A stretch of 59,526 nucleotides of DNA from Candidatus Gastranaerophilales bacterium (GTDB lineage: Bacteria > Cyanobacteriota > Vampirovibrionia > Gastranaerophilales > Gastranaerophilaceae): contig CALUSL010000011.1 of the NCBI GenBank assembly GCA_944323425.1, forward strand, positions 1-59,526. Direction: 5' to 3'. A program made the position numbers and the translations under genes. This document shows, piece after piece, positions 1 to 59,526 of the stretch (its first letter is position 1; each line of letters begins with the position of its first letter). The notes below the pieces were generated by a model. That model saw only the letters and a program-made list of their open reading frames with translations. It searched no databases and was not told the origin of the DNA.

Positions 1-227
1 CTTTCTATATACCAGTTGCTATTTCCAAAATGATTAAAGTTCCAATGGAGTTCAAAATAAAAATTAAACTCCAAAGAGTTGTCATCTTTGAAGTTCCAAG
101 AATATTTATTCAATTGTGTTTTGCGGTAGCCTTCAAACGCATCCTGAATTTCTTTGGCAAACTTTATCCTGAATTCAGAATACGGAATATCAAGTGTTTC
201 TTTAGTCAATTTATTTTTCAAAATCAT
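1..227 (-). CDS. Hypothetical protein, C-terminus cut off by the window edge
   Basis: An open frame runs from an ATG at 227 to the first base of the window (75 codons, no stop), so the gene continues outside. The start lies inside the end of the next upstream gene (stop at 211-213), a 17-base overlap typical of translational coupling. The visible protein starts MILKNKLTKETLD and is rich in aromatic residues and Asn in its second half (FYFELHWNFNHFGNSNWY). No family is recognised. With the two genes just upstream it forms a small operon of the kind common in phage-derived or plasmid-derived DNA. Confidence 0.6.
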   Translation of the reverse strand, partial: MILKNKLTKETLDIPYSEFRIKFAKEIQDAFEGYRKTQLNKYSWNFKDDNSLEFNFYFELHWNFNHFGNSNWYIE

Positions 228-411
228 CTTCAAAACCTCTAATGTTATCAAGCTCTATGTTATAGCGTTTGCCGTTTTTATCAACACAAGTTGCAAAATC
301 TACTGTTTTATCGGCAAGTTTGTTTTCCCATAAACAAATCAGCAAACCGATTTCTTGTGTTTTAAGATTCAAAATCTTTGTCCCGTACAACTTGTAATCT
401 TTTTCAACCAT
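211..411 (-). CDS. Small hypothetical protein (66 aa)
   Basis: Short intact frame starting MVEKDYKLYGTK, preceded by AAAGG about seven bases before the ATG. The start is three bases after the stop of the gene at 415-627, and the end overlaps the partial gene at 1-227, so the three are probably translated together. A block near the middle (CVDKNGKRYNIELDNI) resembles CVAPDGERYVFDKNFLI in the upstream neighbour, so the two may be distant paralogues with a small beta-rich fold. No function is recognised. Confidence 0.6.
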   Translation of the reverse strand: MVEKDYKLYGTKILNLKTQEIGLLICLWENKLADKTVDFATCVDKNGKRYNIELDNIRGFEDDFEK

Positions 412-414
412 AGT

Positions 415-627
415 TTAACCTTTCGTTATTGTAATATCAGCGTATATCTCGTCCGGTTTCTTAGGATCAATCAAAAAATTTTTATCAAATACATATCTTT
501 CACCATCCGGTGCAACGCAGCCGACAATATTGGGTTCACCAAAACATAAAACCGTAAACTCTTCGCTATCTTTTTCAAACCAGCCTTTGAGTTTCTTCAA
601 TCTGTACTTTTTACCAATTTCAATCAT
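415..627 (-). CDS. Small hypothetical protein (70 aa)
   Basis: Intact frame starting MIEIGKKYRLKKLKGWF with a good ribosome-binding site (AAAGGAG) upstream of the ATG at 627. It is first in a cluster of three small overlapping or abutting minus-strand genes. The central CVAPDGERY segment resembles one in the next gene. The length and the 'KYRLKKLKGWF' start would suit a small SH3-like or other beta-barrel protein, but this is only an impression. No family recognised. Confidence 0.6.
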   Translation of the reverse strand: MIEIGKKYRLKKLKGWFEKDSEEFTVLCFGEPNIVGCVAPDGERYVFDKNFLIDPKKPDEIYADITITKG

Positions 628-730
628 AGTGTGCTCCTTTCAAGCTACACCATTCATCACTCTTTCTGTGGGAAACATCAAGTGTATACGTATAAAATCG
701 TATCATTTGGACATAATAATTTTGAACACG

Positions 731-763
731 ATTTAAACGGCTTTTAAACACCTTTTAAACGGC
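731..763. repeat. Three tandem 11-bp repeats
   Basis: Three consecutive 11-mers are visible: ATTTAAACGGC (731-741), TTTTAAACACC (742-752) and TTTTAAACGGC (753-763). The period is close to one helical turn, which would put a repeated binding site on one face of the DNA. The array overlaps the last codons of the gene at 755-988 and lies upstream of the three-gene cluster at 1-627. Operator or iteron-like use is an inference. Confidence 0.6.
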
Positions 764-988
764 ATTTGAATTTTCAACTTCTTTTTCGTGGTCAATAAAG
801 AATGCGTTTAGCATATCTGCATCATTTCGCAGGTGCTTAATTACCGGCGCAAGATTGTAGCATTCTTCAATCTCAAGTTGGTTTGCCACAAAATAATCAA
901 TAACAACTGCTGTGTTATAAATATTCTCCGACCACTTGCTTAATTGCTTGAACTCTTTTGGAGTGATATTCAATCCGACTTTTTCCAT
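755..988 (-). CDS. Small hypothetical protein (77 aa)
   Basis: Intact frame starting MEKVGLNITPKEFKQLSKW, with AAAGGAGG a few bases before the ATG. The protein looks all-helical and acidic towards its end (FFIDHEKEVENSNAV). The 128-base gap to the next gene downstream holds an 11-bp tandem repeat and the sequence GTATACGTATA. A similar CGTATAC word occurs just upstream of this gene (1004-1010), so the two transcription units may share an operator. No family recognised. Confidence 0.6.
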   Translation of the reverse strand: MEKVGLNITPKEFKQLSKWSENIYNTAVVIDYFVANQLEIEECYNLAPVIKHLRNDADMLNAFFIDHEKEVENSNAV

Positions 989-1069
989 ACGACCTCCTTT
1001 AACGTGTCGTATACATCACTCAAAGAAAAATAAATGGCAAGTTTTTAGTAAAAATATCTTGCATGATGA

Positions 1070-4000
1070 TTAAGATATTCCGCCAATACCTTTAAATTTA
1101 TCAATGAATTTAGATATTTTTTGAAATACACTTTGCTTCTTCGTTAAATATAAAGGATTGAGGGGACTCATCTTTGGTAAAATTTCATTTAATTCCGTTC
1201 CATTTTCACTGGCATATTCTTTTTTCAAAGAAGACATTATATAACGTTGTGCTGCATCATTATTTAAATTTTCTTCTTGGATTAATGCTTTAATTTCTTC
1301 AGTTTGTTTTTGTTGAGCATACTTAAAAAATGCCTGAATAATACTCACTTTGTCCTCAATATTATCTAAATTTGTTTCATTTATAAATTCAATAACTAAA
1401 CTTTCCTTAGCTCTATTGCCAATACTTGAACGTATTAATCTACGAACATCTTCCACTAAAGACTGTTTATCTTTTTTAGTTTTATTAGCTTCAAAGATTA
1501 GCTCGAGAATATAATCTAAGTTAATTTCTTGCGATTTGAGCAAATCTATTTCAAATACAACATCATTCCAACTAATATCAGATTCGGCATCTTCATTATT
1601 TCGTTGTTGCCTTCGCCATTCACATATATCATTATATGTTGATTTATAATCTTGTATAATCCTGTCAGAAAGTGGCTTTATTTGTTTCATTGCTTCTATT
1701 TGAGCATCATCTAAATAGTATTTTAATTTAAATTCATTAAGAGCTTCTTTATTTGATACGTCTATTTCTTGCATAGCTTTTAGACTTGTAAATTCATCAA
1801 AATTTTGTAAAATATTTTCTACACGAAGATATTCACCAAATAATTTAACAAAGTTCTTTTTATCATTTTCTGTTTCAATGGCTTGTGGATTTGGATATGT
1901 ATTTTTAAGTTCGTTTATTAACTCAATGTAACCTTTGCGAGCTCTACCAGTTATTATATCTTTAAAACCTTGCATATATTCATTATAACTTTTTTCAAGT
2001 ACCACGTGCTTTGTATTTGAATCTCCAAATAATTTGATTGCATCTATAGTTGGTTTTTCTAAATCCCTAAAAGTTATAATATTTCCAAATGATTTTGTCG
2101 CATCATAAATTCTATTAGTTCTAGAATATGCCTGAATCAGTCCATGGTATCTTAGATTTTTATCAACAAATAATGTATTTAATGTTTGCGCATCAAATCC
2201 TGTTAAAAACATTCCAACTACTATAATTAAATCAATTTCTTGGGTTTTTACTCGTTTAGACAAGTCTCTATAATAATTTTGAAAAGATTTGCCATCAACA
2301 CCATAATTAGTTTTAAATAAAAAATTATAATCATCAATAGCAGATTTTAGAAATTCTTTTGAACTACTATCTAGTGCAGTTGGTTCAAATGTCTCATCTT
2401 GTATTTCTCCAATTGCATTTTGTTCTTCATTGGGTGCAAAAGAAAAAATTGTAGCGACTTTGATTGGTTTTTCTAAATCTTTTTGTAATTTTTTAAAAGA
2501 TTCATAATATAATTTTGCTGCATCTACACTACTTACTGCAAACATTGCATTAAACCCTTTACCACCAACTTGTTGCCTATGGGTCTTTTTGTTAAAGTTA
2601 TTTAAAATATATTGCGTAATTTCTTTTATGCGTTCAGGATGCAAAAACGCTTTTTTGTTTTCTGCTGCTGATAATTTTTTTTCGTCCTGTTCTTTTTCAT
2701 ATTTGTGAAATTTTGGGCGAACATTATTATAATCTACTTTGAATTTTAATACTTTTTCATCTCTAATTGCGTCTGTAATAACATAAGAATGAAGTTCCCT
2801 ACCAAAAACACTTGCAGTTGTTTCGCTACCTAGAGCATTTTCTGGGAAAATAGGAGTTCCAGTAAATCCAAATTGATAAAACTTTTTAAATTTTTTCTTT
2901 AAATTTTTCTGAGCTTCTCCGAATTGTGAACGATGAGCCTCATCAAATATAAAAACGACTTGTTTGTCATAAATATCTAAATCATTTTCACATTTCATTA
3001 AATTATTTAATTTTTGAATTGTTGTTACAACAATTTTATTATCATCTTTTTCTAAATTTCTTTTTAAACCGGCAGTGTTATCTGAACCATTTACACTATC
3101 CGGAGAAAATCGTTGATATTCTTTCATCGTTTGAAAATCTAAATCTTTTCTATCAACAACAAATAAAACTTTATCAATAAAATCAAGTTCAGTTGCTAAT
3201 CTTGCCGCTTTAAAACTGGTTAATGTTTTACCTGAACCTGTAGTATGCCAAATATATCCACCACTTTCGGTTTTACTCCATTTTTTAGCTTCGTATGAAC
3301 TTTTTATTTTCCATAAAATACGTTCTGTTGCAGCAATTTGGTATGGTCTCATTATTAATAATGTATTATTGGTGTCAAAAACGCAATATTTTAAAAGAAT
3401 ACTTAATAATGTATTTTTTTGAAAAAATGTTGCAGTAAAATCTTTTAAGTCTTTTATCAAAGAGTTATCTGATTTTGCCCAATTCATTGTAAAATCAAAA
3501 CTGTTTTTATCACGTTTTGTTGTATTTGCAAAATAACGAGTATTTGTGCCATTTGAAATAACAAACATTTGCAAATATTTGTATAATGAATTTTCTGAAT
3601 TAAAACTTTCCTTGCTGTATCTATGAATTTGATTAAAAGCTTCGCTAATAGCGACACCTCTCTTTTTTAACTCAATTTGAACTAATGGTAAGCCATTAAC
3701 AAGAATTGTTACATCATAACGATTAGATTGTGTACCAGTTTGTTCAAACTGGTTGATAACTTGAACTTTATTTCTAATAATATTTTTTTTATCAAACAAA
3801 TATATATTTTCAATATGACCATCATCAAAAACAAAATCATAAATATAATCATCGTGAACTTTTCGTGTTTTTTCTATTATAGAATCATTTGCTTTATCAA
3901 TATATTCACTACAAAAACGCATCCATTCATCGTTTGAAAAAGTTGTTTTATTTAAATTTTCAATTTGAGTTCTTAAATTATTCAACATACTTTCTGTTGA

Positions 4001-4168
4001 ATCAATGTCTTTTCTATATTCATATCCTTGATTTATCAAATCGTTTATAAGTTCTTTTTCCAGTTCTGCTTCAGTTTGATATGATTCTGAAGAATTAATA
4101 ATATTTGTATATTTATCTAATACGATAAAATTATTAGATTCTATAATTGGAGTTATATTATTGGGCAT
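1070..4168 (-). CDS. hsdR: Type I restriction enzyme, R subunit (HsdR, EcoR124I/prr-like)
   Basis: Motor and nuclease subunit of a type I restriction enzyme. It translocates DNA with ATP and cuts unmodified DNA away from the recognition site. The 1,032 residues match the usual EcoR124I-type length. The N-terminal PD-(D/E)XK nuclease is visible as D152 (NRYDVTIL) with E166 and K168 (QIELKK). The superfamily 2 translocase has Walker A TGSGKT near residues 310-315, [10 protein letters not shown], and the later GFTGTP and YSRTNR motifs. It starts with a good site (GGGAGGAAAG) and overlaps the end of prrC by 11 bases. It is the last gene of the operon hsdM, HEPN-like gene, hsdS, prrC, hsdR. It appears intact. 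Confidence 0.95.
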
Positions 4169-5354
4169 TACTTTCCTCCCTTTGCGTTTTTGAATTATCT
4201 GTTATTTTTATATTATAAATTTCATTAACTTTTTTTATTAAATATTCTAAAACTCTTTTATCACTATCATTAATTATATAAGTTTCTTCTGCTGAATGTT
4301 TAGAATGGCTTGAAATATTTATAATTCTTCTTTCATATGGGTTTGTTTTATCTTCAGGGTTCTTAGGCAATAAATCAGCCCAATTTTCTCTACCCAAAAA
4401 TGTTGATGTTTTCTCTAATATATTTCTTAGGTAGTTAAAATGACATTTGTGTATTTCTCCTGTTTTAATTGCTTTTTCAAGTTCTTTTTTTAGAAATAAA
4501 TGATAAGAAAAGGGTGAGTCATTTTTTTGATTTTCTAATTCAAATGTCCCATCTTCTAATTTTTTCAAGATATATTTTTTAGATTTTTCGTTTTTAAATT
4601 CATTGTATAAAACATTATAAAATAACGGATTATGTGTAGTAATTATAAATTTCAAATTTGATTTACTTGATTTTATTAGTCCCGCTAAATCAACGGCAAG
4701 TTCAATTAAATGATTTTCATCCAAAGATGTAACAGGATCATCGATAAAAATGTATTCTAAATCATTAAATTGGTCAGATTCTCTTTCTTCTACTTCTGAA
4801 ATATTTAATTCCTCAATTACTTGTTCAAATATGCTATAAAATACACACCAAATAAATAGACTTTCTTCTCCCTTTGATATTTTTATATTATTAGAACTTG
4901 TATCATCACCTTTTTTATAAGAAAACGTAACTTCATTACCTTCTGGATTAAACAATGGCATTAATTTGTTATTGTTAACATAATTTTGAAACTTTTCTAT
5001 GATAGAATCTCTTTTACCTTGTTCATTTAAAATCCAATTTGTAAAATTATTATTTTGTATTTTTAATTTGGGCTCTGCATTATTTTCTATATCATTATCC
5101 CAATAGAACAAATCTTCAGTATATGCACTATAATACAAAATTTTGCGTTTTGGATTTTCTTTTTCATCTTCTTCATTGGTATCAATATCAGGATAAATTA
5201 GTTTTTGAAACTCTTTAGAAAGTCTTGTTTTGCCGGTTCCATTAAAAGCAAAAATAAGTTGAACTTTTATATCATATTCTTTTGCTTCTTTTTGCGGAAT
5301 TTTTTCTTTAGTATTTTTTAAATTTCTAGCAATTTCTACTAATGTTTCTGGCAT
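4158..5354 (-). CDS. prrC: PrrC-type anticodon nuclease
   Basis: Homologue of PrrC, the tRNA-Lys anticodon nuclease kept silent by its partner type IC restriction enzyme and released when phage T4 disables that enzyme. The protein is 398 aa (PrrC 396). The N-terminal ABC-type ATPase shows Walker A FNGTGKT, a signature-like ISKGEES and Walker [16 protein letters not shown], plus the PrrC-specific [10 protein letters not shown]. The C-terminal nuclease keeps the Arg-x3-Glu pair (R310, E314 in LRNILEK) and a His 40 residues later (H350, ISSHSKHS), matching R320/E324/H356 of PrrC with a short insertion. The ATG at 5354 follows GAGG and overlaps the hsdS stop (TAATG). Position between hsdS and hsdR is as in the classical prr locus. 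Substrate tRNA is inferred. Confidence 0.88.
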
Positions 5355-6532
5355 TAACAAACCTCGCTATTCTTTGATTTAAAAGTTAAAAGTTTATCCC
5401 TGTAATATTTATATTGTTTTTGACGTGCTTCAATCTCAGCAGGAAGCCCTATTGATATGTCATTACAAAGTAATTCAAACTTGTCTAATATATCAGCTAT
5501 ATGCTGTTGTTCTTCCATTGTTGGCAGTATTATGTCAAAGTCTCTAAGCCAACCTGTGTTTAAGTTTACTTTTGCTGCCCCATGTACGTTTTTACGAACT
5601 TGCGACCAAAACAAATCGGTATTCATCCAATGTCTAACATACCTATTCAGAAGTCTGTCCTTATTAACTCTCAGGTATCCTAAACTTACGAACATACATA
5701 AGTCCTCATCAGTATCAACTATGACTGGATGCCCCAAATTAGAACCTACTCTTGTAAATAAGACATCACCCCTTTTGGGCTTTGCATTGGACGTGCTTTT
5801 TTCATATTCTTCTCTTGAAATATACTTGACATTTGTTAAATCAAGATAGTCTTTAGAAGTATTTTGAGCTGATATAAACTTCACACCATTTTCAACATAA
5901 GTTGGTGTATATGTTAATCCTAAATATATGTCAGCAACTTCATTTAATTTTACCGTGTTATAAGACATTTTTGTTATGTACTTATCTCTATAATACTCAT
6001 ACTGTTTTTTTCTCGCTGTAAGCTCTGCTGTAAGCTCTGCTGTAAGCTCTGTGAAATTGTCAAGTATCCTGACAATTTCACGCTGCACCTCCATAGGAGG
6101 TACAGGAATAGTAAACTTAGAATATTTTTCTATCCATTGTCGTGAATGGTCTACTGGAATGTATTTTATGGTCTGTATTGTGTGATACAAGTATCTTATA
6201 TTGAATTTATTATTATCTCTTGGAGTCAAAAGTTTCATAGCAGAAGACTTAACTTTGAACTTAAAATCCACCCATTTATTAGCTGTGGTAAAGTCGTCAA
6301 ATATTATAACTGGATTGTCTTTACTGGCATGATAAATTCCGCTTGTTTCATTGGTGTAACCCAGTATAAAGGTCTGTCCTGCTGTTAATACAGGTGTATC
6401 AAAAGTATTATCATAATCAGTGCTTTTAACTATGTACTTAGTAGGTTGTTCATACTTCAAAGTTTCTTCTAATGGTAAATACTCAACCCCTTTAGGACAA
6501 AGTGTTTGTATCAGTTCATCAAGTTTACTCAT
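5354..6532 (-). CDS. hsdS: Type I restriction specificity subunit (HsdS)
   Basis: Sets the split DNA target of the restriction-modification complex. There are two target-recognition domains: residues ~1-150, ending in the conserved [18 protein letters not shown], and ~185-340, ending in [17 protein letters not shown]. Each is followed by a helical spacer with the repeated [12 protein letters not shown] / [12 protein letters not shown] motif. The central spacer contains a tandem ELTA repeat, the same device that sets spacer length in EcoR124I/II. The start overlaps the end of the HEPN-like gene by eight bases, and the stop overlaps the prrC start. Both domains look intact, so the subunit should be functional. 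The DNA target cannot be read from sequence. Confidence 0.93.
6015..6050 (-). repeat. Three 12-bp repeats encoding TAEL units inside hsdS
   Basis: GCTGTAAGCTCT occurs three times in a row on the plus strand (6015-6026, 6027-6038, 6039-6050). On the coding strand this encodes the repeating ELTA tetrapeptide of the central HsdS spacer, around residues 161-173. In the EcoR124I/EcoR124II pair, two against three TAEL copies change the gap in the recognition site by one base pair. Slippage here keeps frame and could switch specificity. Confidence 0.9.
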
Positions 6533-7037
6533 TACAAACCTCTAATTCTTTCAACAAACTACTGTTATATTGTGCTTGTTGTTTTAACACTTCATTATGT
6601 AGTGATAAAAGTTTCTGTCGTGTTTTATCAAGCACAAGTCTATTACAAAAACCCTTATCAGTCATAGAGTCATGAGTTTTTCTATCACATGATGCTCTAT
6701 CATCTAACATAAGGTCTCCTTTATCTGTCAAAGCCACAAATGAATGACACAGGGCATCTCTAAGTCTGCCTAATGTCATACCTGATAAGCTACCGTCTTT
6801 GAATTGCACCTTAGTAAATACTTTGTTTATATCAAGTTTAGGGATTTTATAACTTTCATTTGGTGTGTCTAACTGAGAGTTAGTTATATATGGAATTAAC
6901 ATATACATAGCAAGTAATTCTCTTATTTCTCTTACATTAAGAGGGTTTTCACCCATTAAAAGACTTACAGCTATTTGAGACATTGTAGTAGCGTGACAAT
7001 TATAACTTAGTATATTTTCAAGTTCTTCTCTATCCAT
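6525..7037 (-). CDS. HEPN-like protein inside the type I restriction operon
   Basis: A 170-residue, mostly helical protein between hsdM and hsdS: three bases after the hsdM stop and overlapping the hsdS start by eight bases. The stretch GRLRDALCHSF contains R93-x4-H98, the Rx4-6H signature of HEPN RNases, in the usual context of a helix starting L-R-x-A-L. This suggests an RNase or a HEPN-type antitoxin/scaffold. No clear nucleotidyltransferase partner is present. The classical prr locus has no gene here, so this is an added member. The family assignment rests on one motif plus helical character and is tentative; the gene itself is secure from its tight coupling. Confidence 0.6.
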   Translation of the reverse strand: MDREELENILSYNCHATTMSQIAVSLLMGENPLNVREIRELLAMYMLIPYITNSQLDTPNESYKIPKLDINKVFTKVQFKDGSLSGMTLGRLRDALCHSFVALTDKGDLMLDDRASCDRKTHDSMTDKGFCNRLVLDKTRQKLLSLHNEVLKQQAQYNSSLLKELEVCNE

Positions 7038-7040
7038 GAA

Positions 7041-8597
7041 TTATGATCCGACCTCGATTTCAGCTACTATTTTGTCTATTTCTGTTCTTAGCTGAGCTTC
7101 TCTTTCAACGATTCTTGCTATCTCTTTATTGAGTTCTGTGATGTCAATAACTTCTCTTGTATCTTCCTGCTCAACATAAGTAGATACAGATAAATTATAA
7201 TCATTTTTGTCTGCGATATAATCATTATCAACTATTTTGGAAACATACTTTACATCTTTTTTCTCCATAAAGTATTTAATAATTGAATCAATATGCTCTG
7301 GATTGAGTACATTATTATTTGTTTCTTTACTATAGAAATTTTCAGAAGTTGCATCTATAAATTGTGTTTTAGTTTCAGTTTTGTGTTTTGATAAAACTAA
7401 AATATTTACAGCAATAGATGTCCCATAAAATAAATTAGATGGTAATGCAATAATGGTTTCAACATAATTATTATCTATCAGATATTTTCTAATTTTTTGT
7501 TCAGCACCACCCCTATAAAATATACCAGGAAAGCAAACAATAGCAGCACGCCCTTTACTAGATAAATAACTTAAAGAATGTAATACAAAAGCAAAATCAG
7601 CTTTTGATTTTGGTGCCAATACACCAGCAGGAGCATATCTATCGTCATTTATAAGGGTAGGATCGTCACTACCAATCCAATTTATTGAATAAGGGGGATT
7701 TGAAACAATTGCATCAAAAGGTTTATCATTTTTAAAATATGGATTTAATAAAGTATTACCAAGTGCAATATTAAATTTATCATAATTTATATTATGTAAA
7801 AACATATTCATACGAGCCAAATTTTGAGTTGTATTATTTATTTCTTGTCCCCAAAAACCGTCTTCAATAATATGTTCATCAAATTGTTTTTTTGCTTGCA
7901 ATAATAAAGAACCCGAACCTGCTGCAGGGTCATAAATTTTATTTACCTTTGTTTGACCTTCAATTGCTAATCTTGAAATTAACTTAGAAACTGATTGTGG
8001 AGTAAAAAATTCTCCCCCAGATTTACCTGCATTTGCGGCATAATTTGAAATTAAAAATTCATAAGCATCTCCAAATAAATCAATCTCATTATTTTCAAAT
8101 TTACCAAATTGTAAATCATTAACACCTTTTAATACAGCAGCAAGTCTTGAATTACGTTCTTTTACAGTATTACCCAACCGTCTACTAGTAGTATCAAAAT
8201 CCGCAAATAACCCTTTTATGGCATCTTGTGAAGGATAACCTTCTGCAGAGCTTTCTATTGAATTAAAAATAGAAGCGATATCTGTATTAAGATTTTCATT
8301 TTTATTTGCATTTAACACAATGTTTTCAAAAAGTTGACTTGGATATATAAAATATCCTTTTGTCTTTATTGCATCATCTTTAATTTCATCAGTGATTTTA
8401 TCGTCAGGGAATTTTGCATAGTTAATAGATTCATCCCCGGCTTCCATATAAGCTTTAAAATTTTCACTAATAAATCTATAGAACAATGTACCAAGTACAT
8501 ATTGCTTGAAATCCCAACCATCAACAGCACCTCTAACTTCATTAGCGATTTGCCAGATTCTACGTTGAAGTTCTCTACGTTGTTCCTCACTAGACAT
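7041..8597 (-). CDS. hsdM: Type I restriction DNA methyltransferase (HsdM)
   Basis: N6-adenine methyltransferase subunit; with HsdS it protects host DNA and is required for restriction. The 518 residues match EcoR124I HsdM (520). Domain order is normal: N-terminal helical region ([21 protein letters not shown]), the S-adenosylmethionine motif [11 protein letters not shown], the catalytic NPPY motif (SNPPYSINW) and a C-terminal coiled coil that contacts HsdS. I chose the ATG at 8597 because GAGGA lies seven bases upstream and the protein then begins [13 protein letters not shown]; a longer reading to 8630 has no such site. It is the first gene of the five-gene operon, transcribed from around 8650. 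Confidence 0.95.
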
Positions 8598-8633
8598 AAT
8601 AAATTCCTCATTGCATGCAACTTTATACATTTA

Positions 8634-8659
8634 TGGTAAAATACCACCAGTTTATTATA
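8634..8659 (-). promoter_or_regulatory. Possible hsdM promoter -10 box with a dyad
   Basis: On the minus strand a TATAAT hexamer lies at 8659-8654, about 55 bases before the hsdM ATG. No good -35 box is visible. Just downstream is a perfect dyad, TGGTA-AAA-TACCA (8634-8646), where a repressor would block transcription. A role in controlling the operon, perhaps through the small HTH protein at 9247-9513, is inference. Confidence 0.4.
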
Positions 8660-8699
8660 TCATGAATATGAGAATCATTTTTTTGTAGAAAAATTAATA

Positions 8700-9238
8700 C
8701 TATAAATAAAAATTCATATAACTTTCATCAATAATATCTTGCTCGATGCCGATGTAGCGGAGGGTGATGGCAGAATAGGAATGGTTAAAAATCTTCTGCA
8801 GAAGTTCAATATTATCAAATTGTTTGTAATGGTGGTATCCAAAGGTTTTGCGTAGCGAATGTGTGCCGATTTTGTCTTGTAGATTCAATGTTTTTGCAGC
8901 CTTATTTAAAATTCTGTATGCTTGGTTTCGATCAAGCCTGTTTCCTTGTTGCGTAATAAATAACGCTTCATCTTCCGGACGGCCTTTTACAAAATCTTCA
9001 AGCACAACTTTTGGTTCCGGATTTAACGGAAAACGCTTGTTTTTCTTCATCTTTTTCTCTTTGATTTCGACAAAATCTCACCCTTAACATCCCCGACATC
9101 TAGTTTCAAAATATCAGAAATCCTGAGTCCGCAATTTATCCCGAAAATAAAAAGCACAAGATCTCGCTTTTTGCGTTTCAAAACCGTCTTCATTTTCTCA
9201 ATATCCTCTCTATTCCTTATCGGTTTGACAATATTCAT
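8700..9238 (-). pseudogene. Tyrosine recombinase/integrase, broken by a frameshift
   Basis: Two adjoining frames make one phage-type tyrosine recombinase catalytic domain. The first (9238-9047) has LFIFGINCGLRISDILKL, with the first catalytic Arg. The second (9050-8700) has THSLRKTFGYHHYK (the HxxR box) and IFNHSYSAITLRYIG, with the nucleophile Tyr. They meet out of frame. One extra T in the coding-strand run opposite 9072-9075 would restore a continuous GEIFVEIKEKK sequence leading into KNKRFPLNP. The protein would be about 180 aa, lacking an arm-binding domain. Either it is a decayed integrase or there is a single-base sequencing error in a homopolymer. Confidence 0.8.
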
Positions 9239-9246
9239 ACTCCCTC

Positions 9247-9513
9247 CTATATCACAAAATAGTCTACCCCTAAGTTGTATTTCACAAAAAACTCAAAAAC
9301 CTTGCTATATCTTTCGCCTGTAATGAGTTTTGAAACGTAGCTTTCGGTCATTTTGAGTCTTTTTGCAAGTTTCTTTTGCGTAAATTCTTTTTGCCGCAAA
9401 GCGAACCGTATCGCAAGTTCCCGCCTATATAAAAATACGCTCTTTGTCTTTGCCAAATTTTCATCAGCACGTTGCTTAATATAATCAATGCTTTGTAGCT
9501 CTTTTTTCTTCAT
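9247..9513 (-). CDS. Small Xre/Cro-type HTH DNA-binding protein
   Basis: An 88-residue protein with a clear helix-turn-helix near its centre (FTQKKLAKRLKMTESYVSKL), as in phage-repressor and antitoxin families. The ATG at 9513 has GGAGG at ideal spacing; the frame could extend ten codons further up but without such a site. It is divergent from the Mu-type transposase, with about 200 bases of dyad-rich DNA between them. That is the layout of a phage repressor facing its early operon, so it may repress the transposase. Alternatively it belongs with the recombinase fragment just downstream on the same strand. Confidence 0.8.
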   Translation of the reverse strand: MKKKELQSIDYIKQRADENLAKTKSVFLYRRELAIRFALRQKEFTQKKLAKRLKMTESYVSKLITGERYSKVFEFFVKYNLGVDYFVI

Positions 9514-9574
9514 AAAAACCTCCGAAATATTCTGGGGAAACACATCTAAGCCTGCCAGCAGGCTTTTGTTCGGC

Positions 9575-9613
9575 GCCGTAAGTGAGTAAAAACAAGTTTT
9601 TCTCGTTTACGGC
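9575..9613. repeat. Long hairpin between the HTH gene and the transposase
   Basis: GCCGTAA at 9575-9581 pairs with TTACGGC at 9607-9613, and the pairing continues inwards with two wobbles through GAG/CTC and an A-run against a T-run. This gives a stem of about 12 bp plus a weaker extension. It sits next to a shorter inverted repeat, AGCCTGC/GCAGGCT (9549-9564). It could be a transcription barrier or part of the transposon end. No T-run follows, so a simple terminator is less likely. Confidence 0.5.
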
Positions 9614-9628
9614 TTTCTCACAATAACT

Positions 9629-9708
9629 CTGTTTCCGAGAAACATCAAGTCCTTAAATTTTTGTGTCTGAATGATACAAAGTTACTCGGAAACAGTTCCA
9701 ATTTAAGG
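9629..9708. repeat. Two interleaved inverted repeats at the left end of the Mu-type element
   Basis: CTGTTTCCGAG (9629-9639) is the perfect inverse of CTCGGAAACAG (9685-9695), and CCTTAAATT (9651-9659) is the inverse of AATTTAAGG (9700-9708). The CTCGGAAA core recurs at the other end of the element (14797-14830). These are good candidates for transposase end-binding sites, or operators for the divergent HTH regulator. Confidence 0.6.
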
Positions 9709-9719
9709 TCGGAAGAGTG

Positions 9720-11702
9720 ATGAATGTGAGTACGATGAATAAAGATAAATACATTACAATTCAGGAATTAGCAGACCTCAAAGGCGTGAGCACTCGGGCG
9801 ATTCGGATGTCGCGAGATAAATATGTCACCCGCGAAATTATTGTCAGAGGCGGAAAAAGTTTTGAAATCCTCTTATCAAGCATTGAGCTGAATTTACAGA
9901 AAAAATATTTTGAAGAAAAGACGCAGATAACCTCTGAATCGACGGCTTTGATACCGATTTTGCCTGTCAAAAATCTTCCGACAAAAGTTAATGAGATTGC
10001 TTTGGCTCGTTTGGATTTGCTCCGCGAGTGGCAAAAATACAGAAAGCATCATCCTGAGTGTAAAACCCGTGCCGGAGTTGAGTTTATTGAAAGTTACAAT
10101 ACCGGCATGTTGTATCCGCATATTTTTAAGGTGCTTGGCAAAACTTCAATCGGCTCGGTTGAACGTTGGAAACGCAAGCTCGGAAACACGACAGATTATC
10201 ATTTATTGCTGCCAAAATATGAGTATGCGACAGAGTTTCGCACATCATTGACCGATTATGAAAAACAGGTGTTTTTGAAAATTTTGCTGCACCCGAACAA
10301 ATTTTGTGTCGGCAAAGCCATTTCGATAACCAAGCATATTTTGTCAAAAGAGGGGCCGATAAATGTTCAGGATGTGACATTTCGCCGTTATGCGAATTGG
10401 TTTCGGGATAATCATTATGACATTTGGACGTTGGCTCGTGATGGAGAAAAAGCCTTAAAGGACAACGTTGAACCATTTATTATGCGAGATATTTCAAAAC
10501 TTGAAGTCGGGGATGTGCTTGTGGCAGACGGACATAAACTATCGTTCTTGGTACAAAATCCGTTTACCGGCAAACCCACACGGGCGACTTTAATCGGCTT
10601 TTTGGATTGGAAATCGACCGCGCTTGTCGGATACGAGATTATGCTTGAAGAAAACACTCAAAGCATCGCGTCAGCTCTGCGTAACGCGATAATCAACTTA
10701 CAAAATATCCCAAAAATCGTGTATCAGGATAACGGCAGGGCATTCAAGGCAAAATACTTTGTGAACACGGATTTTAAGGAAACAGGATTTGAGGGGATTT
10801 ATGCTCGGCTCGGGATTAAGACGGTTTTTGCTCGCCCATATAACGCGAGAGCCAAAGTCATTGAGCGGTTTTTCAAAGAATTTCAGGAGAGTTTTGAAAA
10901 GCTTTTGCCGACTTATTCTGGTTCAAATATTGAAAATAAACCCGCACATTTTAAGCGGAATGAAAAATTCCACAATCAATATTTTAAGCCGAATTATTAC
11001 CCGACGATTAATGAGGTTAAAATGCTTGTCGATAAGTGGCTTGAGTTTAAGAATTCGCAACTTTGTCCGAATGATAAAAATCATACGATTGCGGAAGTTT
11101 TTGAAAACAGGGTAAAAATCAAAATTGATACGGCTCAGCTTGACGATTTAATGATGACGGCAGACATCAAAACGATTTATCAAAATGGAATTCGGTTCCT
11201 CGGCACATTTTATTACTCTGATAAATTGTATGGGCTCAAAACTCAGGTTATGATTCGCTACTCGCTTTTTGATTTATCCGAGATTAAAGTTTACACAGTC
11301 AAAAATCAGTTTTTGTGTACCGCAAAACGTGTCACGAAAGCTCATCCGATGGCTTATCATCTTGGCGATATCAAAGATGTCGAGGATTTGAAACAGAAAA
11401 TTCAAAAACAAAAACGGCTTAAAAATAAGACGATTAAAGAATTACAGAAGTTCTTGCCGAATGTAGATTTAAAATTTATTGAGCATGATATTGAAGAAGA
11501 TATTCAGGAAGTAATTGAAGCTAAACCGGTTAAAACGAAAAAACAAACGCCAAGAGAAGTTCAAATGAACGCACCTGTGTTTTTGAATAAGTACGAAAAG
11601 TTTGAATGGCTTATGAAAAACGGCTGCACTTGTGAAGATGACAGGGTGTGGCTTGCGGAATACAAACAAAGTGAGGAATACAGAGGTCTTTATGAAACGT
11701 AA
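9720..11702 (+). CDS. Mu-type DDE transposase (MuA-like)
   Basis: Catalyses strand transfer of the transposon. It is about 660 aa, the length of MuA (663). The order is an N-terminal winged-helix binding region (TIQELADLKGVSTRAIRMSR), a helical DNA-binding region, then the RNase H-like core with the DDE triad: D270 (VADGHK), D337 (YQDNGRAF) and E382 (AKVIERFF). MuA has D269, D336 and E392. A C-terminal region rich in Lys and Gln follows and probably contacts the ATPase. The ATG at 9720 follows GGAAG; GTG at 9717 or ATG at 9735 are alternatives. The last 11 bases overlap the ATPase gene. It appears intact. Confidence 0.92.
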   Translation: MNVSTMNKDKYITIQELADLKGVSTRAIRMSRDKYVTREIIVRGGKSFEILLSSIELNLQKKYFEEKTQITSESTALIPILPVKNLPTKVNEIALARLDLLREWQKYRKHHPECKTRAGVEFIESYNTGMLYPHIFKVLGKTSIGSVERWKRKLGNTTDYHLLLPKYEYATEFRTSLTDYEKQVFLKILLHPNKFCVGKAISITKHILSKEGPINVQDVTFRRYANWFRDNHYDIWTLARDGEKALKDNVEPFIMRDISKLEVGDVLVADGHKLSFLVQNPFTGKPTRATLIGFLDWKSTALVGYEIMLEENTQSIASALRNAIINLQNIPKIVYQDNGRAFKAKYFVNTDFKETGFEGIYARLGIKTVFARPYNARAKVIERFFKEFQESFEKLLPTYSGSNIENKPAHFKRNEKFHNQYFKPNYYPTINEVKMLVDKWLEFKNSQLCPNDKNHTIAEVFENRVKIKIDTAQLDDLMMTADIKTIYQNGIRFLGTFYYSDKLYGLKTQVMIRYSLFDLSEIKVYTVKNQFLCTAKRVTKAHPMAYHLGDIKDVEDLKQKIQKQKRLKNKTIKELQKFLPNVDLKFIEHDIEEDIQEVIEAKPVKTKKQTPREVQMNAPVFLNKYEKFEWLMKNGCTCEDDRVWLAEYKQSEEYRGLYET

Positions 11703-12381
11703 ATTTGTTGTAACTCAGAATGTAAAACGGTTTGTAGATTTGATGGATACGCTCAAAAACGCACCGGCGAATCTGCCGAAGATGGCGTTAGTTTATGGCG
11801 ATTTTGGGCTCGGGAAATCGCAAACGATTATGTGGTGGGTTACAAATAACGATGCGATTTATGTGCGGTGCAACCACAAAATGTCTGCACGTTGGCTTTT
11901 GACCGAGATTGTCGAGGAACTTGATGATGTGCCGACATACCTGACGTCGCTTTTATTCAAGCAGATTGAGGATAAACTGCGTGAGCGGCCAAAGGTTTTG
12001 GTGGTGGATGAGGTGGATTTTCTCTTGAATAACTCATCTGCAATTGAGATTGTCCGCGATTTGCACGACAAAATCAGGATTCCTGTTGTGCTTGTCGGGA
12101 TGAGCCTTGCGGAAGCAAAACTCAAACGGCACAAGCATATTTATGACAGGCTTTTGGGAATTATGAAGTTTGAAACTTTTAATAAAGACGATGTGGCAAA
12201 AATAGTGACAGAGATTTCTGAAATCGAGTTTGAACCTGATACACTTGAACTTGTTTGTGCGAAATTTAATCAGTTCAGGCAGATTGTGAAATTTTTAAAT
12301 AAAGTCGAAAACGTTGCCGAGATGAACAATTTGAAAACGATTACGCTGCCGATTTTGGAGGGAATTTTGAATGAAAAATAA
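11692..12381 (+). CDS. MuB-like AAA+ ATPase, transposition target selector
   Basis: A 229-residue ATPase. In Mu and related elements such a partner binds DNA, chooses targets and activates the transposase. Walker A is GDFGLGKS (residues ~37-44) and Walker B VLVVDEVD (~102-109), followed by sensor-like VVLVGMS. I set the start at the ATG at 11692 (MKRKFVVTQNVKRF), which has an AGAGG site nearby and overlaps the transposase stop by 11 bases; the same frame is open further upstream but only inside the transposase. The end overlaps the next gene by 11 bases, showing a tightly coupled operon. Confidence 0.88.
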   Translation: MKRKFVVTQNVKRFVDLMDTLKNAPANLPKMALVYGDFGLGKSQTIMWWVTNNDAIYVRCNHKMSARWLLTEIVEELDDVPTYLTSLLFKQIEDKLRERPKVLVVDEVDFLLNNSSAIEIVRDLHDKIRIPVVLVGMSLAEAKLKRHKHIYDRLLGIMKFETFNKDDVAKIVTEISEIEFEPDTLELVCAKFNQFRQIVKFLNKVENVAEMNNLKTITLPILEGILNEK

Positions 12382-13015
12382 GATTTTAAAACTTGCGAAA
12401 AGACTTGAAACATTTAAACTAGAAGACATTGAATCAATTATGGGAGAAGGGATAGAAGATGTTTTACAGGAATTAGTTAAGGACGGGCAGTTGAATTTGG
12501 TTGGTGAAATTTATTCATATAAAGCCGAGCGAAAATTACCTCTGCCATTTTGTTTCAAGTTTCATTCGCAGGAAAAAATTGAGATGATAACGAAGTGTTT
12601 TTGTGCCGGGGTGAAATCGAAGCAGGCGAGTTTTCTTTTGGATATCGGGGATGCGACGATGCAGAATTTTTATAAACATTTTCGGCAGATGATTTATGAA
12701 CGGCAATTGAACGCCCTTAAAACGCACTTTGAACAAAAACCGAAAATTGCCAAGATGCGAAGGTTTTATGATATACCTGTTTATTTTTACCTGTATAATG
12801 ATGAGCTTTTCGTAGCCGATAAGCCGCTAAAAACAAAACGAAAGAAACTTCCGCACACAAAAGAAGAATCTTTGCGGATAAAAGTTTTCTACTCCCGCCT
12901 CTGCCGATCAATAAACCACTCCCAAATGAAACAAAATTTGGCACAACATGTAGCGGAACATATTTGGAGGTATGGGAATTTGTTTGAATATTTAATTAAT
13001 CAAATATCTCAATAA
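12371..13015 (+). CDS. Third gene of the Mu-type transposon, DNA-binding-like
   Basis: A 214-residue basic protein, translationally coupled to the ATPase. The N-terminus (RLETFKLEDIESIMGEG ... VLQELVKDGQL) looks like a winged helix. Residues ~75-110 (CFCAGVKSKQASFLLDIGD then TMQNFYKHFRQMIYERQ) resemble the helix-turn-helix leader of many transposases. The C-terminus holds SINHSQMKQNLAQHVAEH. No catalytic triad is visible. It probably serves the transposon (end binding or regulation), but I do not recognise a named family. Its last 20 bases overlap the convergent helicase gene. Confidence 0.75.
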   Translation: MKNKILKLAKRLETFKLEDIESIMGEGIEDVLQELVKDGQLNLVGEIYSYKAERKLPLPFCFKFHSQEKIEMITKCFCAGVKSKQASFLLDIGDATMQNFYKHFRQMIYERQLNALKTHFEQKPKIAKMRRFYDIPVYFYLYNDELFVADKPLKTKRKKLPHTKEESLRIKVFYSRLCRSINHSQMKQNLAQHVAEHIWRYGNLFEYLINQISQ

Positions 13016-14498
13016 GTTTATTAAAAACTTCAAAATTGTTTACTACAACAACTTCTAGCTTATTTATTGCTCTTGTAATCTGTTGAAAGAACATTTTACC
13101 TGTAGCATATGGAATTCCTTCTAATGCCCTGTCTCTAAGTTTATTGCCTTCATAATAAAATTGTTCTCCTAATATTACAATCACATTTTCAAATTCTTGT
13201 CCGATAACTTCATGCGCATTACCAATATTGTTAGGGTTATATTTTGCTAAATCTGCATATTTATTGTTATTGTATAAACTTGGAGTATATGAAATATATT
13301 TGTAGTTATCTTTTTTAGCTTCTATATAACTATTAGCCTCTTCTACTGTATTAAAATACACAATATCAATGTTTTCATTGTTAACTTGTAATGAATTTTT
13401 TTTGTCTAGTGAAAGCATGATTCTTATAAAATTTGCCAATTTTTCATTAGTTCGAATCTTTGTATTAAGTCTATATTTTTTTACATTTCTGTATTCACTA
13501 TTTTCGAACTGTTCAAAAATTTCGCCTTCATGTTTTCTAAATATTTGTTTACCGTCACCACTTAATATTAAAGTTATGTTGTTTGGTTTTATATATTTTT
13601 GTACTATGTCAAGAAATTGTTGTTTATTAATCCGTTGAAATTCGTCGATTATTAAAATTTCAGGGAAATTGGTTTGAAAAAGATATTTCCAGTCTTTGAT
13701 TGCCTCTATATTCCAGTGATAATAATTTTTTAACTTAATATGGCCAAAATTCAATTTTGCACAATGTATTAATCCAACATTTTTACCATCATTAATATAT
13801 TTTTTTGCTATATGGTAAGTAAGTAAAGTTTTTCCACTTCCTGCATCACCAGATAAAATAATGTAATTTATACCTTGTTCAACATCTGTATAAATGTTTT
13901 TTTCTAACTCTTCTTGCCTTTGTGTAAGGAAATATTCATTATTAATAAATTCTTCTGTTTTTGAAAAAGGTGAGATTAAATAATTTGATGGGTTAAATTT
14001 TTTATTTAAATCTTCAGTATAAAAAGTTTGGCTAAAGCCTTGTGATTTTATAATATATATTAATTCATCAAAACTTGCCTCAATAAGACTATTTTGATCA
14101 TCAAGTTTATATAATTTATTTTCATTTTCAATATATGAAAAAGAATAAATTGGTAAACCTAGAAACTTTAAATAATATTGATTTTGTAACAATTGTTTGT
14201 GTACTTTTTGTGTAGTTTGACTTTTATATTCAATATTTAAAATAGTAGAATCTGTTAACCTCAATAAGTCGAACTCTTTTCCAATTTGTGGAATTTTGTA
14301 ACCCATATAAAAGCCATTTAAGTCTTTGATATATAAACTTTTATCAAGCTCGTGCAATGTATGTAAAAGGCTCTTTAATGACTGTAAATCAATATCTTTT
14401 ACATCTGTTCCAAGATACTTCATATATGAGTGGCTAAGTTTATTGCCATCTGATTTATTATAAATCTCAATTATACTTCTTAAATTAGCTGTTTTCAT
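12996..14498 (-). CDS. Nuclease-helicase fusion (PD-(D/E)XK-like plus SF1 helicase, DUF2075-like)
   Basis: A 500-residue protein. The N-terminal part has GKEFDLLRL followed by ILNIEYKSQ, a D...ExK pattern of the PD-(D/E)XK nuclease fold (about residues 75-95). The C-terminal part is a superfamily 1 helicase: Walker A GDAGSGKT, Walker B ILIIDEFQR, motif III LILSGDGKQ, then RLNTKIRTNE, a GQEFENVIVI motif and QQITRAINK. It is convergent with the transposon operon (20-base overlap) and visibly AT-richer. This architecture is frequent among mobile-element and anti-phage genes. A defence role is inferred, and no named system is matched. The ATG follows GGAGAAG. Confidence 0.75.
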   Translation of the reverse strand: MKTANLRSIIEIYNKSDGNKLSHSYMKYLGTDVKDIDLQSLKSLLHTLHELDKSLYIKDLNGFYMGYKIPQIGKEFDLLRLTDSTILNIEYKSQTTQKVHKQLLQNQYYLKFLGLPIYSFSYIENENKLYKLDDQNSLIEASFDELIYIIKSQGFSQTFYTEDLNKKFNPSNYLISPFSKTEEFINNEYFLTQRQEELEKNIYTDVEQGINYIILSGDAGSGKTLLTYHIAKKYINDGKNVGLIHCAKLNFGHIKLKNYYHWNIEAIKDWKYLFQTNFPEILIIDEFQRINKQQFLDIVQKYIKPNNITLILSGDGKQIFRKHEGEIFEQFENSEYRNVKKYRLNTKIRTNEKLANFIRIMLSLDKKNSLQVNNENIDIVYFNTVEEANSYIEAKKDNYKYISYTPSLYNNNKYADLAKYNPNNIGNAHEVIGQEFENVIVILGEQFYYEGNKLRDRALEGIPYATGKMFFQQITRAINKLEVVVVNNFEVFNKLIEIFD

Positions 14499-14560
14499 TA
14501 CTTCTCCATTATAATTAATTCAAATTTGTACTATTATATATCAATAATAATTGACTGAAC

Positions 14561-14578
14561 ATTAGACATTTGTCTAAT
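14561..14578. promoter_or_regulatory. Perfect palindrome upstream of the nuclease-helicase gene
   Basis: ATTAGACA-TT-TGTCTAAT has two perfect 8-bp arms. It lies 63 bases upstream of the minus-strand gene starting at 14498, just behind AT-rich DNA holding TATAAT-like sequence (around 14535-14540). That is the position of an operator. No obvious dedicated regulator adjoins it, so the gene may be controlled by the HTH protein at 9247-9513 or by a host factor. Confidence 0.5.
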
Positions 14579-14641
14579 TATATAAGATTTTAAATTATAT
14601 ATTAACTAAGCGAAATTCACCAAAATATAAATACTATTTGA

Positions 14642-14830
14642 ACTTCCGACTTGCTTCCGAGTTCGGAGGGTGCAGTTTCAAAATGGACTTTTTGTCCGAA
14701 AAGTGCCATCGGGGGAATGTGGCTATATATTTAGGTTTTAGCGATTTAGGCGGATTTATAGTGGAAAGTTGACGCCAATTTGTGGACAATAAAGTGACTT
14801 TCCGAGTAGTTTCAGTCAACCACTCGGAAG
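14642..14830. repeat. Right end region of the Mu-type element
   Basis: Several copies of a TTCCGA core are seen: ACTTCCGAC (14642-14650), GCTTCCGAG (14653-14661), and an inverted pair ACTTTCCGAGT (14797-14807) with ACTCGGAAG (14822-14830). The CTCGGAA core matches the left-end dyad at 9629-9695. Multiple end sites on each side are usual for Mu-family elements. No gene is seen between 14499 and 14916, so this gap is best explained as transposon end DNA plus the helicase promoter. Confidence 0.55.
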
Positions 14831-14851
14831 GGGGTGTAATTCAAACATAAA

Positions 14852-14864
14852 GCCGAATTTCGGC
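14852..14864 (-). terminator. Weak hairpin downstream of tRNA-Gln
   Basis: GCCGAA-T-TTCGGC forms a 6-bp stem. On the minus strand it is followed by TTTAT, so it may end the tRNA transcript coming from 15110-14917. The U-run is short, so confidence is low. Confidence 0.35.
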
Positions 14865-14916
14865 AGAAAAATAATTTTTCAAATGTCCCATTAAAACCCA
14901 GCTTTTTTCTTTAAAA

Positions 14917-14987
14917 CTCCCAGACATGGATTCGAACCACGATTAGATGATCCAGAGTCACCTGTCCTGCCGTTAGACGATCTGGGA
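14917..14987 (-). tRNA. tRNA-Gln (CUG anticodon)
   Basis: Read on the minus strand, the 71-base gene has acceptor arms TCCCAGA and TCTGGGA, a D-arm region (CGTCTAACGGCAGGAC), an anticodon stem GGTGA/TCATC with loop CTCTGGA (anticodon CTG), and a T-loop TTCGAATC. CCA is not encoded. It is 48 bases downstream of tRNA-Asn on the same strand. Its 3' end faces the accessory island. Confidence 0.93.
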
Positions 14988-15002
14988 ATATTCAATTTTA
15001 CG

Positions 15003-15032
15003 AAAAAGACGCTGATTTAGCGTCCTTTTTTT
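15003..15032. terminator. Bidirectional terminator between the two tRNAs
   Basis: GACGCT (15008-15013) pairs with AGCGTC (15019-15024) around a GATTT loop. An A-run precedes and a seven-T run follows, so it can act on both strands. On the minus strand it lies directly downstream of tRNA-Asn, so it would stop or attenuate transcription into tRNA-Gln. Confidence 0.75.
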
Positions 15033-15035
15033 AAA

Positions 15036-15110
<75 letters not shown>

Positions 15111-15167
15111 ATAACTCAGCCGCTTTAACACTCCGTTTTTGGTGTCTCTCAACGACCTTGTATTTTT

Positions 15168-15195
15168 ATTATAACAAGGAAATTTTTCTTGTAAA
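15168..15195 (-). promoter_or_regulatory. Promoter of the tRNA-Asn/tRNA-Gln unit
   Basis: On the minus strand TTTACA (15195-15190) and TATAAT (15173-15168) are separated by 16 bases, close to the sigma-70-type consensus. Transcription would begin about 50 bases before the tRNA-Asn 5' end. Confidence 0.65.
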
Positions 15196-15363
15196 CAGTT
15201 TTTTTATTTTTCCGAACTTTTTATATCCAGTAGGCATTTTGGGTACTTTTTTGTTTTGCTTTTTACTGGCAGGCATGCTAAAAATGCATGTCAATTTTCA
15301 TATATTCAAATATTTCTGTCAGCGTGATACGTTTTTATGTTAGAATAACAATCGGAGGATGTT

Positions 15364-16443
15364 ATGGAATTTATTCTTGTATTTTTGGCAGGCATGGCTG
15401 CAGGTGCTGCAATAGTATATTTTATTCAGAAATTTGTTGCGAAAAAGAGTACTGATGCATACTCGGATATTTACGAGAAAATGCAGATGCAGTTTGAAAA
15501 CTTGTCGAACAAAATTTTTAAAGAAACAACACAGGATTTTTCAACAATGTCGAAAGAACGTATGACGGAAATTCTGGAACCGTTCAAGGAAAAATTTGAT
15601 GAGTTGAAGAAACAGTCTGTGATTAACAACGAACATTTTGCCAAACTGGATGTACATATAAAGGACGTACTTGAGACCGGGTCGAAAATTTCATCAGATA
15701 CAAACACTCTGGCGTCAGCTTTAAAGGGCGACAATATGGTTCAGGGGAAATGGGGTGAACTTATACTGGAGAGAGTTCTTGAGGTGTCGGGTTTGAGAAA
15801 GGGTGAAGAGTATGTTACCCAGACAGCTTTTTCTACCGGCAGACCTGATGCGACGATACTTCTTCCTGATAACAAAGCTGTTTTTATCGATGCAAAAACT
15901 ACTCTTGCTTCATATGACGCGTATTTGAATGCGAAGGATGAAGATGAGGCAAAAAGGTGTCTCGATATGTTCAAGATGTCTGTAAAAACTCATATTACAA
16001 ATCTTGCACGTAAAGAGTACTTTAATGCGGAAGAAGTTTGTACTCCGGAATATGTGCTTATGTTTATTCCCGTAGAAAGCTGCTATATGCTTTTGTTCAG
16101 CGGAGACAGCGAGCTGTGGGAATTTGCCTGGAAAAACAAAATTATGCCGGTTTCTCCCTCAACTCTGCTTGCTGCATTGAAAATAATTAATAACTTTAAT
16201 GTTGTGAATCGACAGAACAAAAATGCTCAGGAGATAGCAGCGCTTGCAGGAAAAATGCTGGATAAATTTTCCGGACTATTGAATGATATGAATGGTGTCC
16301 AGAAGAGTCTTTCTAATGCAATGACAAAGCTTACAGGCAGAGACAATGTTATTCGTCAGGCACAGAGGATGCAGGAACTCGGGGCAAAAGCTTCAAAACA
16401 GCTTCCTGAACTTAATATTAAAGAAGAATGCCCTATTGAGTAA
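15364..16443 (+). CDS. rmuC: RmuC family DNA recombination protein
   Basis: RmuC proteins limit DNA rearrangements between repeats and are membrane-anchored with a nuclease-like core. The 359 residues include an N-terminal transmembrane anchor (ILVFLAGMAAGAAIVYFI, residues 4-21), a coiled coil (~35-110), and the conserved core: NMVQGKWGELILERVLE, the nuclease-like RPDATILLPDNKAVFIDAKT, and NNFNVVNRQNKNAQEIAALAGKM. The start has GGAGG at good spacing. It stands as a single gene, 84 bases before the CHASE2 receptor gene. Length and motifs are normal for the family. Confidence 0.93.
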   Translation: MEFILVFLAGMAAGAAIVYFIQKFVAKKSTDAYSDIYEKMQMQFENLSNKIFKETTQDFSTMSKERMTEILEPFKEKFDELKKQSVINNEHFAKLDVHIKDVLETGSKISSDTNTLASALKGDNMVQGKWGELILERVLEVSGLRKGEEYVTQTAFSTGRPDATILLPDNKAVFIDAKTTLASYDAYLNAKDEDEAKRCLDMFKMSVKTHITNLARKEYFNAEEVCTPEYVLMFIPVESCYMLLFSGDSELWEFAWKNKIMPVSPSTLLAALKIINNFNVVNRQNKNAQEIAALAGKMLDKFSGLLNDMNGVQKSLSNAMTKLTGRDNVIRQAQRMQELGAKASKQLPELNIKEECPIE

Positions 16444-16527
16444 TATTAAATATTTTTTTTAATATAAAATTGTCAAAACCGGTTATAACCTTTATAATAA
16501 TACCAATAAGTTTACGAGAGATTTTAT

Positions 16528-18612
16528 ATGGTATTTGATAAGAAAATAAACAAACTAAAAGTTATTGTTACTGCGGTTTTGATAGTGCTTGCTGCTCTTT
16601 TTGCTTATGTTTTCAGTGAAGTGTTTGATTATGCAGAAGAACAGCTTACTGATTTCCGAAGCTCTTTGAGTACGGATAAAGGGCTTTTTTCAGAGAAATT
16701 TGCTGAAGCCAGTGATAATATTATTATCGTTTCGGTAAATGATCTTACTCGATACAGTGCAGCCCGTTCTACTGAATTGAACCTTATCCACTGGCCATGG
16801 TCGAGAGCTGTATGGGCAGAGTTTATTGACTTTATGGAAAAACAAGAACCGCAGATGGTTATTATTGATATAAATTTCTCGAATTATGAGGATATTGCAC
16901 TGAATAGATATTCACCTGATATGATTCTTTCAAAAACGCTCTCAAATTATGACAATATTATTCTCGCAACGGCTCTCAGAACTCCGTATGTTTCTACGAA
17001 CAATGTTGTTCCTGCAAGTATTCTTGATAATTTTGACAATCCGTTCCAGCCTGTCAAAGAATCTCTGCCGGTTTACATTGACAATCAGGAGATGATTAAC
17101 AGAATATCCTATTTTTCTCACACTCCTATTCCTGATATTTATACACAAAATACCACTATGGCCGTTACAAATTTGCCGTTAAGCAAAAAAACGGACAATA
17201 TCAGATATTCTCAGCCTCTTTATAAACTTATTAAGGGAAACAGAGAGTATTATATTCCATCTCTCGGGTTGGCTGCTCTTCTTAAGTATACAGGAACTAT
17301 TGATGAGATTATTGTAAAAAATAATGTGCTTAAAATCGGCAGTCATCGCATCCAGCTGAATGATAATGGTCAGGCGCTCATTAACTGGCATGGTCACAAC
17401 GGTACTTATCTTGATATACCGATAAATTCTCTAATGCTTAGCATGGTCAGAGACGAAAATAGCTTTACCTATAGCGGTGAAAGGTACCCTCTTTCTATGT
17501 TCAAGGACAAAATTGTCCTTATAACTCAGACCCAGATGAGTACGGAAACTCATGATACTCCGGTAGACAAAGAAATGACGGATGCTGAAATCAAAGCGAC
17601 TATTATTGATAACTATATAAATGATTCGAACATAAAAAAAATTTATAAGAGAAAATTCGCAAAACATCTTTCTATGCCTAAAACTATTGTGCTGACATGT
17701 GCATTTTGTGCGGCAATTATATTTGCGATAATTATTTCAACGAATCTTCTTCTCGCTCTGACAAACGGGCTCTTTATTATTATGATATATTGCGGATTGA
17801 GTATTCTCATATTCTGCCATCCGCGGTTTCACATACTCTTGTATATGGCTGTCCCTTTATATTGTATGGGAGTTACTTTTGTTTTGAGTTATGTTCTCAA
17901 GGTTCATCACGAATATAAAAAGCGGAAAAGGATTGAAAAAATATTCGGAAACCTTGTTTCTGAGCAGGTTCTGAAACAAATAATGAACAAACCTCACAGG
18001 TTGAACATGAAATCTTCTCTGCAGAAGGTTACTGTCATGTCCTGTGATATTTACAACAATATTCAGGTTTCGGACACTATTTCACCGGAAAATTATGTGA
18101 ATATTATCAACAACGCTTTTGATATTATTGAACGTATAATTTTTAAATATAACGGTACAATAAACAGATTTGTTGGAAATTCAGTTCTTGTTTACTGGGG
18201 TTATCCCATACATTCTCGTAAAGATACAGAAAATGCTCTGAAAGCGGCAATTGAAATTGAAGAAGAAATTAAAAAATTCAGCAGTGAATTGCGTGAAAAA
18301 ATGGACGAAGAGGATGACAAACAAAACAGCGAGCTCTATCTCAAAGTGAAAATGGCGATAAATACCGGAAATGCAATAATCGGTCAAATCGGTTCAAAAT
18401 CTCAGTCTGAATATACTTTGCTCGGAGAAACAGTTGATATAGTCGAGCGTATAGAAACAATATGTACGGAATTCGACAAAAATATTATCGTTACAGAGTT
18501 TGTGCTTGAAAATCTTGATGTACCGCCGGCTGCTGACTATGCCGGAATGATAAGGCTAAAAAACTGTGATGAAAAAATAAAACTTTATGAAATTAGAAAA
18601 AATGAGCAGTAA
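16528..18612 (+). CDS. CHASE2-domain receptor with a class III cyclase-like domain, degenerate active site
   Basis: A 694-residue membrane receptor. The order is one N-terminal transmembrane helix (~9-31), a periplasmic CHASE2 sensor (~35-375), a membrane cluster (~380-464) and a C-terminal adenylate/guanylate cyclase domain (~490-690). The first metal Asp is present (D507, VMSCDIYNN). Exactly 44 residues later, where cyclases have the second metal Asp in a GDS motif, there is N551 (FVGNSVLVYWG). The usual Lys just before it is R548, and the usual transition-state Asn is D637 (TVDIVERIE), while R641 is kept. It may therefore bind without cyclising, or use altered chemistry. It belongs to the CHASE2-cyclase family common in cyanobacteria and relatives. 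Confidence 0.9.
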   Translation: MVFDKKINKLKVIVTAVLIVLAALFAYVFSEVFDYAEEQLTDFRSSLSTDKGLFSEKFAEASDNIIIVSVNDLTRYSAARSTELNLIHWPWSRAVWAEFIDFMEKQEPQMVIIDINFSNYEDIALNRYSPDMILSKTLSNYDNIILATALRTPYVSTNNVVPASILDNFDNPFQPVKESLPVYIDNQEMINRISYFSHTPIPDIYTQNTTMAVTNLPLSKKTDNIRYSQPLYKLIKGNREYYIPSLGLAALLKYTGTIDEIIVKNNVLKIGSHRIQLNDNGQALINWHGHNGTYLDIPINSLMLSMVRDENSFTYSGERYPLSMFKDKIVLITQTQMSTETHDTPVDKEMTDAEIKATIIDNYINDSNIKKIYKRKFAKHLSMPKTIVLTCAFCAAIIFAIIISTNLLLALTNGLFIIMIYCGLSILIFCHPRFHILLYMAVPLYCMGVTFVLSYVLKVHHEYKKRKRIEKIFGNLVSEQVLKQIMNKPHRLNMKSSLQKVTVMSCDIYNNIQVSDTISPENYVNIINNAFDIIERIIFKYNGTINRFVGNSVLVYWGYPIHSRKDTENALKAAIEIEEEIKKFSSELREKMDEEDDKQNSELYLKVKMAINTGNAIIGQIGSKSQSEYTLLGETVDIVERIETICTEFDKNIIVTEFVLENLDVPPAADYAGMIRLKNCDEKIKLYEIRKNEQ

Positions 18613-18663
18613 CCAATAGTTTGATTTTCTTTTTCTGGTAAAATTATCTGGTGAGGAAGAAAA

Positions 18664-19716
18664 ATGTTGATAAAAGAATTTAAAACTCCGCTGTCTGGAA
18701 AAAGTGTATTTATTGGACCGGACAGTAAAGAGGATATACTGATAATGGCTATAGAATCAAGCTGTGATGAAACAGCTTGTGCCATTGTTAAAAACGGGAG
18801 AGAGGTGCTTGCAAATATTGTAGCCTCCCAGATAAAAACACATCAGCAGTTTGGGGGCGTTGTTCCTGAAGTTGCAGCACGTGAACATCTGGAATCAATA
18901 AATCTTGTTATTGCACAAGCTTTTGAACAGTCCGGTGTAAAACCGGAGGACTTGACGGCAATTGCTGCAACTGTAGGACCCGGATTGGTGGGTTCTCTTC
19001 TTGTCGGATTGAACGCAGCTAAGGCTCTGGCTGTGACTTATGACAAACCGTTCATAGGTGTAAATCATCTGAATGCACATGTCTGTGCAAACTACATTGA
19101 TACGGAACTTGAGCCGCCAATGATTGCTTTGCTGATTAGCGGAGGGCATACACAGATTATCAAGGTAGATTCTTATTTAAATCAAGAAATTCTCGGGGAA
19201 ACAATAGATGATGCAACCGGTGAGGCTTATGACAAAGTTGCACGTCTGCTGGGACTTCCTTATCCGGGCGGATTGAATCTTGATAGAATGGCGCCTTCCG
19301 GCAATCCTAAAGCTTATATTCTCCCTCAGGCAAAAGTTGAGGGCAAGTATGATTTCAGCTTTTCCGGATTGAAAACAGCTGTTTTAAATTTGACAAGAAA
19401 ACTTGAAAAAGAACTCGGGTATATCCCAAAAGAAGATGTTGCCGCAAGCTTTCAGGAATGTATAACCTCAACGCTTTTTAAAAAGACCTTGAAAGCGGCG
19501 GATGATTACGGAATAAAACAGATAGTTCTCGGTGGCGGTGTTGCTGCAAACTCTGAAATCCGAAAAAAATTCTTTTCATTGCAGGATAAAGGATATAAAA
19601 TTTTTGCGCCTGCTATGAAATACTGTACTGACAATGCTGCAATGATAGCCAGTTCCGCATATTTTCTTGCAAACACCATGGACTCGCTGGATATTGAAGT
19701 TTTTTCACGATGCTAG
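18664..19716 (+). CDS. tsaD: tRNA N6-adenosine threonylcarbamoyltransferase (TsaD)
   Basis: Transfers the threonylcarbamoyl group to A37 of ANN-reading tRNAs, together with TsaB/TsaE. The 350 residues carry the full set of family motifs: MAIESSCDETACA, the metal-binding HLNAH and the His of EVAAREHLE, LISGGHTQI, DDATGEAYDKVARLLGLPYPGG, FSGLKTAV, and near the end VLGGGVAANSEIRKK and CTDNAAMIA. About 26 residues precede the usual start; the ATG at 18664 has a good GGTGAGGAAG site, but an internal ATG at 18745 would give the standard N-terminus. Essential housekeeping gene, complete. Confidence 0.96.
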   Translation: MLIKEFKTPLSGKSVFIGPDSKEDILIMAIESSCDETACAIVKNGREVLANIVASQIKTHQQFGGVVPEVAAREHLESINLVIAQAFEQSGVKPEDLTAIAATVGPGLVGSLLVGLNAAKALAVTYDKPFIGVNHLNAHVCANYIDTELEPPMIALLISGGHTQIIKVDSYLNQEILGETIDDATGEAYDKVARLLGLPYPGGLNLDRMAPSGNPKAYILPQAKVEGKYDFSFSGLKTAVLNLTRKLEKELGYIPKEDVAASFQECITSTLFKKTLKAADDYGIKQIVLGGGVAANSEIRKKFFSLQDKGYKIFAPAMKYCTDNAAMIASSAYFLANTMDSLDIEVFSRC

Positions 19717-19771
19717 TGTACTATTGCTATTGATGAAAAAAAGTGATATATTTGAATGAGTCCTGTAGTTT

Positions 19772-20554
19772 ATGGATATGTGTATGGTATCATTGAAAGA
19801 ATTTAAAAAGCATAATTTGTCAGCAAAAGACAGGTTGGTTCTTGCTCTTGATGTTGACACAATTGAAGAGGTCGAAAGACTTGTATCTCTGTTAAAAGAT
19901 TATGTAGGATACTTTAAAGTTGGTCCGCAGTTGTTTATCTCGTGTGCATATGATGCCATAGACACAATAAAACGTCTCGGCGGAGAAGTATATTTTGACG
20001 GGAAATTTCATGATATTCCCAATACTGTTGCAAAAGCAAGTTCAAACCTGGTAAAACACGGTGTTACTGTATTTAGTGCACATCTTGCTGGCGGGACAAA
20101 AATGCTTAAGAGCACGGTAAAAATAGCCAGAGAGACTGCAAAAAAATTTAATATGCCTACTCCTACTATTCTTGGTGTTACTTTGCTTTCAAGTTTCGGG
20201 CAAAGAACACTCACAGAAGAGCTTAATGTAAAAATGAATCTCGATGAGTATGTGTCTCATCTTGCATACCTTGCGAAAGAGTCTCAGATTGACGGTGTTA
20301 TTGCAAGTGCGTCTGAAGCCAAAAAAATCAGACAGGAATTCTCTGACGATTTTGTTATTATGTGTCCTGCTATCAGACCAACATGGTCTGTAGTAAACGA
20401 TCAGGTAAGAGTCGTTACTCCTGCGGATGCAATAAAAGCAGGTGTTGACTATATGGTTGTCGGTAGACCGATTACATCTGCGGATGACCCGATTGCTGCA
20501 GTAAACCTAATTCTTGATGAAATTGATAATGCAACTAAAAGTATCGAATATTAA
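19772..20554 (+). CDS. pyrF: Orotidine 5'-phosphate decarboxylase (PyrF)
   Basis: Catalyses the last step of UMP synthesis, decarboxylating OMP. The 260-residue TIM barrel starts LVLALDVD and contains the catalytic D-K-x-x-D array (FDGKFHDIPNTV), LLSSFGQ, and the phosphate-binding end (VMCPAIRP-like MCPAIRPTWS, then DYMVVGRPITSADDP). No strong ribosome-binding site is visible; the ATG at 19772 or the one at 19787 (MVSLKEFKK) could be used. It follows tsaD on the same strand and is followed closely by ald. Confidence 0.95.
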   Translation: MDMCMVSLKEFKKHNLSAKDRLVLALDVDTIEEVERLVSLLKDYVGYFKVGPQLFISCAYDAIDTIKRLGGEVYFDGKFHDIPNTVAKASSNLVKHGVTVFSAHLAGGTKMLKSTVKIARETAKKFNMPTPTILGVTLLSSFGQRTLTEELNVKMNLDEYVSHLAYLAKESQIDGVIASASEAKKIRQEFSDDFVIMCPAIRPTWSVVNDQVRVVTPADAIKAGVDYMVVGRPITSADDPIAAVNLILDEIDNATKSIEY

Positions 20555-20571
20555 TTATTTTTGGAGTATGT

Positions 20572-21693
20572 ATGATAATAGGTGTTCCTAAAGAAATTAA
20601 AAACGGAGAAACACGTATTTCTCTTACCCCCGCGTCTGTAGAGGCTCTTGTTGAACGGGAGCATACTGTTTTTGTTCAGGAGAATGCGGGAGTAAATGTC
20701 GGATTTACCGATGATTTGTATGAACATTCCGGTGCGAAAATAGTCAATTCTCTTGAGGAAATATATGCAAAATCAGAGATTGTTGTTAAAGTTAAAGAAC
20801 CTCAGCCGGTTGAATATGGTATGCTCAAGACAGGTCAAACGTTGTTGACATATTTGCATCTTGCGGTTGAACCTGAGCTGACATCAGAACTTTTGAAGAA
20901 AAAAATAACGGCAATTGCCTATGAAACTATACAGTGCGAGGATGGACGACTCCCCTTGCTACATCCGATGAGTGAAATTGCAGGAAAAATGTCCATACAA
21001 GTTGCAGCTAAACTTCTCGAAAATTCCGAAGCCGGAAACGGTATCCTTATCGGCGGAGTTCCCGGGGTTGCACCTGCAGAGGTTCTTATTATCGGAGCGG
21101 GCACGGTCGGATTGAATGCAGCAAAAATAGCGGCTGGAGTCGGAGCAAGTGTCACAATATTGGATATTTGTCCTGAAAAACTTGCTTTTGTAGACAATAT
21201 TTTTAACGGGAGAGTTAAAACAGCTATTTCGAACAGATACAATATTGCTAAATTCTGCAAGATGGCTGACGTACTGGTCAGTGCTGTATTGATTCCGGGT
21301 GCAAAAGCTCCTGTAATTATCACAAAAGATATTGAAAAAACAATGAAAAAGGGCTCTGTTATTATTGATGTTTCTATTGATCAGGGCGGAATAGTAGAAT
21401 CGGTAAAAGAGCCTACATCTATAGAAAAGCCATATTTTGTTGAAAATGGTGTAATTCATTATGCCGTACCGAATATTCCCGGGCTTGTCGGCAGAAGCGC
21501 AACTATATCTTTGAACAACTATTCTCTGCCCTACATTATGAAACTCGCGGACAAAGGTTTTATTGCAGCTGTAAAATCTACGTCTGAAATGTACAAGGGT
21601 GTAAACACTTATCAGGGTAAACTTGTAAATCAGGATGTTGCAGAGGCACTGGGTCTACAGTATACAGAGCTGTCTATTCTCATAGGATTTTAA
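20572..21693 (+). CDS. ald: Alanine dehydrogenase
   Basis: NAD-dependent interconversion of L-alanine with pyruvate and ammonia. The 373 residues match the family (about 371). The N-terminus is MIIGVPKEIKNGETRISLTP, then substrate residues in VVKVKEPQPVEY and LTYLHLA, the HPMSEIAGKMS segment, the dinucleotide-binding GAGTVGLNAAKIAAGVGA, VSIDQGG, and the conserved VPNIPGLVGRSAT. TTGGAG sits five bases before the ATG. It lies 17 bases after pyrF, so the two are probably co-transcribed. Its end overlaps the convergent gene by 14 bases. Confidence 0.96.
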   Translation: MIIGVPKEIKNGETRISLTPASVEALVEREHTVFVQENAGVNVGFTDDLYEHSGAKIVNSLEEIYAKSEIVVKVKEPQPVEYGMLKTGQTLLTYLHLAVEPELTSELLKKKITAIAYETIQCEDGRLPLLHPMSEIAGKMSIQVAAKLLENSEAGNGILIGGVPGVAPAEVLIIGAGTVGLNAAKIAAGVGASVTILDICPEKLAFVDNIFNGRVKTAISNRYNIAKFCKMADVLVSAVLIPGAKAPVIITKDIEKTMKKGSVIIDVSIDQGGIVESVKEPTSIEKPYFVENGVIHYAVPNIPGLVGRSATISLNNYSLPYIMKLADKGFIAAVKSTSEMYKGVNTYQGKLVNQDVAEALGLQYTELSILIGF

Positions 21694-22537
21694 GACCCGA
21701 AGCTATTAATACCAGTACAACTGCTCCTATTATAAAAGATAAGGTGATTGCTATTGGATTTAAAAATAGCGGCATATTGCCGGTATTCTGTTTTGCGTTT
21801 TTTGTTTTTCCTTTTTTAAGGGATTTCTTTTTTATATTTGCAGATTGTTTTTTGCTTTTTTTAACTGTGGTTTTCGTTTTTGCTGATTTTTTTTCTATTT
21901 TTTGTTCAGGAACAGAAATTTTTTCAGTTTTTATCTTTTTGGTTATCTTTTTCTTTTGTTTTAAAGGTTTCGGCAGCAGATTTTCTGCTTTAGGTACTAT
22001 TTTATCGGATTTTCTTGTTTTTCTCTCCTGTTCGTCCTGTTTTTCCAGAATCTTTTTTGCTGCAAGATATTTTTCTTTAAGTGTTTGTTCCTGTTTGGGT
22101 CTGCCGAGCAGCAGCAATTCCTCGTCATAGTTGAGTTTTAGAAGAGCTGCATTTGTTTTGTCAACATGAATGGCATAATTTATTGCGACTTCAAACATTC
22201 GTCTTAGGCATTCCAGAGCTGTTATCCCGTCTTTTTTTACAGTAGCTCCGTGAACAGATATGTTGCCTGCCTTTTTTAAAAAATACAAATCATCAATAAA
22301 TTCTTTTTCTATAGAGTTACCTGTGGAATTATCTTTAAGCGTATTTATAAGTTCATCAAAGGTTGCATCGTATGGTGCTCTGTTTCCAAGTACTTTTTTT
22401 ACAGCGTTTTCTGCAAATCTTCTTGTCTGTCCCATACATTGTTCAAAATACTCATCTCTGTATAGTTTTTCAGCTATACCTGCTATAACATACAGATCGT
22501 GGTCCAGGTTCTTTAGAAAGTCAAAATTCGTAATCAT
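21680..22537 (-). CDS. DUF4145-like protein with a Lys-rich linker and C-terminal membrane anchor
   Basis: A 285-residue protein. Residues ~1-125 are helical and resemble the DUF4145 (HEPN-like) domain: YFEQCMGQTRRFAENAVKKVL and FLKKAGNISVHGATVKKDG, followed by ALECLRRMFEVAINYA. The RxxxxH catalytic motif is not complete (a Lys stands where Arg is expected), so it may be a non-catalytic relative. Residues ~150-255 are an extreme Lys/Glu/Thr-rich linker, and residues ~260-283 are a single transmembrane helix at the very end. It lies seven bases after the TolC-like gene and is probably co-transcribed with it. Function unknown. Confidence 0.75.
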   Translation of the reverse strand: MITNFDFLKNLDHDLYVIAGIAEKLYRDEYFEQCMGQTRRFAENAVKKVLGNRAPYDATFDELINTLKDNSTGNSIEKEFIDDLYFLKKAGNISVHGATVKKDGITALECLRRMFEVAINYAIHVDKTNAALLKLNYDEELLLLGRPKQEQTLKEKYLAAKKILEKQDEQERKTRKSDKIVPKAENLLPKPLKQKKKITKKIKTEKISVPEQKIEKKSAKTKTTVKKSKKQSANIKKKSLKKGKTKNAKQNTGNMPLFLNPIAITLSFIIGAVVLVLIASGLKIL

Positions 22538-22544
22538 ATTCTAT

Positions 22545-24077
22545 CTACTTTTTAGGTTCGCCTTTTTTCTCTTCTTCGTGCATGTGTTCACAGTGGAGTG
22601 TTTCATGCAGTTTGTTCAATATATCTTTGTAATGATAATTCAAAGCGTGCTGTGTCTGGTGATGAAGGTCGTCCAGATGATAGTGCATTGCAATTTCCAG
22701 TTCGGCTAGAGCTATATTATACTTATACAGCGTATCAACGTAAAGTACCTTTGCGTCGTTAAAATTTGTTCTTGCCGTCATCAATGCAATATAGTCATTT
22801 TCGCCGGAGTCATATCTGTCATTTTCCATTTCATAGTTTTCAAAAGCCTCATCTGCTTTTCTTTTTGCAATAGGTATTTGATTCTCATGCTTTTTTACAT
22901 TGATATAGGATTTTTTTACATGAAAATACAGATTCTGTTTGAATTGAGCAATATCATTTGCTGCAAGGTCTACCTGTGCTTGAGCTCTGTCTATTTCGTG
23001 TTTTAGCTGTTTTATGTTCAATGTTGAAGTCATTCCGACCGACATATTTATGTTATTGTTTGCATAATCACGAGAATTGTTGAACCCGTATCCGACATTG
23101 CCAACGATATCCGGATAGTACTGTCTTTTTACATAAAGGAGTGACTGCTTCATTGCATCCAGAGTAGAATCAAGTACCCATATGTCAGGACTGTTCTTAT
23201 TTGCCAGTTCATATGATGCATCGAGGGTGAACGGCAGCTTTTTGAATGATGACTGTTCAAAGTTTTGTGATTGCTGATTGTTGTTAGTCGCATTAACAAA
23301 ATTTCCGCCTGTCTGATTTTTGGGAAATTCATCTAAATCATCCGGAATAAACGTATCTGCAAATCTGAAAGTATCTGTGTCTACAAGTTTAAACTCCGGA
23401 GCATAAGCAATATATAGAGAATTTGCAAGAACTGCCATTGCATTATCATAGTCATTTTCAGCATCTAACAGGCGCATCTTTGATTCTGTGTAAAAAACTT
23501 TTGCGTTTATATAGTCTATTTTCGGCTTTTTACCTGATTCATAAAGCTGTTTTGCACGCTGCAGGTTCTTTTCACAGATTCTTACGTAATTCTTTTGAAT
23601 TTCTACGATTGCTTCCGCACGCAGAGCTGCATAATATTTCGTTTTTACATCATAAATTGTAAAGCATATACTATCCATAAACTGATATTCTGCAGCAATT
23701 TCATAAAACTTTTCCATTTTTATGTAAGAGCTTGTCTTTCCAAAGTTCCATATAAGTTGTTCCAGCATAACAGAAACAGAGGGAAGATCTCTATTTGAAG
23801 AGCCGTTGTAGTTTTTGTTTGAGTTATAGTCCTGATAGATACCGGCATTAGCTCCAAGGGTCGGGAAAAATGCGGATTTTGCGATTCCTACATTGCTTTT
23901 AGCAACCTCCATATTGTATTCATAGCTTTTTATAATAGGACTATTGTTTATTGCCAGAGCAACACAGTCTTGAAGCGAAAGAGAATCTCCTGCTTTAAAA
24001 GGAAAATCCTGAATCGCAAAAACAGGCATTGCTGTCACCACGCATAATACAACGACTATATATCTTAAAAAACTCAA
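22545..24077 (-). CDS. TolC-family outer-membrane efflux protein with a His-rich tail
   Basis: Outer-membrane channel of a tripartite efflux or type I secretion system. The 510 residues comprise a signal peptide (YIVVVLCVVTAMPVFA), LQDCVALAINNSPIIKSYEY, and the two-fold repeated helical hairpins typical of TolC (for example TARTNFNDAKVLYVDTLYKYNIALAELE). The last ~47 residues contain ten His and one Cys, ending in EEEKKGEPKK. I read the start as TTG at 24077: AGGAAG stands at good spacing, and the only later Met is inside the signal peptide. It shares an operon with the DUF4145-like gene. No inner-membrane partner is nearby. Confidence 0.9.
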   Translation of the reverse strand: MSFLRYIVVVLCVVTAMPVFAIQDFPFKAGDSLSLQDCVALAINNSPIIKSYEYNMEVAKSNVGIAKSAFFPTLGANAGIYQDYNSNKNYNGSSNRDLPSVSVMLEQLIWNFGKTSSYIKMEKFYEIAAEYQFMDSICFTIYDVKTKYYAALRAEAIVEIQKNYVRICEKNLQRAKQLYESGKKPKIDYINAKVFYTESKMRLLDAENDYDNAMAVLANSLYIAYAPEFKLVDTDTFRFADTFIPDDLDEFPKNQTGGNFVNATNNNQQSQNFEQSSFKKLPFTLDASYELANKNSPDIWVLDSTLDAMKQSLLYVKRQYYPDIVGNVGYGFNNSRDYANNNINMSVGMTSTLNIKQLKHEIDRAQAQVDLAANDIAQFKQNLYFHVKKSYINVKKHENQIPIAKRKADEAFENYEMENDRYDSGENDYIALMTARTNFNDAKVLYVDTLYKYNIALAELEIAMHYHLDDLHHQTQHALNYHYKDILNKLHETLHCEHMHEEEKKGEPKK

Positions 24078-24193
24078 TCTAACTTCCTTTGTAAAAAGAC
24101 AAAAAGTATAATTATTCTTTAATTATAATTCAAATTATTAACTTATGTAAATCATTTAGATGATATTTCTAAAGTTTTTTATACAATGTGCCG

Positions 24194-24274
24194 ATTAATA
24201 TATTGTTAGACCAAAAGGTCCAACAAACCTCCTCCCCAAGTCTAGTAGCCGGCCTTTAAGGACGGCTTTTTTTT
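24194..24274 (+). ncRNA. Probable small RNA with a C-rich anti-Shine-Dalgarno loop
   Basis: Three parts in order: a hairpin TTGTT-A-GACC / AAAA / GGTC-C-AACAA (24203-24226), an unpaired C-rich stretch ACCTCCTCCCCAAG (24227-24240), and a terminator hairpin AGCCG...CGGCT (24247-24267) followed by eight T. TACAAT (24182-24187) could be the -10 box; the -35 is weak. The CCUCCUCCCC stretch is complementary to ribosome-binding sites, as in C-rich trans-acting sRNAs. The architecture recalls cyanobacterial Yfr1 (two hairpins around an unpaired UCCU core), but the core is not identical. It lies in the 365-base gap between the TolC-like gene and the LysM gene. Confidence 0.6.
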
Positions 24275-24369
24275 ATTCTCTTTTCCACTTTTTTTAAATA
24301 TAATTTTTTTTTCTGGATTCGGGGCAATTTTTTATTGTTGATTGTTTTTATATATGTAAGGGATAGATT

Positions 24370-24435
24370 ATGAAGAGAAAAATTATTGACCCTGTCGAAC
24401 ATATGAGGATTAATAAAAAAGTTAGAGGATTTTGA
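24370..24435 (+). CDS. Possible 21-aa leader or small protein upstream of the LysM gene
   Basis: ATG to TGA with AAGGGA about eight bases upstream, encoding a very basic peptide MKRKIIDPVEHMRINKKVRGF. Its stop is seven bases before the ATG of the LysM gene, and the ribosome-binding site of that gene (GAGGA) overlaps the stop. It could be a small protein or could couple translation. The start signal is reasonable, but with 21 codons chance cannot be excluded. Confidence 0.4.
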   Translation: MKRKIIDPVEHMRINKKVRGF

Positions 24436-24442
24436 GGACATC

Positions 24443-25699
24443 ATGGGAATTTACAGTATTAAAACGGGAGACAATTTATGGAATATTGTAAAAAAAGAAT
24501 TCAACCTAAAGAATTCTGACGATATTGCCAAAAAAGTTCAGGAAGTGGCAAGAAAAAATAATATAAAAAATCCTGATTCGATTTTTGCCGGGCAGAAAAT
24601 TTCATTGAATATTGAAACAGAAGGTACATCTGTAATTAAATCATCAAATGATATTGCACCATTAAAAGTTGAGCCGGTAAAGTTTGATTTAAGTGTTGAT
24701 AAATCGTTTCTGTCACTCGCATCTGAAAAGATAAATCCGCAAAAAATAAATATAAATAGAGAATTTGTTCAGACTGATCCCAGAGTACACGGTCCTAATC
24801 CGGGAATGGATAGCTATGTTCCGTCAGCTGATGTAGAGGCTGCAAAAACAGAAGTTAATGATGATGATGTAAAAATAAAAAGATATTCTGCTTCGAATCC
24901 AAGTTTTTTAGCTTTAAAATTTAATAAATATCAAGAGGCAGCCAAAAGAATTCAAGAAGCTATCAAGCAGAATGAACAGGAGTTAAAACTCTCAGAAGAA
25001 AGTCCTGCTCTTGATTTGGATAAAGTAAGAACAGTTCTTGATGAAATAGAGCTTCCGGCTTATGAAGGCAAGGCTGATAAGGCTAAAAATGGAGAGGTTG
25101 TGGTTTCTTCGCCGAAACCGGTTACAGAAACTAATACAGAACCCGAAGTAAAAGTCAGAAAGGTCAAAGGTGCTGAAATTACTTCACCTGTAAAGGTTAC
25201 AAATAAAGCAAAATCAAAACCTCGTATTTCTTCGCGCAAGTCGAAATTACATAATATTGATGTAACGCAAAAATATACAGGAACGGCAGAACAGCTGAAT
25301 TTACACTTAAAAGGCGTTTTGAAAGGTACAGGTTCAACACTGCTCAGATTGCAAGAAAAATATGGAATAAGCGCTGCATTTCTTGCTGCAATTGCTATTA
25401 ATGAATCAGCAAATGGTTCCAGTTACAGTGCGAGAAAAAGAAATAATGTCGGCGGTGTAAGAAAAGCAGGCAGTACGAAATTTAAAGTTTACAAAAGTGT
25501 TGATGACTGTCTTGAAGATATGGCAAAATTCCTGAAAAAGAATTACATAGATCAAGGACGTACAACAGTTGGCAGAGTCGGCGCAAAATATTGTCCGACC
25601 AGTGACCATACAGATACTCAGGGAATTAACCAGTTCTGGCCAAGGAATGTAGGTACTTATATGGCACAAATAGACCCATCAGTCAAAGATCAGGTATAA
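24443..25699 (+). CDS. LysM and glucosaminidase-domain protein, peptidoglycan hydrolase
   Basis: A 418-residue protein. Residues 3-53 form a LysM peptidoglycan-binding domain (YSIKTGDNLWNIVKKEF ... PDSIFAGQKISL). A charged, Pro-containing linker follows. Residues ~275-400 look like a glucosaminidase domain related to FlgJ and autolysins, with LQEKYGISAAFLAAIAINESANGSS carrying the presumed catalytic Glu and RKRNNVGGVRKAG. No Sec signal peptide is present, because LysM starts at the second residue. Export must be by another route (for example a flagellar-type or lysis-dependent one), or the gene derives from a phage. GAGGA precedes the ATG. Confidence 0.82.
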   Translation: MGIYSIKTGDNLWNIVKKEFNLKNSDDIAKKVQEVARKNNIKNPDSIFAGQKISLNIETEGTSVIKSSNDIAPLKVEPVKFDLSVDKSFLSLASEKINPQKININREFVQTDPRVHGPNPGMDSYVPSADVEAAKTEVNDDDVKIKRYSASNPSFLALKFNKYQEAAKRIQEAIKQNEQELKLSEESPALDLDKVRTVLDEIELPAYEGKADKAKNGEVVVSSPKPVTETNTEPEVKVRKVKGAEITSPVKVTNKAKSKPRISSRKSKLHNIDVTQKYTGTAEQLNLHLKGVLKGTGSTLLRLQEKYGISAAFLAAIAINESANGSSYSARKRNNVGGVRKAGSTKFKVYKSVDDCLEDMAKFLKKNYIDQGRTTVGRVGAKYCPTSDHTDTQGINQFWPRNVGTYMAQIDPSVKDQV

Positions 25700-25700
25700 A

Positions 25701-27503
25701 TTAGTCATCATTTAGACTGAGCACTGCCATAAAAGCTTCTTGCGGAACTTCTACACGTCCGACTGATTTCATACGTTTTTTGCCCTTCTTCTGTTTTTCG
25801 AGAAGTTTTCTCTTACGTGATATGTCACCGCCGTAACATTTGTCGAGAACGTTTTTACGCATAGCCTTTATATTTGTACGCGCAATAATTCTTCCGCCCA
25901 CTGCTGCTTGTATAGGAACTTCGAACAGCTGACGCGGAATAATATCTTTTAATTTTGATGTTAATTTTTGTCCTATGTAAAAAGCATTATCTTTGTGAAC
26001 AATGGCGCTTAAGGCATCAACAACTTCGCCGGCAAGCATTATATCCAGCTTCACAAGGTCAGAACGGCGATATTCTTTAAATTCATAATCCATACTTGCA
26101 TAGCCTTTTGTTCTCGACTTTAGCTGGTCATAAAAGTCTACGATTACTTCACTGAGAGGTATTTCATATTCCAGATTTACTCTCACGGCATCAAGATATG
26201 ACATATTTATAAATATACCGCGTTTTGTCTGGCACAGATCCATTAATGCGCCTGTGTAATCATTTGGGGCAATAATATTAACAGTAACATACGGTTCTTC
26301 TATATATTCACGATATTGTGGAGATGGAAGGTTTGCCGGATTGTCTATTTCAACCATTTCACCGTTAGTTTTGTACACATGGTAGACAACGGAAGGAGCA
26401 GTGGTAACCAGAGACAGGTCATATTCCCTTTCCAGTCTTTCCTGCGCAATCTCCATATGCAACATGCCAAGAAAACCGCATCTAAAGCCAAATCCGAGAG
26501 CAGAAGACGTTTCCGGTTCAAAAGTTATGGATGAATCATTTAGCTTAAGCTTTTCTAGTGCCTCTTTTAAATCCTGATATTCGTCATTATCAACCGGATA
26601 AAGTCCGGAAAATACCATTGGTAGTGCTTCTTTGTATCCGGGTAAAGGTTCTTTAGCTGGAGTTTCAACATGCGTTATTGTATCTCCGACAAAACGTGTA
26701 AGTTCTTTTATTGAACAGCCCATGTACCCGACATCGCCTGTCTTTAATTCTTTTACAGGAACTCTGTTTGGATTCAGATATCCGAGTTCAACAACTTCAT
26801 ATTCCTTTCCTGTTGCCATAAATTTTATTTTATCTCCAAGTTTTATGCTGCCATCAACTACTTTGAAAAAGCATAAAGTTCCGAGATACTGATCATACGT
26901 GCTATCAAAGACAAGCGCTCTAAGCGGTTTGTCAGATGTATCAACCGGAGGAGGTACAAATTCAACTACTGCCTCAAGAACATCTTCTATTCCTATACCG
27001 GCTTTTGCACTGACCGGAATTGCCATAGAAGCATCAATCCCAAGAATATCTTCTATTTCTTTTTTTACACGTTCTACATCAGCAGACGGGAGATCTATTT
27101 TGTTTATAACAGGGATGATTTCGAGATTTTGTTCTATTGCAAGATAAACATTCGCAAGGGTTTGTGCCTCAACGCCCTGTGTTGAGTCGACTATAAGCAG
27201 TGCCCCCTCACAGGCTGCCAGTGAACGTGACACTTCATAAGAAAAATCAACGTGACCTGGTGTATCAATGAGATTTAACACATAATCTTTACCATCTTTT
27301 GCCTTATAATTCATTCTGGCTGCGTTTAGTTTTATTGTGATACCGCGTTCGCGTTCAATATCCATGGTATCAAGAAGCTGATCCTGCATATCACGTTCCG
27401 CAATAGTATGAGTGGCTTCAAGCAGCCTGTCAGCCAGTGTCGATTTTCCGTGGTCAATATGTGCAATAATACAAAAATTTCTTACGTTATCAATGGTTTT
27501 CAT
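25701..27503 (-). CDS. lepA: Elongation factor 4 (LepA)
   Basis: Ribosome-associated GTPase acting on translocation and initiation. The 600 residues have G1 [10 protein letters not shown]2/G3 ERERGITIK and [16 protein letters not shown], and G4 NKIDLPSAD. The LepA-specific C-terminus is present ([20 protein letters not shown] then [10 protein letters not shown]). I chose the ATG at 27503 ([21 protein letters not shown]); a 21-residue extension in the same frame is not like LepA. No strong ribosome-binding site is seen. It is convergent with the LysM gene with a one-base gap and divergent from rpoZ. Confidence 0.97.
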
Positions 27504-27671
27504 ATAATCAGTATATCTAAAAAACAGTTTTTGTAAAACAAAGTTCCTTAAATTCAAATGCGGCACAGAAAAATTGTTTGTCTATAAGGAACGTTGTTTT
27601 AATTGGTTATTGATATTATTTTTATCTTATATTATAGTTTTAATATAGGTAAGATTTTATCGGAGACGAAA

Positions 27672-27914
27672 ATGACACAGATTATAAAAGTAGCATGGGA
27701 ATTGAACGAAAATTGCGAAAACCGTTATCAGCTTGTATATGAAATTGCAGAACTTGCTAAAAAACTTGTTGATGAATATCAGATGAAAAAACCGAAAGAT
27801 GAACTCGGATATGACGATTTCGCTTTCGATAGTGCAATAAAAAAAGAAAACCCTATAGAACATGCGATTATGGTAAAAGCCTCTGAAGCTGATGAAAGCA
27901 GACTTGTAGGTTAA
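27672..27914 (+). CDS. rpoZ: RNA polymerase omega subunit
   Basis: An 80-residue protein whose core ENRYQLVYEIAELAKKLVDEY matches the conserved N-x-x-x-L-V-x-x-x-A-x-x-A region of omega. It is followed by a short acidic stretch and PIEHAIMVKASE. This arrangement is nearer to the cyanobacterial omega than to that of Proteobacteria. The ATG at 27672 follows GGAG; an in-frame upstream extension to 27603 is not supported. A strong terminator lies 22 bases after the stop. Omega assists assembly of RNA polymerase through the beta-prime subunit. The small size makes the assignment probable rather than certain. Confidence 0.72.
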   Translation: MTQIIKVAWELNENCENRYQLVYEIAELAKKLVDEYQMKKPKDELGYDDFAFDSAIKKENPIEHAIMVKASEADESRLVG

Positions 27915-27936
27915 AAAAAGAAAAGATTTAAAAAAA

Positions 27937-27967
27937 AGAACTTTCCAACTGGAAAGTTCTTTTTTTT
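27937..27967 (+). terminator. Strong intrinsic terminator after rpoZ
   Basis: AGAACTTTCC (27937-27946) pairs perfectly with GGAAAGTTCT (27951-27960) around AACT, followed by seven further T. An A-run on the other side makes it usable from the minus strand too. Confidence 0.92.
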
Positions 27968-28091
27968 CGTTATATTTTTGTTGCTGATCCTGAAATATAT
28001 AAATAATACAGGTTTTTCAGATTAAGATTTTATAAAGGCAATATATTTAGATGATAAAATTAAAACAGGGTGAATTAAGAAGGAGATTTAT

Positions 28092-29216
28092 ATGATACCT
28101 ATTATCAATTCAAAAAGACAGTATGAAACAATAGGACCTGATGTAGAGAAAGCAGTTCTTGAGGTATTGCGCTCCGGTTCATACATTCTGGGTAAGAACA
28201 ATCAGGCTCTTCAGGAAGAACTTGCAAAATATATTGGAGTAAAACACACAGTTACTCTTAACTCCGGTACGGATGCTCTTCATCTTGCTTTGAGAGCACT
28301 TGATATCGGTAAAGGTGATGAGGTAATTACTGTTGCATTTACTTTTGTTGCAACAACCGAATCTGTTGAGATTGTCGGTGCAACTCCTGTTTTCGTTGAT
28401 ATTGACAAAGATACGTTCAATATGAATGCAAAACTTATAGAAGAAAAAATTACACCGAAAACAAAAGCTATTATGCCTGTTCACCTCTATGGTCAGCCCT
28501 GTGATATGGATGTGATTATGGATGTTGCAAAACGCTACAATCTGCACGTTATAGAAGACTGTTGTCAGGCAATCGGCGCTGAATACAAAGGTAAGAAAGT
28601 TGGTACCTTTGGCGATATCGGATGCTACAGCTTCTATCCAACTAAAAACCTCGGAGCAATGGGCGACGGCGGGCTTGTTACAACAAACAGCGACTATCTG
28701 AAAGACAGAATTGTTGCATTAAGAAATCACGGCGGTGCTGTAAGATACCATCATGATGAAATCGGGGTAAACAGCCGTCTTGATGAAGTACAGGCTGCTA
28801 TTCTTAGAGTAAAACTTCCTTATATTGATGAATGGAACAAAAAAAGAAGAGAGCATGCTGCTTTTTATAATAAACTTTTTGCTCAATATCCGGATATTGA
28901 AACACCAAAAGAACTTGATAATACGTATTGTGTTTATCATCAGTACACAGTTAAAGTTCCTAATCGTGATGAAGTTCATAAACTTCTTCAGGAAGCCGGT
29001 ATCGGTGCAATGATTTATTATCCGATTCCTTTACATATGCAGAAAGTTCATGCACATCTTAATGTACCTGAAAACTCTCTGCCTGTAACTGTTGAAAATA
29101 CAAAACACGTTATGAGTCTTCCGATGTTCCCTGAAATTACGGAAGAAGAACAGAGAACAGTTGTTGAAGAAGTTGTAAAAGCAGTTGAAAAAGCAAAATC
29201 TGCTGCTTGCTGCTAG
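28092..29216 (+). CDS. DegT/DnrJ/EryC1-family sugar aminotransferase
   Basis: PLP-dependent transfer of an amino group to a nucleotide-linked keto-sugar, as used for surface polysaccharides or glycans. The 374 residues show SGTDALHLALRAL (cofactor phosphate site), VHLYGQPCDMD, EDCCQAIGAEYKG, and the PLP lysine K185 in FYPTKNLGAMGDGG, then RNHGG and NSRLDEVQAA. AAGGAG precedes the ATG. It is a single gene between two strong terminators, without other sugar genes around, so the exact sugar cannot be deduced. The C-terminal AACC is unusual but short. Confidence 0.92.
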   Translation: MIPIINSKRQYETIGPDVEKAVLEVLRSGSYILGKNNQALQEELAKYIGVKHTVTLNSGTDALHLALRALDIGKGDEVITVAFTFVATTESVEIVGATPVFVDIDKDTFNMNAKLIEEKITPKTKAIMPVHLYGQPCDMDVIMDVAKRYNLHVIEDCCQAIGAEYKGKKVGTFGDIGCYSFYPTKNLGAMGDGGLVTTNSDYLKDRIVALRNHGGAVRYHHDEIGVNSRLDEVQAAILRVKLPYIDEWNKKRREHAAFYNKLFAQYPDIETPKELDNTYCVYHQYTVKVPNRDEVHKLLQEAGIGAMIYYPIPLHMQKVHAHLNVPENSLPVTVENTKHVMSLPMFPEITEEEQRTVVEEVVKAVEKAKSAACC

Positions 29217-29240
29217 AGCTTAATTCATATTTGTTGATAA

Positions 29241-29279
29241 AAAAATCCCGCCGGATTTAATAATCTAGGCGGGATTTTT
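29241..29279. terminator. Bidirectional terminator between convergent genes
   Basis: AAAAATCCCGCC (29241-29252) and GGCGGGATTTTT (29268-29279) form a perfect 12-bp stem. The loop can itself pair (GATT/AATC). It serves the aminotransferase on the plus strand and the nucleoside transporter on the minus strand. Confidence 0.92.
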
Positions 29280-29311
29280 ATATGTTTTTAGCTTTTATCA
29301 AATTTATCTTA

Positions 29312-30592
29312 TTACATCAAGATTCCGGCAATACATGCTGAAAGATAAGAAGCCAGTGTTCCGCAAAACAGAGCTTTTACACCGAGTTTTGCAAGATCTT
29401 TTCTTCTGTTGGGAGCAAGTTCTCCAATTCCTCCTATCTGGATTGCAATAGAACCGAGGTTTGCAAATCCGCAGAGGGCAAAGCTCGCAATAATAACGCT
29501 CTTAGGGCTGAGCGTATCTTTTAGCATTGACAAATCAAGATATGCGATAAACTCATTGAAAACAAGTTTTGTGCCCATTAGAGAGCCGACAGCGCCCGCC
29601 TCTTTAAAAGGAACTCCCATTGCAAGAGAAAACAGCGAGAAAATACTTCCGAGTATTTCTTTTAGTGAAAGGTGTTCCAGATTTATGCCTATAACTGTCA
29701 GATTAAAGTGGAATGTGTTATACAAAAAACTTCCTATTCCGCCAAGAATCCAATCAATCATGGAAATCAATGCAATTAGTGCAATCAACATTGCTATAAC
29801 ATTTATTGATACTTTCATACCGTCGCTTGCACCATGGGCAATTGCATCTATAAGGTTTACATGGTTTCTTTTTATTTCGACTTTGACTTCATTTTTTGTC
29901 TGAGATTCTTCAGTTTCCGGATAAACAATTTTTGAGATAATCAGTGCACCGGGTGCTGCCATTATTGACGCTGCAAGAAGATATTCAGCGGGAATTCCCA
30001 TTCCTATATACATAGCCATAACACCTCCGGCAATACAAGCCATACTACCTGTCATTGATGCAAGAAGCTCTGACATTGTCATTGTCGCAAGATATGGCTT
30101 AATCATAATTTGGGCTTCGACCTGTCCAACGAATGCACTTGCTATGTTTGATAGAGATTCTGCGCCGCTTACATTCATAATTTTGTACATAATTTTTGCA
30201 AAGAATGATACGACTCTCTGCATTATGCCGTAGTAGTACAGAATATTAACCAGTATTAATATGAAAATGATGGTAGGTATGAGTTTTAAAGCAAAAATAA
30301 AATTAGCCCCTTCTCCGAAAAGTTCAATCATTTTTTCCGGCTTGCCGGTCAGTACGCCAAATACAAAATTTCCTCCCATATCGGAAAAATCAAGAATTTT
30401 TTGGATGAACATACCTATTGCGTGGAATATGGTTTTTCCGAGAGGAACTTTCAGTACAAATATTGCTAATAATATTTGCAGAATGAAGCCGGGGATTATT
30501 GTTTTTAGTGATATTGCCTTTCGGTTGTTTGAAAAAGCATATGCAATAGCGAAAATTAAAATTATACCTATAATACCCGTAAATCTTTCCAT
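29312..30592 (-). CDS. nupC: Concentrative nucleoside transporter (NupC/CNT family)
   Basis: Inner-membrane symporter importing nucleosides with protons or sodium. The 426 residues contain multiple hydrophobic segments and the hallmark CNT motifs: GSLMGTKLVFNEFIAY, then ALCGFANLGSIAIQIGG with GELAPNRRKDLAKLGVKAL and a final GTLASYLSACIAGIL. An N-terminal FSNNRKAISLKTIIPGF segment is also typical. AGGA precedes the ATG. It stands alone, convergent with the aminotransferase across a shared terminator. Ion and nucleoside preference cannot be read from what I see. Confidence 0.93.
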   Translation of the reverse strand: MERFTGIIGIILIFAIAYAFSNNRKAISLKTIIPGFILQILLAIFVLKVPLGKTIFHAIGMFIQKILDFSDMGGNFVFGVLTGKPEKMIELFGEGANFIFALKLIPTIIFILILVNILYYYGIMQRVVSFFAKIMYKIMNVSGAESLSNIASAFVGQVEAQIMIKPYLATMTMSELLASMTGSMACIAGGVMAMYIGMGIPAEYLLAASIMAAPGALIISKIVYPETEESQTKNEVKVEIKRNHVNLIDAIAHGASDGMKVSINVIAMLIALIALISMIDWILGGIGSFLYNTFHFNLTVIGINLEHLSLKEILGSIFSLFSLAMGVPFKEAGAVGSLMGTKLVFNEFIAYLDLSMLKDTLSPKSVIIASFALCGFANLGSIAIQIGGIGELAPNRRKDLAKLGVKALFCGTLASYLSACIAGILM

Positions 30593-30742
30593 CTGTCCAT
30601 CCTAACTTTTGCGTCTTTTGTAATTTAATTGTACTCAAATCATTAGAAAAATTATATAGAGAATTGATATTTGTAACAATATTAATATTTTTTGTCAAAA
30701 ATAACCTCCCGTATGTTTTACTATATCTGTGAAGGTGAATTA

Positions 30743-31156
30743 ATGACGAATGCTGTATCAAATCTGAATATTCAGCCGCAGCCTGCTCCTGTTCAGGCTG
30801 TACGGTCTGTTTCTACTCCGGTTGCTGCAAGTAATTTGACCTCTTCTGCGGATTTTAGTCTGCCCAAAAAAAATGTTGTTATTAATCCACCACAATATTT
30901 TTACAAGTTTTCAGTAAGGGATGCGGCTCATCTGGATAGCGAGTTCAGTAGAAATTATATGAAAACTATACTTGAGTCTGTGCATAAACATCCGGTAAAA
31001 AAGAATAAAAATTCAAAGCAAAACTGGCTTCTGGGTTCTGCTATAGCCGGAGGGGGGCTTGCTCTATTTTGTAAAAGAGACTCTGTTGTTACGTATTTAA
31101 AGAGAACAGTTGATATATTAAAAACGAAAATACCCTATTTGCAGGGCAAAATTTAA
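30743..31156 (+). CDS. Hypothetical protein with one membrane segment (137 aa)
   Basis: The ATG at 30743 follows AAGGTG; an in-frame extension to 30692 lacks a site. The N-terminal ~55 residues are disordered-looking (Pro, Ser, Gln, Ala: NIQPQPAPVQAVRSVSTPV). A basic patch (HPVKKNKNSKQNW) then precedes a short hydrophobic helix (LLGSAIAGGGLALFC, ~95-110) and a basic tail. No family recognised. It lies 24 bases before the coiled-coil gene at 31181 and both run towards the giant gene on the other strand, so the pair may form one unit. Confidence 0.7.
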   Translation: MTNAVSNLNIQPQPAPVQAVRSVSTPVAASNLTSSADFSLPKKNVVINPPQYFYKFSVRDAAHLDSEFSRNYMKTILESVHKHPVKKNKNSKQNWLLGSAIAGGGLALFCKRDSVVTYLKRTVDILKTKIPYLQGKI

Positions 31157-31180
31157 ATTTAATTATTTCATAATATAAAT

Positions 31181-31855
31181 ATGGACGAAATGGAAAAGAA
31201 AAGAAGTATTGAAAAGTTTCTTTCGGAAAATCATCTGAATGAAAATTTTCTTGTTATCCGAAGCAAATCTATATCTGATGAAACTTCTTCTCTTTTCAGG
31301 AAAAGGTTGAATGCCTATGATTCTGCACTTTTTGAGGAGACCTCTGTTCAGAAAATTGATGATCCGAGTCTGAAACTGGAGACGAAAATTGAAAAGGTAG
31401 AAGAAATGATTTCTGTTCTTGCTGAAAAACTTGTCGTTTCAGAAGCTGTGCAGGATACTATGCTGACAAAAGAAATTTTTATCCAGAAACTGATGCTGGA
31501 AAAAAAACTTGAGAAACTTCAGAAAGAATATAAAGAAAAGGGTTTTGAGACAAAACTCACGCAAGGACTGATAAATGTTTTTGGGATGCCTGAAAATATT
31601 GAAAATAATTTAAAAAAGAAGGTACAGAATTTTGTGAAAAATTCCGGCATAACAAAACCTTTCCGTCCGGTCCGAAATTTTTTCAAAATAAAAGAAACTT
31701 TGAATCGTCTGGATAAGATTAACAAATCTGTTGACGAATTGATTACAATGAATGTGCCGTACGGAGAAGGGGATCAGCGCTACAAAGCACTGGCAAACCA
31801 TATTGCACGGGCGAATTATCTCCAAAATAAAATAGAAAAAGATTTTAAAGACTAA
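31181..31855 (+). CDS. Coiled-coil hypothetical protein (224 aa)
   Basis: A charged, almost wholly helical protein. Heptad-like stretches run from ~65 to 125 (SLKLETKIEKVEEMISVLAE, KLMLEKKLEKLQKEYKEKG), and a further helical part ends the protein (NKIEKDFKD). It has no signal peptide or membrane helix. No strong ribosome-binding site is visible at either the first ATG or the one three codons later. No family recognised. It sits 102 bases from the 3' end of the convergent 3,980-residue giant. A role as a cytoplasmic chaperone for that protein is conceivable but has no direct support. Confidence 0.7.
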   Translation: MDEMEKKRSIEKFLSENHLNENFLVIRSKSISDETSSLFRKRLNAYDSALFEETSVQKIDDPSLKLETKIEKVEEMISVLAEKLVVSEAVQDTMLTKEIFIQKLMLEKKLEKLQKEYKEKGFETKLTQGLINVFGMPENIENNLKKKVQNFVKNSGITKPFRPVRNFFKIKETLNRLDKINKSVDELITMNVPYGEGDQRYKALANHIARANYLQNKIEKDFKD

Positions 31856-31957
31856 ATTGTACGAATTTTATTACATTATTGAAAAAATCTTTTGAGTGTT
31901 ACTAAAAAGGACTTTTTCTATTTTGACATCTGCTAATCTTAAAGCCAAAAGTCAGCT

Positions 31958-34900
31958 TTACACAATAGGATTAAAACCAGGATTATTCTGATTGATAATT
32001 ATTCTGGTCAGAGATTCATTGTATTGTTTATTTAATTTTGTTATAAGACTGTTAATTTCAGAGTATTGTTCCTGCAGTCTTGTCAGAAAATCCATAAGTT
32101 CTTTCTGGCTTTGGGCTAGAGCTTCATCGCCTCCGTAGAGCGACAACTCGCTTTCCAACCTCGAAAGCTCACCTTTGTTCAGGGTCATTTCTTTTTGCAG
32201 CGCATTTCTCTGGCTGGTCAGTGTTCTTATTGTTGAATTGAAATAGCCGCTTACCGGTTTGAGTGAATCATCTATTGTGTCTTTGACTCTTGTAAATGAA
32301 CCGGCTACAGTGTGATCAATCGGATCTCCCGTGTCATCACCTATAAGCAATTCTGAAACATTCTGAGGATTGGATAAAAATGCATTGTAGAATTCATCAC
32401 GGTTTAGAGTAAGTGATACTTTTCCTGCTGTGGAGGTAGCAGAGCCGCTAATATTTACAATAATTCCGATATCTGCGAGTTCCTGCTGAATATCAGTTCT
32501 GTTTCCTATATCATCAGTCAGTGCGTCTCTGATACGACCGAGAAGTGCTGAAAACTCTGCATCGTCTGCAACGTTTGTAGACTGGGACAGTGTCATTGCA
32601 ACATTGAACTTGCCTACAAAATCTACCAGCTTCTGATATGTTTCGTCCAGAGTCAGGCTGCCGATATTTATGGTGCCTGCGCCGGTTTCTTTAATGGTAA
32701 TTGTTATTGCCGTGTCAGCATCATTTGTCGTGATTTTTCCGTCTTTGTCCAGCTTGATGACATTTGACTCTGTTTCGTAGTCTGTGCCGTTAAGGTTAAA
32801 TACCGCATTGTATCCATTTTGTTGGGTTGCAACATTCATTGCATTTCCGTTCGTGAATCCCACTATATCCGTAAGATTTGAGGAACCGGCTTCTATTTCT
32901 ATGCGGGCGTTCGTTTTTTGGGCATTGGACGTAAGGACTATTCTGTTGTCAACAAAATCTGCATGTACACCATTTTCGTCAGTGGAAAGGAATGCGCCGT
33001 TTATTTTGTTAATAAGGTCTGCAATGGTGTCTGTTTCTGAAACGTTTATTACAGTGTTGTTGATTTTAAAGTTACCGGCTGTCACACCAAGCGTGCTGAG
33101 CAAAACATTTTCATTGCTGACCTGCAGTCTGTCGCTTTTAATAACTGTGCTTGTCGCATTTGTTCCGTTTTCTATCTGTGCTGTAGAAGATAATGTACCG
33201 CCGGAGGTAAACCCGATTTTGTTGGTAAAATCGCTTGTGCCTTTTGTTACTACAATACCTCCGTCTGTTTCTGAGGAATTTCTTGTCAATACCATTTTGC
33301 CTGTTGTTGCATCGATTGAGGCTGTAATTCCTATGCCAGAAGCATTTATTGCAGCGGCAATTTCTTGAACAGTGTCCGTTGACTGTATTTCTATTCTTCT
33401 TGTGTCTGTGATGTTTCCGTTTTTATCAGTCAGTGAGATATAGAAGTTGCCTGAGGTGTATCCAAGTAATGACGCATTCTCTGCAGTTTTTGAGGATGTA
33501 AGAGTTGAAAGTGTTCCGTTTTCAGCTGGTTTTATCTGCGTACCGTTCTGCGTAAAGCCGGTTGCCTCCGCAAAATTCGATGTACCGTCTTTTAGGGATA
33601 TTTGGTACGCACCTGCAAGTTTTGAGGTCAGAACCAGATTTGTGTTATAAGGGTCTATCTGTGCTGTAATACCCAGATCTGAATTCGTAATTTGTCCGGC
33701 TATTTCAGCAAGCGTTTCATTTCCCGTCAGTGTAAATGTTCTCGTAATTGTAGTTCCATCCGGATTAGTAACAGTTATTTCAAAATCTCCGGCGCTGAAT
33801 TTCATTCCGCTGTCAATACCGGTTCTGGTACCGGAAAGGGTTGAGTAAATATCCTGTTTACCTGTGACGCCGGTTGCTGTGCCTCCTATTGTGCCGGCAG
33901 TAAGTCCGAGTATGCGCGCGTAATCTGTGTCTCCGTCATCAATGCGGATTGTTGCGCCGTTTTCTATTGTCGTTGTAATTTCAATTTGACCGGAACTGTT
34001 AAGGGAAGCCCTAAAGTCACTCTGTGTGCTTGTGTTAATAAAATCAAGAACGTCCTGAATTGTTGTTACGCCTTTTTCTACGCTAACATTGAGTGTTCTG
34101 TGTCCTGCTGCGGAAATTGTGAATGAGCCTGAGGTCATATTATTGAAGCTCTGGGTAGCACTCAATCCGCTGACAGAACCGGTTATTTTGGACAATCCGT
34201 ATGAACCGTTGTCTGTAACGCCGGTTGATGACCAGCTTTCTCCGACAAGACCTGTCAGTTTGTAAAAATCTGATGTACCTGATACTCTTAGCTCAGAACT
34301 GTTTTGACCGGTTGTCTTTATATATAGGGCGCCGTTTTCATCAAGTCCTGCTTCAAAATTTCCGTTTTGCGAAATTTTGTCAATAACATCCTGAATTCTG
34401 TCGTTTGCTGAGATATTTATTGTTTCTGTGGTTGAACCTGCGGTTAAAACCAGTGTGCCTGCCTGCATTCCGCCGAAAACATGATTAGCATCAAGGTTTT
34501 TCATGGAACCGGTAATCATTGATTTTCCGGAAGTTAGGTCTGTTGTCGAAAAATCGGCATCCGTGGTTGCGCCTGTCGTGGACATACCTGCCATTGTGAC
34601 AAAACCGGAAGAGTCGTTCTGGAACGTAATCTCTGACGCATATTCTCCGTTTAACTGGATATGTATACGACCTTTGCCTGTTGTGTCATCAACATCTACT
34701 TTGAATATCATTTTGCTTGTATCAAGACGGTTTGAGCCTGTGACATCGCTTGCCTGATACTGGGCTTCTCTGTCAATGATAGCCTGTTTCATCTTGTTCA
34801 AAATAGTATCAACGCTATCGCTTGAAGAAACGTTTATCGTATATGAACGCTCCGGTCTGTAAATTATATCGCCGTTTGGCGTGGTTGTCATTGTTTCACC

Positions 34901-37900
34901 CAGCGTGAATGTGAACGAGCCGTTTCTGAGTCCGGTGAATACCGTCGAACCTTTCATGCCGTCAATACCAGTTCCGCCCGAACCGCCTGCACCATAGAAC
35001 TCGAACAGTCCGTGGTCGCCGACCTCTGTCTGTGTAGAGGAACCTTCTGTCGTAGTTGCACCGACGAGTCCTACTCGTTTTGTAAAATCAGATTCAGAAA
35101 CTATTATGTTGCTTGTTGACTGGCTGTTTGCCTGAATATAGAATCTGCCTTCACTGTCTATGCTGGCGGTATATCTTCCGCCTGATTGGATATTTATATT
35201 ATTGATAATTTCGTTCAGCGTTTGTCCGTTTGAAACAGAAATAGTAACAGTATTAGAACCGTCACTTATTGTGAAAGTGGAGGATGTTAGGCCGCCGAGA
35301 ATGTGTTCACCGTGAAGACCTGAGACAGAACCCGTAAATTTCAGGTATCCGTGGCTTTCTTCTGTAAATGTTCCCATATGTGTCGTTGTTTCATCGGCAG
35401 TTGCCAGACCGAGACGTTTTACAAGCTCTGTTCCGCGTGCGTCAAGACCTGTAAATGTAATCTGTTCTGCTTTGTTTCCCGCAATACTTATTTTGAACTG
35501 ATGAGTTGAATTGTCAAAACTAATATTGAAACCTTCTACGCCCGCGTTGACCGCAGCGGTTTTTATTGCGTTGACAATGTCGTTTACTGTCATGTTTCTG
35601 TCTATTGAAACATCGAATGATGTTGTGCCAACGTTGATTGTATTATTTGTTTTGTCACTTAGTGTAACTCTGAAAGAGCCGTCGCCTGTGCCTGCTATTG
35701 AATCATCTATTGTCAGGTTGGAAGAACCGAGAAGCCCTCCGACAGCGGCGCTTGTGTATTCCATTGTTCCGTAAGAACCGAGTGTAAGCGTTCCCTCGCC
35801 GAGTTCTTCTGTTTCTCCGGAAAGTCCGAGAATTCTTGCAAAGTTTGATTCGGATACGGTTACGGCAGTCGATGAATCTGTCAACGATTTTATCCAGAAT
35901 CTGCCGTCTTCGATTCCTGCATCATATTCACCGGTGTCTTTGATTTTCTGGATTATTGAATCAAGGCTCTCATCATCTGATACAGTGATGTTGACCGAAG
36001 CACCGCCGCCGCTGATTGTTACTGTTTCTTCGGCAGCGTTAAGACCGCCCTGTATATTGCCAAGAATGTGGCTCGAGTGGAGGTTCTCCGTAGAACCCTT
36101 GAGTTTTGAATGTCCTTCGGAGAGTTTTGTGTTTGTGTAATTTGCGTCATAGACCTTGTCATCCTGTGCAAGACCTACTCTCTGGATAAATCCGGATGTA
36201 TCATCGGTAAAGGAAAGTTCGTATAACGCATTATCTGTTGCCGTTATGCTGATTCTGTTGTTTCTGCTGTCAAATACGGCATTAATGCTGGGGTTGAGTG
36301 CATTAATTCTGTCCAGCACCATTTGGACGGTGTCACCCTGATGAACTTCTATCCATTTTGCTCCGTCCGTGGTGTTTATATTGAACCCGCCGTCGGTAAT
36401 TCCTGAAAGAACGGTATTTGCGGTCAATCCGTTGATAGAGCTGCCGTTAAATGTGAATGTTCCATGAGAACCTGTTTCTTCATAGAGTTTTACATAATAA
36501 TCTGTTCCGTTGTTCGTGATACCCGGTTCTGTCGGTACACCCGGCGAGACCGGAGGAGTATAGCCTTCAGGCTCTGTTGCGATACCTGTCAGGGTTGCAA
36601 AATTTCCGGAAAGGTCTGTAATAACAAGTTTGTCTTCCGTTCTTGATTCAACTGCAGACGTGATGACTATGTGTCCATCAGCATCAAGCCTGTATGTCAA
36701 TCTGTCATTTGCGAGCGGTGACATGTTTAAATCCGGTGTATCCGTGTTGAAATCAAACAAACCAGTGCCGTCTTTTCTGTTTGCCAACTCAACAAGCCTG
36801 TTCAATATGGTCTCTACACTTTCGTTGCTGTTATAGTGGACATCAATGCTTTTACCGTTTATGGACACTCTGAAAGTGCCGCCCTGAAGGCTGCCGACTA
36901 CGCTTGTGTCTTTGTATCCGCCGTTTGCACTGGTGACAGTACTTTGTCCGACTTCATCCGGCATTGGTCTTTCCATTGTTCCGGTGAAGGAGGTGTCATT
37001 CCAGGTCATTGAAGAATCAGTAAGTCCGTAATACTGGGCAAATCCGCTTGTGTCTTGGATTCTTACCGCACCAAGCTGTCCGCCGTATGTAATCTGAATT
37101 TTTCCATCAGCGGTGAAAGATGCTGTATATCCGTTGATTTTATTGATTTCAACGCCGTCCGGTGTAATAATGTCCTTTGCAATCATGTCATTTATCTTTT
37201 TCATGACTTGATCGAGACTGTCGGTGGCAAGTATTTCTACGTTACCTACTGCAACATAACCGTCTGCTGTTTGTGTAACGAAGGTCAGCATACCGTCTTT
37301 TTGACCGCTGAATGGTCCTATATTTGTCTTGCCTACGGCAAGCGTTCCGTCTGTTATCATACCGTTTACGCTTACAGAACCTGTTATGCTGCCGTTGTTG
37401 TATATATATACGTCTTTTGGACTGTCTATTTCTTCATTTGTCGAACGCTGTTCCAGCTCGGTTGCATTTGAGCCGAGTCCATAGAAGTATACGAATGCAC
37501 TGCTGCCGCTTATTCTAAAGTCATCCATGCCCGCACCGTAGGTAATTTCAATTTTGTCATTTACGATTTGTGCGGAAATTGTTGTATCCCAGTTGACATT
37601 GGAAACATCTGTCGGCGGTGCATAATTGACGGTCATGTGATTGATTTTATCAAGAACTGTCAGCAGGTCGTCATTTGCATCGACTGTTACAGAACCGATT
37701 TTTGTGCTGCCGTTGTAAAAATCAATTGTGCCGGTTTGTCCGAAGATTTCATTTCCGTTGACCTGTGAAATGTCGGTTGCTCCTGTTAGAACACCGTTTC
37801 TGTCATAGGTTACAATGTCTTTGGACGGAGTAATAGAGCTGTCGTAGTCTTGATATTGAGAAGTTCCTGAGCCGGTAAGTCCGTAATATCCTGCAAATGC

Positions 37901-40900
37901 ACTGTCTCCGCCAACTGAAAAATCGGATATTGCGCCGGAATAATTTATTTTTATTCTGCCGTTTGAATCTATAACCGCGTTAAGCTTGTAATTAAGATTG
38001 TCGCTCGGCATATCATCAGGGGCGCTGAAGGTTAGGGTTGTACTGTTGATTTTGTTCAACACTGTTTGCAGGTCGTCTCCCGCATCAACTTTCACAAAGC
38101 CTATTTTTTCGGAACCCGAATAGAACTCTATGAATCCTGCCTGATTCGCGATAGCCTGACCGTTTGAGTCATAGACATTTACGGAGCCTGTAAGTGTTCC
38201 GTCCGTGTATACATATCTGTTGTTAACTATTGAAACACTACCCGGCGTGTTAGTTGCTGAACCGACCGTGTAGTTTCCGAATCCGGTAAGTCTTGCTGCG
38301 TCACCGGTCGCGTCGATGGTATGATTGTTTCCGTATGTTTTTATGCTGATTTTTCCGGTCGTTGCGTCAAAGCTTATTTCAGGTTTGCTGATTACATAGC
38401 CGTCTTTTGAAAACTCTTCTCCGTAAGCGTCTGCCTGTGTCTGCAGTTCAGAAACGACTTCGGCAAGAGTTTTTCCCTGTGTGTTTACGGATATTGTTCG
38501 TGTTCCGTTCGAGCCGTTTTCAAATGATATGCTTATTGTTCCGCTTGCAAAGGTTGTGTCGGCAGTGAGTTTGTTTTTGTTACTGCTGAGGTATTCAAAC
38601 GTGCCGTTTTCAACAGTTGTCGTAGGTTTTGAATTTGTTGCAATACCGGATGTGTATCTTGAAAATCCGGTAACTCTGGCAAAATCACCCTCTGCAGTTA
38701 TTGAATGGTTTGTGTAGTTTGTTTTTATAACAATCTGCTCGTTGACATATTCCGCATAAACATAGTTTTTACTGTATCCGTCTACGCTGTCTACGCTCTG
38801 ACCTGACTGTCCTATTGCGTTGATTTCTGCAACTACTTCTTCTACGGTCATTCCTGTTGTGTCAATAGTGAAGGATTCGTTTTGTCCGTAACCGTTGTCG
38901 TGAGTGATAGTTATGCTGCCGCCGACAAATGTCGTGTCTTTTTTCAGCCCCATCTCGCTTTTTGTCTGGAATGAGTGTGTTCCGTCAGATACTGTGTAAG
39001 AACCATCAACGTAAGTCGCAGATCCTACTGAATATGAAGCAAAGCCTGTAACTCTTGCAAAATCTCCGGAAGCCTGAATGTTGTACGGATTGTCTACAGA
39101 GCTTTCGAGCATTTTAATTCTGAAATAACCTGTTTCAAGATCTGCGGTTACTCCTGCAAGTCCGAGATTGTTTACTTCATTAACAATCTGTTCAAGCGTT
39201 TTGTTTGCGGTATTGATTGTTTTGTCGCCAATTTGGAGCGTGCCGCCCAGTATTTTTATGTCTCCGGTTACTTCATTGCCGCCAGATATGGTCGGATGTA
39301 ATTCATAAGTGGAGTTTCCTCCTGTTACTGTTCCAAAATCAAGAGAATAATTTGCAATACCTGTTATTCTCGCAAAGTCACTGTCCTCAACTGAAATAGA
39401 TATCTGGTCCGGTCCAAACGAGGTGGATTTTATGGTGAAGCGACCCGTTGATGGGTCTATATATGCTTCGAGTTCCAGTCCGAGTTCATGAGCTCTTGCT
39501 GTAATCTGTTCTGCTACATTTTGTACGGTTCCTGTTATATCAACATCAAAAGTCGTTGTTACTGCATTGTTCCAGCTGTGAACATCGTTCACCAGAGTGA
39601 CCGTGACTTTTCCGTCCGTAACTTGTTCGGTTCCTTTTAGATTATCAACTACGCCGGATATATAGGAATTTGTTTGTCCCGTTGTAGTTCCTGTGTTGTC
39701 GTCACCGTATGCAATATATGCGCTCAGTCCAGTTACAGCGCCGAAGTCTCCGGTACCGGATACGGAGAATGAAATTGTGTCAAACTCGTTTTCAGTGTTT
39801 GCGTTTGTCTGTTCAAGTACAAACCTTCCGTCGGCATCCAAATATGCTCTGATTTGTGTTGTCGCTGTTTCTGCATTTATAGCATTGATTGCGTCTTCGA
39901 TTGTTCCAGATAGAGTGATTGTTTTTACTGATGATACGGCGTTGTTTGTTCCGCCTTCTGTGTTCGAGCCGGTTGAGGTAGAGGTAATAATGCCCTGAAG
40001 AGTCAGCTGGACTGTTCCTGTTAGCTGGGAGTCGTATTTAAGTCCCGTTACTCCTCCGGTAACTTTTGCTGCCTGCTTTTCGGTGACAGTGTATGAGCCG
40101 TCTGTCGTAGTGTGAGAGCCTATACCGATTACACGTCCGAAGTCACTGTTCGTCATATCTACAGAGATGTTGTAATCACCTGCTAAATCTGATTTGAACT
40201 CAAATTTGCCGTCTTTAATTGAGGCTGTAACAGAAATACCGGCAGCCGCAAGCTGCTGGTTAATAGATGTGATTGCGTCCGCAAGTGTTCCGTCTGCAAC
40301 GTGAATGTCAATAGACATATTTATGCCGGCTGAATTCAGAGCATTTGCTTTGGAAATACTAAATTTGAATGTACTTTCAAGAACTTCGTTAACGGCATCA
40401 ACGTCTCTTGAACCGGTCAGAGAACTGTACGACTGACCAACAACATTTCCAGTGTCAGCCTGTCCTATTGTTGTATAGTCTCCAAATCCTGCTACACGGG
40501 CAAAATCTCCATCTCCGGAAACTTCGAAATTGATTGTATCTCCTTCACCGGCAGTGTTTGCATCGGTCTGTCTCAAAACAAACTGTCCGTTTTCAAGCGA
40601 AGCTTCGATTTTCGTGATATGCTTCAGGTCGTTAATACTGTCTATTGCGTCCTGTATTGAGATGTATCCGTTTCCGTCTTTGTCTGTAAATGTAATTGTT
40701 TGTGCGACGGAAGCAAGAGCGCCTGAACCCTGTTCTGTGTCTACGCCGGTATAGGACTTGCTTCTTGTCATCCACAATTTTATGGTATTTGTTCCGATAA
40801 GTTCGTCGTAGGAGTTTAGTCCGCTTGTTGCACCTACATATTGTGCGGGGTCTTTTCTCAGGTGAGACATGCTTCCGTCCATTGTCGTGCTGCTTGCCAT

Positions 40901-43900
40901 TCCGACAACACGTCCAAAGTCGCCTGTTACTCCGTTTACTTTGTCCACACTGAGACTAATCCTGAACGGACCGGCATCTCTTGACACGAACTGGAGTTTG
41001 TTATTTACGATTTCAGCTTTTACATACCAGTTTGCGCTGTTTATCGTATTCATTGCGTCTTCAAGTGTTCCGTCTTTCAGGAGGAATGTTTTTTCAACAT
41101 TTACTCCAACGTCATTCACAAAACCGATAGTAATTTGAGATTCTGTTATTTCTGTTTCTTTGTCGACATTGTTCTGACCGACAAGTTTACTGTATGTGTA
41201 ATTTGTGTGTTCTCCGTTTGATGGGGCTGCACCTACTGTATATGACCCCAGTCCTGTGACACGCCCGAAGTCTCCGACACCTATTACCTTAAATGAAATG
41301 CTCTGCATTGTGTCGCTTGTCGCTCTGAGAACAAACTGACCGTTATCATTTAGCAGTGCCTCTACGCCGGTTATGTCTTTATTGGTGTTAATTGCGAGCA
41401 ATGCTGCTCCGACACTGGCGCCGAGGTCTATTATTGTGGAACCGAACTGTATTTTTGAACCGGCGAGTACCTGTGAGTATTCATCAAGACCGGTGACAGC
41501 ACCTGTGACTGTTGCATGTTCTTTTTCCACGTGTGATGTTGAACCAGAAACAGTTGTGTATGTTCCTGTTCCGACAATTCTGCCAAAATCGCCTGATTTT
41601 ACGGAGAAACTTATGCCTGCAGAGCCTGCGTTTGTATTTCTGAGTACAAATTTCCCGTTTCCGTCAATAAATGCCTCAACTCCTGTCGTAGCAGAGTTTG
41701 CGTTTATTGTAGCTATTGCGGATGATATTGTGCCGCTGAGAGTGATGTCTTTGCCGTTTATATTGACAACACTGTCCAATATCTGATCAGAATTGCTGAC
41801 TGTTTTTGTTGCCGTAAATGTCGTTTTAGAGCTGCCGTACTTCTCCTCATGACCTGCAGACACCTGATAACCGATTATACCTGTCAATTGTCCGAAGTTT
41901 CCTGAAATATCACGTACGGAAATAGGGAGAGAACCGTTTCTCATTTCTGTGAATACGAGTCTGTTGTTTTCAATTGATGCTGTAATCTGAGTTATATCAG
42001 ACATTGCATTTATTTGCTGGATTGCACTCTGAAGTGTTCCCGCTTTTATATCGACGATAGTTCCGTTAATGTTTATGGAAGAGTCTTCTATCATTGTATT
42101 GTTGTTAACATCTTCAGAACCTGTCAGGGTTGTTTTGGAACCCTGCTGTCCGATAGTTGCTGCTGCTGAAGCTGAACTTTCTGTTGTGAATCCGGCAATT
42201 GTGCCGAAATTGCTTGTGCCGCCTTCAACAAACAGTCCCTGGCTTCCTGTCATTTTGTTTCTTAGTACGACATGTCCGTTCTCTGCGTCAAATTCTGCAA
42301 TAACTCCTGTCTGGTTCGTATATTCATTGATTTTTTTAATGGCAGCAGCAAGTGTTCCTGCGTTTAGTTCTATAGTAGTATCGTTGATTTTAAAGGAGCC
42401 TGCGGTTACCTGAACATTGCTCGGATTTACGATATTTCTTATACCGGTTAATGTCGTGAAATACTGTGCGTCCAAATCTGGATTTAGCACTCCTGTTGAG
42501 GTCATCCCGTCAGTGAGACCGACTTTCTGAGTAAAATCTGAATTTCCTGATTCTACTGTTATGCTGTAGCCGGCACCTTTTACATTATTTTTAATAACGA
42601 ATCTGTCATTTTCAACAGATGCTGTTATATCAAGTCCGGATGCATTAATTTTTGCAATTACGTCCTCCAGTGTATCTGTAGCAGCTACATTAATAACTTC
42701 CTGAGCTGTAACGCCGTTTAGTGTTTTTCTTATAACAAAAGAACCTTCCTGAAAACCTCCTGTCATAGCAGCAATGGAATTGCTTCCGGTAAGGGTTTGG
42801 ACAGAACCGTCAGAACCAAGGACAAGATTGTCCTCAATCATTTTTCCGCCTGTAGTAAATCCGATGACATTCGTAAAATTACTGGAACCTTTTTCTATCT
42901 CAATAAGAACATTTCCGGTTCTGTTAGCAACAAGAGTGATTTTGTTTTCATCTAAAATTGCGCCTACGCCGTATTTCTGGTCTCCGTTAATTTCGTTGAA
43001 CAGGTCGTTTATCGTAGTGTTTGAATCAATCGTGAGTTCGTTACCGTTTATGGAAAAAGTACCGGTGGATATTGTTAAGCCTATTTTTTCACCGAAATTT
43101 GAGCTCTGGTCGTGCATGTTCATAGATTTTACGCCTTTTGAATCTATGTATAGCTGACCGTTCTCTATGCCTGCTCCGTATCCGTCTGCTTGAAGCGCTC
43201 TTATTACATCGCCCAGAGTATTGTTGCTGTTTACTGAAATAGTAGAATTGCCGATGTTAAACACACCGCTTTTTATGCCCAATTCTGACATCGTCATTGA
43301 TTCATCGAGGTCATTGCGTGTGGTTGTTACCCTTGTACCGCTGTAGCTGCCGGCATACAAATCAGTGATTTTTGTGCTTAGGCTGATATTTTCACCTTTC
43401 AGTACGTCGCTTATTGCTTTTGTCGCTGTGGCAACCTGTGTAACTTTGTAATCAATGCGCTGGGTTGTGACGTTATTGTTGTTCAGAACAACATCGACAA
43501 CATCCGGATTTGTGTTCGTAAAGTCAAGAACACTCGAGGTTGTGGTAGAGTCTTTAACGCTTTTCAAAAAATCATCAAGAGACGTTACCGTCTTTGAATA
43601 CTGGTTTTTTAGCGAATTTAGTGTCGTAATCTTTGAGTTATGGGTATTTATCTGTGAACTTATTGTATTTATTGAGGACTGTAAACCTATAATCTGGCTG
43701 TTATAGTAACTGTTTAGCTGATATATCTGGGAGTTTGTCGTGTAAGCGCCTGAGGCAACCTGATTGAACATTTGTTCAATTGCACTTTTTTGCTGGTATA
43801 AGCTGCTTAAAGACTGCTGCTTTTGGCTCAAGACGTTGTTAATCATTGAGCTGATGGATGAATTTCTTGAGGTCGTAAGTCCGTTGATTATAATACTCAT
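31958..43900 (-). CDS. Giant FliD-like protein (3,980 aa) with about 29 hook_IN-type repeats
   Basis: FliD-type ends enclose a huge repeat array. The N-terminus (IIINGLTTSRNSSISSMINNVL, then RIDYKVTQVATATKAIS) resembles FliD_N. The last ~270 residues resemble FliD_C: QELADIGIIVNI, AFLSNPQNVSELLIG, then a helical coil ending NKLNKQYNESLTRI. Between them about 29 units of 65-130 residues each carry a 'DTIxDxIxxINxxxxGVxAxxxNxRxVLxS' strand-helix-strand pattern closing in DF-x-R-V-x-G-F/L, as in flagellin hook_IN motifs. An EF-hand loop lies at residues 1073-1084. There is no Sec signal; FliD is exported by the flagellar apparatus, which is not in this window. GGAGG (43905-43909) precedes the ATG. 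Paralogue of 44347-53385. Adhesin, cap or fibre role inferred. Confidence 0.85.
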   Translation of the reverse strand: MSIIINGLTTSRNSSISSMINNVLSQKQQSLSSLYQQKSAIEQMFNQVASGAYTTNSQIYQLNSYYNSQIIGLQSSINTISSQINTHNSKITTLNSLKNQYSKTVTSLDDFLKSVKDSTTTSSVLDFTNTNPDVVDVVLNNNNVTTQRIDYKVTQVATATKAISDVLKGENISLSTKITDLYAGSYSGTRVTTTRNDLDESMTMSELGIKSGVFNIGNSTISVNSNNTLGDVIRALQADGYGAGIENGQLYIDSKGVKSMNMHDQSSNFGEKIGLTISTGTFSINGNELTIDSNTTINDLFNEINGDQKYGVGAILDENKITLVANRTGNVLIEIEKGSSNFTNVIGFTTGGKMIEDNLVLGSDGSVQTLTGSNSIAAMTGGFQEGSFVIRKTLNGVTAQEVINVAATDTLEDVIAKINASGLDITASVENDRFVIKNNVKGAGYSITVESGNSDFTQKVGLTDGMTSTGVLNPDLDAQYFTTLTGIRNIVNPSNVQVTAGSFKINDTTIELNAGTLAAAIKKINEYTNQTGVIAEFDAENGHVVLRNKMTGSQGLFVEGGTSNFGTIAGFTTESSASAAATIGQQGSKTTLTGSEDVNNNTMIEDSSININGTIVDIKAGTLQSAIQQINAMSDITQITASIENNRLVFTEMRNGSLPISVRDISGNFGQLTGIIGYQVSAGHEEKYGSSKTTFTATKTVSNSDQILDSVVNINGKDITLSGTISSAIATINANSATTGVEAFIDGNGKFVLRNTNAGSAGISFSVKSGDFGRIVGTGTYTTVSGSTSHVEKEHATVTGAVTGLDEYSQVLAGSKIQFGSTIIDLGASVGAALLAINTNKDITGVEALLNDNGQFVLRATSDTMQSISFKVIGVGDFGRVTGLGSYTVGAAPSNGEHTNYTYSKLVGQNNVDKETEITESQITIGFVNDVGVNVEKTFLLKDGTLEDAMNTINSANWYVKAEIVNNKLQFVSRDAGPFRISLSVDKVNGVTGDFGRVVGMASSTTMDGSMSHLRKDPAQYVGATSGLNSYDELIGTNTIKLWMTRSKSYTGVDTEQGSGALASVAQTITFTDKDGNGYISIQDAIDSINDLKHITKIEASLENGQFVLRQTDANTAGEGDTINFEVSGDGDFARVAGFGDYTTIGQADTGNVVGQSYSSLTGSRDVDAVNEVLESTFKFSISKANALNSAGINMSIDIHVADGTLADAITSINQQLAAAGISVTASIKDGKFEFKSDLAGDYNISVDMTNSDFGRVIGIGSHTTTDGSYTVTEKQAAKVTGGVTGLKYDSQLTGTVQLTLQGIITSTSTGSNTEGGTNNAVSSVKTITLSGTIEDAINAINAETATTQIRAYLDADGRFVLEQTNANTENEFDTISFSVSGTGDFGAVTGLSAYIAYGDDNTGTTTGQTNSYISGVVDNLKGTEQVTDGKVTVTLVNDVHSWNNAVTTTFDVDITGTVQNVAEQITARAHELGLELEAYIDPSTGRFTIKSTSFGPDQISISVEDSDFARITGIANYSLDFGTVTGGNSTYELHPTISGGNEVTGDIKILGGTLQIGDKTINTANKTLEQIVNEVNNLGLAGVTADLETGYFRIKMLESSVDNPYNIQASGDFARVTGFASYSVGSATYVDGSYTVSDGTHSFQTKSEMGLKKDTTFVGGSITITHDNGYGQNESFTIDTTGMTVEEVVAEINAIGQSGQSVDSVDGYSKNYVYAEYVNEQIVIKTNYTNHSITAEGDFARVTGFSRYTSGIATNSKPTTTVENGTFEYLSSNKNKLTADTTFASGTISISFENGSNGTRTISVNTQGKTLAEVVSELQTQADAYGEEFSKDGYVISKPEISFDATTGKISIKTYGNNHTIDATGDAARLTGFGNYTVGSATNTPGSVSIVNNRYVYTDGTLTGSVNVYDSNGQAIANQAGFIEFYSGSEKIGFVKVDAGDDLQTVLNKINSTTLTFSAPDDMPSDNLNYKLNAVIDSNGRIKINYSGAISDFSVGGDSAFAGYYGLTGSGTSQYQDYDSSITPSKDIVTYDRNGVLTGATDISQVNGNEIFGQTGTIDFYNGSTKIGSVTVDANDDLLTVLDKINHMTVNYAPPTDVSNVNWDTTISAQIVNDKIEITYGAGMDDFRISGSSAFVYFYGLGSNATELEQRSTNEEIDSPKDVYIYNNGSITGSVSVNGMITDGTLAVGKTNIGPFSGQKDGMLTFVTQTADGYVAVGNVEILATDSLDQVMKKINDMIAKDIITPDGVEINKINGYTASFTADGKIQITYGGQLGAVRIQDTSGFAQYYGLTDSSMTWNDTSFTGTMERPMPDEVGQSTVTSANGGYKDTSVVGSLQGGTFRVSINGKSIDVHYNSNESVETILNRLVELANRKDGTGLFDFNTDTPDLNMSPLANDRLTYRLDADGHIVITSAVESRTEDKLVITDLSGNFATLTGIATEPEGYTPPVSPGVPTEPGITNNGTDYYVKLYEETGSHGTFTFNGSSINGLTANTVLSGITDGGFNINTTDGAKWIEVHQGDTVQMVLDRINALNPSINAVFDSRNNRISITATDNALYELSFTDDTSGFIQRVGLAQDDKVYDANYTNTKLSEGHSKLKGSTENLHSSHILGNIQGGLNAAEETVTISGGGASVNITVSDDESLDSIIQKIKDTGEYDAGIEDGRFWIKSLTDSSTAVTVSESNFARILGLSGETEELGEGTLTLGSYGTMEYTSAAVGGLLGSSNLTIDDSIAGTGDGSFRVTLSDKTNNTINVGTTSFDVSIDRNMTVNDIVNAIKTAAVNAGVEGFNISFDNSTHQFKISIAGNKAEQITFTGLDARGTELVKRLGLATADETTTHMGTFTEESHGYLKFTGSVSGLHGEHILGGLTSSTFTISDGSNTVTISVSNGQTLNEIINNINIQSGGRYTASIDSEGRFYIQANSQSTSNIIVSESDFTKRVGLVGATTTEGSSTQTEVGDHGLFEFYGAGGSGGTGIDGMKGSTVFTGLRNGSFTFTLGETMTTTPNGDIIYRPERSYTINVSSSDSVDTILNKMKQAIIDREAQYQASDVTGSNRLDTSKMIFKVDVDDTTGKGRIHIQLNGEYASEITFQNDSSGFVTMAGMSTTGATTDADFSTTDLTSGKSMITGSMKNLDANHVFGGMQAGTLVLTAGSTTETINISANDRIQDVIDKISQNGNFEAGLDENGALYIKTTGQNSSELRVSGTSDFYKLTGLVGESWSSTGVTDNGSYGLSKITGSVSGLSATQSFNNMTSGSFTISAAGHRTLNVSVEKGVTTIQDVLDFINTSTQSDFRASLNSSGQIEITTTIENGATIRIDDGDTDYARILGLTAGTIGGTATGVTGKQDIYSTLSGTRTGIDSGMKFSAGDFEITVTNPDGTTITRTFTLTGNETLAEIAGQITNSDLGITAQIDPYNTNLVLTSKLAGAYQISLKDGTSNFAEATGFTQNGTQIKPAENGTLSTLTSSKTAENASLLGYTSGNFYISLTDKNGNITDTRRIEIQSTDTVQEIAAAINASGIGITASIDATTGKMVLTRNSSETDGGIVVTKGTSDFTNKIGFTSGGTLSSTAQIENGTNATSTVIKSDRLQVSNENVLLSTLGVTAGNFKINNTVINVSETDTIADLINKINGAFLSTDENGVHADFVDNRIVLTSNAQKTNARIEIEAGSSNLTDIVGFTNGNAMNVATQQNGYNAVFNLNGTDYETESNVIKLDKDGKITTNDADTAITITIKETGAGTINIGSLTLDETYQKLVDFVGKFNVAMTLSQSTNVADDAEFSALLGRIRDALTDDIGNRTDIQQELADIGIIVNISGSATSTAGKVSLTLNRDEFYNAFLSNPQNVSELLIGDDTGDPIDHTVAGSFTRVKDTIDDSLKPVSGYFNSTIRTLTSQRNALQKEMTLNKGELSRLESELSLYGGDEALAQSQKELMDFLTRLQEQYSEINSLITKLNKQYNESLTRIIINQNNPGFNPIV

Positions 43901-43904
43901 AGAA

Positions 43905-43971
43905 CCTCCATTTCTGAATGAAGGTCAGTCGCTGCAGAAAAATCGACATAGCGCAAACAGGAGGTGTTTGC
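43905..43971 (-). promoter_or_regulatory. Leader hairpin whose loop is complementary to the ribosome-binding site of the 3,980-aa gene
   Basis: In the minus-strand leader, GCAAACA and TGTTTGC (43953-43971) form a 7-bp stem, extendable by two pairs, whose five-base loop is CCTCC. The ribosome-binding site GGAGG stands 50 bases downstream (43905-43909). Loop and site can pair over six bases (ACCTCC with GGAGGT). This would block initiation, or form a switch. The structure is visible; its use is inferred. Confidence 0.5.
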
Positions 43972-44064
43972 ACAGCAGAAACCAGCACAAAAATTCATTT
44001 TTTGAAATGAAATAAAATCCATACGGAACCGTTAATTTTTTATCAACTCTACTACGACATAAAC

Positions 44065-44093
44065 AGTATATCATATTGACATCATTTGCGCAA
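44065..44093 (-). promoter_or_regulatory. Promoter of the 3,980-aa giant gene
   Basis: On the minus strand TTGCGC (44093-44088), a 17-base spacer and TATACT (44070-44065). It has the same spacing and almost the same boxes as the promoter of the other giant. It predicts a leader of about 155 bases. It is of sigma-70 type and not the flagellar sigma-28 type. Confidence 0.7.
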
Positions 44094-44195
44094 TATTTAG
44101 TAAGAAAATGTAAAAGTTAAAAAGCTAAAATGCTTAAAAATAATATATTTTATTACTGTTTAAAATTGTTACATTTACAATTGTTAAATATCCTA

Positions 44196-44224
44196 TTGCG
44201 TAATTTATATCAATGTGATATACT
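44196..44224 (+). promoter_or_regulatory. Promoter of the 3,012-aa giant gene
   Basis: TTGCGT (44196-44201), a 17-base spacer and TATACT (44219-44224). It is the mirror copy of the divergent promoter at 44065-44093. It predicts a leader of about 115 bases containing a short ORF and a hairpin over the ribosome-binding site. Confidence 0.7.
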
Positions 44225-44272
44225 GTTTATGTCGAGTTGTGTAAATTGAAAATATACCCCAAGGATGTACGC

Positions 44273-44356
44273 ATGAAAAAATGTGTAGTCGAACAATGGC
44301 ATATTGAAAAATATAGCCTCTTGCTTGTGGTGAGAGGAGCTTTGGCATGGATATAA
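44273..44356 (+). CDS. Possible 27-aa leader peptide overlapping the start of the 3,012-aa gene
   Basis: ATG with AAGGAT seven bases upstream, encoding MKKCVVEQWHIEKYSLLLVV and seven more residues. Its TAA (44354-44356) lies just inside the giant ORF, whose ATG is at 44347, a 10-base overlap in another frame. A ribosome translating it would run through and open the hairpin at 44315-44341 that covers the giant's ribosome-binding site. Coupled translation is inferred; no homologue is known to me. Confidence 0.45.
   Translation: MKKCVVEQWHIEKYSLLLVVRGALAWI
44315..44341 (+). promoter_or_regulatory. Hairpin masking the ribosome-binding site of the 3,012-aa gene
   Basis: AGC-CTCT (44315-44321) can pair with AGAG-GA-GCT (44333-44341), leaving a two-base bulge. 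The right arm contains the ribosome-binding site (AGAGGAG), a few bases before the ATG at 44347. The other giant has a different structure with a similar effect (43953-43971). Confidence 0.45.
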
Positions 44357-47300
44357 GTATTTACACAAACGGCCTTTCCTCTCGAAATGCTTCAATTTCA
44401 TCACTTGTTAATAATGTACTTGCAAACAAACAGAAAAGCGCAGGTTCTCTTGGTGGTGCATCATCACTCGGCACAGGGGGAGAGGGTAATGCTTATTCAA
44501 ATCAGATTAACAGCTCGTACGTAGAATATTTGAACAGTCTTCAGCAGACGATTGACAATTTAAACAGCAGCTCGACATCGATTACAAACAAACTTTCGAC
44601 ACTTTCAACAGTAAAAAGTTCTTACAATCGTACTGTTTCATCGCTCGATGATTTTATAAACAGTGTAAAAAACTCCAGTGCGTCATCTATTCTCGATATT
44701 TTCAACACAAACAGCTCGGCAGTGGACGGAGAACTTATCAGCAGCAATGTTGATTCACAACGTATTGAGTATAGCGTAAAACAGGTCGCTACTGCAACTC
44801 AGGCTATCAGTAGCGCGCTAAAAGGCGTAAGTATTGATGGAGAAACGAAAATAGTTGATCTTTTTGCCGGAAGCTTTGATGGTAAAAGGCTTACATCTAC
44901 ACGTTCTGACCTGACAGGTTCAATGACAATGAGCCGTCTTGGCGTGACTACCGGGACTTTTGAACTCGGCGGGAACCTTATTTCGATTAAAGGTTCCGAC
45001 ACAATCGATGACGTTATTGAAAAACTTCGGGTAAACGGTTACAAAGCGGGTTTTGATGCTTACAACAACTTCTATATTGAATCAGAATCCGGAAATTCTA
45101 TGAAAATCACCAATCAAAACACAAACTTCGGTGAAATCATGGGGCTTACGATGTCCGAAGGCTCTTTTTCCATAAACGGACAGGAATTGTATATAAACAA
45201 AGATACTACTCTCAATAGCTTGCTTTCTACGATAAATTCCGATTCAAAATACGGGGTTGGTGCAATGCTAAAGGACAACAAAATTACTTTTGTTGCAAAC
45301 CGTACAGGAAATGTTCTTATTGAAATCAAAAAAGGTACAAGCAATTTCACCAATGCAATAGGGTTTACGCAGGGCGGAAGCATGAATACTGGCAGCCTGG
45401 TTCTCGGCAATGACGGTACAGCTCAGAAACTTTCCGGTATTACCGCTATAAATGCTGACTCTACCGGCTATACAACAGGTACATTTAAAATCACCACTTC
45501 ATATAACGGCAATGAACAGTCTGCTATCATCACTATAGACGAAGATGACGGAATAAATGACATCATAAATAAAATAAACAACTCGAACATCGGTATTTCC
45601 GCAACAATTGAAAACGGCGTTTTTGAACTTGTTCAAAACAACAAGGGCTCAGGTTATAATATAACTGTTGAGGCAGGAACAAGCGACTTTACCGAATTTG
45701 TCGGATTGACGGAAGGCACGCAATCTACCGGTATTCTTTCTCCCGGACTGGACGGGGATTATTTTACCCACACAACAGGCACAAAGGAGATTACAGATAT
45801 CGATGCGCCGGATGTGGTCACTGCCGGTTCATTTAAAATCAACGGCAAAACTATTCAGCTAAAAGGCGGAAGCATTAGTGATGCGCTTGCCGAAATTAAT
45901 CAGTACAGCGAAGAACTGGGCATTGTTGCTGAATACAAAGACAATCATATTACAATCAGAAACAGGCTTACCGGCTCAACCGCACTTTATATAGAAGGCG
46001 GTACAAGCAACTTCGGTGTTGTAACCGGCTTGACAACAGAAAGTGTATCATCATCGAATTTTGTTGCTGGTGCAGAAGGCTCGGCATCGACTTTAACAGG
46101 TACTGAAATTGTGAGCACAAACACTGAGGTCGGTGTATCTACTATTAAAATCAACGGAATTACCGTAAACATTGCAGAAGGCACACTAGAAAGTGCAATA
46201 AAAAATATAAACGCTGTTTCTGACAAGACTTATGTTGAAGCGTCAATTGATGAGAACGGAAAACTCGTTCTGACAGAAACCCGTCACGGCTCTCTGCCGA
46301 TTTCTGTTCAGGATGTAAACGGAAACTTTGGTCAAATCACCGGTATAATCGGATATCAGGTTGTTGCAGGTGAAGAAGAAAAATACGGCGATACAAAAAC
46401 TATACTGACTACAGCAAACTCTGTTTCATACGGAACTCAGATTATGAACAGTACAGTTGTTGTAAATGGCTTAACAATAGCCGTTGGAACGAATATTTCA
46501 GAAGCTTTGAATGCAATCAACGCTCATTCCTCGGCAACCGGTGTTGAAGCATTTTTGAACGATGAGGGCAGATTCGTACTGCGAAATATCGATAGCGGTA
46601 TAAAAAATATTTCATTCCAGATAACCTCCGGTGATTTAGGCAGGGTCATAGGCGCCGGAACTTACACAACAATAGATGGCACAAACTCGCATGTAGAAAT
46701 TGAATACGCAAGTGTAACAGGCGGGGTAACGGGTCTTGACGACTATTCTCAGGTTTTGAAAGGCTCAACACTCACTATCGGCAGTGTGACAATGGATATG
46801 GGTGAAACAATACTTGATTGTATTAATATAATTAATTCCCATAAAGATGAGACAAAAGTTGAGGCAAAACTTACTTCAACAGGACAGTTCCAACTTGTTG
46901 CCATAGATGATAGCATAGAAAACATTTCTTTTATTATCGGCGGTGAAGGTGACTTTGGCAGGGCAACCGGTCTCGGCAGCTATGTTATTCAGGGCAATGC
47001 TCCTGACGGCACTGAACAGCCTATTACTTCTACCGGGCTTGTAACCCCTACACGACAGATGAGAACATACAGCGTTCAATCTACGGGCGGCACAACCTCT
47101 GACGGTGAAAACATAGGTCAGACCTTCTCGAAGTTGACAGGTACAAACAATGTCACTAACACAACCCAGATACTCGAAAGTATTATAACTATTTATTATA
47201 AAAACGATGCCGGTGTTGATACCTCAAAAACTTATACCCTGAAAGCCGGTACACTCCAGTCCGCAATGGACACAATCAATAACTCGAACTGGTATGTAAA

Positions 47301-50300
47301 AGCACAGATTACCGAAGACGGAAAATTTGAGCTGATAAGCCGTGCGGTCGGTCCGTTTGATATAAAAATAAGCATGGAAAAAGTTGACGGCGTGGCCGGA
47401 GACTTTGGACGTGTAGTCGGTATGGCTACCCAGACGACGTTGGATGGCGACAAATCACAGGAAAGAAAAGATCCCGCAACGATTACCGGCGGAACATCAG
47501 GACTGACCCTGACAGACCAGATTCTCGGCGAAAACTCCATAACTATCTGGATGACACGTGAAAGACCCGGATTTACGGGTGTTGATACAATGACAGGCAC
47601 TGGCGACCTTGCATCTGTAGCGAGAACGATTACTTTCAGAGACTCAAACGGTGATGGAAAAATCACTATAGCCGAGGCAATTGACCAGATTAACGCAGAA
47701 GCTTCGACCACAAAAGTCAAAGCGTCATTGATAAACGGTCAGTTTGTTCTGACTCAGATTGATGACCAGAACGCTGACGACAAATCAAAATACAACACCA
47801 ACGGCGGCGCAAACACTGCCGGTGAAGGTGACACGATTAAGTACACAATTCAGGGCACCGGTGATTTCGAACATATCACGGGTCTGGATGCATACTCTGT
47901 CGCATCTTCTACAGCAAACACCGAAAAAGGCGACGACAACGGATATCACTACCACGCCGTAGTCACATCTACCGTAAAAAATGACGGTGGTACAATAAAA
48001 TCAGGCTCTGTAAATCTTAACGGTACTATGGTAGATGTTTCCGGTTTGACAGTACAGGGTGTTATAGACAAGATAAATAACAGCTATTCGAGTGTTGCTA
48101 CAGCAGGCTGGGATAACGGAAAACTTGTTATAATGCTGAAACGTCAGTCGAATTCTTCTTCGTCAGCTTCTTCGACCGCCGCATCCGTCACAGCTACGGG
48201 TGATGCAGCAAGGGTTCTCGGTCTTGCCGGTTATTCTATATCCTCTGGTGATGTAACAGCAGGTGTTTACAAAAACCATTGGAAATATTCCTATGACGTA
48301 TGGTCACAAAAAACTGACGACTGGGATTTGTCTAAAGACTATGCGGGTTCTGACAACTACTCCTCGAATACAAGTGTTCAGTATGGTACAACCTATGAAT
48401 ACAGATGGAGAGACGAAATCTGGACAGACAGAACATGGGGTCCGAGCACCACGAACTCTACCTTCTCGGGGGATAAATACCGCAACCAGTCCTACACCTC
48501 ATCTGTTGAAACTAACAAAACCACTCATACGACAGGTACAAGTTACGGTACGTCGGTAAGTACGATTACGACCGGATCGACCAGAACTGTCACAACTACT
48601 ACAACACTTGAGAAAAAAGAATTGATTTATCAGGATGGTGTATTAACTAATAGTGCTAATGATTGGGCATCTGCTGAATCTATAATTGCTGGTAGAGATT
48701 ATTCTCACATGGTCGTTTCTACACCTTCTGGATATACACTTACGGGATATAGTTATTCTCGTAATGAAATCTTGAATGGTACTGCATACACGTTTAATAT
48801 TTATGCGAATTTTACAAGCACAAGTACAATTACGACCCAGATAGGTACGACAAAAACCACCTACACGACCCTCACCACCTCCACAACATACCAGACGTCT
48901 GTGGAAACGAACTTCACGACATGGTATTCTGGCTCGTATCAGGAACGTACGCAGGATTCTGCATGGTCTACCAGAGATACCGGCTATGGAAATACTATCT
49001 CTGATCCCTCTGACAGGGTCAGAAACCAGAGCGTCTACTCGCGTACTTGGTATTACGAAACCTACTGGACAAAAGACTACTCCACCTCCTATGATACAAA
49101 TGTTCAGGAAGGATACTACAATGCGCCAGGATTCAAATATTCTGTCGGTCTGACCTACAGAAACGTATCCTCGACCCACGTAGTCGACCAGTACACGAAC
49201 GGAAAAATTGAAGCTTCTACAGCATATGATTCCTCTACTTTCAACACCCACTTTGCAGGTCAGCAGGGAGGTACGATAACGATTAATTCTTCTTACTTCG
49301 GAAATATTGCTTCGTTCTCTTATTCCTCAACTACCTCCATAAACTCTATTCTCCAGTCATTGCGTAATTCAACCGGTATTGAATCAGTAAGCTCGGACGG
49401 TACGACTATTGTTACGGACGGATATTACGGAAGAGTCACAATCTCCGACACAGGTAACGCCGCAAAACTCCTCGGTATTGCGACCTCCGGTACAAATGGC
49501 TCCGCCAATAGAACGAACAAGTCGGACGATGACTGGAACGGTATTACGAAAAAAACAGATACTCTTACCGGTTCACGCACTGACCTGTATAATGACTTTT
49601 CGTTCGCTCTTCAGGAAGGCGGCTCCTTTGACCTGTATCTTGGCAACAGACTTCTGAAAACTATTACATACTCTGCCGGTTCAACGATTGAATACATACT
49701 GAGCCAGATGCAGGGCACATACGTATATGATACGGGCAAATATATCACTGACCCGTTCTCTGACAAATTATATGATGAAGAAGAATATGACCTTTATGGC
49801 ACTGCATACACTGATTCGTCCGGCAGAATCTACTATACGGCTTCCTATTCCGCAAAACTCGACTCTGAGGGCAGAATCGTCATAACCTCCGATGTCTACA
49901 ATTCTGCACAATCCGAAACCATTTCTGTTAAGAATGATACCGGAAACTTCACGCATCTCGCTGGTTTGACCTCAAACGGTCACAATTATGCAGAAAACAA
50001 TACCCCTGTCATAGAATCTTACGGTTATGACCGTCTGACAGGTTCTGTTAAAAACCTTACAAAAGGTCACCTGCTCGGCAATCTCACAGCAGAAACCTTC
50101 CGGATATCAGGTGGCAACGGTACTTTCAATGTCTCGATTTCTTCGACAGACACTATTCAGGATATTATAAACAAAGTCTACTCACAGACCAACGGCGCAT
50201 ACAAAGCTGATCTTGATGAGGAAGGCCGCTTCTATATTGAGTCTACTATCCAGACTCCGACTGATACTCAGGTTACCAGCACAGATTTGACAAGACGTCT

Positions 50301-53300
50301 CGGGCTTGTCGCTGTTGACCAGTCTACCGGTCCGTCGTCACAGACAGAAACAGGTGATCAGGGTTACTTTATATTTGAAACCGATGGCGGCGGGGTTTTC
50401 GGTATGAAGCCTAATTCTATATTCACCGGTCTCAAAGATGGTCAGCTGACCTTCACCCTCCACGCCAGAGAATCAACGGGTGAAACAGGTAGTATTACCT
50501 ATCGTCCGGATATTACTTACACAATAGATATCGTCTACAACGATACTGTTTCATCAGTTCTGAACAAAATGAAACAGGCTATACTCGCGGGCGAAGATGA
50601 CATCTGGGAACACGATGACGTTATAGACGAAAACCGTGCTGACAGAATAGATTTCCATGTAAATTATGACGAAGAAAAGAATCTCGGTAAAATCTATCTC
50701 CAGATTATCGGTAACTACGCATCAGCAATTACTTTCGACAGTGATACATCAGGCTTTGTTGAAATGGCAGGGCTCTCAAAAGATGTTACGGTCTATGACC
50801 CCAACTACACTTCAGAATCAAAAGGCGCCGGAAAATCACAGCTCACCGGTTCTGTCTCAAATCTCACCGCAAACCATATATTCGGTTCAATGACCGCAGG
50901 CTCAATGACAATCACTGCAGGTTCGACGACAAAAACCATAGACGTACTCTCCACGGACAGAATTCAGGATGTCATTGACAAAATTAATGAAGGCGGTATT
51001 TTTGAGGCCGGTCTCGATGCAATGAACAGGTTCTATATAAAAACTGTCGGTCAGAATGCTGCTGATATCACTGTTTCCGGAACAACTGATTTCTACAGTC
51101 TGGTTGGTTTGAAAGGCAAAACATGGACTTACAACACAACGACCGAGCTCGGTTCGCTCGGATATTCCAAAATAACAGGCTCTGTCTACGGACTCACTAC
51201 TGACAGAACTTTCAACAACATGACATCAGGTTCTTTCTCTATAAATGCTGACGGTCACAGGACTTTGAATGTCAGTGTTGAACAGGGTGTCACATCGGTC
51301 GGTGATGTTATTGATTTTATAAACAACAGTGCGGACAGTGATTTTACGGCATCGCTTGACAATTCCGGACGAATCGTTATTTCCACAAAAATTGACAACG
51401 GTGCAACGATTTATGTTAATGACGGAACGACAAACTATGCAAAAATACTCGGATTGACAGCAGGTACTCTCGGAGGAAATGCTGTCGGTGTCAATGGCTC
51501 CAGTGACAGGTATTCTGCTCTCACCGGTTCAACAACCGGACTCGATAACTCCATGAGATTCTCTGCAGGTGATTTTGTCATATCTGTCACAAACCCTGAC
51601 GGTCAAAAAGTGTCGCAGAAATTTACGCTCACCGGTAACGAAACACTCGCTGATATCTCAAGCATGATTTCGAATTCATCCCTCGGTGTGTCTGCTGTTC
51701 TCGACTCTTCGACGAACAGTCTGACCCTGCGTTCAAAAACTGCCGGAAATTATATTATAGAGGTGACTGACGGTACATCTGATTTTGCTGAAACTGTCGG
51801 ATTCACAAGAAACGGCTCTCAGGCAAATCCGTCGCAAATCGGTTCTCTGTCTACGTTGACTTCGACTTCTACGGTATACAGTGTTCAGACACTCGGATTT
51901 AGTGCCGGTGATTTCTACATAAATCTTGTCAACACGGACGGGTCGATATCTGACTCATTGCGTATTGAAATTTCTCAGTATGATACTATAGATTCTATTA
52001 TCAGCAAGATTAATAATTCCGGATTCGGTATTGCTGCAACTATAAATGCTGACGGCAGAATGGTTCTAACCCGCACGGAAACAACCACAGCAGGCGGAAT
52101 CTCTGTTACAAAAGGTACAAGTGATTTTACGAACAAAATCGGTTTTACCTCAGGCGGTAATCTCAGTTCGGGTGCGAAAATTGAAAATGGTGTTGATGCG
52201 GAAAGAACTGTTGTTACCAGCAATGAAATTGCGGTTGCTAATCCGACGGTTTCGCTCTCGACCATCGGTATAACTGCCGGAAACTTCAAAATTAACGGTG
52301 CTAATATTAACGTTACTGAAAATGACTCTATTGCTACGCTTCTCGGCAAAATTAACGCTGCTTTCTCTTCAACTGATACGAACGGCGTTTATGCAGAGTT
52401 TATCAACAACAGGCTGGTTCTGACCTCTAATTCTGCTTCGGGTGATGCTCGTATAAATATTGAGGCAGGTACAACGAATTTAACTGATATGATAGGGTTG
52501 ACGTCAGGTTCGTCTATTGTTGCGGATTCTCAGACTCTCGGTGACAATGCTATATTCACTCTGAACGGTCAGGAATTCGAAACACAGTCAAATGTTATCT
52601 CTCTCGACAAACACGGAAATCTTGTTGATACTGACAGTTCGGCTGAAGCTATCAGGCTCACTCTGAAGGCAACGGGTAACGGTACTATTGATATCGGTAA
52701 AAACGCTGTTACCAACGCATTCAACAGGCTTAATACATTTGTAAAACGATTTAACGAAGCAATGGGACTCTCTCAGAACAAGGTGTTTGAGGGTGATGCG
52801 GCGTTCGAATCACTGATTGTGAACATTAAAAAAGCCCTTACTGACAATGTCGGAACTTACAGACAGATTCAGCGCCAGATGTCTGACATAGGTATAAATG
52901 TAGCTATTTCGGGCGGTGTTTCATCTTCTGACGGCAGAGTCACTATCTCGCTCAACAAAGACAAGTTTATAAATGCCTTCATGAATGACCCTGACAAGGT
53001 TAAAGGTATTTTAATCGGAAACGACAAAAAGCCTATAAACACTGCCGAAGCAGGTACGTTTACGAGACTCAGAGAAACTCTCGATGATTCGCTGCAAACA
53101 AACGGATACTTTGCATCAACAACAAGACTGCTTGAATCTACGAACAAGTCTATTATGAATGAGATTGCAATGAATACCAGCGAACTCAACAACGTCAGAG
53201 CAACAATGTCATTTGAACAAAATTCCCTTGCCTCAAATCAGGCCGAGCTTGCCGATTTCCTTGCCCAGCTCGAAGAACAGTATGATGCTGTAAACAAAAT

Positions 53301-53385
53301 GATTGACAAGTTGAAATATCAGTACAATCAGTCTCTCACAAGACTCGTACTCAATCCGACAGGAAGTTCTCTGATGAGTTCATAG
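44347..53385 (+). CDS. Giant FliD-like protein (3,012 aa) with about 19 hook_IN-type repeats
   Basis: Divergent paralogue of the 3,980-residue protein. The N-termini match (IYTNGLSSRNASISSLVNNVL; RIEYSVKQVATATQAIS), as do long internal blocks (VANRTGNVLIEI; GDFGRVVGMA) and the FliD_C-like end (QMSDIGINVAIS, AFMNDPDKVKGILIG, KLKYQYNQSLTRLVLNP). About 19 hook_IN-type units can be counted. An EF-hand loop lies at residues 1099-1110. Residues ~1307-1620 are a different, Tyr/Trp/Thr/Ser-rich block found only here (for example YEYRWRDEIWTDRTWG and TWYYETYWTKDYSTSYD). No Sec signal. The ATG follows GAGAGGAG. It is shorter than its partner mainly through fewer central repeats. Surface fibre, cap or adhesin role inferred. 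Confidence 0.85.
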   Translation: MDISIYTNGLSSRNASISSLVNNVLANKQKSAGSLGGASSLGTGGEGNAYSNQINSSYVEYLNSLQQTIDNLNSSSTSITNKLSTLSTVKSSYNRTVSSLDDFINSVKNSSASSILDIFNTNSSAVDGELISSNVDSQRIEYSVKQVATATQAISSALKGVSIDGETKIVDLFAGSFDGKRLTSTRSDLTGSMTMSRLGVTTGTFELGGNLISIKGSDTIDDVIEKLRVNGYKAGFDAYNNFYIESESGNSMKITNQNTNFGEIMGLTMSEGSFSINGQELYINKDTTLNSLLSTINSDSKYGVGAMLKDNKITFVANRTGNVLIEIKKGTSNFTNAIGFTQGGSMNTGSLVLGNDGTAQKLSGITAINADSTGYTTGTFKITTSYNGNEQSAIITIDEDDGINDIINKINNSNIGISATIENGVFELVQNNKGSGYNITVEAGTSDFTEFVGLTEGTQSTGILSPGLDGDYFTHTTGTKEITDIDAPDVVTAGSFKINGKTIQLKGGSISDALAEINQYSEELGIVAEYKDNHITIRNRLTGSTALYIEGGTSNFGVVTGLTTESVSSSNFVAGAEGSASTLTGTEIVSTNTEVGVSTIKINGITVNIAEGTLESAIKNINAVSDKTYVEASIDENGKLVLTETRHGSLPISVQDVNGNFGQITGIIGYQVVAGEEEKYGDTKTILTTANSVSYGTQIMNSTVVVNGLTIAVGTNISEALNAINAHSSATGVEAFLNDEGRFVLRNIDSGIKNISFQITSGDLGRVIGAGTYTTIDGTNSHVEIEYASVTGGVTGLDDYSQVLKGSTLTIGSVTMDMGETILDCINIINSHKDETKVEAKLTSTGQFQLVAIDDSIENISFIIGGEGDFGRATGLGSYVIQGNAPDGTEQPITSTGLVTPTRQMRTYSVQSTGGTTSDGENIGQTFSKLTGTNNVTNTTQILESIITIYYKNDAGVDTSKTYTLKAGTLQSAMDTINNSNWYVKAQITEDGKFELISRAVGPFDIKISMEKVDGVAGDFGRVVGMATQTTLDGDKSQERKDPATITGGTSGLTLTDQILGENSITIWMTRERPGFTGVDTMTGTGDLASVARTITFRDSNGDGKITIAEAIDQINAEASTTKVKASLINGQFVLTQIDDQNADDKSKYNTNGGANTAGEGDTIKYTIQGTGDFEHITGLDAYSVASSTANTEKGDDNGYHYHAVVTSTVKNDGGTIKSGSVNLNGTMVDVSGLTVQGVIDKINNSYSSVATAGWDNGKLVIMLKRQSNSSSSASSTAASVTATGDAARVLGLAGYSISSGDVTAGVYKNHWKYSYDVWSQKTDDWDLSKDYAGSDNYSSNTSVQYGTTYEYRWRDEIWTDRTWGPSTTNSTFSGDKYRNQSYTSSVETNKTTHTTGTSYGTSVSTITTGSTRTVTTTTTLEKKELIYQDGVLTNSANDWASAESIIAGRDYSHMVVSTPSGYTLTGYSYSRNEILNGTAYTFNIYANFTSTSTITTQIGTTKTTYTTLTTSTTYQTSVETNFTTWYSGSYQERTQDSAWSTRDTGYGNTISDPSDRVRNQSVYSRTWYYETYWTKDYSTSYDTNVQEGYYNAPGFKYSVGLTYRNVSSTHVVDQYTNGKIEASTAYDSSTFNTHFAGQQGGTITINSSYFGNIASFSYSSTTSINSILQSLRNSTGIESVSSDGTTIVTDGYYGRVTISDTGNAAKLLGIATSGTNGSANRTNKSDDDWNGITKKTDTLTGSRTDLYNDFSFALQEGGSFDLYLGNRLLKTITYSAGSTIEYILSQMQGTYVYDTGKYITDPFSDKLYDEEEYDLYGTAYTDSSGRIYYTASYSAKLDSEGRIVITSDVYNSAQSETISVKNDTGNFTHLAGLTSNGHNYAENNTPVIESYGYDRLTGSVKNLTKGHLLGNLTAETFRISGGNGTFNVSISSTDTIQDIINKVYSQTNGAYKADLDEEGRFYIESTIQTPTDTQVTSTDLTRRLGLVAVDQSTGPSSQTETGDQGYFIFETDGGGVFGMKPNSIFTGLKDGQLTFTLHARESTGETGSITYRPDITYTIDIVYNDTVSSVLNKMKQAILAGEDDIWEHDDVIDENRADRIDFHVNYDEEKNLGKIYLQIIGNYASAITFDSDTSGFVEMAGLSKDVTVYDPNYTSESKGAGKSQLTGSVSNLTANHIFGSMTAGSMTITAGSTTKTIDVLSTDRIQDVIDKINEGGIFEAGLDAMNRFYIKTVGQNAADITVSGTTDFYSLVGLKGKTWTYNTTTELGSLGYSKITGSVYGLTTDRTFNNMTSGSFSINADGHRTLNVSVEQGVTSVGDVIDFINNSADSDFTASLDNSGRIVISTKIDNGATIYVNDGTTNYAKILGLTAGTLGGNAVGVNGSSDRYSALTGSTTGLDNSMRFSAGDFVISVTNPDGQKVSQKFTLTGNETLADISSMISNSSLGVSAVLDSSTNSLTLRSKTAGNYIIEVTDGTSDFAETVGFTRNGSQANPSQIGSLSTLTSTSTVYSVQTLGFSAGDFYINLVNTDGSISDSLRIEISQYDTIDSIISKINNSGFGIAATINADGRMVLTRTETTTAGGISVTKGTSDFTNKIGFTSGGNLSSGAKIENGVDAERTVVTSNEIAVANPTVSLSTIGITAGNFKINGANINVTENDSIATLLGKINAAFSSTDTNGVYAEFINNRLVLTSNSASGDARINIEAGTTNLTDMIGLTSGSSIVADSQTLGDNAIFTLNGQEFETQSNVISLDKHGNLVDTDSSAEAIRLTLKATGNGTIDIGKNAVTNAFNRLNTFVKRFNEAMGLSQNKVFEGDAAFESLIVNIKKALTDNVGTYRQIQRQMSDIGINVAISGGVSSSDGRVTISLNKDKFINAFMNDPDKVKGILIGNDKKPINTAEAGTFTRLRETLDDSLQTNGYFASTTRLLESTNKSIMNEIAMNTSELNNVRATMSFEQNSLASNQAELADFLAQLEEQYDAVNKMIDKLKYQYNQSLTRLVLNPTGSSLMSS

Positions 53386-53455
53386 TTCATTCTTTTCATG
53401 TCTGCCGAATACCATTGAAACGCAAGGCGGAGAATGAAATATAATTTTATGTCTT

Positions 53456-54163
53456 TTATTTCTCTTTATTTTTTATAGCATCAAGAATGCTGTCATCTTT
53501 GAACATAATCTTCAATTCAACACGTCTGCTTTTTGCAAAATCTTCTTTTCCATTTACAAGAACAGGCTCGGACTGACCTTTGCCTTGAACTGACAGAAGT
53601 TTGAACATTTCTTTCTGATGCTGCGCTTTTCCTTCATAGTCAGAGAATATTATGTATTGGGCTACAGAAGAAGCACGCTTCAAACTTAAGTCCATATTTT
53701 TATAGTATTTCATCTCAGGTGTGCGCGCGTCAGCGAATGCCTGAGAGTCTGTATGACCTTCTATAATAATCTGTGATATATTTTTTCTTACCTCAGGATC
53801 TTTCATAATTGTATTAAAATATATAGGTACAAATTTCCCGAGATATTGTTTTCCGCGGTCAGAAAGTTCGTAACTGTTCAGCTCAAAAAGTTCAAGGTCT
53901 GAAATTTTTATTCTTCCTGAAAATTTATCAACGTCTGCTTGAATATTATTCTTTTTCAATTCCTGTACAAGTTTTTCACTGAATTCATACTGCGTTTTTT
54001 GTTCTTCGACTTTATTCTGAGTAAAACCTGTAATCGCGAATACAAAAAGAATAATAAATATTACAGCAAGTCCGAGAAGAAGGTCGCTCATTGTGACCCA
54101 GAAAACATTTTCATCGCCGTCATTTTGACCGGCACTTCTATTTCCGTATTTGATATATTTCAT
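53456..54163 (-). CDS. MotB/ZorB/OmpA-type motor subunit
   Basis: A 235-residue protein. It has a single N-terminal membrane helix that starts with the proton-path Asp (D27 in FWVTMSDLLLGLAVIFIILF), as MotB has D32 in its helix. A short coiled coil (~50-70) and a C-terminal OmpA/MotB peptidoglycan-binding domain follow (IIIEGHTDSQA, then LSLKRASSVAQYII, and SRRVELKI at the end). It starts three bases after the stop of the MotA-like gene, so the two form one operon. Likely the stator half anchored to the cell wall. Whether it serves a flagellum, a Zorya-like system or another machine is open. Confidence 0.85.
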   Translation of the reverse strand: MKYIKYGNRSAGQNDGDENVFWVTMSDLLLGLAVIFIILFVFAITGFTQNKVEEQKTQYEFSEKLVQELKKNNIQADVDKFSGRIKISDLELFELNSYELSDRGKQYLGKFVPIYFNTIMKDPEVRKNISQIIIEGHTDSQAFADARTPEMKYYKNMDLSLKRASSVAQYIIFSDYEGKAQHQKEMFKLLSVQGKGQSEPVLVNGKEDFAKSRRVELKIMFKDDSILDAIKNKEK

Positions 54164-54166
54164 GTT

Positions 54167-55087
54167 TTACTCGTCTTTACTTTTAAATAAATCATCAAGA
54201 ATATTTGACGTACCTTTGCTTGCTTGAACAAGCTGTTCATTAAGTTTGTTTACACTAAAAATTAGGTTATCAAGATATGGTATAAGGCTTGCATTAAAAC
54301 TTTTTTCAAAAGCTATCTTCATCTGCTCCGGCAAATGATTAAAAATCTGGCTCATTGCACTGTTAGAAACTCTTGCTTCGTTTAACAGCTGTACGAGAAA
54401 TTTTTCGGAAGAGATATTATCAAAAAGTTTACTCATTTCCAGCTGAAATTCTGCGAGCGGAGCTTTACACAGGTTTTTATATAAAATTCTTTCCGCAATT
54501 AGAAATATAATGGATGTTCCGACTGCAACAACCGATATCATTGCAGCAACCTTCATTGCAGCCATAAGAGCGGAAACAGAAGAAATTGTTGCTTCCTGAG
54601 TTGCAAAATTAACCTTTGCAAATGCCAGAGATATATGCAAAAAAGTAAACAATGGTCCTAAACCTGTCAATATAGTTGGAACTGCAGAGATAAATTTGTA
54701 ATTCATTTTGTTATTTATCAGTGTTTCTTCGTTAAAGAAGTAGCCTGCATCCATTGTACACTGTATTGATGCTGTTTCTGATCCCATTGCTTTGAATTTC
54801 AGCACGTCGTCGTTTGTTTTAACCTGAACGCCTTCGTTAAAAACCAGGCTGTTTTTGAATTCAATCCAATAAGCAGAAATAAAAGGATTGTTAGAAAAAA
54901 CATCATCCAACTCTTTGAATCTGAAAACAATATTTCCCTTTTTAAAAGAACGAAGAACATTTGTCAAATATTTTAACGATGCATTAATATATCTGACCGA
55001 ATTTATATAATAAACCAGTATACCTGCAAAAAGTGCCAGTATTGCAAGAATTACAGGATTTAAAAACAAGCTGAAATCTAAAATCAT
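54167..55087 (-). CDS. MotA/TolQ/ExbB-type (ZorA-like) proton-channel subunit
   Basis: A 306-residue membrane protein. The first helix is at ~10-30 (ILAILALFAGILVYYINSV). After a cytoplasmic part containing DAGYFFNEETLINNKMNYKF comes AVPTILTGLGPLFTFLHISLAF (~130-155), close to the 'IPGILTGLGxLGTFxGL' signature of ZorA and related MotA/ExbB proteins. A third helix follows at ~180-205, and then a helical cytoplasmic tail. GAGGG precedes the ATG. With the downstream MotB-like gene it makes a complete ion-driven stator pair. Zorya effectors (ZorC, ZorD, ZorE) are absent here, and the tail is short for ZorA, so a defence label is not justified. Confidence 0.82.
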   Translation of the reverse strand: MILDFSLFLNPVILAILALFAGILVYYINSVRYINASLKYLTNVLRSFKKGNIVFRFKELDDVFSNNPFISAYWIEFKNSLVFNEGVQVKTNDDVLKFKAMGSETASIQCTMDAGYFFNEETLINNKMNYKFISAVPTILTGLGPLFTFLHISLAFAKVNFATQEATISSVSALMAAMKVAAMISVVAVGTSIIFLIAERILYKNLCKAPLAEFQLEMSKLFDNISSEKFLVQLLNEARVSNSAMSQIFNHLPEQMKIAFEKSFNASLIPYLDNLIFSVNKLNEQLVQASKGTSNILDDLFKSKDE

Positions 55088-55196
55088 AATACCCTCATAC
55101 TAATACATTACCGTTATATTAATACAATTTTTATTGAAAAAACACAATCAATTAATGTATTTGCAATGATAATATATTAAAAGATATAATAGGAAT

Positions 55197-57173
55197 ATGG
55201 AAAGTATCGCTGTCACAAAAAAATATGTACTGAAAAAACAAAATACAGCTGCGGTATACAAAATAGATTATGAAAAAGATTTGAATCCGCAGCAGTTGGA
55301 GGCTGTAAAATTTCAGAAAGGCTCTGTGCTTGTTATTGCCGGTGCCGGTTCCGGAAAAACAAAAACACTTACTTATCGTGTTGCACGTCTTATAGAAGAC
55401 GGGGTTTCTCCTGAAAACATTCTGCTTTTAACTTTCACTAAAAAGGCAGCGGATGAAATGCTGAACAGGGCTGTTATGATACTTGATTCAAGGTGTGAAA
55501 AGGTCGCAGGCGGTACGTTTCATTCTTTTGCAAACTTTATTTTGAGAAAATATTCAAATTACCTTGAATTAAGAAACAATTTTACTATTATAGACCGTGC
55601 AGATGCTGAAGATGTAATAAACCATATCAGAGCAAAAGTCATTGAAAAACAGGAAAAACGTTTTCCCAGAAAACACACTGTTCTTGATATTTATTCAAAG
55701 GCTGTAAATAAAAATATGTCGGCAAAAGAAATTATTGAACAGGAGTACAGACAGTTTGAACATTGCGTTGAAAAAATAAACGAAATTTCCCGCCAATACG
55801 CCGAATACAAGCGTGCAAACAGTCTTCTTGATTATGATGATTTGCTCCTGTATCTCAAGGCGCTTTTAGTCTCTGATGATGAGATACGCAAAAAAATTTC
55901 TAATCAATACAAATATATTTTAATTGATGAGTATCAGGATACCAACTCTCTGCAGGCTGATATTATAAAACTGCTTGCGTCTGAACACAACAATGTAATG
56001 GCTGTAGGGGACGACTCTCAGAGTATTTATTCTTTCAGGGGAGCAAACTTCAGAAATATTCTTGATTTTCCGAATATATTTCCCGACACAAAAATAATAA
56101 AACTGGAACAAAACTATCGCAGTTCTCAGAATATTCTTGCTTTAACAAACATGGTTATTGCCAGGGCAAAAGAGAAATTTACAAAAAATCTTTTTTCTAA
56201 TATTGATTCTCCTGAAAAGCCGGCTCTTATCTGTACAAATGATATGCAAACAGAGGCTGAATTTGTCGCTCAGAGAATTCTGGAGCTGCAGGAAGAGGAC
56301 ATTTCTCTAAACGACATAGCTGTTCTGGCAAGAAGTGCAAGAATGACTTATAATCTCGAGATTGAACTGGCAAAAAAATCAATACCGTATAAGAAGTTTG
56401 GCGGTTTGAAATTTATTGAAACTGCTCACGTAAAAGATGTAATAGCGCATCTGAGAGTTATATTAAATCCGAATGACATAATCAGCATAAATCGTATTCT
56501 GTTGCTTTTAAAAGGAGTAGGTGCCCAGACTGCAATGAAACTTTTGCCCGTAGTTGCAGGTGAGAATATTCAGCCTGAAAGATTAATGCTCCCTGCCAAA
56601 AGTTCCGGAGACATAAAACATTTGCTTGTTACAATGCAGGACTGTAGAAAAGATTTGTTCAAACCATCGGTAATTGTTGAAAAAATACTGCACTATTATG
56701 AACCGATTCTGATGGAAAAATATGATGATTATACAAAACGTCAGAAGGATTTGGAACATTTTTTGTATTTGTCTGAACAGTATTCTTCACTTGAGGACTT
56801 TTTGAGTGATTTAGCTTTGGAACCACCTGATTCGGCGGTTAGTGATGTTGATGATGGTGCCGTTCAGGATGAATATCTTACATTGTCCACTATACACAGC
56901 GCAAAAGGGCTGGAGTGGAAAGCCGTGTTTATAATTGGTGCGGTGGATGGAAGATTCCCCTCTGTTTATTCTTTTAACTCAGAAGAAGAGCTGGATGAAG
57001 AATTGAGACTGATGTATGTTGCAACAACACGTGCAAAAACTCATCTTTATATTACATATCCGATAGATATGTTTGACCACGCAACCGGCATGGTGCTTTC
57101 AAAACCTTCTAGATTCCTTGACGATATAGGTCAAGACATTCTTGAACGCTGGGTGCTGGAAGTAGAGGATTAA
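55197..57173 (+). CDS. UvrD/PcrA/Rep-family DNA helicase
   Basis: ATP-driven 3'-5' superfamily 1 helicase used in repair and replication. The 658 residues carry the Q motif and Walker A (LNPQQLEAV; AGAGSGKTKTLTYR), motif Ia TFTKKAADEML, GGTFHSF, motif II LIDEYQDTN, motif III GDDSQSIYSFRGA, motif IV LEQNYRSS, motif V LSTIHSAKGLEWKAVF and motif VI LMYVATTRAKTHLY. It is somewhat shorter than typical PcrA (about 720), lacking the C-terminal extension. It stands alone, divergent from the motor operon. The last bases overlap hisS, which converges on it. Confidence 0.93.
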   Translation: MESIAVTKKYVLKKQNTAAVYKIDYEKDLNPQQLEAVKFQKGSVLVIAGAGSGKTKTLTYRVARLIEDGVSPENILLLTFTKKAADEMLNRAVMILDSRCEKVAGGTFHSFANFILRKYSNYLELRNNFTIIDRADAEDVINHIRAKVIEKQEKRFPRKHTVLDIYSKAVNKNMSAKEIIEQEYRQFEHCVEKINEISRQYAEYKRANSLLDYDDLLLYLKALLVSDDEIRKKISNQYKYILIDEYQDTNSLQADIIKLLASEHNNVMAVGDDSQSIYSFRGANFRNILDFPNIFPDTKIIKLEQNYRSSQNILALTNMVIARAKEKFTKNLFSNIDSPEKPALICTNDMQTEAEFVAQRILELQEEDISLNDIAVLARSARMTYNLEIELAKKSIPYKKFGGLKFIETAHVKDVIAHLRVILNPNDIISINRILLLLKGVGAQTAMKLLPVVAGENIQPERLMLPAKSSGDIKHLLVTMQDCRKDLFKPSVIVEKILHYYEPILMEKYDDYTKRQKDLEHFLYLSEQYSSLEDFLSDLALEPPDSAVSDVDDGAVQDEYLTLSTIHSAKGLEWKAVFIIGAVDGRFPSVYSFNSEEELDEELRLMYVATTRAKTHLYITYPIDMFDHATGMVLSKPSRFLDDIGQDILERWVLEVED

Positions 57174-58384
57174 ATCTCTGCGCGATTTATCGTTTTTTGT
57201 TCTGAAGTGAGAAGGTTTTTGACAGTCACTGTATTGTTTTTAAGTTCGTCTTCAAGCAATATGTAGGCATAATTTGCGGTTTTTGCCGCTTTATCAAGCT
57301 GCTTTTTGAATTTTCTTGCACTATAGTCAAACTCAACACTCATACCTTTATCTCTCAATTCCTGAGAAAGTTTCAATGCTTCTGTCGGGTTTTCTGAAAT
57401 TACAAATGCATCAATGTTTTTCTGTACAGCTGAAGGAATCAAAGAATTTAAACGTTCCATTCCCATTGCCCAGCCCACAGCAGGTGTAGGGGCTCCGCCG
57501 AGAGTTTCTACAAGAGAATCATACCGTCCGCCTCCGCATACGGCATTTTGGGAGCCAAGATTGTTGGACTTAATTTCAAAAACCGTTCTGTTGTAATAAT
57601 CCAGTCCGCGTACGAGCAGTTTGTTGATTTTGTATGGTATTTTTAAAGCATCAAGATATCCTTTAAGCTCATCAAAATGTTTTTTGCAATCCTCACAGAT
57701 GTAATCAGAATAGATAACATCCTGAATTTCTTTTTTCTCAAAAATCTTCTTGCAGGATTCGTTTTTGCAATCCAAAATTCTCAAAGGATTCTTTTCATAT
57801 CTGTATTTGCAATCGTCGCATAAGTCAGGAAGTTCTTTTTTTAAAACCTCTTTTATTGCCGTTCTGTACTTGTCTCTGCATTCTTTGCATCCGAGAGAAT
57901 TTATTTCTATCTCAAGGTCATTTAACCCGAGAGCGTTTAAATATTTTACGGCAAGATTTATACATTCAGCATCTGCCGAAGGTTCGTAAACTCCGAACAT
58001 CTCCACACCTACCTGATGAAATTGGCGTTGTCTGCCGGCCTGTGGTCTTTCATATCTGAACATAGGGCCTTTATACCAGAGTTTTACAGGTTGCGGCAGA
58101 CGTGAAAAACCGTTTTCTATATATGCGCGAACGACTCCCGCTGTATTTTCGGGACGTAAAGTCAATGAACGGTCGCTTTTTTCAAAAGTATACATTTCTT
58201 TGTTAACAATATCAGTTGAGTCACCGACACCACGCGCAAAAAGTTCTGTTGCTTCAAATATCGGAGTTCTTATTTCTTTGAAATTGGCTTTAGAAAAAAC
58301 GTTCAGTGCCGCCTGTTCCATTTTGTGCCAGTTTTCAACTTCCGATGGAAGTATGTCTTTTGTTCCTTTTTGGGCTTTTATCAT
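57170..58384 (-). CDS. hisS: Histidyl-tRNA synthetase
   Basis: Charges tRNA-His. The 404 residues carry the class II motifs: motif 1 near RTPIFEATELFARGVGDSTD, motif 2 MFRYERPQAGRQRQFHQVGVE, the histidine-binding RGLDYYNRTVFE, GGGRYDSL, and motif 3 VGWAMGMERL. The insertion at ~175-240 has several Cys pairs (CKECRDKYR, LCDDCKYR, LDCKNESCKK, ICEDCKKHF), a zinc-binding insertion seen in many bacterial forms. I prefer the ATG at 58384 (MIKAQKGTKDILPSE), because GAGAGGA is at proper spacing to it and abuts the one at 58390. Confidence 0.96.
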   Translation of the reverse strand: MIKAQKGTKDILPSEVENWHKMEQAALNVFSKANFKEIRTPIFEATELFARGVGDSTDIVNKEMYTFEKSDRSLTLRPENTAGVVRAYIENGFSRLPQPVKLWYKGPMFRYERPQAGRQRQFHQVGVEMFGVYEPSADAECINLAVKYLNALGLNDLEIEINSLGCKECRDKYRTAIKEVLKKELPDLCDDCKYRYEKNPLRILDCKNESCKKIFEKKEIQDVIYSDYICEDCKKHFDELKGYLDALKIPYKINKLLVRGLDYYNRTVFEIKSNNLGSQNAVCGGGRYDSLVETLGGAPTPAVGWAMGMERLNSLIPSAVQKNIDAFVISENPTEALKLSQELRDKGMSVEFDYSARKFKKQLDKAAKTANYAYILLEDELKNNTVTVKNLLTSEQKTINRAEI

Positions 58385-58744
58385 ATACATCCTCTCAATC
58401 TGATATTATTTTTAAAACAATATAGGTTAATTATATTATGAAAAATGGCTATTTCAATATTTTGGGTATATGGTGTTTATCGTTGTTTACAACAAAAAAT
58501 ACTTGAAATGTTGAAATCTTATACTCGGAGTTATGATTCAATCCGGTCAATCAGCGCCGCAAGTTTCTATAATTTATGCACTATGTCATGCTGAAGCGAT
58601 AATTCTGTAGCGCCATTATTATCGTCTGTGTTCAGCATCTTACACACTTGGTGTTTTACACTACATTTCGCGTCTGTAAGATCCTGAAACCAGTTCAGGA
58701 TGACACTTTGGCATGTTTCTTTAGATTGCCGCGCCCTCGTTCCT
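58385..58744. other. Intergenic DNA, no gene seen
   Basis: AT-rich DNA upstream of hisS. It presumably holds the hisS promoter. Short frames exist, such as a 22-codon one at about 58438, but none has a ribosome-binding site. Around 58600-58710 the DNA becomes less AT-rich as it enters the repeat region. Confidence 0.5.
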
Positions 58745-58896
58745 CGTCATTGCGGCGGATTTTCGGACGGGTGAGCGAAGCGAAACCCGGGGAGCGAAGC
58801 TCGAAGCGAGTACTGGCGAAGCCAAACGAGCGGCAGAGCTGAGCGAGAAGGAAATTCAAGACAGTGCCTGAAAGGCACGAAGCAATCCAGTCAGCC
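58745..58896 (+). repeat. Intergenic repeat, copy 1
   Basis: Begins CGTCATTGCGGCGGATTT and ends with a 56-base block (58841-58896) from GAGCGAGAAGGAAATTC to GCAATCCAGTCAGCC. Both ends match copy 2 at 59263-59422, with a single one-base difference in the long block. The middle is different but also rich in GCGAAGC words and short hairpins (CGGGT...ACCCG, TGGC-GAA-GCCA). It is much GC-richer than its surroundings. Confidence 0.85.
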
Positions 58897-58975
58897 AACG
58901 TCGCATGTAATGATAATATTTATTATGTAAAAATAAAAAATTTACCGCTGCAAAATACGATTTATGCTTTTTGTT

Positions 58976-59006
58976 CCACCCATTCTTTGGCGCAAAGAAC
59001 GGGTGG
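58976..59006. repeat. Strong isolated hairpin
   Basis: CCACCCATTCTTTG (58976-58989) pairs with CAAAGAACGGGTGG (58993-59006) around GCG, a 14-bp stem with one mismatch. No T-run follows on either strand, so it is more like a REP-type palindrome than a terminator. Confidence 0.75.
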
Positions 59007-59040
59007 AGCCCAAGAAACTTCCGACCTGTTGTTCCACTCA

Positions 59041-59183
59041 TACAGAAAGTAAATTAAACCCGAGTCTCATAACTCGCTGTCCATATTGCCGCGATGATTG
59101 AAGCGGAAAAAGAAAGTATTTTGAAAATAATTACGGACAGCTCAGACAGATGAGACTCATTGTTGTTTAATTAACTTTCTGTA
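59041..59183. repeat. Long imperfect inverted repeat, MITE-like or structured RNA
   Basis: The left arm 59041-59082 (TACAGAAAGTAAATTAAAC ... GAGTCTCAT ... GCTGTCC) is the inverse of the right arm 59135-59183. The matching blocks are ACAGAAAGT-AATTAAAC, GAGTCTCAT and GCTGTCC; small gaps separate them. The 52-base centre is not repeated. No ORF is present. It lies between the two copies of the GC-rich repeat. Confidence 0.7.
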
Positions 59184-59262
59184 ATTCGTTTCACAATGGT
59201 CGGGAGGGGGGTATTGCTACGCTCGTTTGAGGGTAGTTTTTACATAATAAATATTATCAATA

Positions 59263-59422
59263 CGTCATTGCGGCGGATTTCCGTACGGACGACGCGACAG
59301 AAGGGAGCTAGTCCGGGGAGCGAGTGCGAAGTGGACGGCAGCGCAGCGAAGTCCACGGCAGCAACGAGCGAGAAGGAAATTCAAGACAGTGCCTGAAAGG
59401 CGACGAAGCAATCCAGTCAGCC
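59263..59422 (+). repeat. Intergenic repeat, copy 2
   Basis: The same CGTCATTGCGGCGGATTT start as copy 1 and the same terminal block (59366-59422, one inserted G). The middle differs from copy 1 but keeps a hairpin (GTGGAC ... GTCCAC) around GCGAAG words. It is on the same strand as copy 1, 518 bases downstream. Confidence 0.85.
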
Positions 59423-59526
59423 GGCGTTTATTGTATTAACGATAGAACGATAGAGGAATGAATATTTTGAGACTGTGCAAGGAGAGCAGAGGAGGTTTGC
59501 TGTAGAATCTGGCTTTTCACAAAGTC
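59423..59526. other. Window end, no feature recognised
   Basis: About 100 bases after the second repeat. I see a purine-rich stretch (AAGGAGAGCAGAGGAGG) near 59479-59495, but no start codon in a usable frame follows before the window ends. Confidence 0.4.

Follow-up and report, generated by a model that had tools for sequence, protein, structure and literature searches.

The locus and the predicted RNA

The window, by which we mean the whole stretch of 59,526 nucleotides that was analysed, corresponds to contig C11 in a genome of 2.03 Mb and 47 contigs. Its host belongs to the Gastranaerophilales, non-photosynthetic relatives of cyanobacteria from gut and groundwater, within the non-photosynthetic class Vampirovibrionia. 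The RNA gene lies outside two flanking protein genes. On one side is a divergent gene for an outer membrane efflux protein of the OEP/TolC type (22545–24077, minus strand; Pfam PF02321, E 1.9e-57), and on the other a gene for a LysM and glucosaminidase protein (24443–25699, plus strand; PF01476 and PF01832), which the RNA precedes by 168 nt in the same direction. Elsewhere the window contains two giant divergent genes (31958–43900 and 44347–53385) with products of 3980 and 3012 aa.

All elements of the RNA gene are located on the plus strand. The promoter, recognized from the letters and a promoter matrix, is composed of a -35-like element TAAAGTTT (24170–24177) and, after a spacer of 12 nt, a -10-like element GCCGATTA (24190–24197). 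Five nucleotides behind the latter begins the 24-nt 5′ hairpin TTGTTAGACCAAAAGGTCCAACAA (24203–24226), which is seen in the fold and in the folding and pairing of the homologs. It is followed by an open linker of 20 nt (24227–24246; ACCUCCUCCCCAAGUCUAGU as RNA, ACCTCCTCCCCAAGTCTAGT as DNA) that contains ACCUCCU and is near-invariant in alignment A1, described below. The 3′ part consists of an intrinsic terminator stem of 21 nt, AGCCG-G-CCUUUAAGG-A-CGGCU (24247–24267), whose five outer pairs are present in 21 of 21 sequences of the sub-alignment A2, and a tract of seven T (24268–24274), where the predicted RNA ends. Judged from the promoter position, the 5′ end is predicted at about 24202–24204, giving an RNA with a predicted length of about 72 nt (24203–24274).

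The MFE fold of 24194–24274 (-19.2 kcal/mol, z -2.32; 5 of 200 shuffles fold equally well) has exactly the layout of 5′ hairpin, open C-rich linker and terminator. Both fold and letters thus bear out the earlier note, which had placed a hairpin, a C-rich linker and a terminator here. A terminator scan returned 0 terminators and missed that of the RNA, which folding does show, probably because the stem is interrupted. The linker reads ACCTCCTCCCC in the window, where this string is present in one copy. Rfam gave no match in the window at the family cut-offs; at E up to 10 the best sub-threshold match was Aggregatibacter sRNA, with an E value of 0.24 that is at chance level.

Conservation within the genus and family

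The RNA is conserved far beyond chance. With a 101-nt query, BLASTN located it in all four genus genomes, and with an 89-nt query in 171 of 191 genomes of the family, representing 39 of 41 genera. For alignment, 53 loci were picked and 48 retained in A1, leaving out L051, whose core was not matched by the core expression, and the near duplicates L016, L023, L026 and L032. The covariance model R1, built from these 48 sequences, was applied to 386 phylum genomes and found matches in 192 of them at E 0.01; by a count of the result rows, 167 of the 170 genomes from the family reach E 1e-10 or better. Three family genomes that are 97–99% complete (G114, G151 and G185) gave weak R1 matches, and inspection of these showed the RNA to be absent.

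The linker occurs in only seven variants among the 48 sequences, 43 of which contain ACCTCCTCCCCAAGTCT, three ATCTCCTCCCC and two a longer CCTCCCTCCCC form. In genus g41 (L064 and L072) the core reads CCTCCCTCCCCAAAGTC, with two bases inserted, and in genus g18 (L051) it is shortened to AATCCTCCCCAAGTC. The letters of the 5′ hairpin differ widely among the homologs. When compared with dinucleotide shuffles, the 5′ region folds better in all 48 (mean z -4.9, weakest -1.4). The hairpins and the C-rich core, on whose conservation in relatives the earlier note had made its reading depend, are both retained.

Pairing in the 5′ stem was assessed in A2, which comprises 21 of the 48 sequences picked for one stem type, so that its pair counts are biased to that stem. 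A2 shows pairing in 94.9% of its 5′ stem cells and changes on both sides of three pairs, where shuffled alignments give a mean of 0.8 and 6 of 500 reach 3. The terminator stem is nearly invariant in A2 and carries little covariation information. In the MFE fold, 32 of the 48 sequences leave the core open, and the other 16 close part of it by short local pairing. RNAalifold did not recover the 5′ hairpin from A1, since MAFFT misaligns the variable stem; per-sequence folding and A2 were used instead, and R1 consequently holds terminator pairs only.

In a comparison of neighbours at 76 loci, made on proteins without Pfam names, none was common to more than 9 of the loci. The neighbours differ from genus to genus, and the OEP neighbour is common to same-genus loci only. 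This lack of conserved neighbours favours action in trans. Taken together with the RNA's own promoter and own terminator, it suggests a free-standing gene whose product would act in trans.

Homologs in other families of the class

When 84,980 species genomes were scanned for the core, at least 116 stretches came up. The organism names among the matches listed are Gastranaerophilales, Melainabacteria, Adamsella or cyanobacterium, and the records of Candidatus Gastranaerophilales among them agree with the case considered in the earlier note, that the host is a relative of cyanobacteria. The exceptions are one Clostridia and one Brachyspira, which are probably misnamed bins.

Within the class, 382 genomes were scanned for CCTCCTCCCCAA, and the pattern matches and R1 matches were then inspected. 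Homologs with core and terminator are present in families f2 (2 of 2 genomes), f3 (2 of 2), f44 (1 of 1), f5 (8 of 10) and f49 (2 of 4), and nearly all of them have a clear 5′ hairpin. Altogether, six families of the class hold homologs sharing AACCUCCUCCCCAA. The 14-nt core is constant across them, all 15 aligned sequences, drawn from the six families, having an identical AACCTCCTCCCCAA. The terminator stem of the f5 and f49 homologs is unrelated in sequence, being mostly GCTACCG...CGGTAGC, and R1 scores them at 17–27 bits. A core that stays invariant while the hairpins change across families is the pattern to expect of a core that does the work.

Two f3 genomes possess a second copy with the same promoter, core and terminator and no 5′ hairpin (L385, G406:C2:425061-425146; L386, G415:C1:782423-782508); the core of these copies is ACCTCCTCCCC, and the promoter is of the sigma-28 type. 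Near one f5 homolog, a lysine riboswitch (RF00168, 73.5 bits) is located at L308 1771–1984 (G453). Core-pattern matches in f4, f6, f43 and f45, second matches in f5 and f49 genomes, and the matches in G471 and G486 were inspected and found to be non-homologous. Weak R1 matches in 18 oxygenic cyanobacteria (E 3e-4 to 9e-3) correspond to terminators or unrelated sequence lacking the CTCCTC core.

A sigma-28-type promoter

The conserved promoter upstream of the RNA, TAAAGTTT-N12-GCCGATTA, is by its sequence of the sigma-28 (FliA) type. The same motif is seen in a published list of sites for E. coli FliA, for example at tar with TAAAGTTTCCCCCCTCCTTGCCGATAAC, which has the form TAAAGTTT-N11-GCCGATAA (PMC4183435). 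The earlier note had described a -10-like box upstream of the RNA; a box is indeed present at 24190–24197 and is better read as sigma-28 type. An alternative sigma-70-like pair, ATGATA-16-TACAAT (24160–24187), is weak, and sigma-70-like pairs in the region are at chance level (3 found against a shuffle mean of 3.7).

The bare pattern TAAAG...GCCGA occurs 26 times in the genome of the host against 30 times for the reversed control. Because it is not enriched genome-wide, the case for the promoter rests on its place and its conservation. In the same genome, nine such places precede, by 30–74 nt, a start codon that has a ribosome-binding site, and a promoter matrix was trained on these nine protein-coding promoters with the RNA excluded. 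With this matrix, the region preceding the RNA outscores at least 95 of 100 shuffles for 38 of the 48 homologs of the family and for 14 of the 15 distant ones; in the remaining 10 and 1, respectively, the score is weak or unclear. The nine genes include one for a GAF-HD_5 protein, which has the fold of c-di-GMP hydrolases, and several for proteins of unknown family. A pair of similar proteins without a known family (MNMVEFYRKMD...), encoded at L206 1557–3023 (C5) and L208 1556–3025 (C6), both have sigma-28-type promoters, which are also found before several other unknown small proteins of this genome.

The genome of the host encodes the matching sigma factor, a FliA/WhiG protein at 234 bits, above the curated cut-off. 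The fliA gene (L316 9688–10512, contig C7) is located between dapB and proC, and no flagellar genes were found among the ten neighbours scanned. Across the class, FliA scores above the cut-off in 65 of 74 genomes tested. The nine genomes without it comprise four incomplete family genomes, one genome of f47 and four of f45. These four are all the f45 genomes tested, from the family whose core matches are also non-homologous. G114, G151 and G185 have FliA over the cut-off and yet lack the RNA, so the presence of FliA is no guarantee of the RNA. Co-occurrence of the two inside the family is uninformative, FliA being near-universal there.

Comparison with Yfr1

Yfr1 is defined by two stem-loops with 16–20 unpaired nucleotides between them, the 3′ one being a terminator (PMC2190773). 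The RNA described here has 20 nt between its stems, and its 3′ stem is a terminator. Like Yfr1 (RF01116), it is a stand-alone gene with a 5′ hairpin, an open C-rich core and a terminator. Its predicted length of 72 nt compares with 54–69 nt for Yfr1, which is an abundant transcript. The sigma-28-type promoter is a feature described for the present RNA. By analogy, an RNA built like Yfr1 may also work like Yfr1.

This likeness raises the possibility that the RNA is a diverged ortholog of Yfr1, inherited from an ancestor that Cyanobacteriia share with the non-photosynthetic class. The shared layout (PMC2190773) speaks for such descent, as do the CUCCUC string common to both RNAs, the membership of both in one phylum, and the near-universal occurrence of each in its own group. 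However, the Yfr1 model RF01116 has no match in the window, either at the gathering threshold or with E values up to 10, and none at E up to 10 on 12 loci with homologs from the other families. As a positive control, the same model detected Yfr1 in 7 of 20 loci scanned, all seven from oxygenic cyanobacteria, and R1 in turn gave no match on the Yfr1 loci. The ultraconserved undecanucleotide of Yfr1, ACUCCUCACAC, is absent from the linker, which has ACCUCCUCCCC in its place. All 12 oxygenic genomes tested contain an exact ACTCCTCACAC, as do 7 of 36 genomes of the class. Each of the seven class copies fetched lies outside the layout of the RNA, and the single exact copy in the genome of the host is likewise elsewhere and not in this layout. 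The guaB/trxA setting of Yfr1 is also missing, the RNA being flanked in the window by the OEP and LysM proteins. The layout, moreover, is simple enough to have arisen twice. Membership in Yfr1 is not supported, and we regard common descent as unlikely. Of the earlier proposal of a Yfr1 counterpart, the Yfr1-like layout stands, and descent finds no support from the models, the motif or the neighbours.

Comparison with other small RNAs

Anti-Shine-Dalgarno motifs are known from other bacteria. In alphaproteobacterial RNAs CCUCCUCCC has been given this name, and pairing with ribosome-binding sites and a block of ribosome entry have been proposed for the RNAs carrying it (PMC3927594). The Cuckoo/CcsR-type RNAs and SmelA075/SmelA099 have the identical CCUCCUCCC, which is contained here in ACCTCCTCCCC. 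In those RNAs the motif is placed in hairpin loops and usually repeated, SmelA075/SmelA099 having three or four copies each (PMC3927594), whereas the present RNA carries it once, in its open linker. Processing from a transcript that also includes a DUF1127 gene gives rise to the CcsR RNAs (PMC10253847); the RNA here, in contrast, is a separate gene flanked in the window by OEP and LysM/glucosaminidase genes.

Control by FliA is described for UhpU, MotR, FliX and FlgO of E. coli and for CJnc170 (FlmR) of Campylobacter jejuni (PMC10578931, PMC11187230). With these sigma-28-dependent flagellar sRNAs the present RNA would share FliA control, as predicted from the promoter directly upstream. The E. 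coli sigma-28 sRNAs are derived from UTRs, whereas this RNA is intergenic, has its own terminator and is family-wide; no sequence relation is claimed. A further cyanobacterial RNA, Yfr10 (RF02362), carries the Yfr1 motif in a loop (PMC6778093), so that motifs of this kind occur in several RNAs per genome. RF02362 has no match in the window at its cut-off or at E up to 10.

Candidate targets

The linker contains ACCUCCU, the anti-Shine-Dalgarno string of the 16S tail, and then runs on into CCCCAAGUC. When 29 starts in the window were ranked by simple duplex energy, the gene for the 3012-aa protein came first (-19.4 kcal/mol) and that for the 3980-aa protein fifth, which makes the giant genes, already named in the earlier note, possible targets in this model. 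The pattern GGGGAGG-N4-11-ATG is found at 3 places in the genome of the host and at 36 in 11 genomes, hardly above the reversed control. Since GGGGAGG is rare near start codons, no target class is visible from the core alone.

Retrieval of 30 of the 36 places gave 12 downstream ORFs of at least 60 aa. Two of them are flagellar, a gene for an FlgG-type rod protein in G008 and fliR in G009; an AraC regulator gene of the host genome is also among the 12. The probability of at least two flagellar genes among 12 is 0.02–0.05, uncorrected and at a rate of 2–3% flagellar genes that was assumed post hoc. The FlgG-type gene and fliR have the lowest duplex energies in their flagellar clusters, both having been preselected by the pattern. 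Flagellar genes as targets are a lead only. The FlgF–FlgL cluster L387 showed no sigma-28 motif in the form that was looked for.

Proposed mode of action and alternatives

The sequence at 24203–24274 is very probably a small RNA gene standing on its own. We consider it likely, from the features of its sequence, that this RNA is driven by sigma-28 and acts in trans as an antisense RNA, blocking the start of translation. RNA polymerase carrying sigma-28, the sigma factor of the FliA type, would start the RNA at about 24203, the 5′ hairpin would protect its start, and the terminator hairpin would end the transcript, with the open linker ACCUCCUCCCCAAGUCUAGU offered for pairing. The linker would mimic the anti-Shine-Dalgarno tail of 16S, extended by CCCCAAGUC. 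Given this mimicry and its extension, the linker would most likely bind a limited set of mRNAs at their G-rich ribosome-binding sites. The paired sites would be kept free of ribosomes, and the sigma-28 programme (cell surface, motility and c-di-GMP) would thereby be tied to translational repression of chosen mRNAs. The RNA is best called a putative anti-Shine-Dalgarno antisense RNA under a sigma-28-type promoter, and its proposed mechanism is well motivated.

The invariance of the whole linker, AAGUC included, could also reflect a protein-binding site, or a sponge site for a G-rich partner RNA such as Yfr2 is for Yfr1, instead of pairing with mRNAs. Crosstalk between Yfr1 and Yfr2 provides a precedent for a sponge (PMC6778093), but the search with the GGGGAGG pattern found no partner, and we hold this explanation to be quite unlikely. 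A broader effect is conceivable as well, in which an abundant anti-Shine-Dalgarno decoy competes with the 30S at most ribosome-binding sites and brakes translation in general. The core does hold the anti-Shine-Dalgarno ACCUCCU, the duplex energies partly track Shine-Dalgarno strength, and one homolog locus has a weak, sub-threshold match to Rfam Betaproteobacteria_toxic_sRNA (E 0.52). That match, however, scores 20.7 bits against a cut-off of 50, and the invariant part extends into CCCCAAGUC, which a general brake does not need; we therefore find such a brake distinctly improbable. Finally, a cis-acting leader, an attenuator or the 3′ end of a neighbouring gene, as the LysM gene 168 nt downstream in the same direction might suggest, is extremely improbable for an RNA with its own promoter and terminator and with no neighbour in more than 9 of 76 loci, and the cis leader was rejected on these unshared neighbours.

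Significance

No description of this RNA in Gastranaerophilales or the class was found in the literature searched or in Rfam 15, as far as these sources were covered. The small RNA is very probably real, occurs in six families of the class and is apparently undescribed. The preferred reading as a sigma-28-driven antisense RNA can be widened, speculatively and with low expectation, to an RNA that serves sigma-28, in the non-photosynthetic class, as its conserved arm in translation. It would then be an ancestral switch that lowers flagellar basal-body and surface mRNAs and has been kept with the sigma factor in flagella-less gut lineages, possibly sharing descent with Yfr1. If this were true, Yfr1 would be a rewired survivor of the same sigma-28/anti-Shine-Dalgarno switch in photosynthetic cyanobacteria.

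Complete flagellar sets are reported in only 3 of 9 Gastranaerophilales genomes (PMC4040986), whereas FliA and the RNA are near-universal in the family genomes tested. This disparity makes it a testable question whether sigma-28 has a job after the loss of flagella. A single-copy RNA with a 14-nt core constant across families and a readable promoter for a named sigma factor offers a direct handle on gene control in bacteria for which genetics hardly exist.

Follow-up and report, generated by a model that had tools for sequence, protein, structure and literature searches.

What are the two giant, divergently transcribed genes, here called A and B, that lie next to each other in this DNA, and what might proteins of such size do for the cell that makes them? 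The window, that is, the whole stretch of 59,526 nucleotides that was analysed, comes from the genome of a flagellated Candidatus Gastranaerophilales bacterium (assembly G000, 2.03 Mb, 99.85% complete), which falls into one genus with matched Candidatus Gastranaerophilales MAGs, members of the non-photosynthetic Cyanobacteriota/Melainabacteria. A preliminary description, made from the letters of the window, had read both genes as hugely extended relatives of FliD. Cap proteins of this kind are normally small, since they stand in a few copies at the tip of the flagellum and must pass a narrow channel.

Both open reading frames are uninterrupted, as first described, and encode 3,980 (A) and 3,012 (B) residues, their starts being separated by an intergenic region of 446 bp (Table 1). 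Over their first ~1,140 and last ~1,125 residues the two proteins are about 50% identical while their middles differ, an alignment that identifies A and B as paralogues. A contains not a single cysteine where about 40 would be expected (P 3e-18). Lack of cysteine is usual for flagellar axial proteins, and its absence from A was counted in favour of flagellar export of the pair. The Ser/Thr/Tyr/Trp-rich insert of B recurs in B of three other genomes (G169, G174 and G192) and has no Pfam match. A search of A and B against PHROGs yielded no useful match.

Table 1. Coordinates of the features of the A/B locus (positions in the window).
Feature	Position	Strand	Basis
Gene A, giant FliD-family protein, 29 head units, without cysteine	31958..43900	-	ORF, unit HMM, hhalign of ends
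A residues 3683-3980, FliD C-terminal (D1/D0-type) region	31961..32854	-	hhalign, probability 99.9, E 2e-36
A residues 201-3682, array of 29 FliD D2/D3-type (Flagellin_IN) units	32855..43300	-	Unit HMM, Pfam, model
A residues 1-200, divergent FliD N-terminal (D0/D1-type) region	43301..43900	-	hhalign, probability 96, E 4e-9
Promoter-like/regulatory element upstream of A, TTGC-17-TATACT then GTTTATGTCG	44055..44093	-	Shared 24-bp core
Promoter-like element upstream of B, as at A	44196..44234	+	Shared 24-bp core
27-codon leader ORF (MKKCVVEQWHIEKYSLLLVVRGALAWI) overlapping the start of B	44273..44356	+	ORF
Gene B, giant FliD-family protein, 19 head units	44347..53385	+	ORF, unit HMM, NCBIfam NF005281
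B residues 1-191, FliD N-terminal-type region	44347..44919	+	Profile comparison
B residues 192-2718, 19 head units	44920..52500	+	Unit HMM
B residues 1294-1635, Ser/Thr/Tyr/Trp-rich insert (48% STYW)	48226..49251	+	Composition
B residues 2719-3012, FliD C-terminal-type region	52501..53382	+	NCBIfam model, hhalign

In fragmented assemblies, long genes made of repeats often arouse suspicion, and one might therefore take A and B for an artefact, as the preliminary description had itself considered, or for a neutral expansion of repeats without function. However, both genes are intact in 4 genomes of the genus, and giants of this type occur in many more of the family. A is 3,980 residues long in three species, with no indel among them, and 3,981 residues long in a fourth, and neither gene holds near-identical DNA repeats or tandem repeats that could collapse in assembly. 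A dN of 0.05-0.08 against a dS of ~2 (saturated) gives a dN/dS of ~0.03 throughout the 3,980 codons of A. The constant length, the low ratio and the lack of near-identical DNA repeats together argue that A and B are no assembly artefact, and for A the same ratio and the absence of indels across three species refute artefact and neutral expansion alike; I give this explanation practically no credence. Judged by these substitution rates, A is under very strong purifying selection with its length fixed, which points to a selected function.

The repeated units were identified by sequence and by structure. When a unit HMM was seeded solely with the single head unit of the same genome's ordinary FliD, A proved to hold 29 such units and B 19, every one with iE < 1e-3, against 1-2 in ordinary FliDs; the approximate counts given at the outset thus turned out to be exact. 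Pfam Flagellin_IN, an independent model, matches 16 stretches of A (E 3e-57) and 11 of B (E 2e-43). Unit endings are in fact looser than DF-x-R-V-x-G-F/L, the motif that had been ascribed to every unit and that represents just their best-conserved version: a relaxed pattern matches 19 times in A and 15 times in B. Structure prediction, which had been proposed for single units, was applied to units 5-8 of A, and in Foldseek the best match of the AlphaFold model (mean pLDDT 74, mostly 70-92 within units) is H. pylori FliD. In VIA-align the model superposes on D2-D3 of E. coli FliD (structures 5h5v and 5h5w) with Z 11.1 and 2.0 Å over 93 residues at 28% identity (5h5w), and nearly all of the leading rows are FliD, flagellin or other flagellar proteins. 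Bacterial Ig-like (Big) repeats, the unrelated type that had been named as a possible match, were rejected, as no such Pfam family occurs in A or B and Ig-type structures reach just Z about 3. Pfam Flagellin_N and Flagellin_C have no match in either protein at E 1. Taken together, the unit HMM, Flagellin_IN and the structural match to FliD D2-D3 make the giants FliDs with a multiplied head domain, and the view that their units are FliD D2/D3 (Flagellin_IN) domains, a single head unit having been multiplied to 29 and 19, is well supported.

The two ends are more distant from FliD. The preliminary description had called them FliD-type and had held that a lack of FliD_N and FliD_C hits would speak against this; neither Pfam model matches A or B even at E 1, and it is by other comparisons that the claim survives. 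In profile-profile alignment with canonical FliD (hhalign; probabilities and E values in Table 1), the N-terminal profile scores 64 and the C-terminal profile 257, against at most 22 for thirty column-shuffled profiles (N-terminal controls at most 21). NCBIfam FliD models also match, NF005281 (PRK06798) with E 2.5e-11 over B residues 2644-2988, and a two-row profile of the A and B C-termini matches the genome's ordinary FliD with E 7.6e-16. Moreover, giants of the same clade from another genus do score above the Pfam FliD_N cut-off (G168, for example, with 33.6 bits), and the intermediate giants with a FliD_N match include proteins of 6,589 and 4,700 residues. The missing Pfam match thus reflects divergence and not absence, and the kinship of the ends with FliD is real but remote. 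The branch in the C-terminal tree measures 1.03 changes per site, and the FliD N-terminal signature and the coil lengths are altered. An HMM of the C-terminal alignment found coiled coils only, and no FliD, among PDB sequences, and the AlphaFold model of the C-terminal 615 residues (pLDDT 56) was too poor and was left out of the fold search. On these sequence comparisons, descent of both ends of A and B from the D0/D1 legs of FliD is well supported. Since the genome also keeps a separate, ordinary FliD of 475 residues with one head unit, A and B are extra FliD paralogues.

The host is equipped for a flagellum. A search for flagellar export genes and for FliS and FliT, as had been advised, found in G000 an export apparatus including FlhA, as well as FliS, a weak FliT match and 10 flagellin-N matches (G174 has 23). 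A second type III-like export operon (G000:C2 22000-41999; locus L100, 6859-14016, minus strand) encodes a FliI-type ATPase, an FHIPEP protein, FliH, a 325-residue protein and a YscJ/FliF protein with a FliF C-terminal domain. Nearly every genome of the order encodes an FHIPEP of this ~725-bit class, including many that lack FliD or flagellar-class FlhA, and for this reason the second operon probably has a non-flagellar role. In flagellin genes at loci L061, L064, L065, L076, L079 and L103 (in G000, G169, G174 and G192), G/C tracts of 7-13 bases lie close to where the N-terminal domain joins the variable insert, and several of these genes are out of frame at the tract, leaving ORFs of ~173-187 residues with the rest in another frame; tracts and frame breaks together suggest slipped-strand phase variation.

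How widely are such giants distributed? When 192 genomes of the order were searched with C-terminal or FliD_N profiles, 23 were found to encode giant FliD-type ORFs (>1,000 residues), which in the extracted sequences reach 5,922, 6,589, 7,267, 8,903 and 11,051 residues, with up to 51 head units in relatives. All but one of the 23 (22/23) have flagellar-class FlhA; giants occur in 22 of the 70 genomes with this FlhA versus 1 of the 122 without it (Fisher p 3e-10, not corrected for phylogeny). In a C-terminal tree of unsure rooting the giants form two clades apart from housekeeping FliD, a divergent one that holds A and B and another whose members keep canonical, Pfam-grade FliD ends, for which two separate enlargements of FliD would be the simplest reading. 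In three genomes of other genera (G076, G168 and G154) a giant directly adjoins ordinary fliD, and in G101 the gene order is A, a 555-residue gene, a FliT-like gene, fliD and the start of a B-like giant. Finally, adhesin-type GLUG-motif modules, which are lacking in the window's A and B, interrupt the unit arrays of giants in relatives, and the same module lies inside a flagellin-type gene of G000. The co-occurrence with FlhA, the position of giants beside fliD and the GLUG inserts shared with flagellin of the same genome all argue for a link to the flagellum. The 7,267-residue relative of B in G174 is directly adjoined by a flagellin-type gene (L040; G174:C6 about 99789-104100, minus strand) whose open frame spans 1,439 residues.

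Two other explanations were weighed. A and B might be true alternative filament caps for particular flagellins among the ~10, their heads serving as a shield or steric device and adhesion not being their main role. Both leg regions are kept in their FliD ends, several flagellins exist per genome, and in other genera the neighbours of giants are fliD and a FliT-like gene, all as alternative caps would have it. However, ordinary FliD is kept separately in giant-bearing genomes, the GLUG modules of relatives and the variable length of B are more easily explained by binding, and the signature and coil changes noted above do not favour a cap, so that I consider this explanation rather unlikely. Alternatively, A and B might leave the cell through the flagellar apparatus and act away from flagella, as free fibres, a cell coat or an aggregation factor. 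The strong divergence of their ends would fit this, as would a private control element (described below) unlike those of the inspected flagellar genes, but giants of the other clade retain Pfam-grade FliD ends, both leg regions persist, and the gene context is next to fliD; secretion off the flagellum is distinctly unlikely.

In contrast to A, B is highly variable in length, with 3,012, 7,267, 8,903 and 11,051 residues (a 3.7-fold range). The window's B corresponds to units 1-7 and 35-46 of B in G174, and the two thus differ by one clean internal block. A relative of A in another genus (G101) is colinear with A except that it has one unit fewer. An exact length of 3,980 residues in three species, with zero indels, beside so variable a partner might suggest that A is a ruler-like protein that measures length or timing in the flagellar system, with B as its adhesive partner. 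Yet Pfam reveals no FliK-like feature, the unit missing from A of G101 does not suit a ruler, and FliD is, to my knowledge, not a ruler in known systems; a measuring role for A is very improbable.

The intergenic region ties A and B together. Both are preceded by a 24-bp element, CAATRTGATATACTGTTTATGTCG, that includes an extended -10-like TGATATACT and occurs at exactly two sites per genome, one before each gene, in 4/4 congeneric genomes, also where the two genes are on separate contigs. Allowing up to 3 mismatches, no further site was found in the four genomes, and a reversed control found none. The pairing by this private element indicates that A and B are co-controlled. A scan with the sigma-70 consensus did not list the element as a promoter. 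The element and upstream regions of A and B bear no resemblance to those of fliD and three flagellin genes of G000, and a promoter common to A/B and to fliD or the inspected flagellins was rejected, none being found. Short leader ORFs similar to that at B are also present at B in G169, G174 and G192.

Directly downstream of B lies a MotB/MotA-like pair (window 53456-55087, minus strand), closest to the anti-phage ZorB/ZorA models and below their cut-offs. As a partner of B this MotA/MotB- or ZorAB-like pair was rejected: it is absent beside B in G169, and hence no link between them is claimed. Elsewhere, window positions 1070-14498 form a mobile or defence-like stretch with a type I restriction HsdR gene (1070-4168, minus strand), a Mu-type transposase (9717-11702, plus strand) and a Schlafen/helicase-like gene (12996-14498, minus strand).

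At this point, the explanation that I favour, with slightly more confidence than doubt, is that A and B are accessory, flagellar-exported cap-type FliD paralogues with long adhesive arms; their export, location and adhesion I infer. They would pass in unfolded form through the flagellar type III apparatus by way of their FliD-type N-terminus, and would then either form alternative caps or attach to the filament by their D0/D1 ends. The array of units would project as arms of roughly 100 nm (estimated at ~4 nm per unit), which in the animal gut may attach to mucus or to the surfaces of host or microbes, A of fixed length perhaps being a structural arm and variable B an adaptable binding arm. 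Adhesion is suggested by the GLUG modules in relatives and by reports of FliD as a mucin-binding adhesin in P. aeruginosa and C. difficile (PMC4009794). Against the favoured explanation stand the ends without Pfam matches, the miss in the PDB search, the poor C-terminal model and the upstream regions unlike those of fliD and flagellins. Furthermore, I know of no precedent for a protein of 0.3-1.1 MDa passing through a flagellar channel. The idea of the preliminary description, adhesins exported by a flagellar-type system or a new organelle, is thus supported in part, namely for the FliD kinship of the ends, the head-type units and the presence of a flagellar export apparatus in the genome. A bolder version, possible but doubtful, would make A and B the co-regulated halves of one flagellum-borne fibre apparatus, a fixed and a variable giant being exported and displayed as arms at the tip.

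If such an apparatus existed, then with the 11,051-residue relative it would represent the largest known family of type III export substrates. Proteins that reach 51 head units and 11,051 residues challenge the assumed size limits of flagellar export, and they suggest that the tip of the flagellum can be converted into a large adhesive device in common, little-studied gut bacteria. With A fixed in length and B variable, the number of units becomes a design variable open to direct testing.

In the open-licence full texts searched, giant FliD-type proteins were not found described, and the nearest known systems each share a part of these features. FliD (HAP2), the filament cap, has in common with A and B the leg regions, D2/D3-type Flagellin_IN heads, low cysteine and flagellated genomes; it comprises 1-3 units and about 450-650 residues, whereas the giants comprise 19-29 (up to 51) units and 3,012-11,051 residues. 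Unlike FliD, the giants coexist with an ordinary FliD, the ends of A and B are too divergent for Pfam, and relatives bear GLUG modules. Surface proteins of the GLUG-motif/IgA-peptidase type (PF07581 and the non-catalytic PF05342 region) share these modules with the giants of relatives; A and B of the window are without them, and in relatives the carrier is FliD-type. The FliD mucin adhesin (PMC4009794) is likewise a cap-type protein for which binding to gut or airway mucus has been proposed, though with a single small head and no tandem array, and for A and B adhesion is presumed. Finally, giant flagellins of more than 1,000 residues have already been described (PMC6248924), and in them, too, an axial protein of the flagellum has grown by inserts exposed on its surface, some of which belong to the same domain type. 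They are, however, filament subunits with Flagellin_N/C ends, whereas A and B lack any such match and exceed them several-fold in size.
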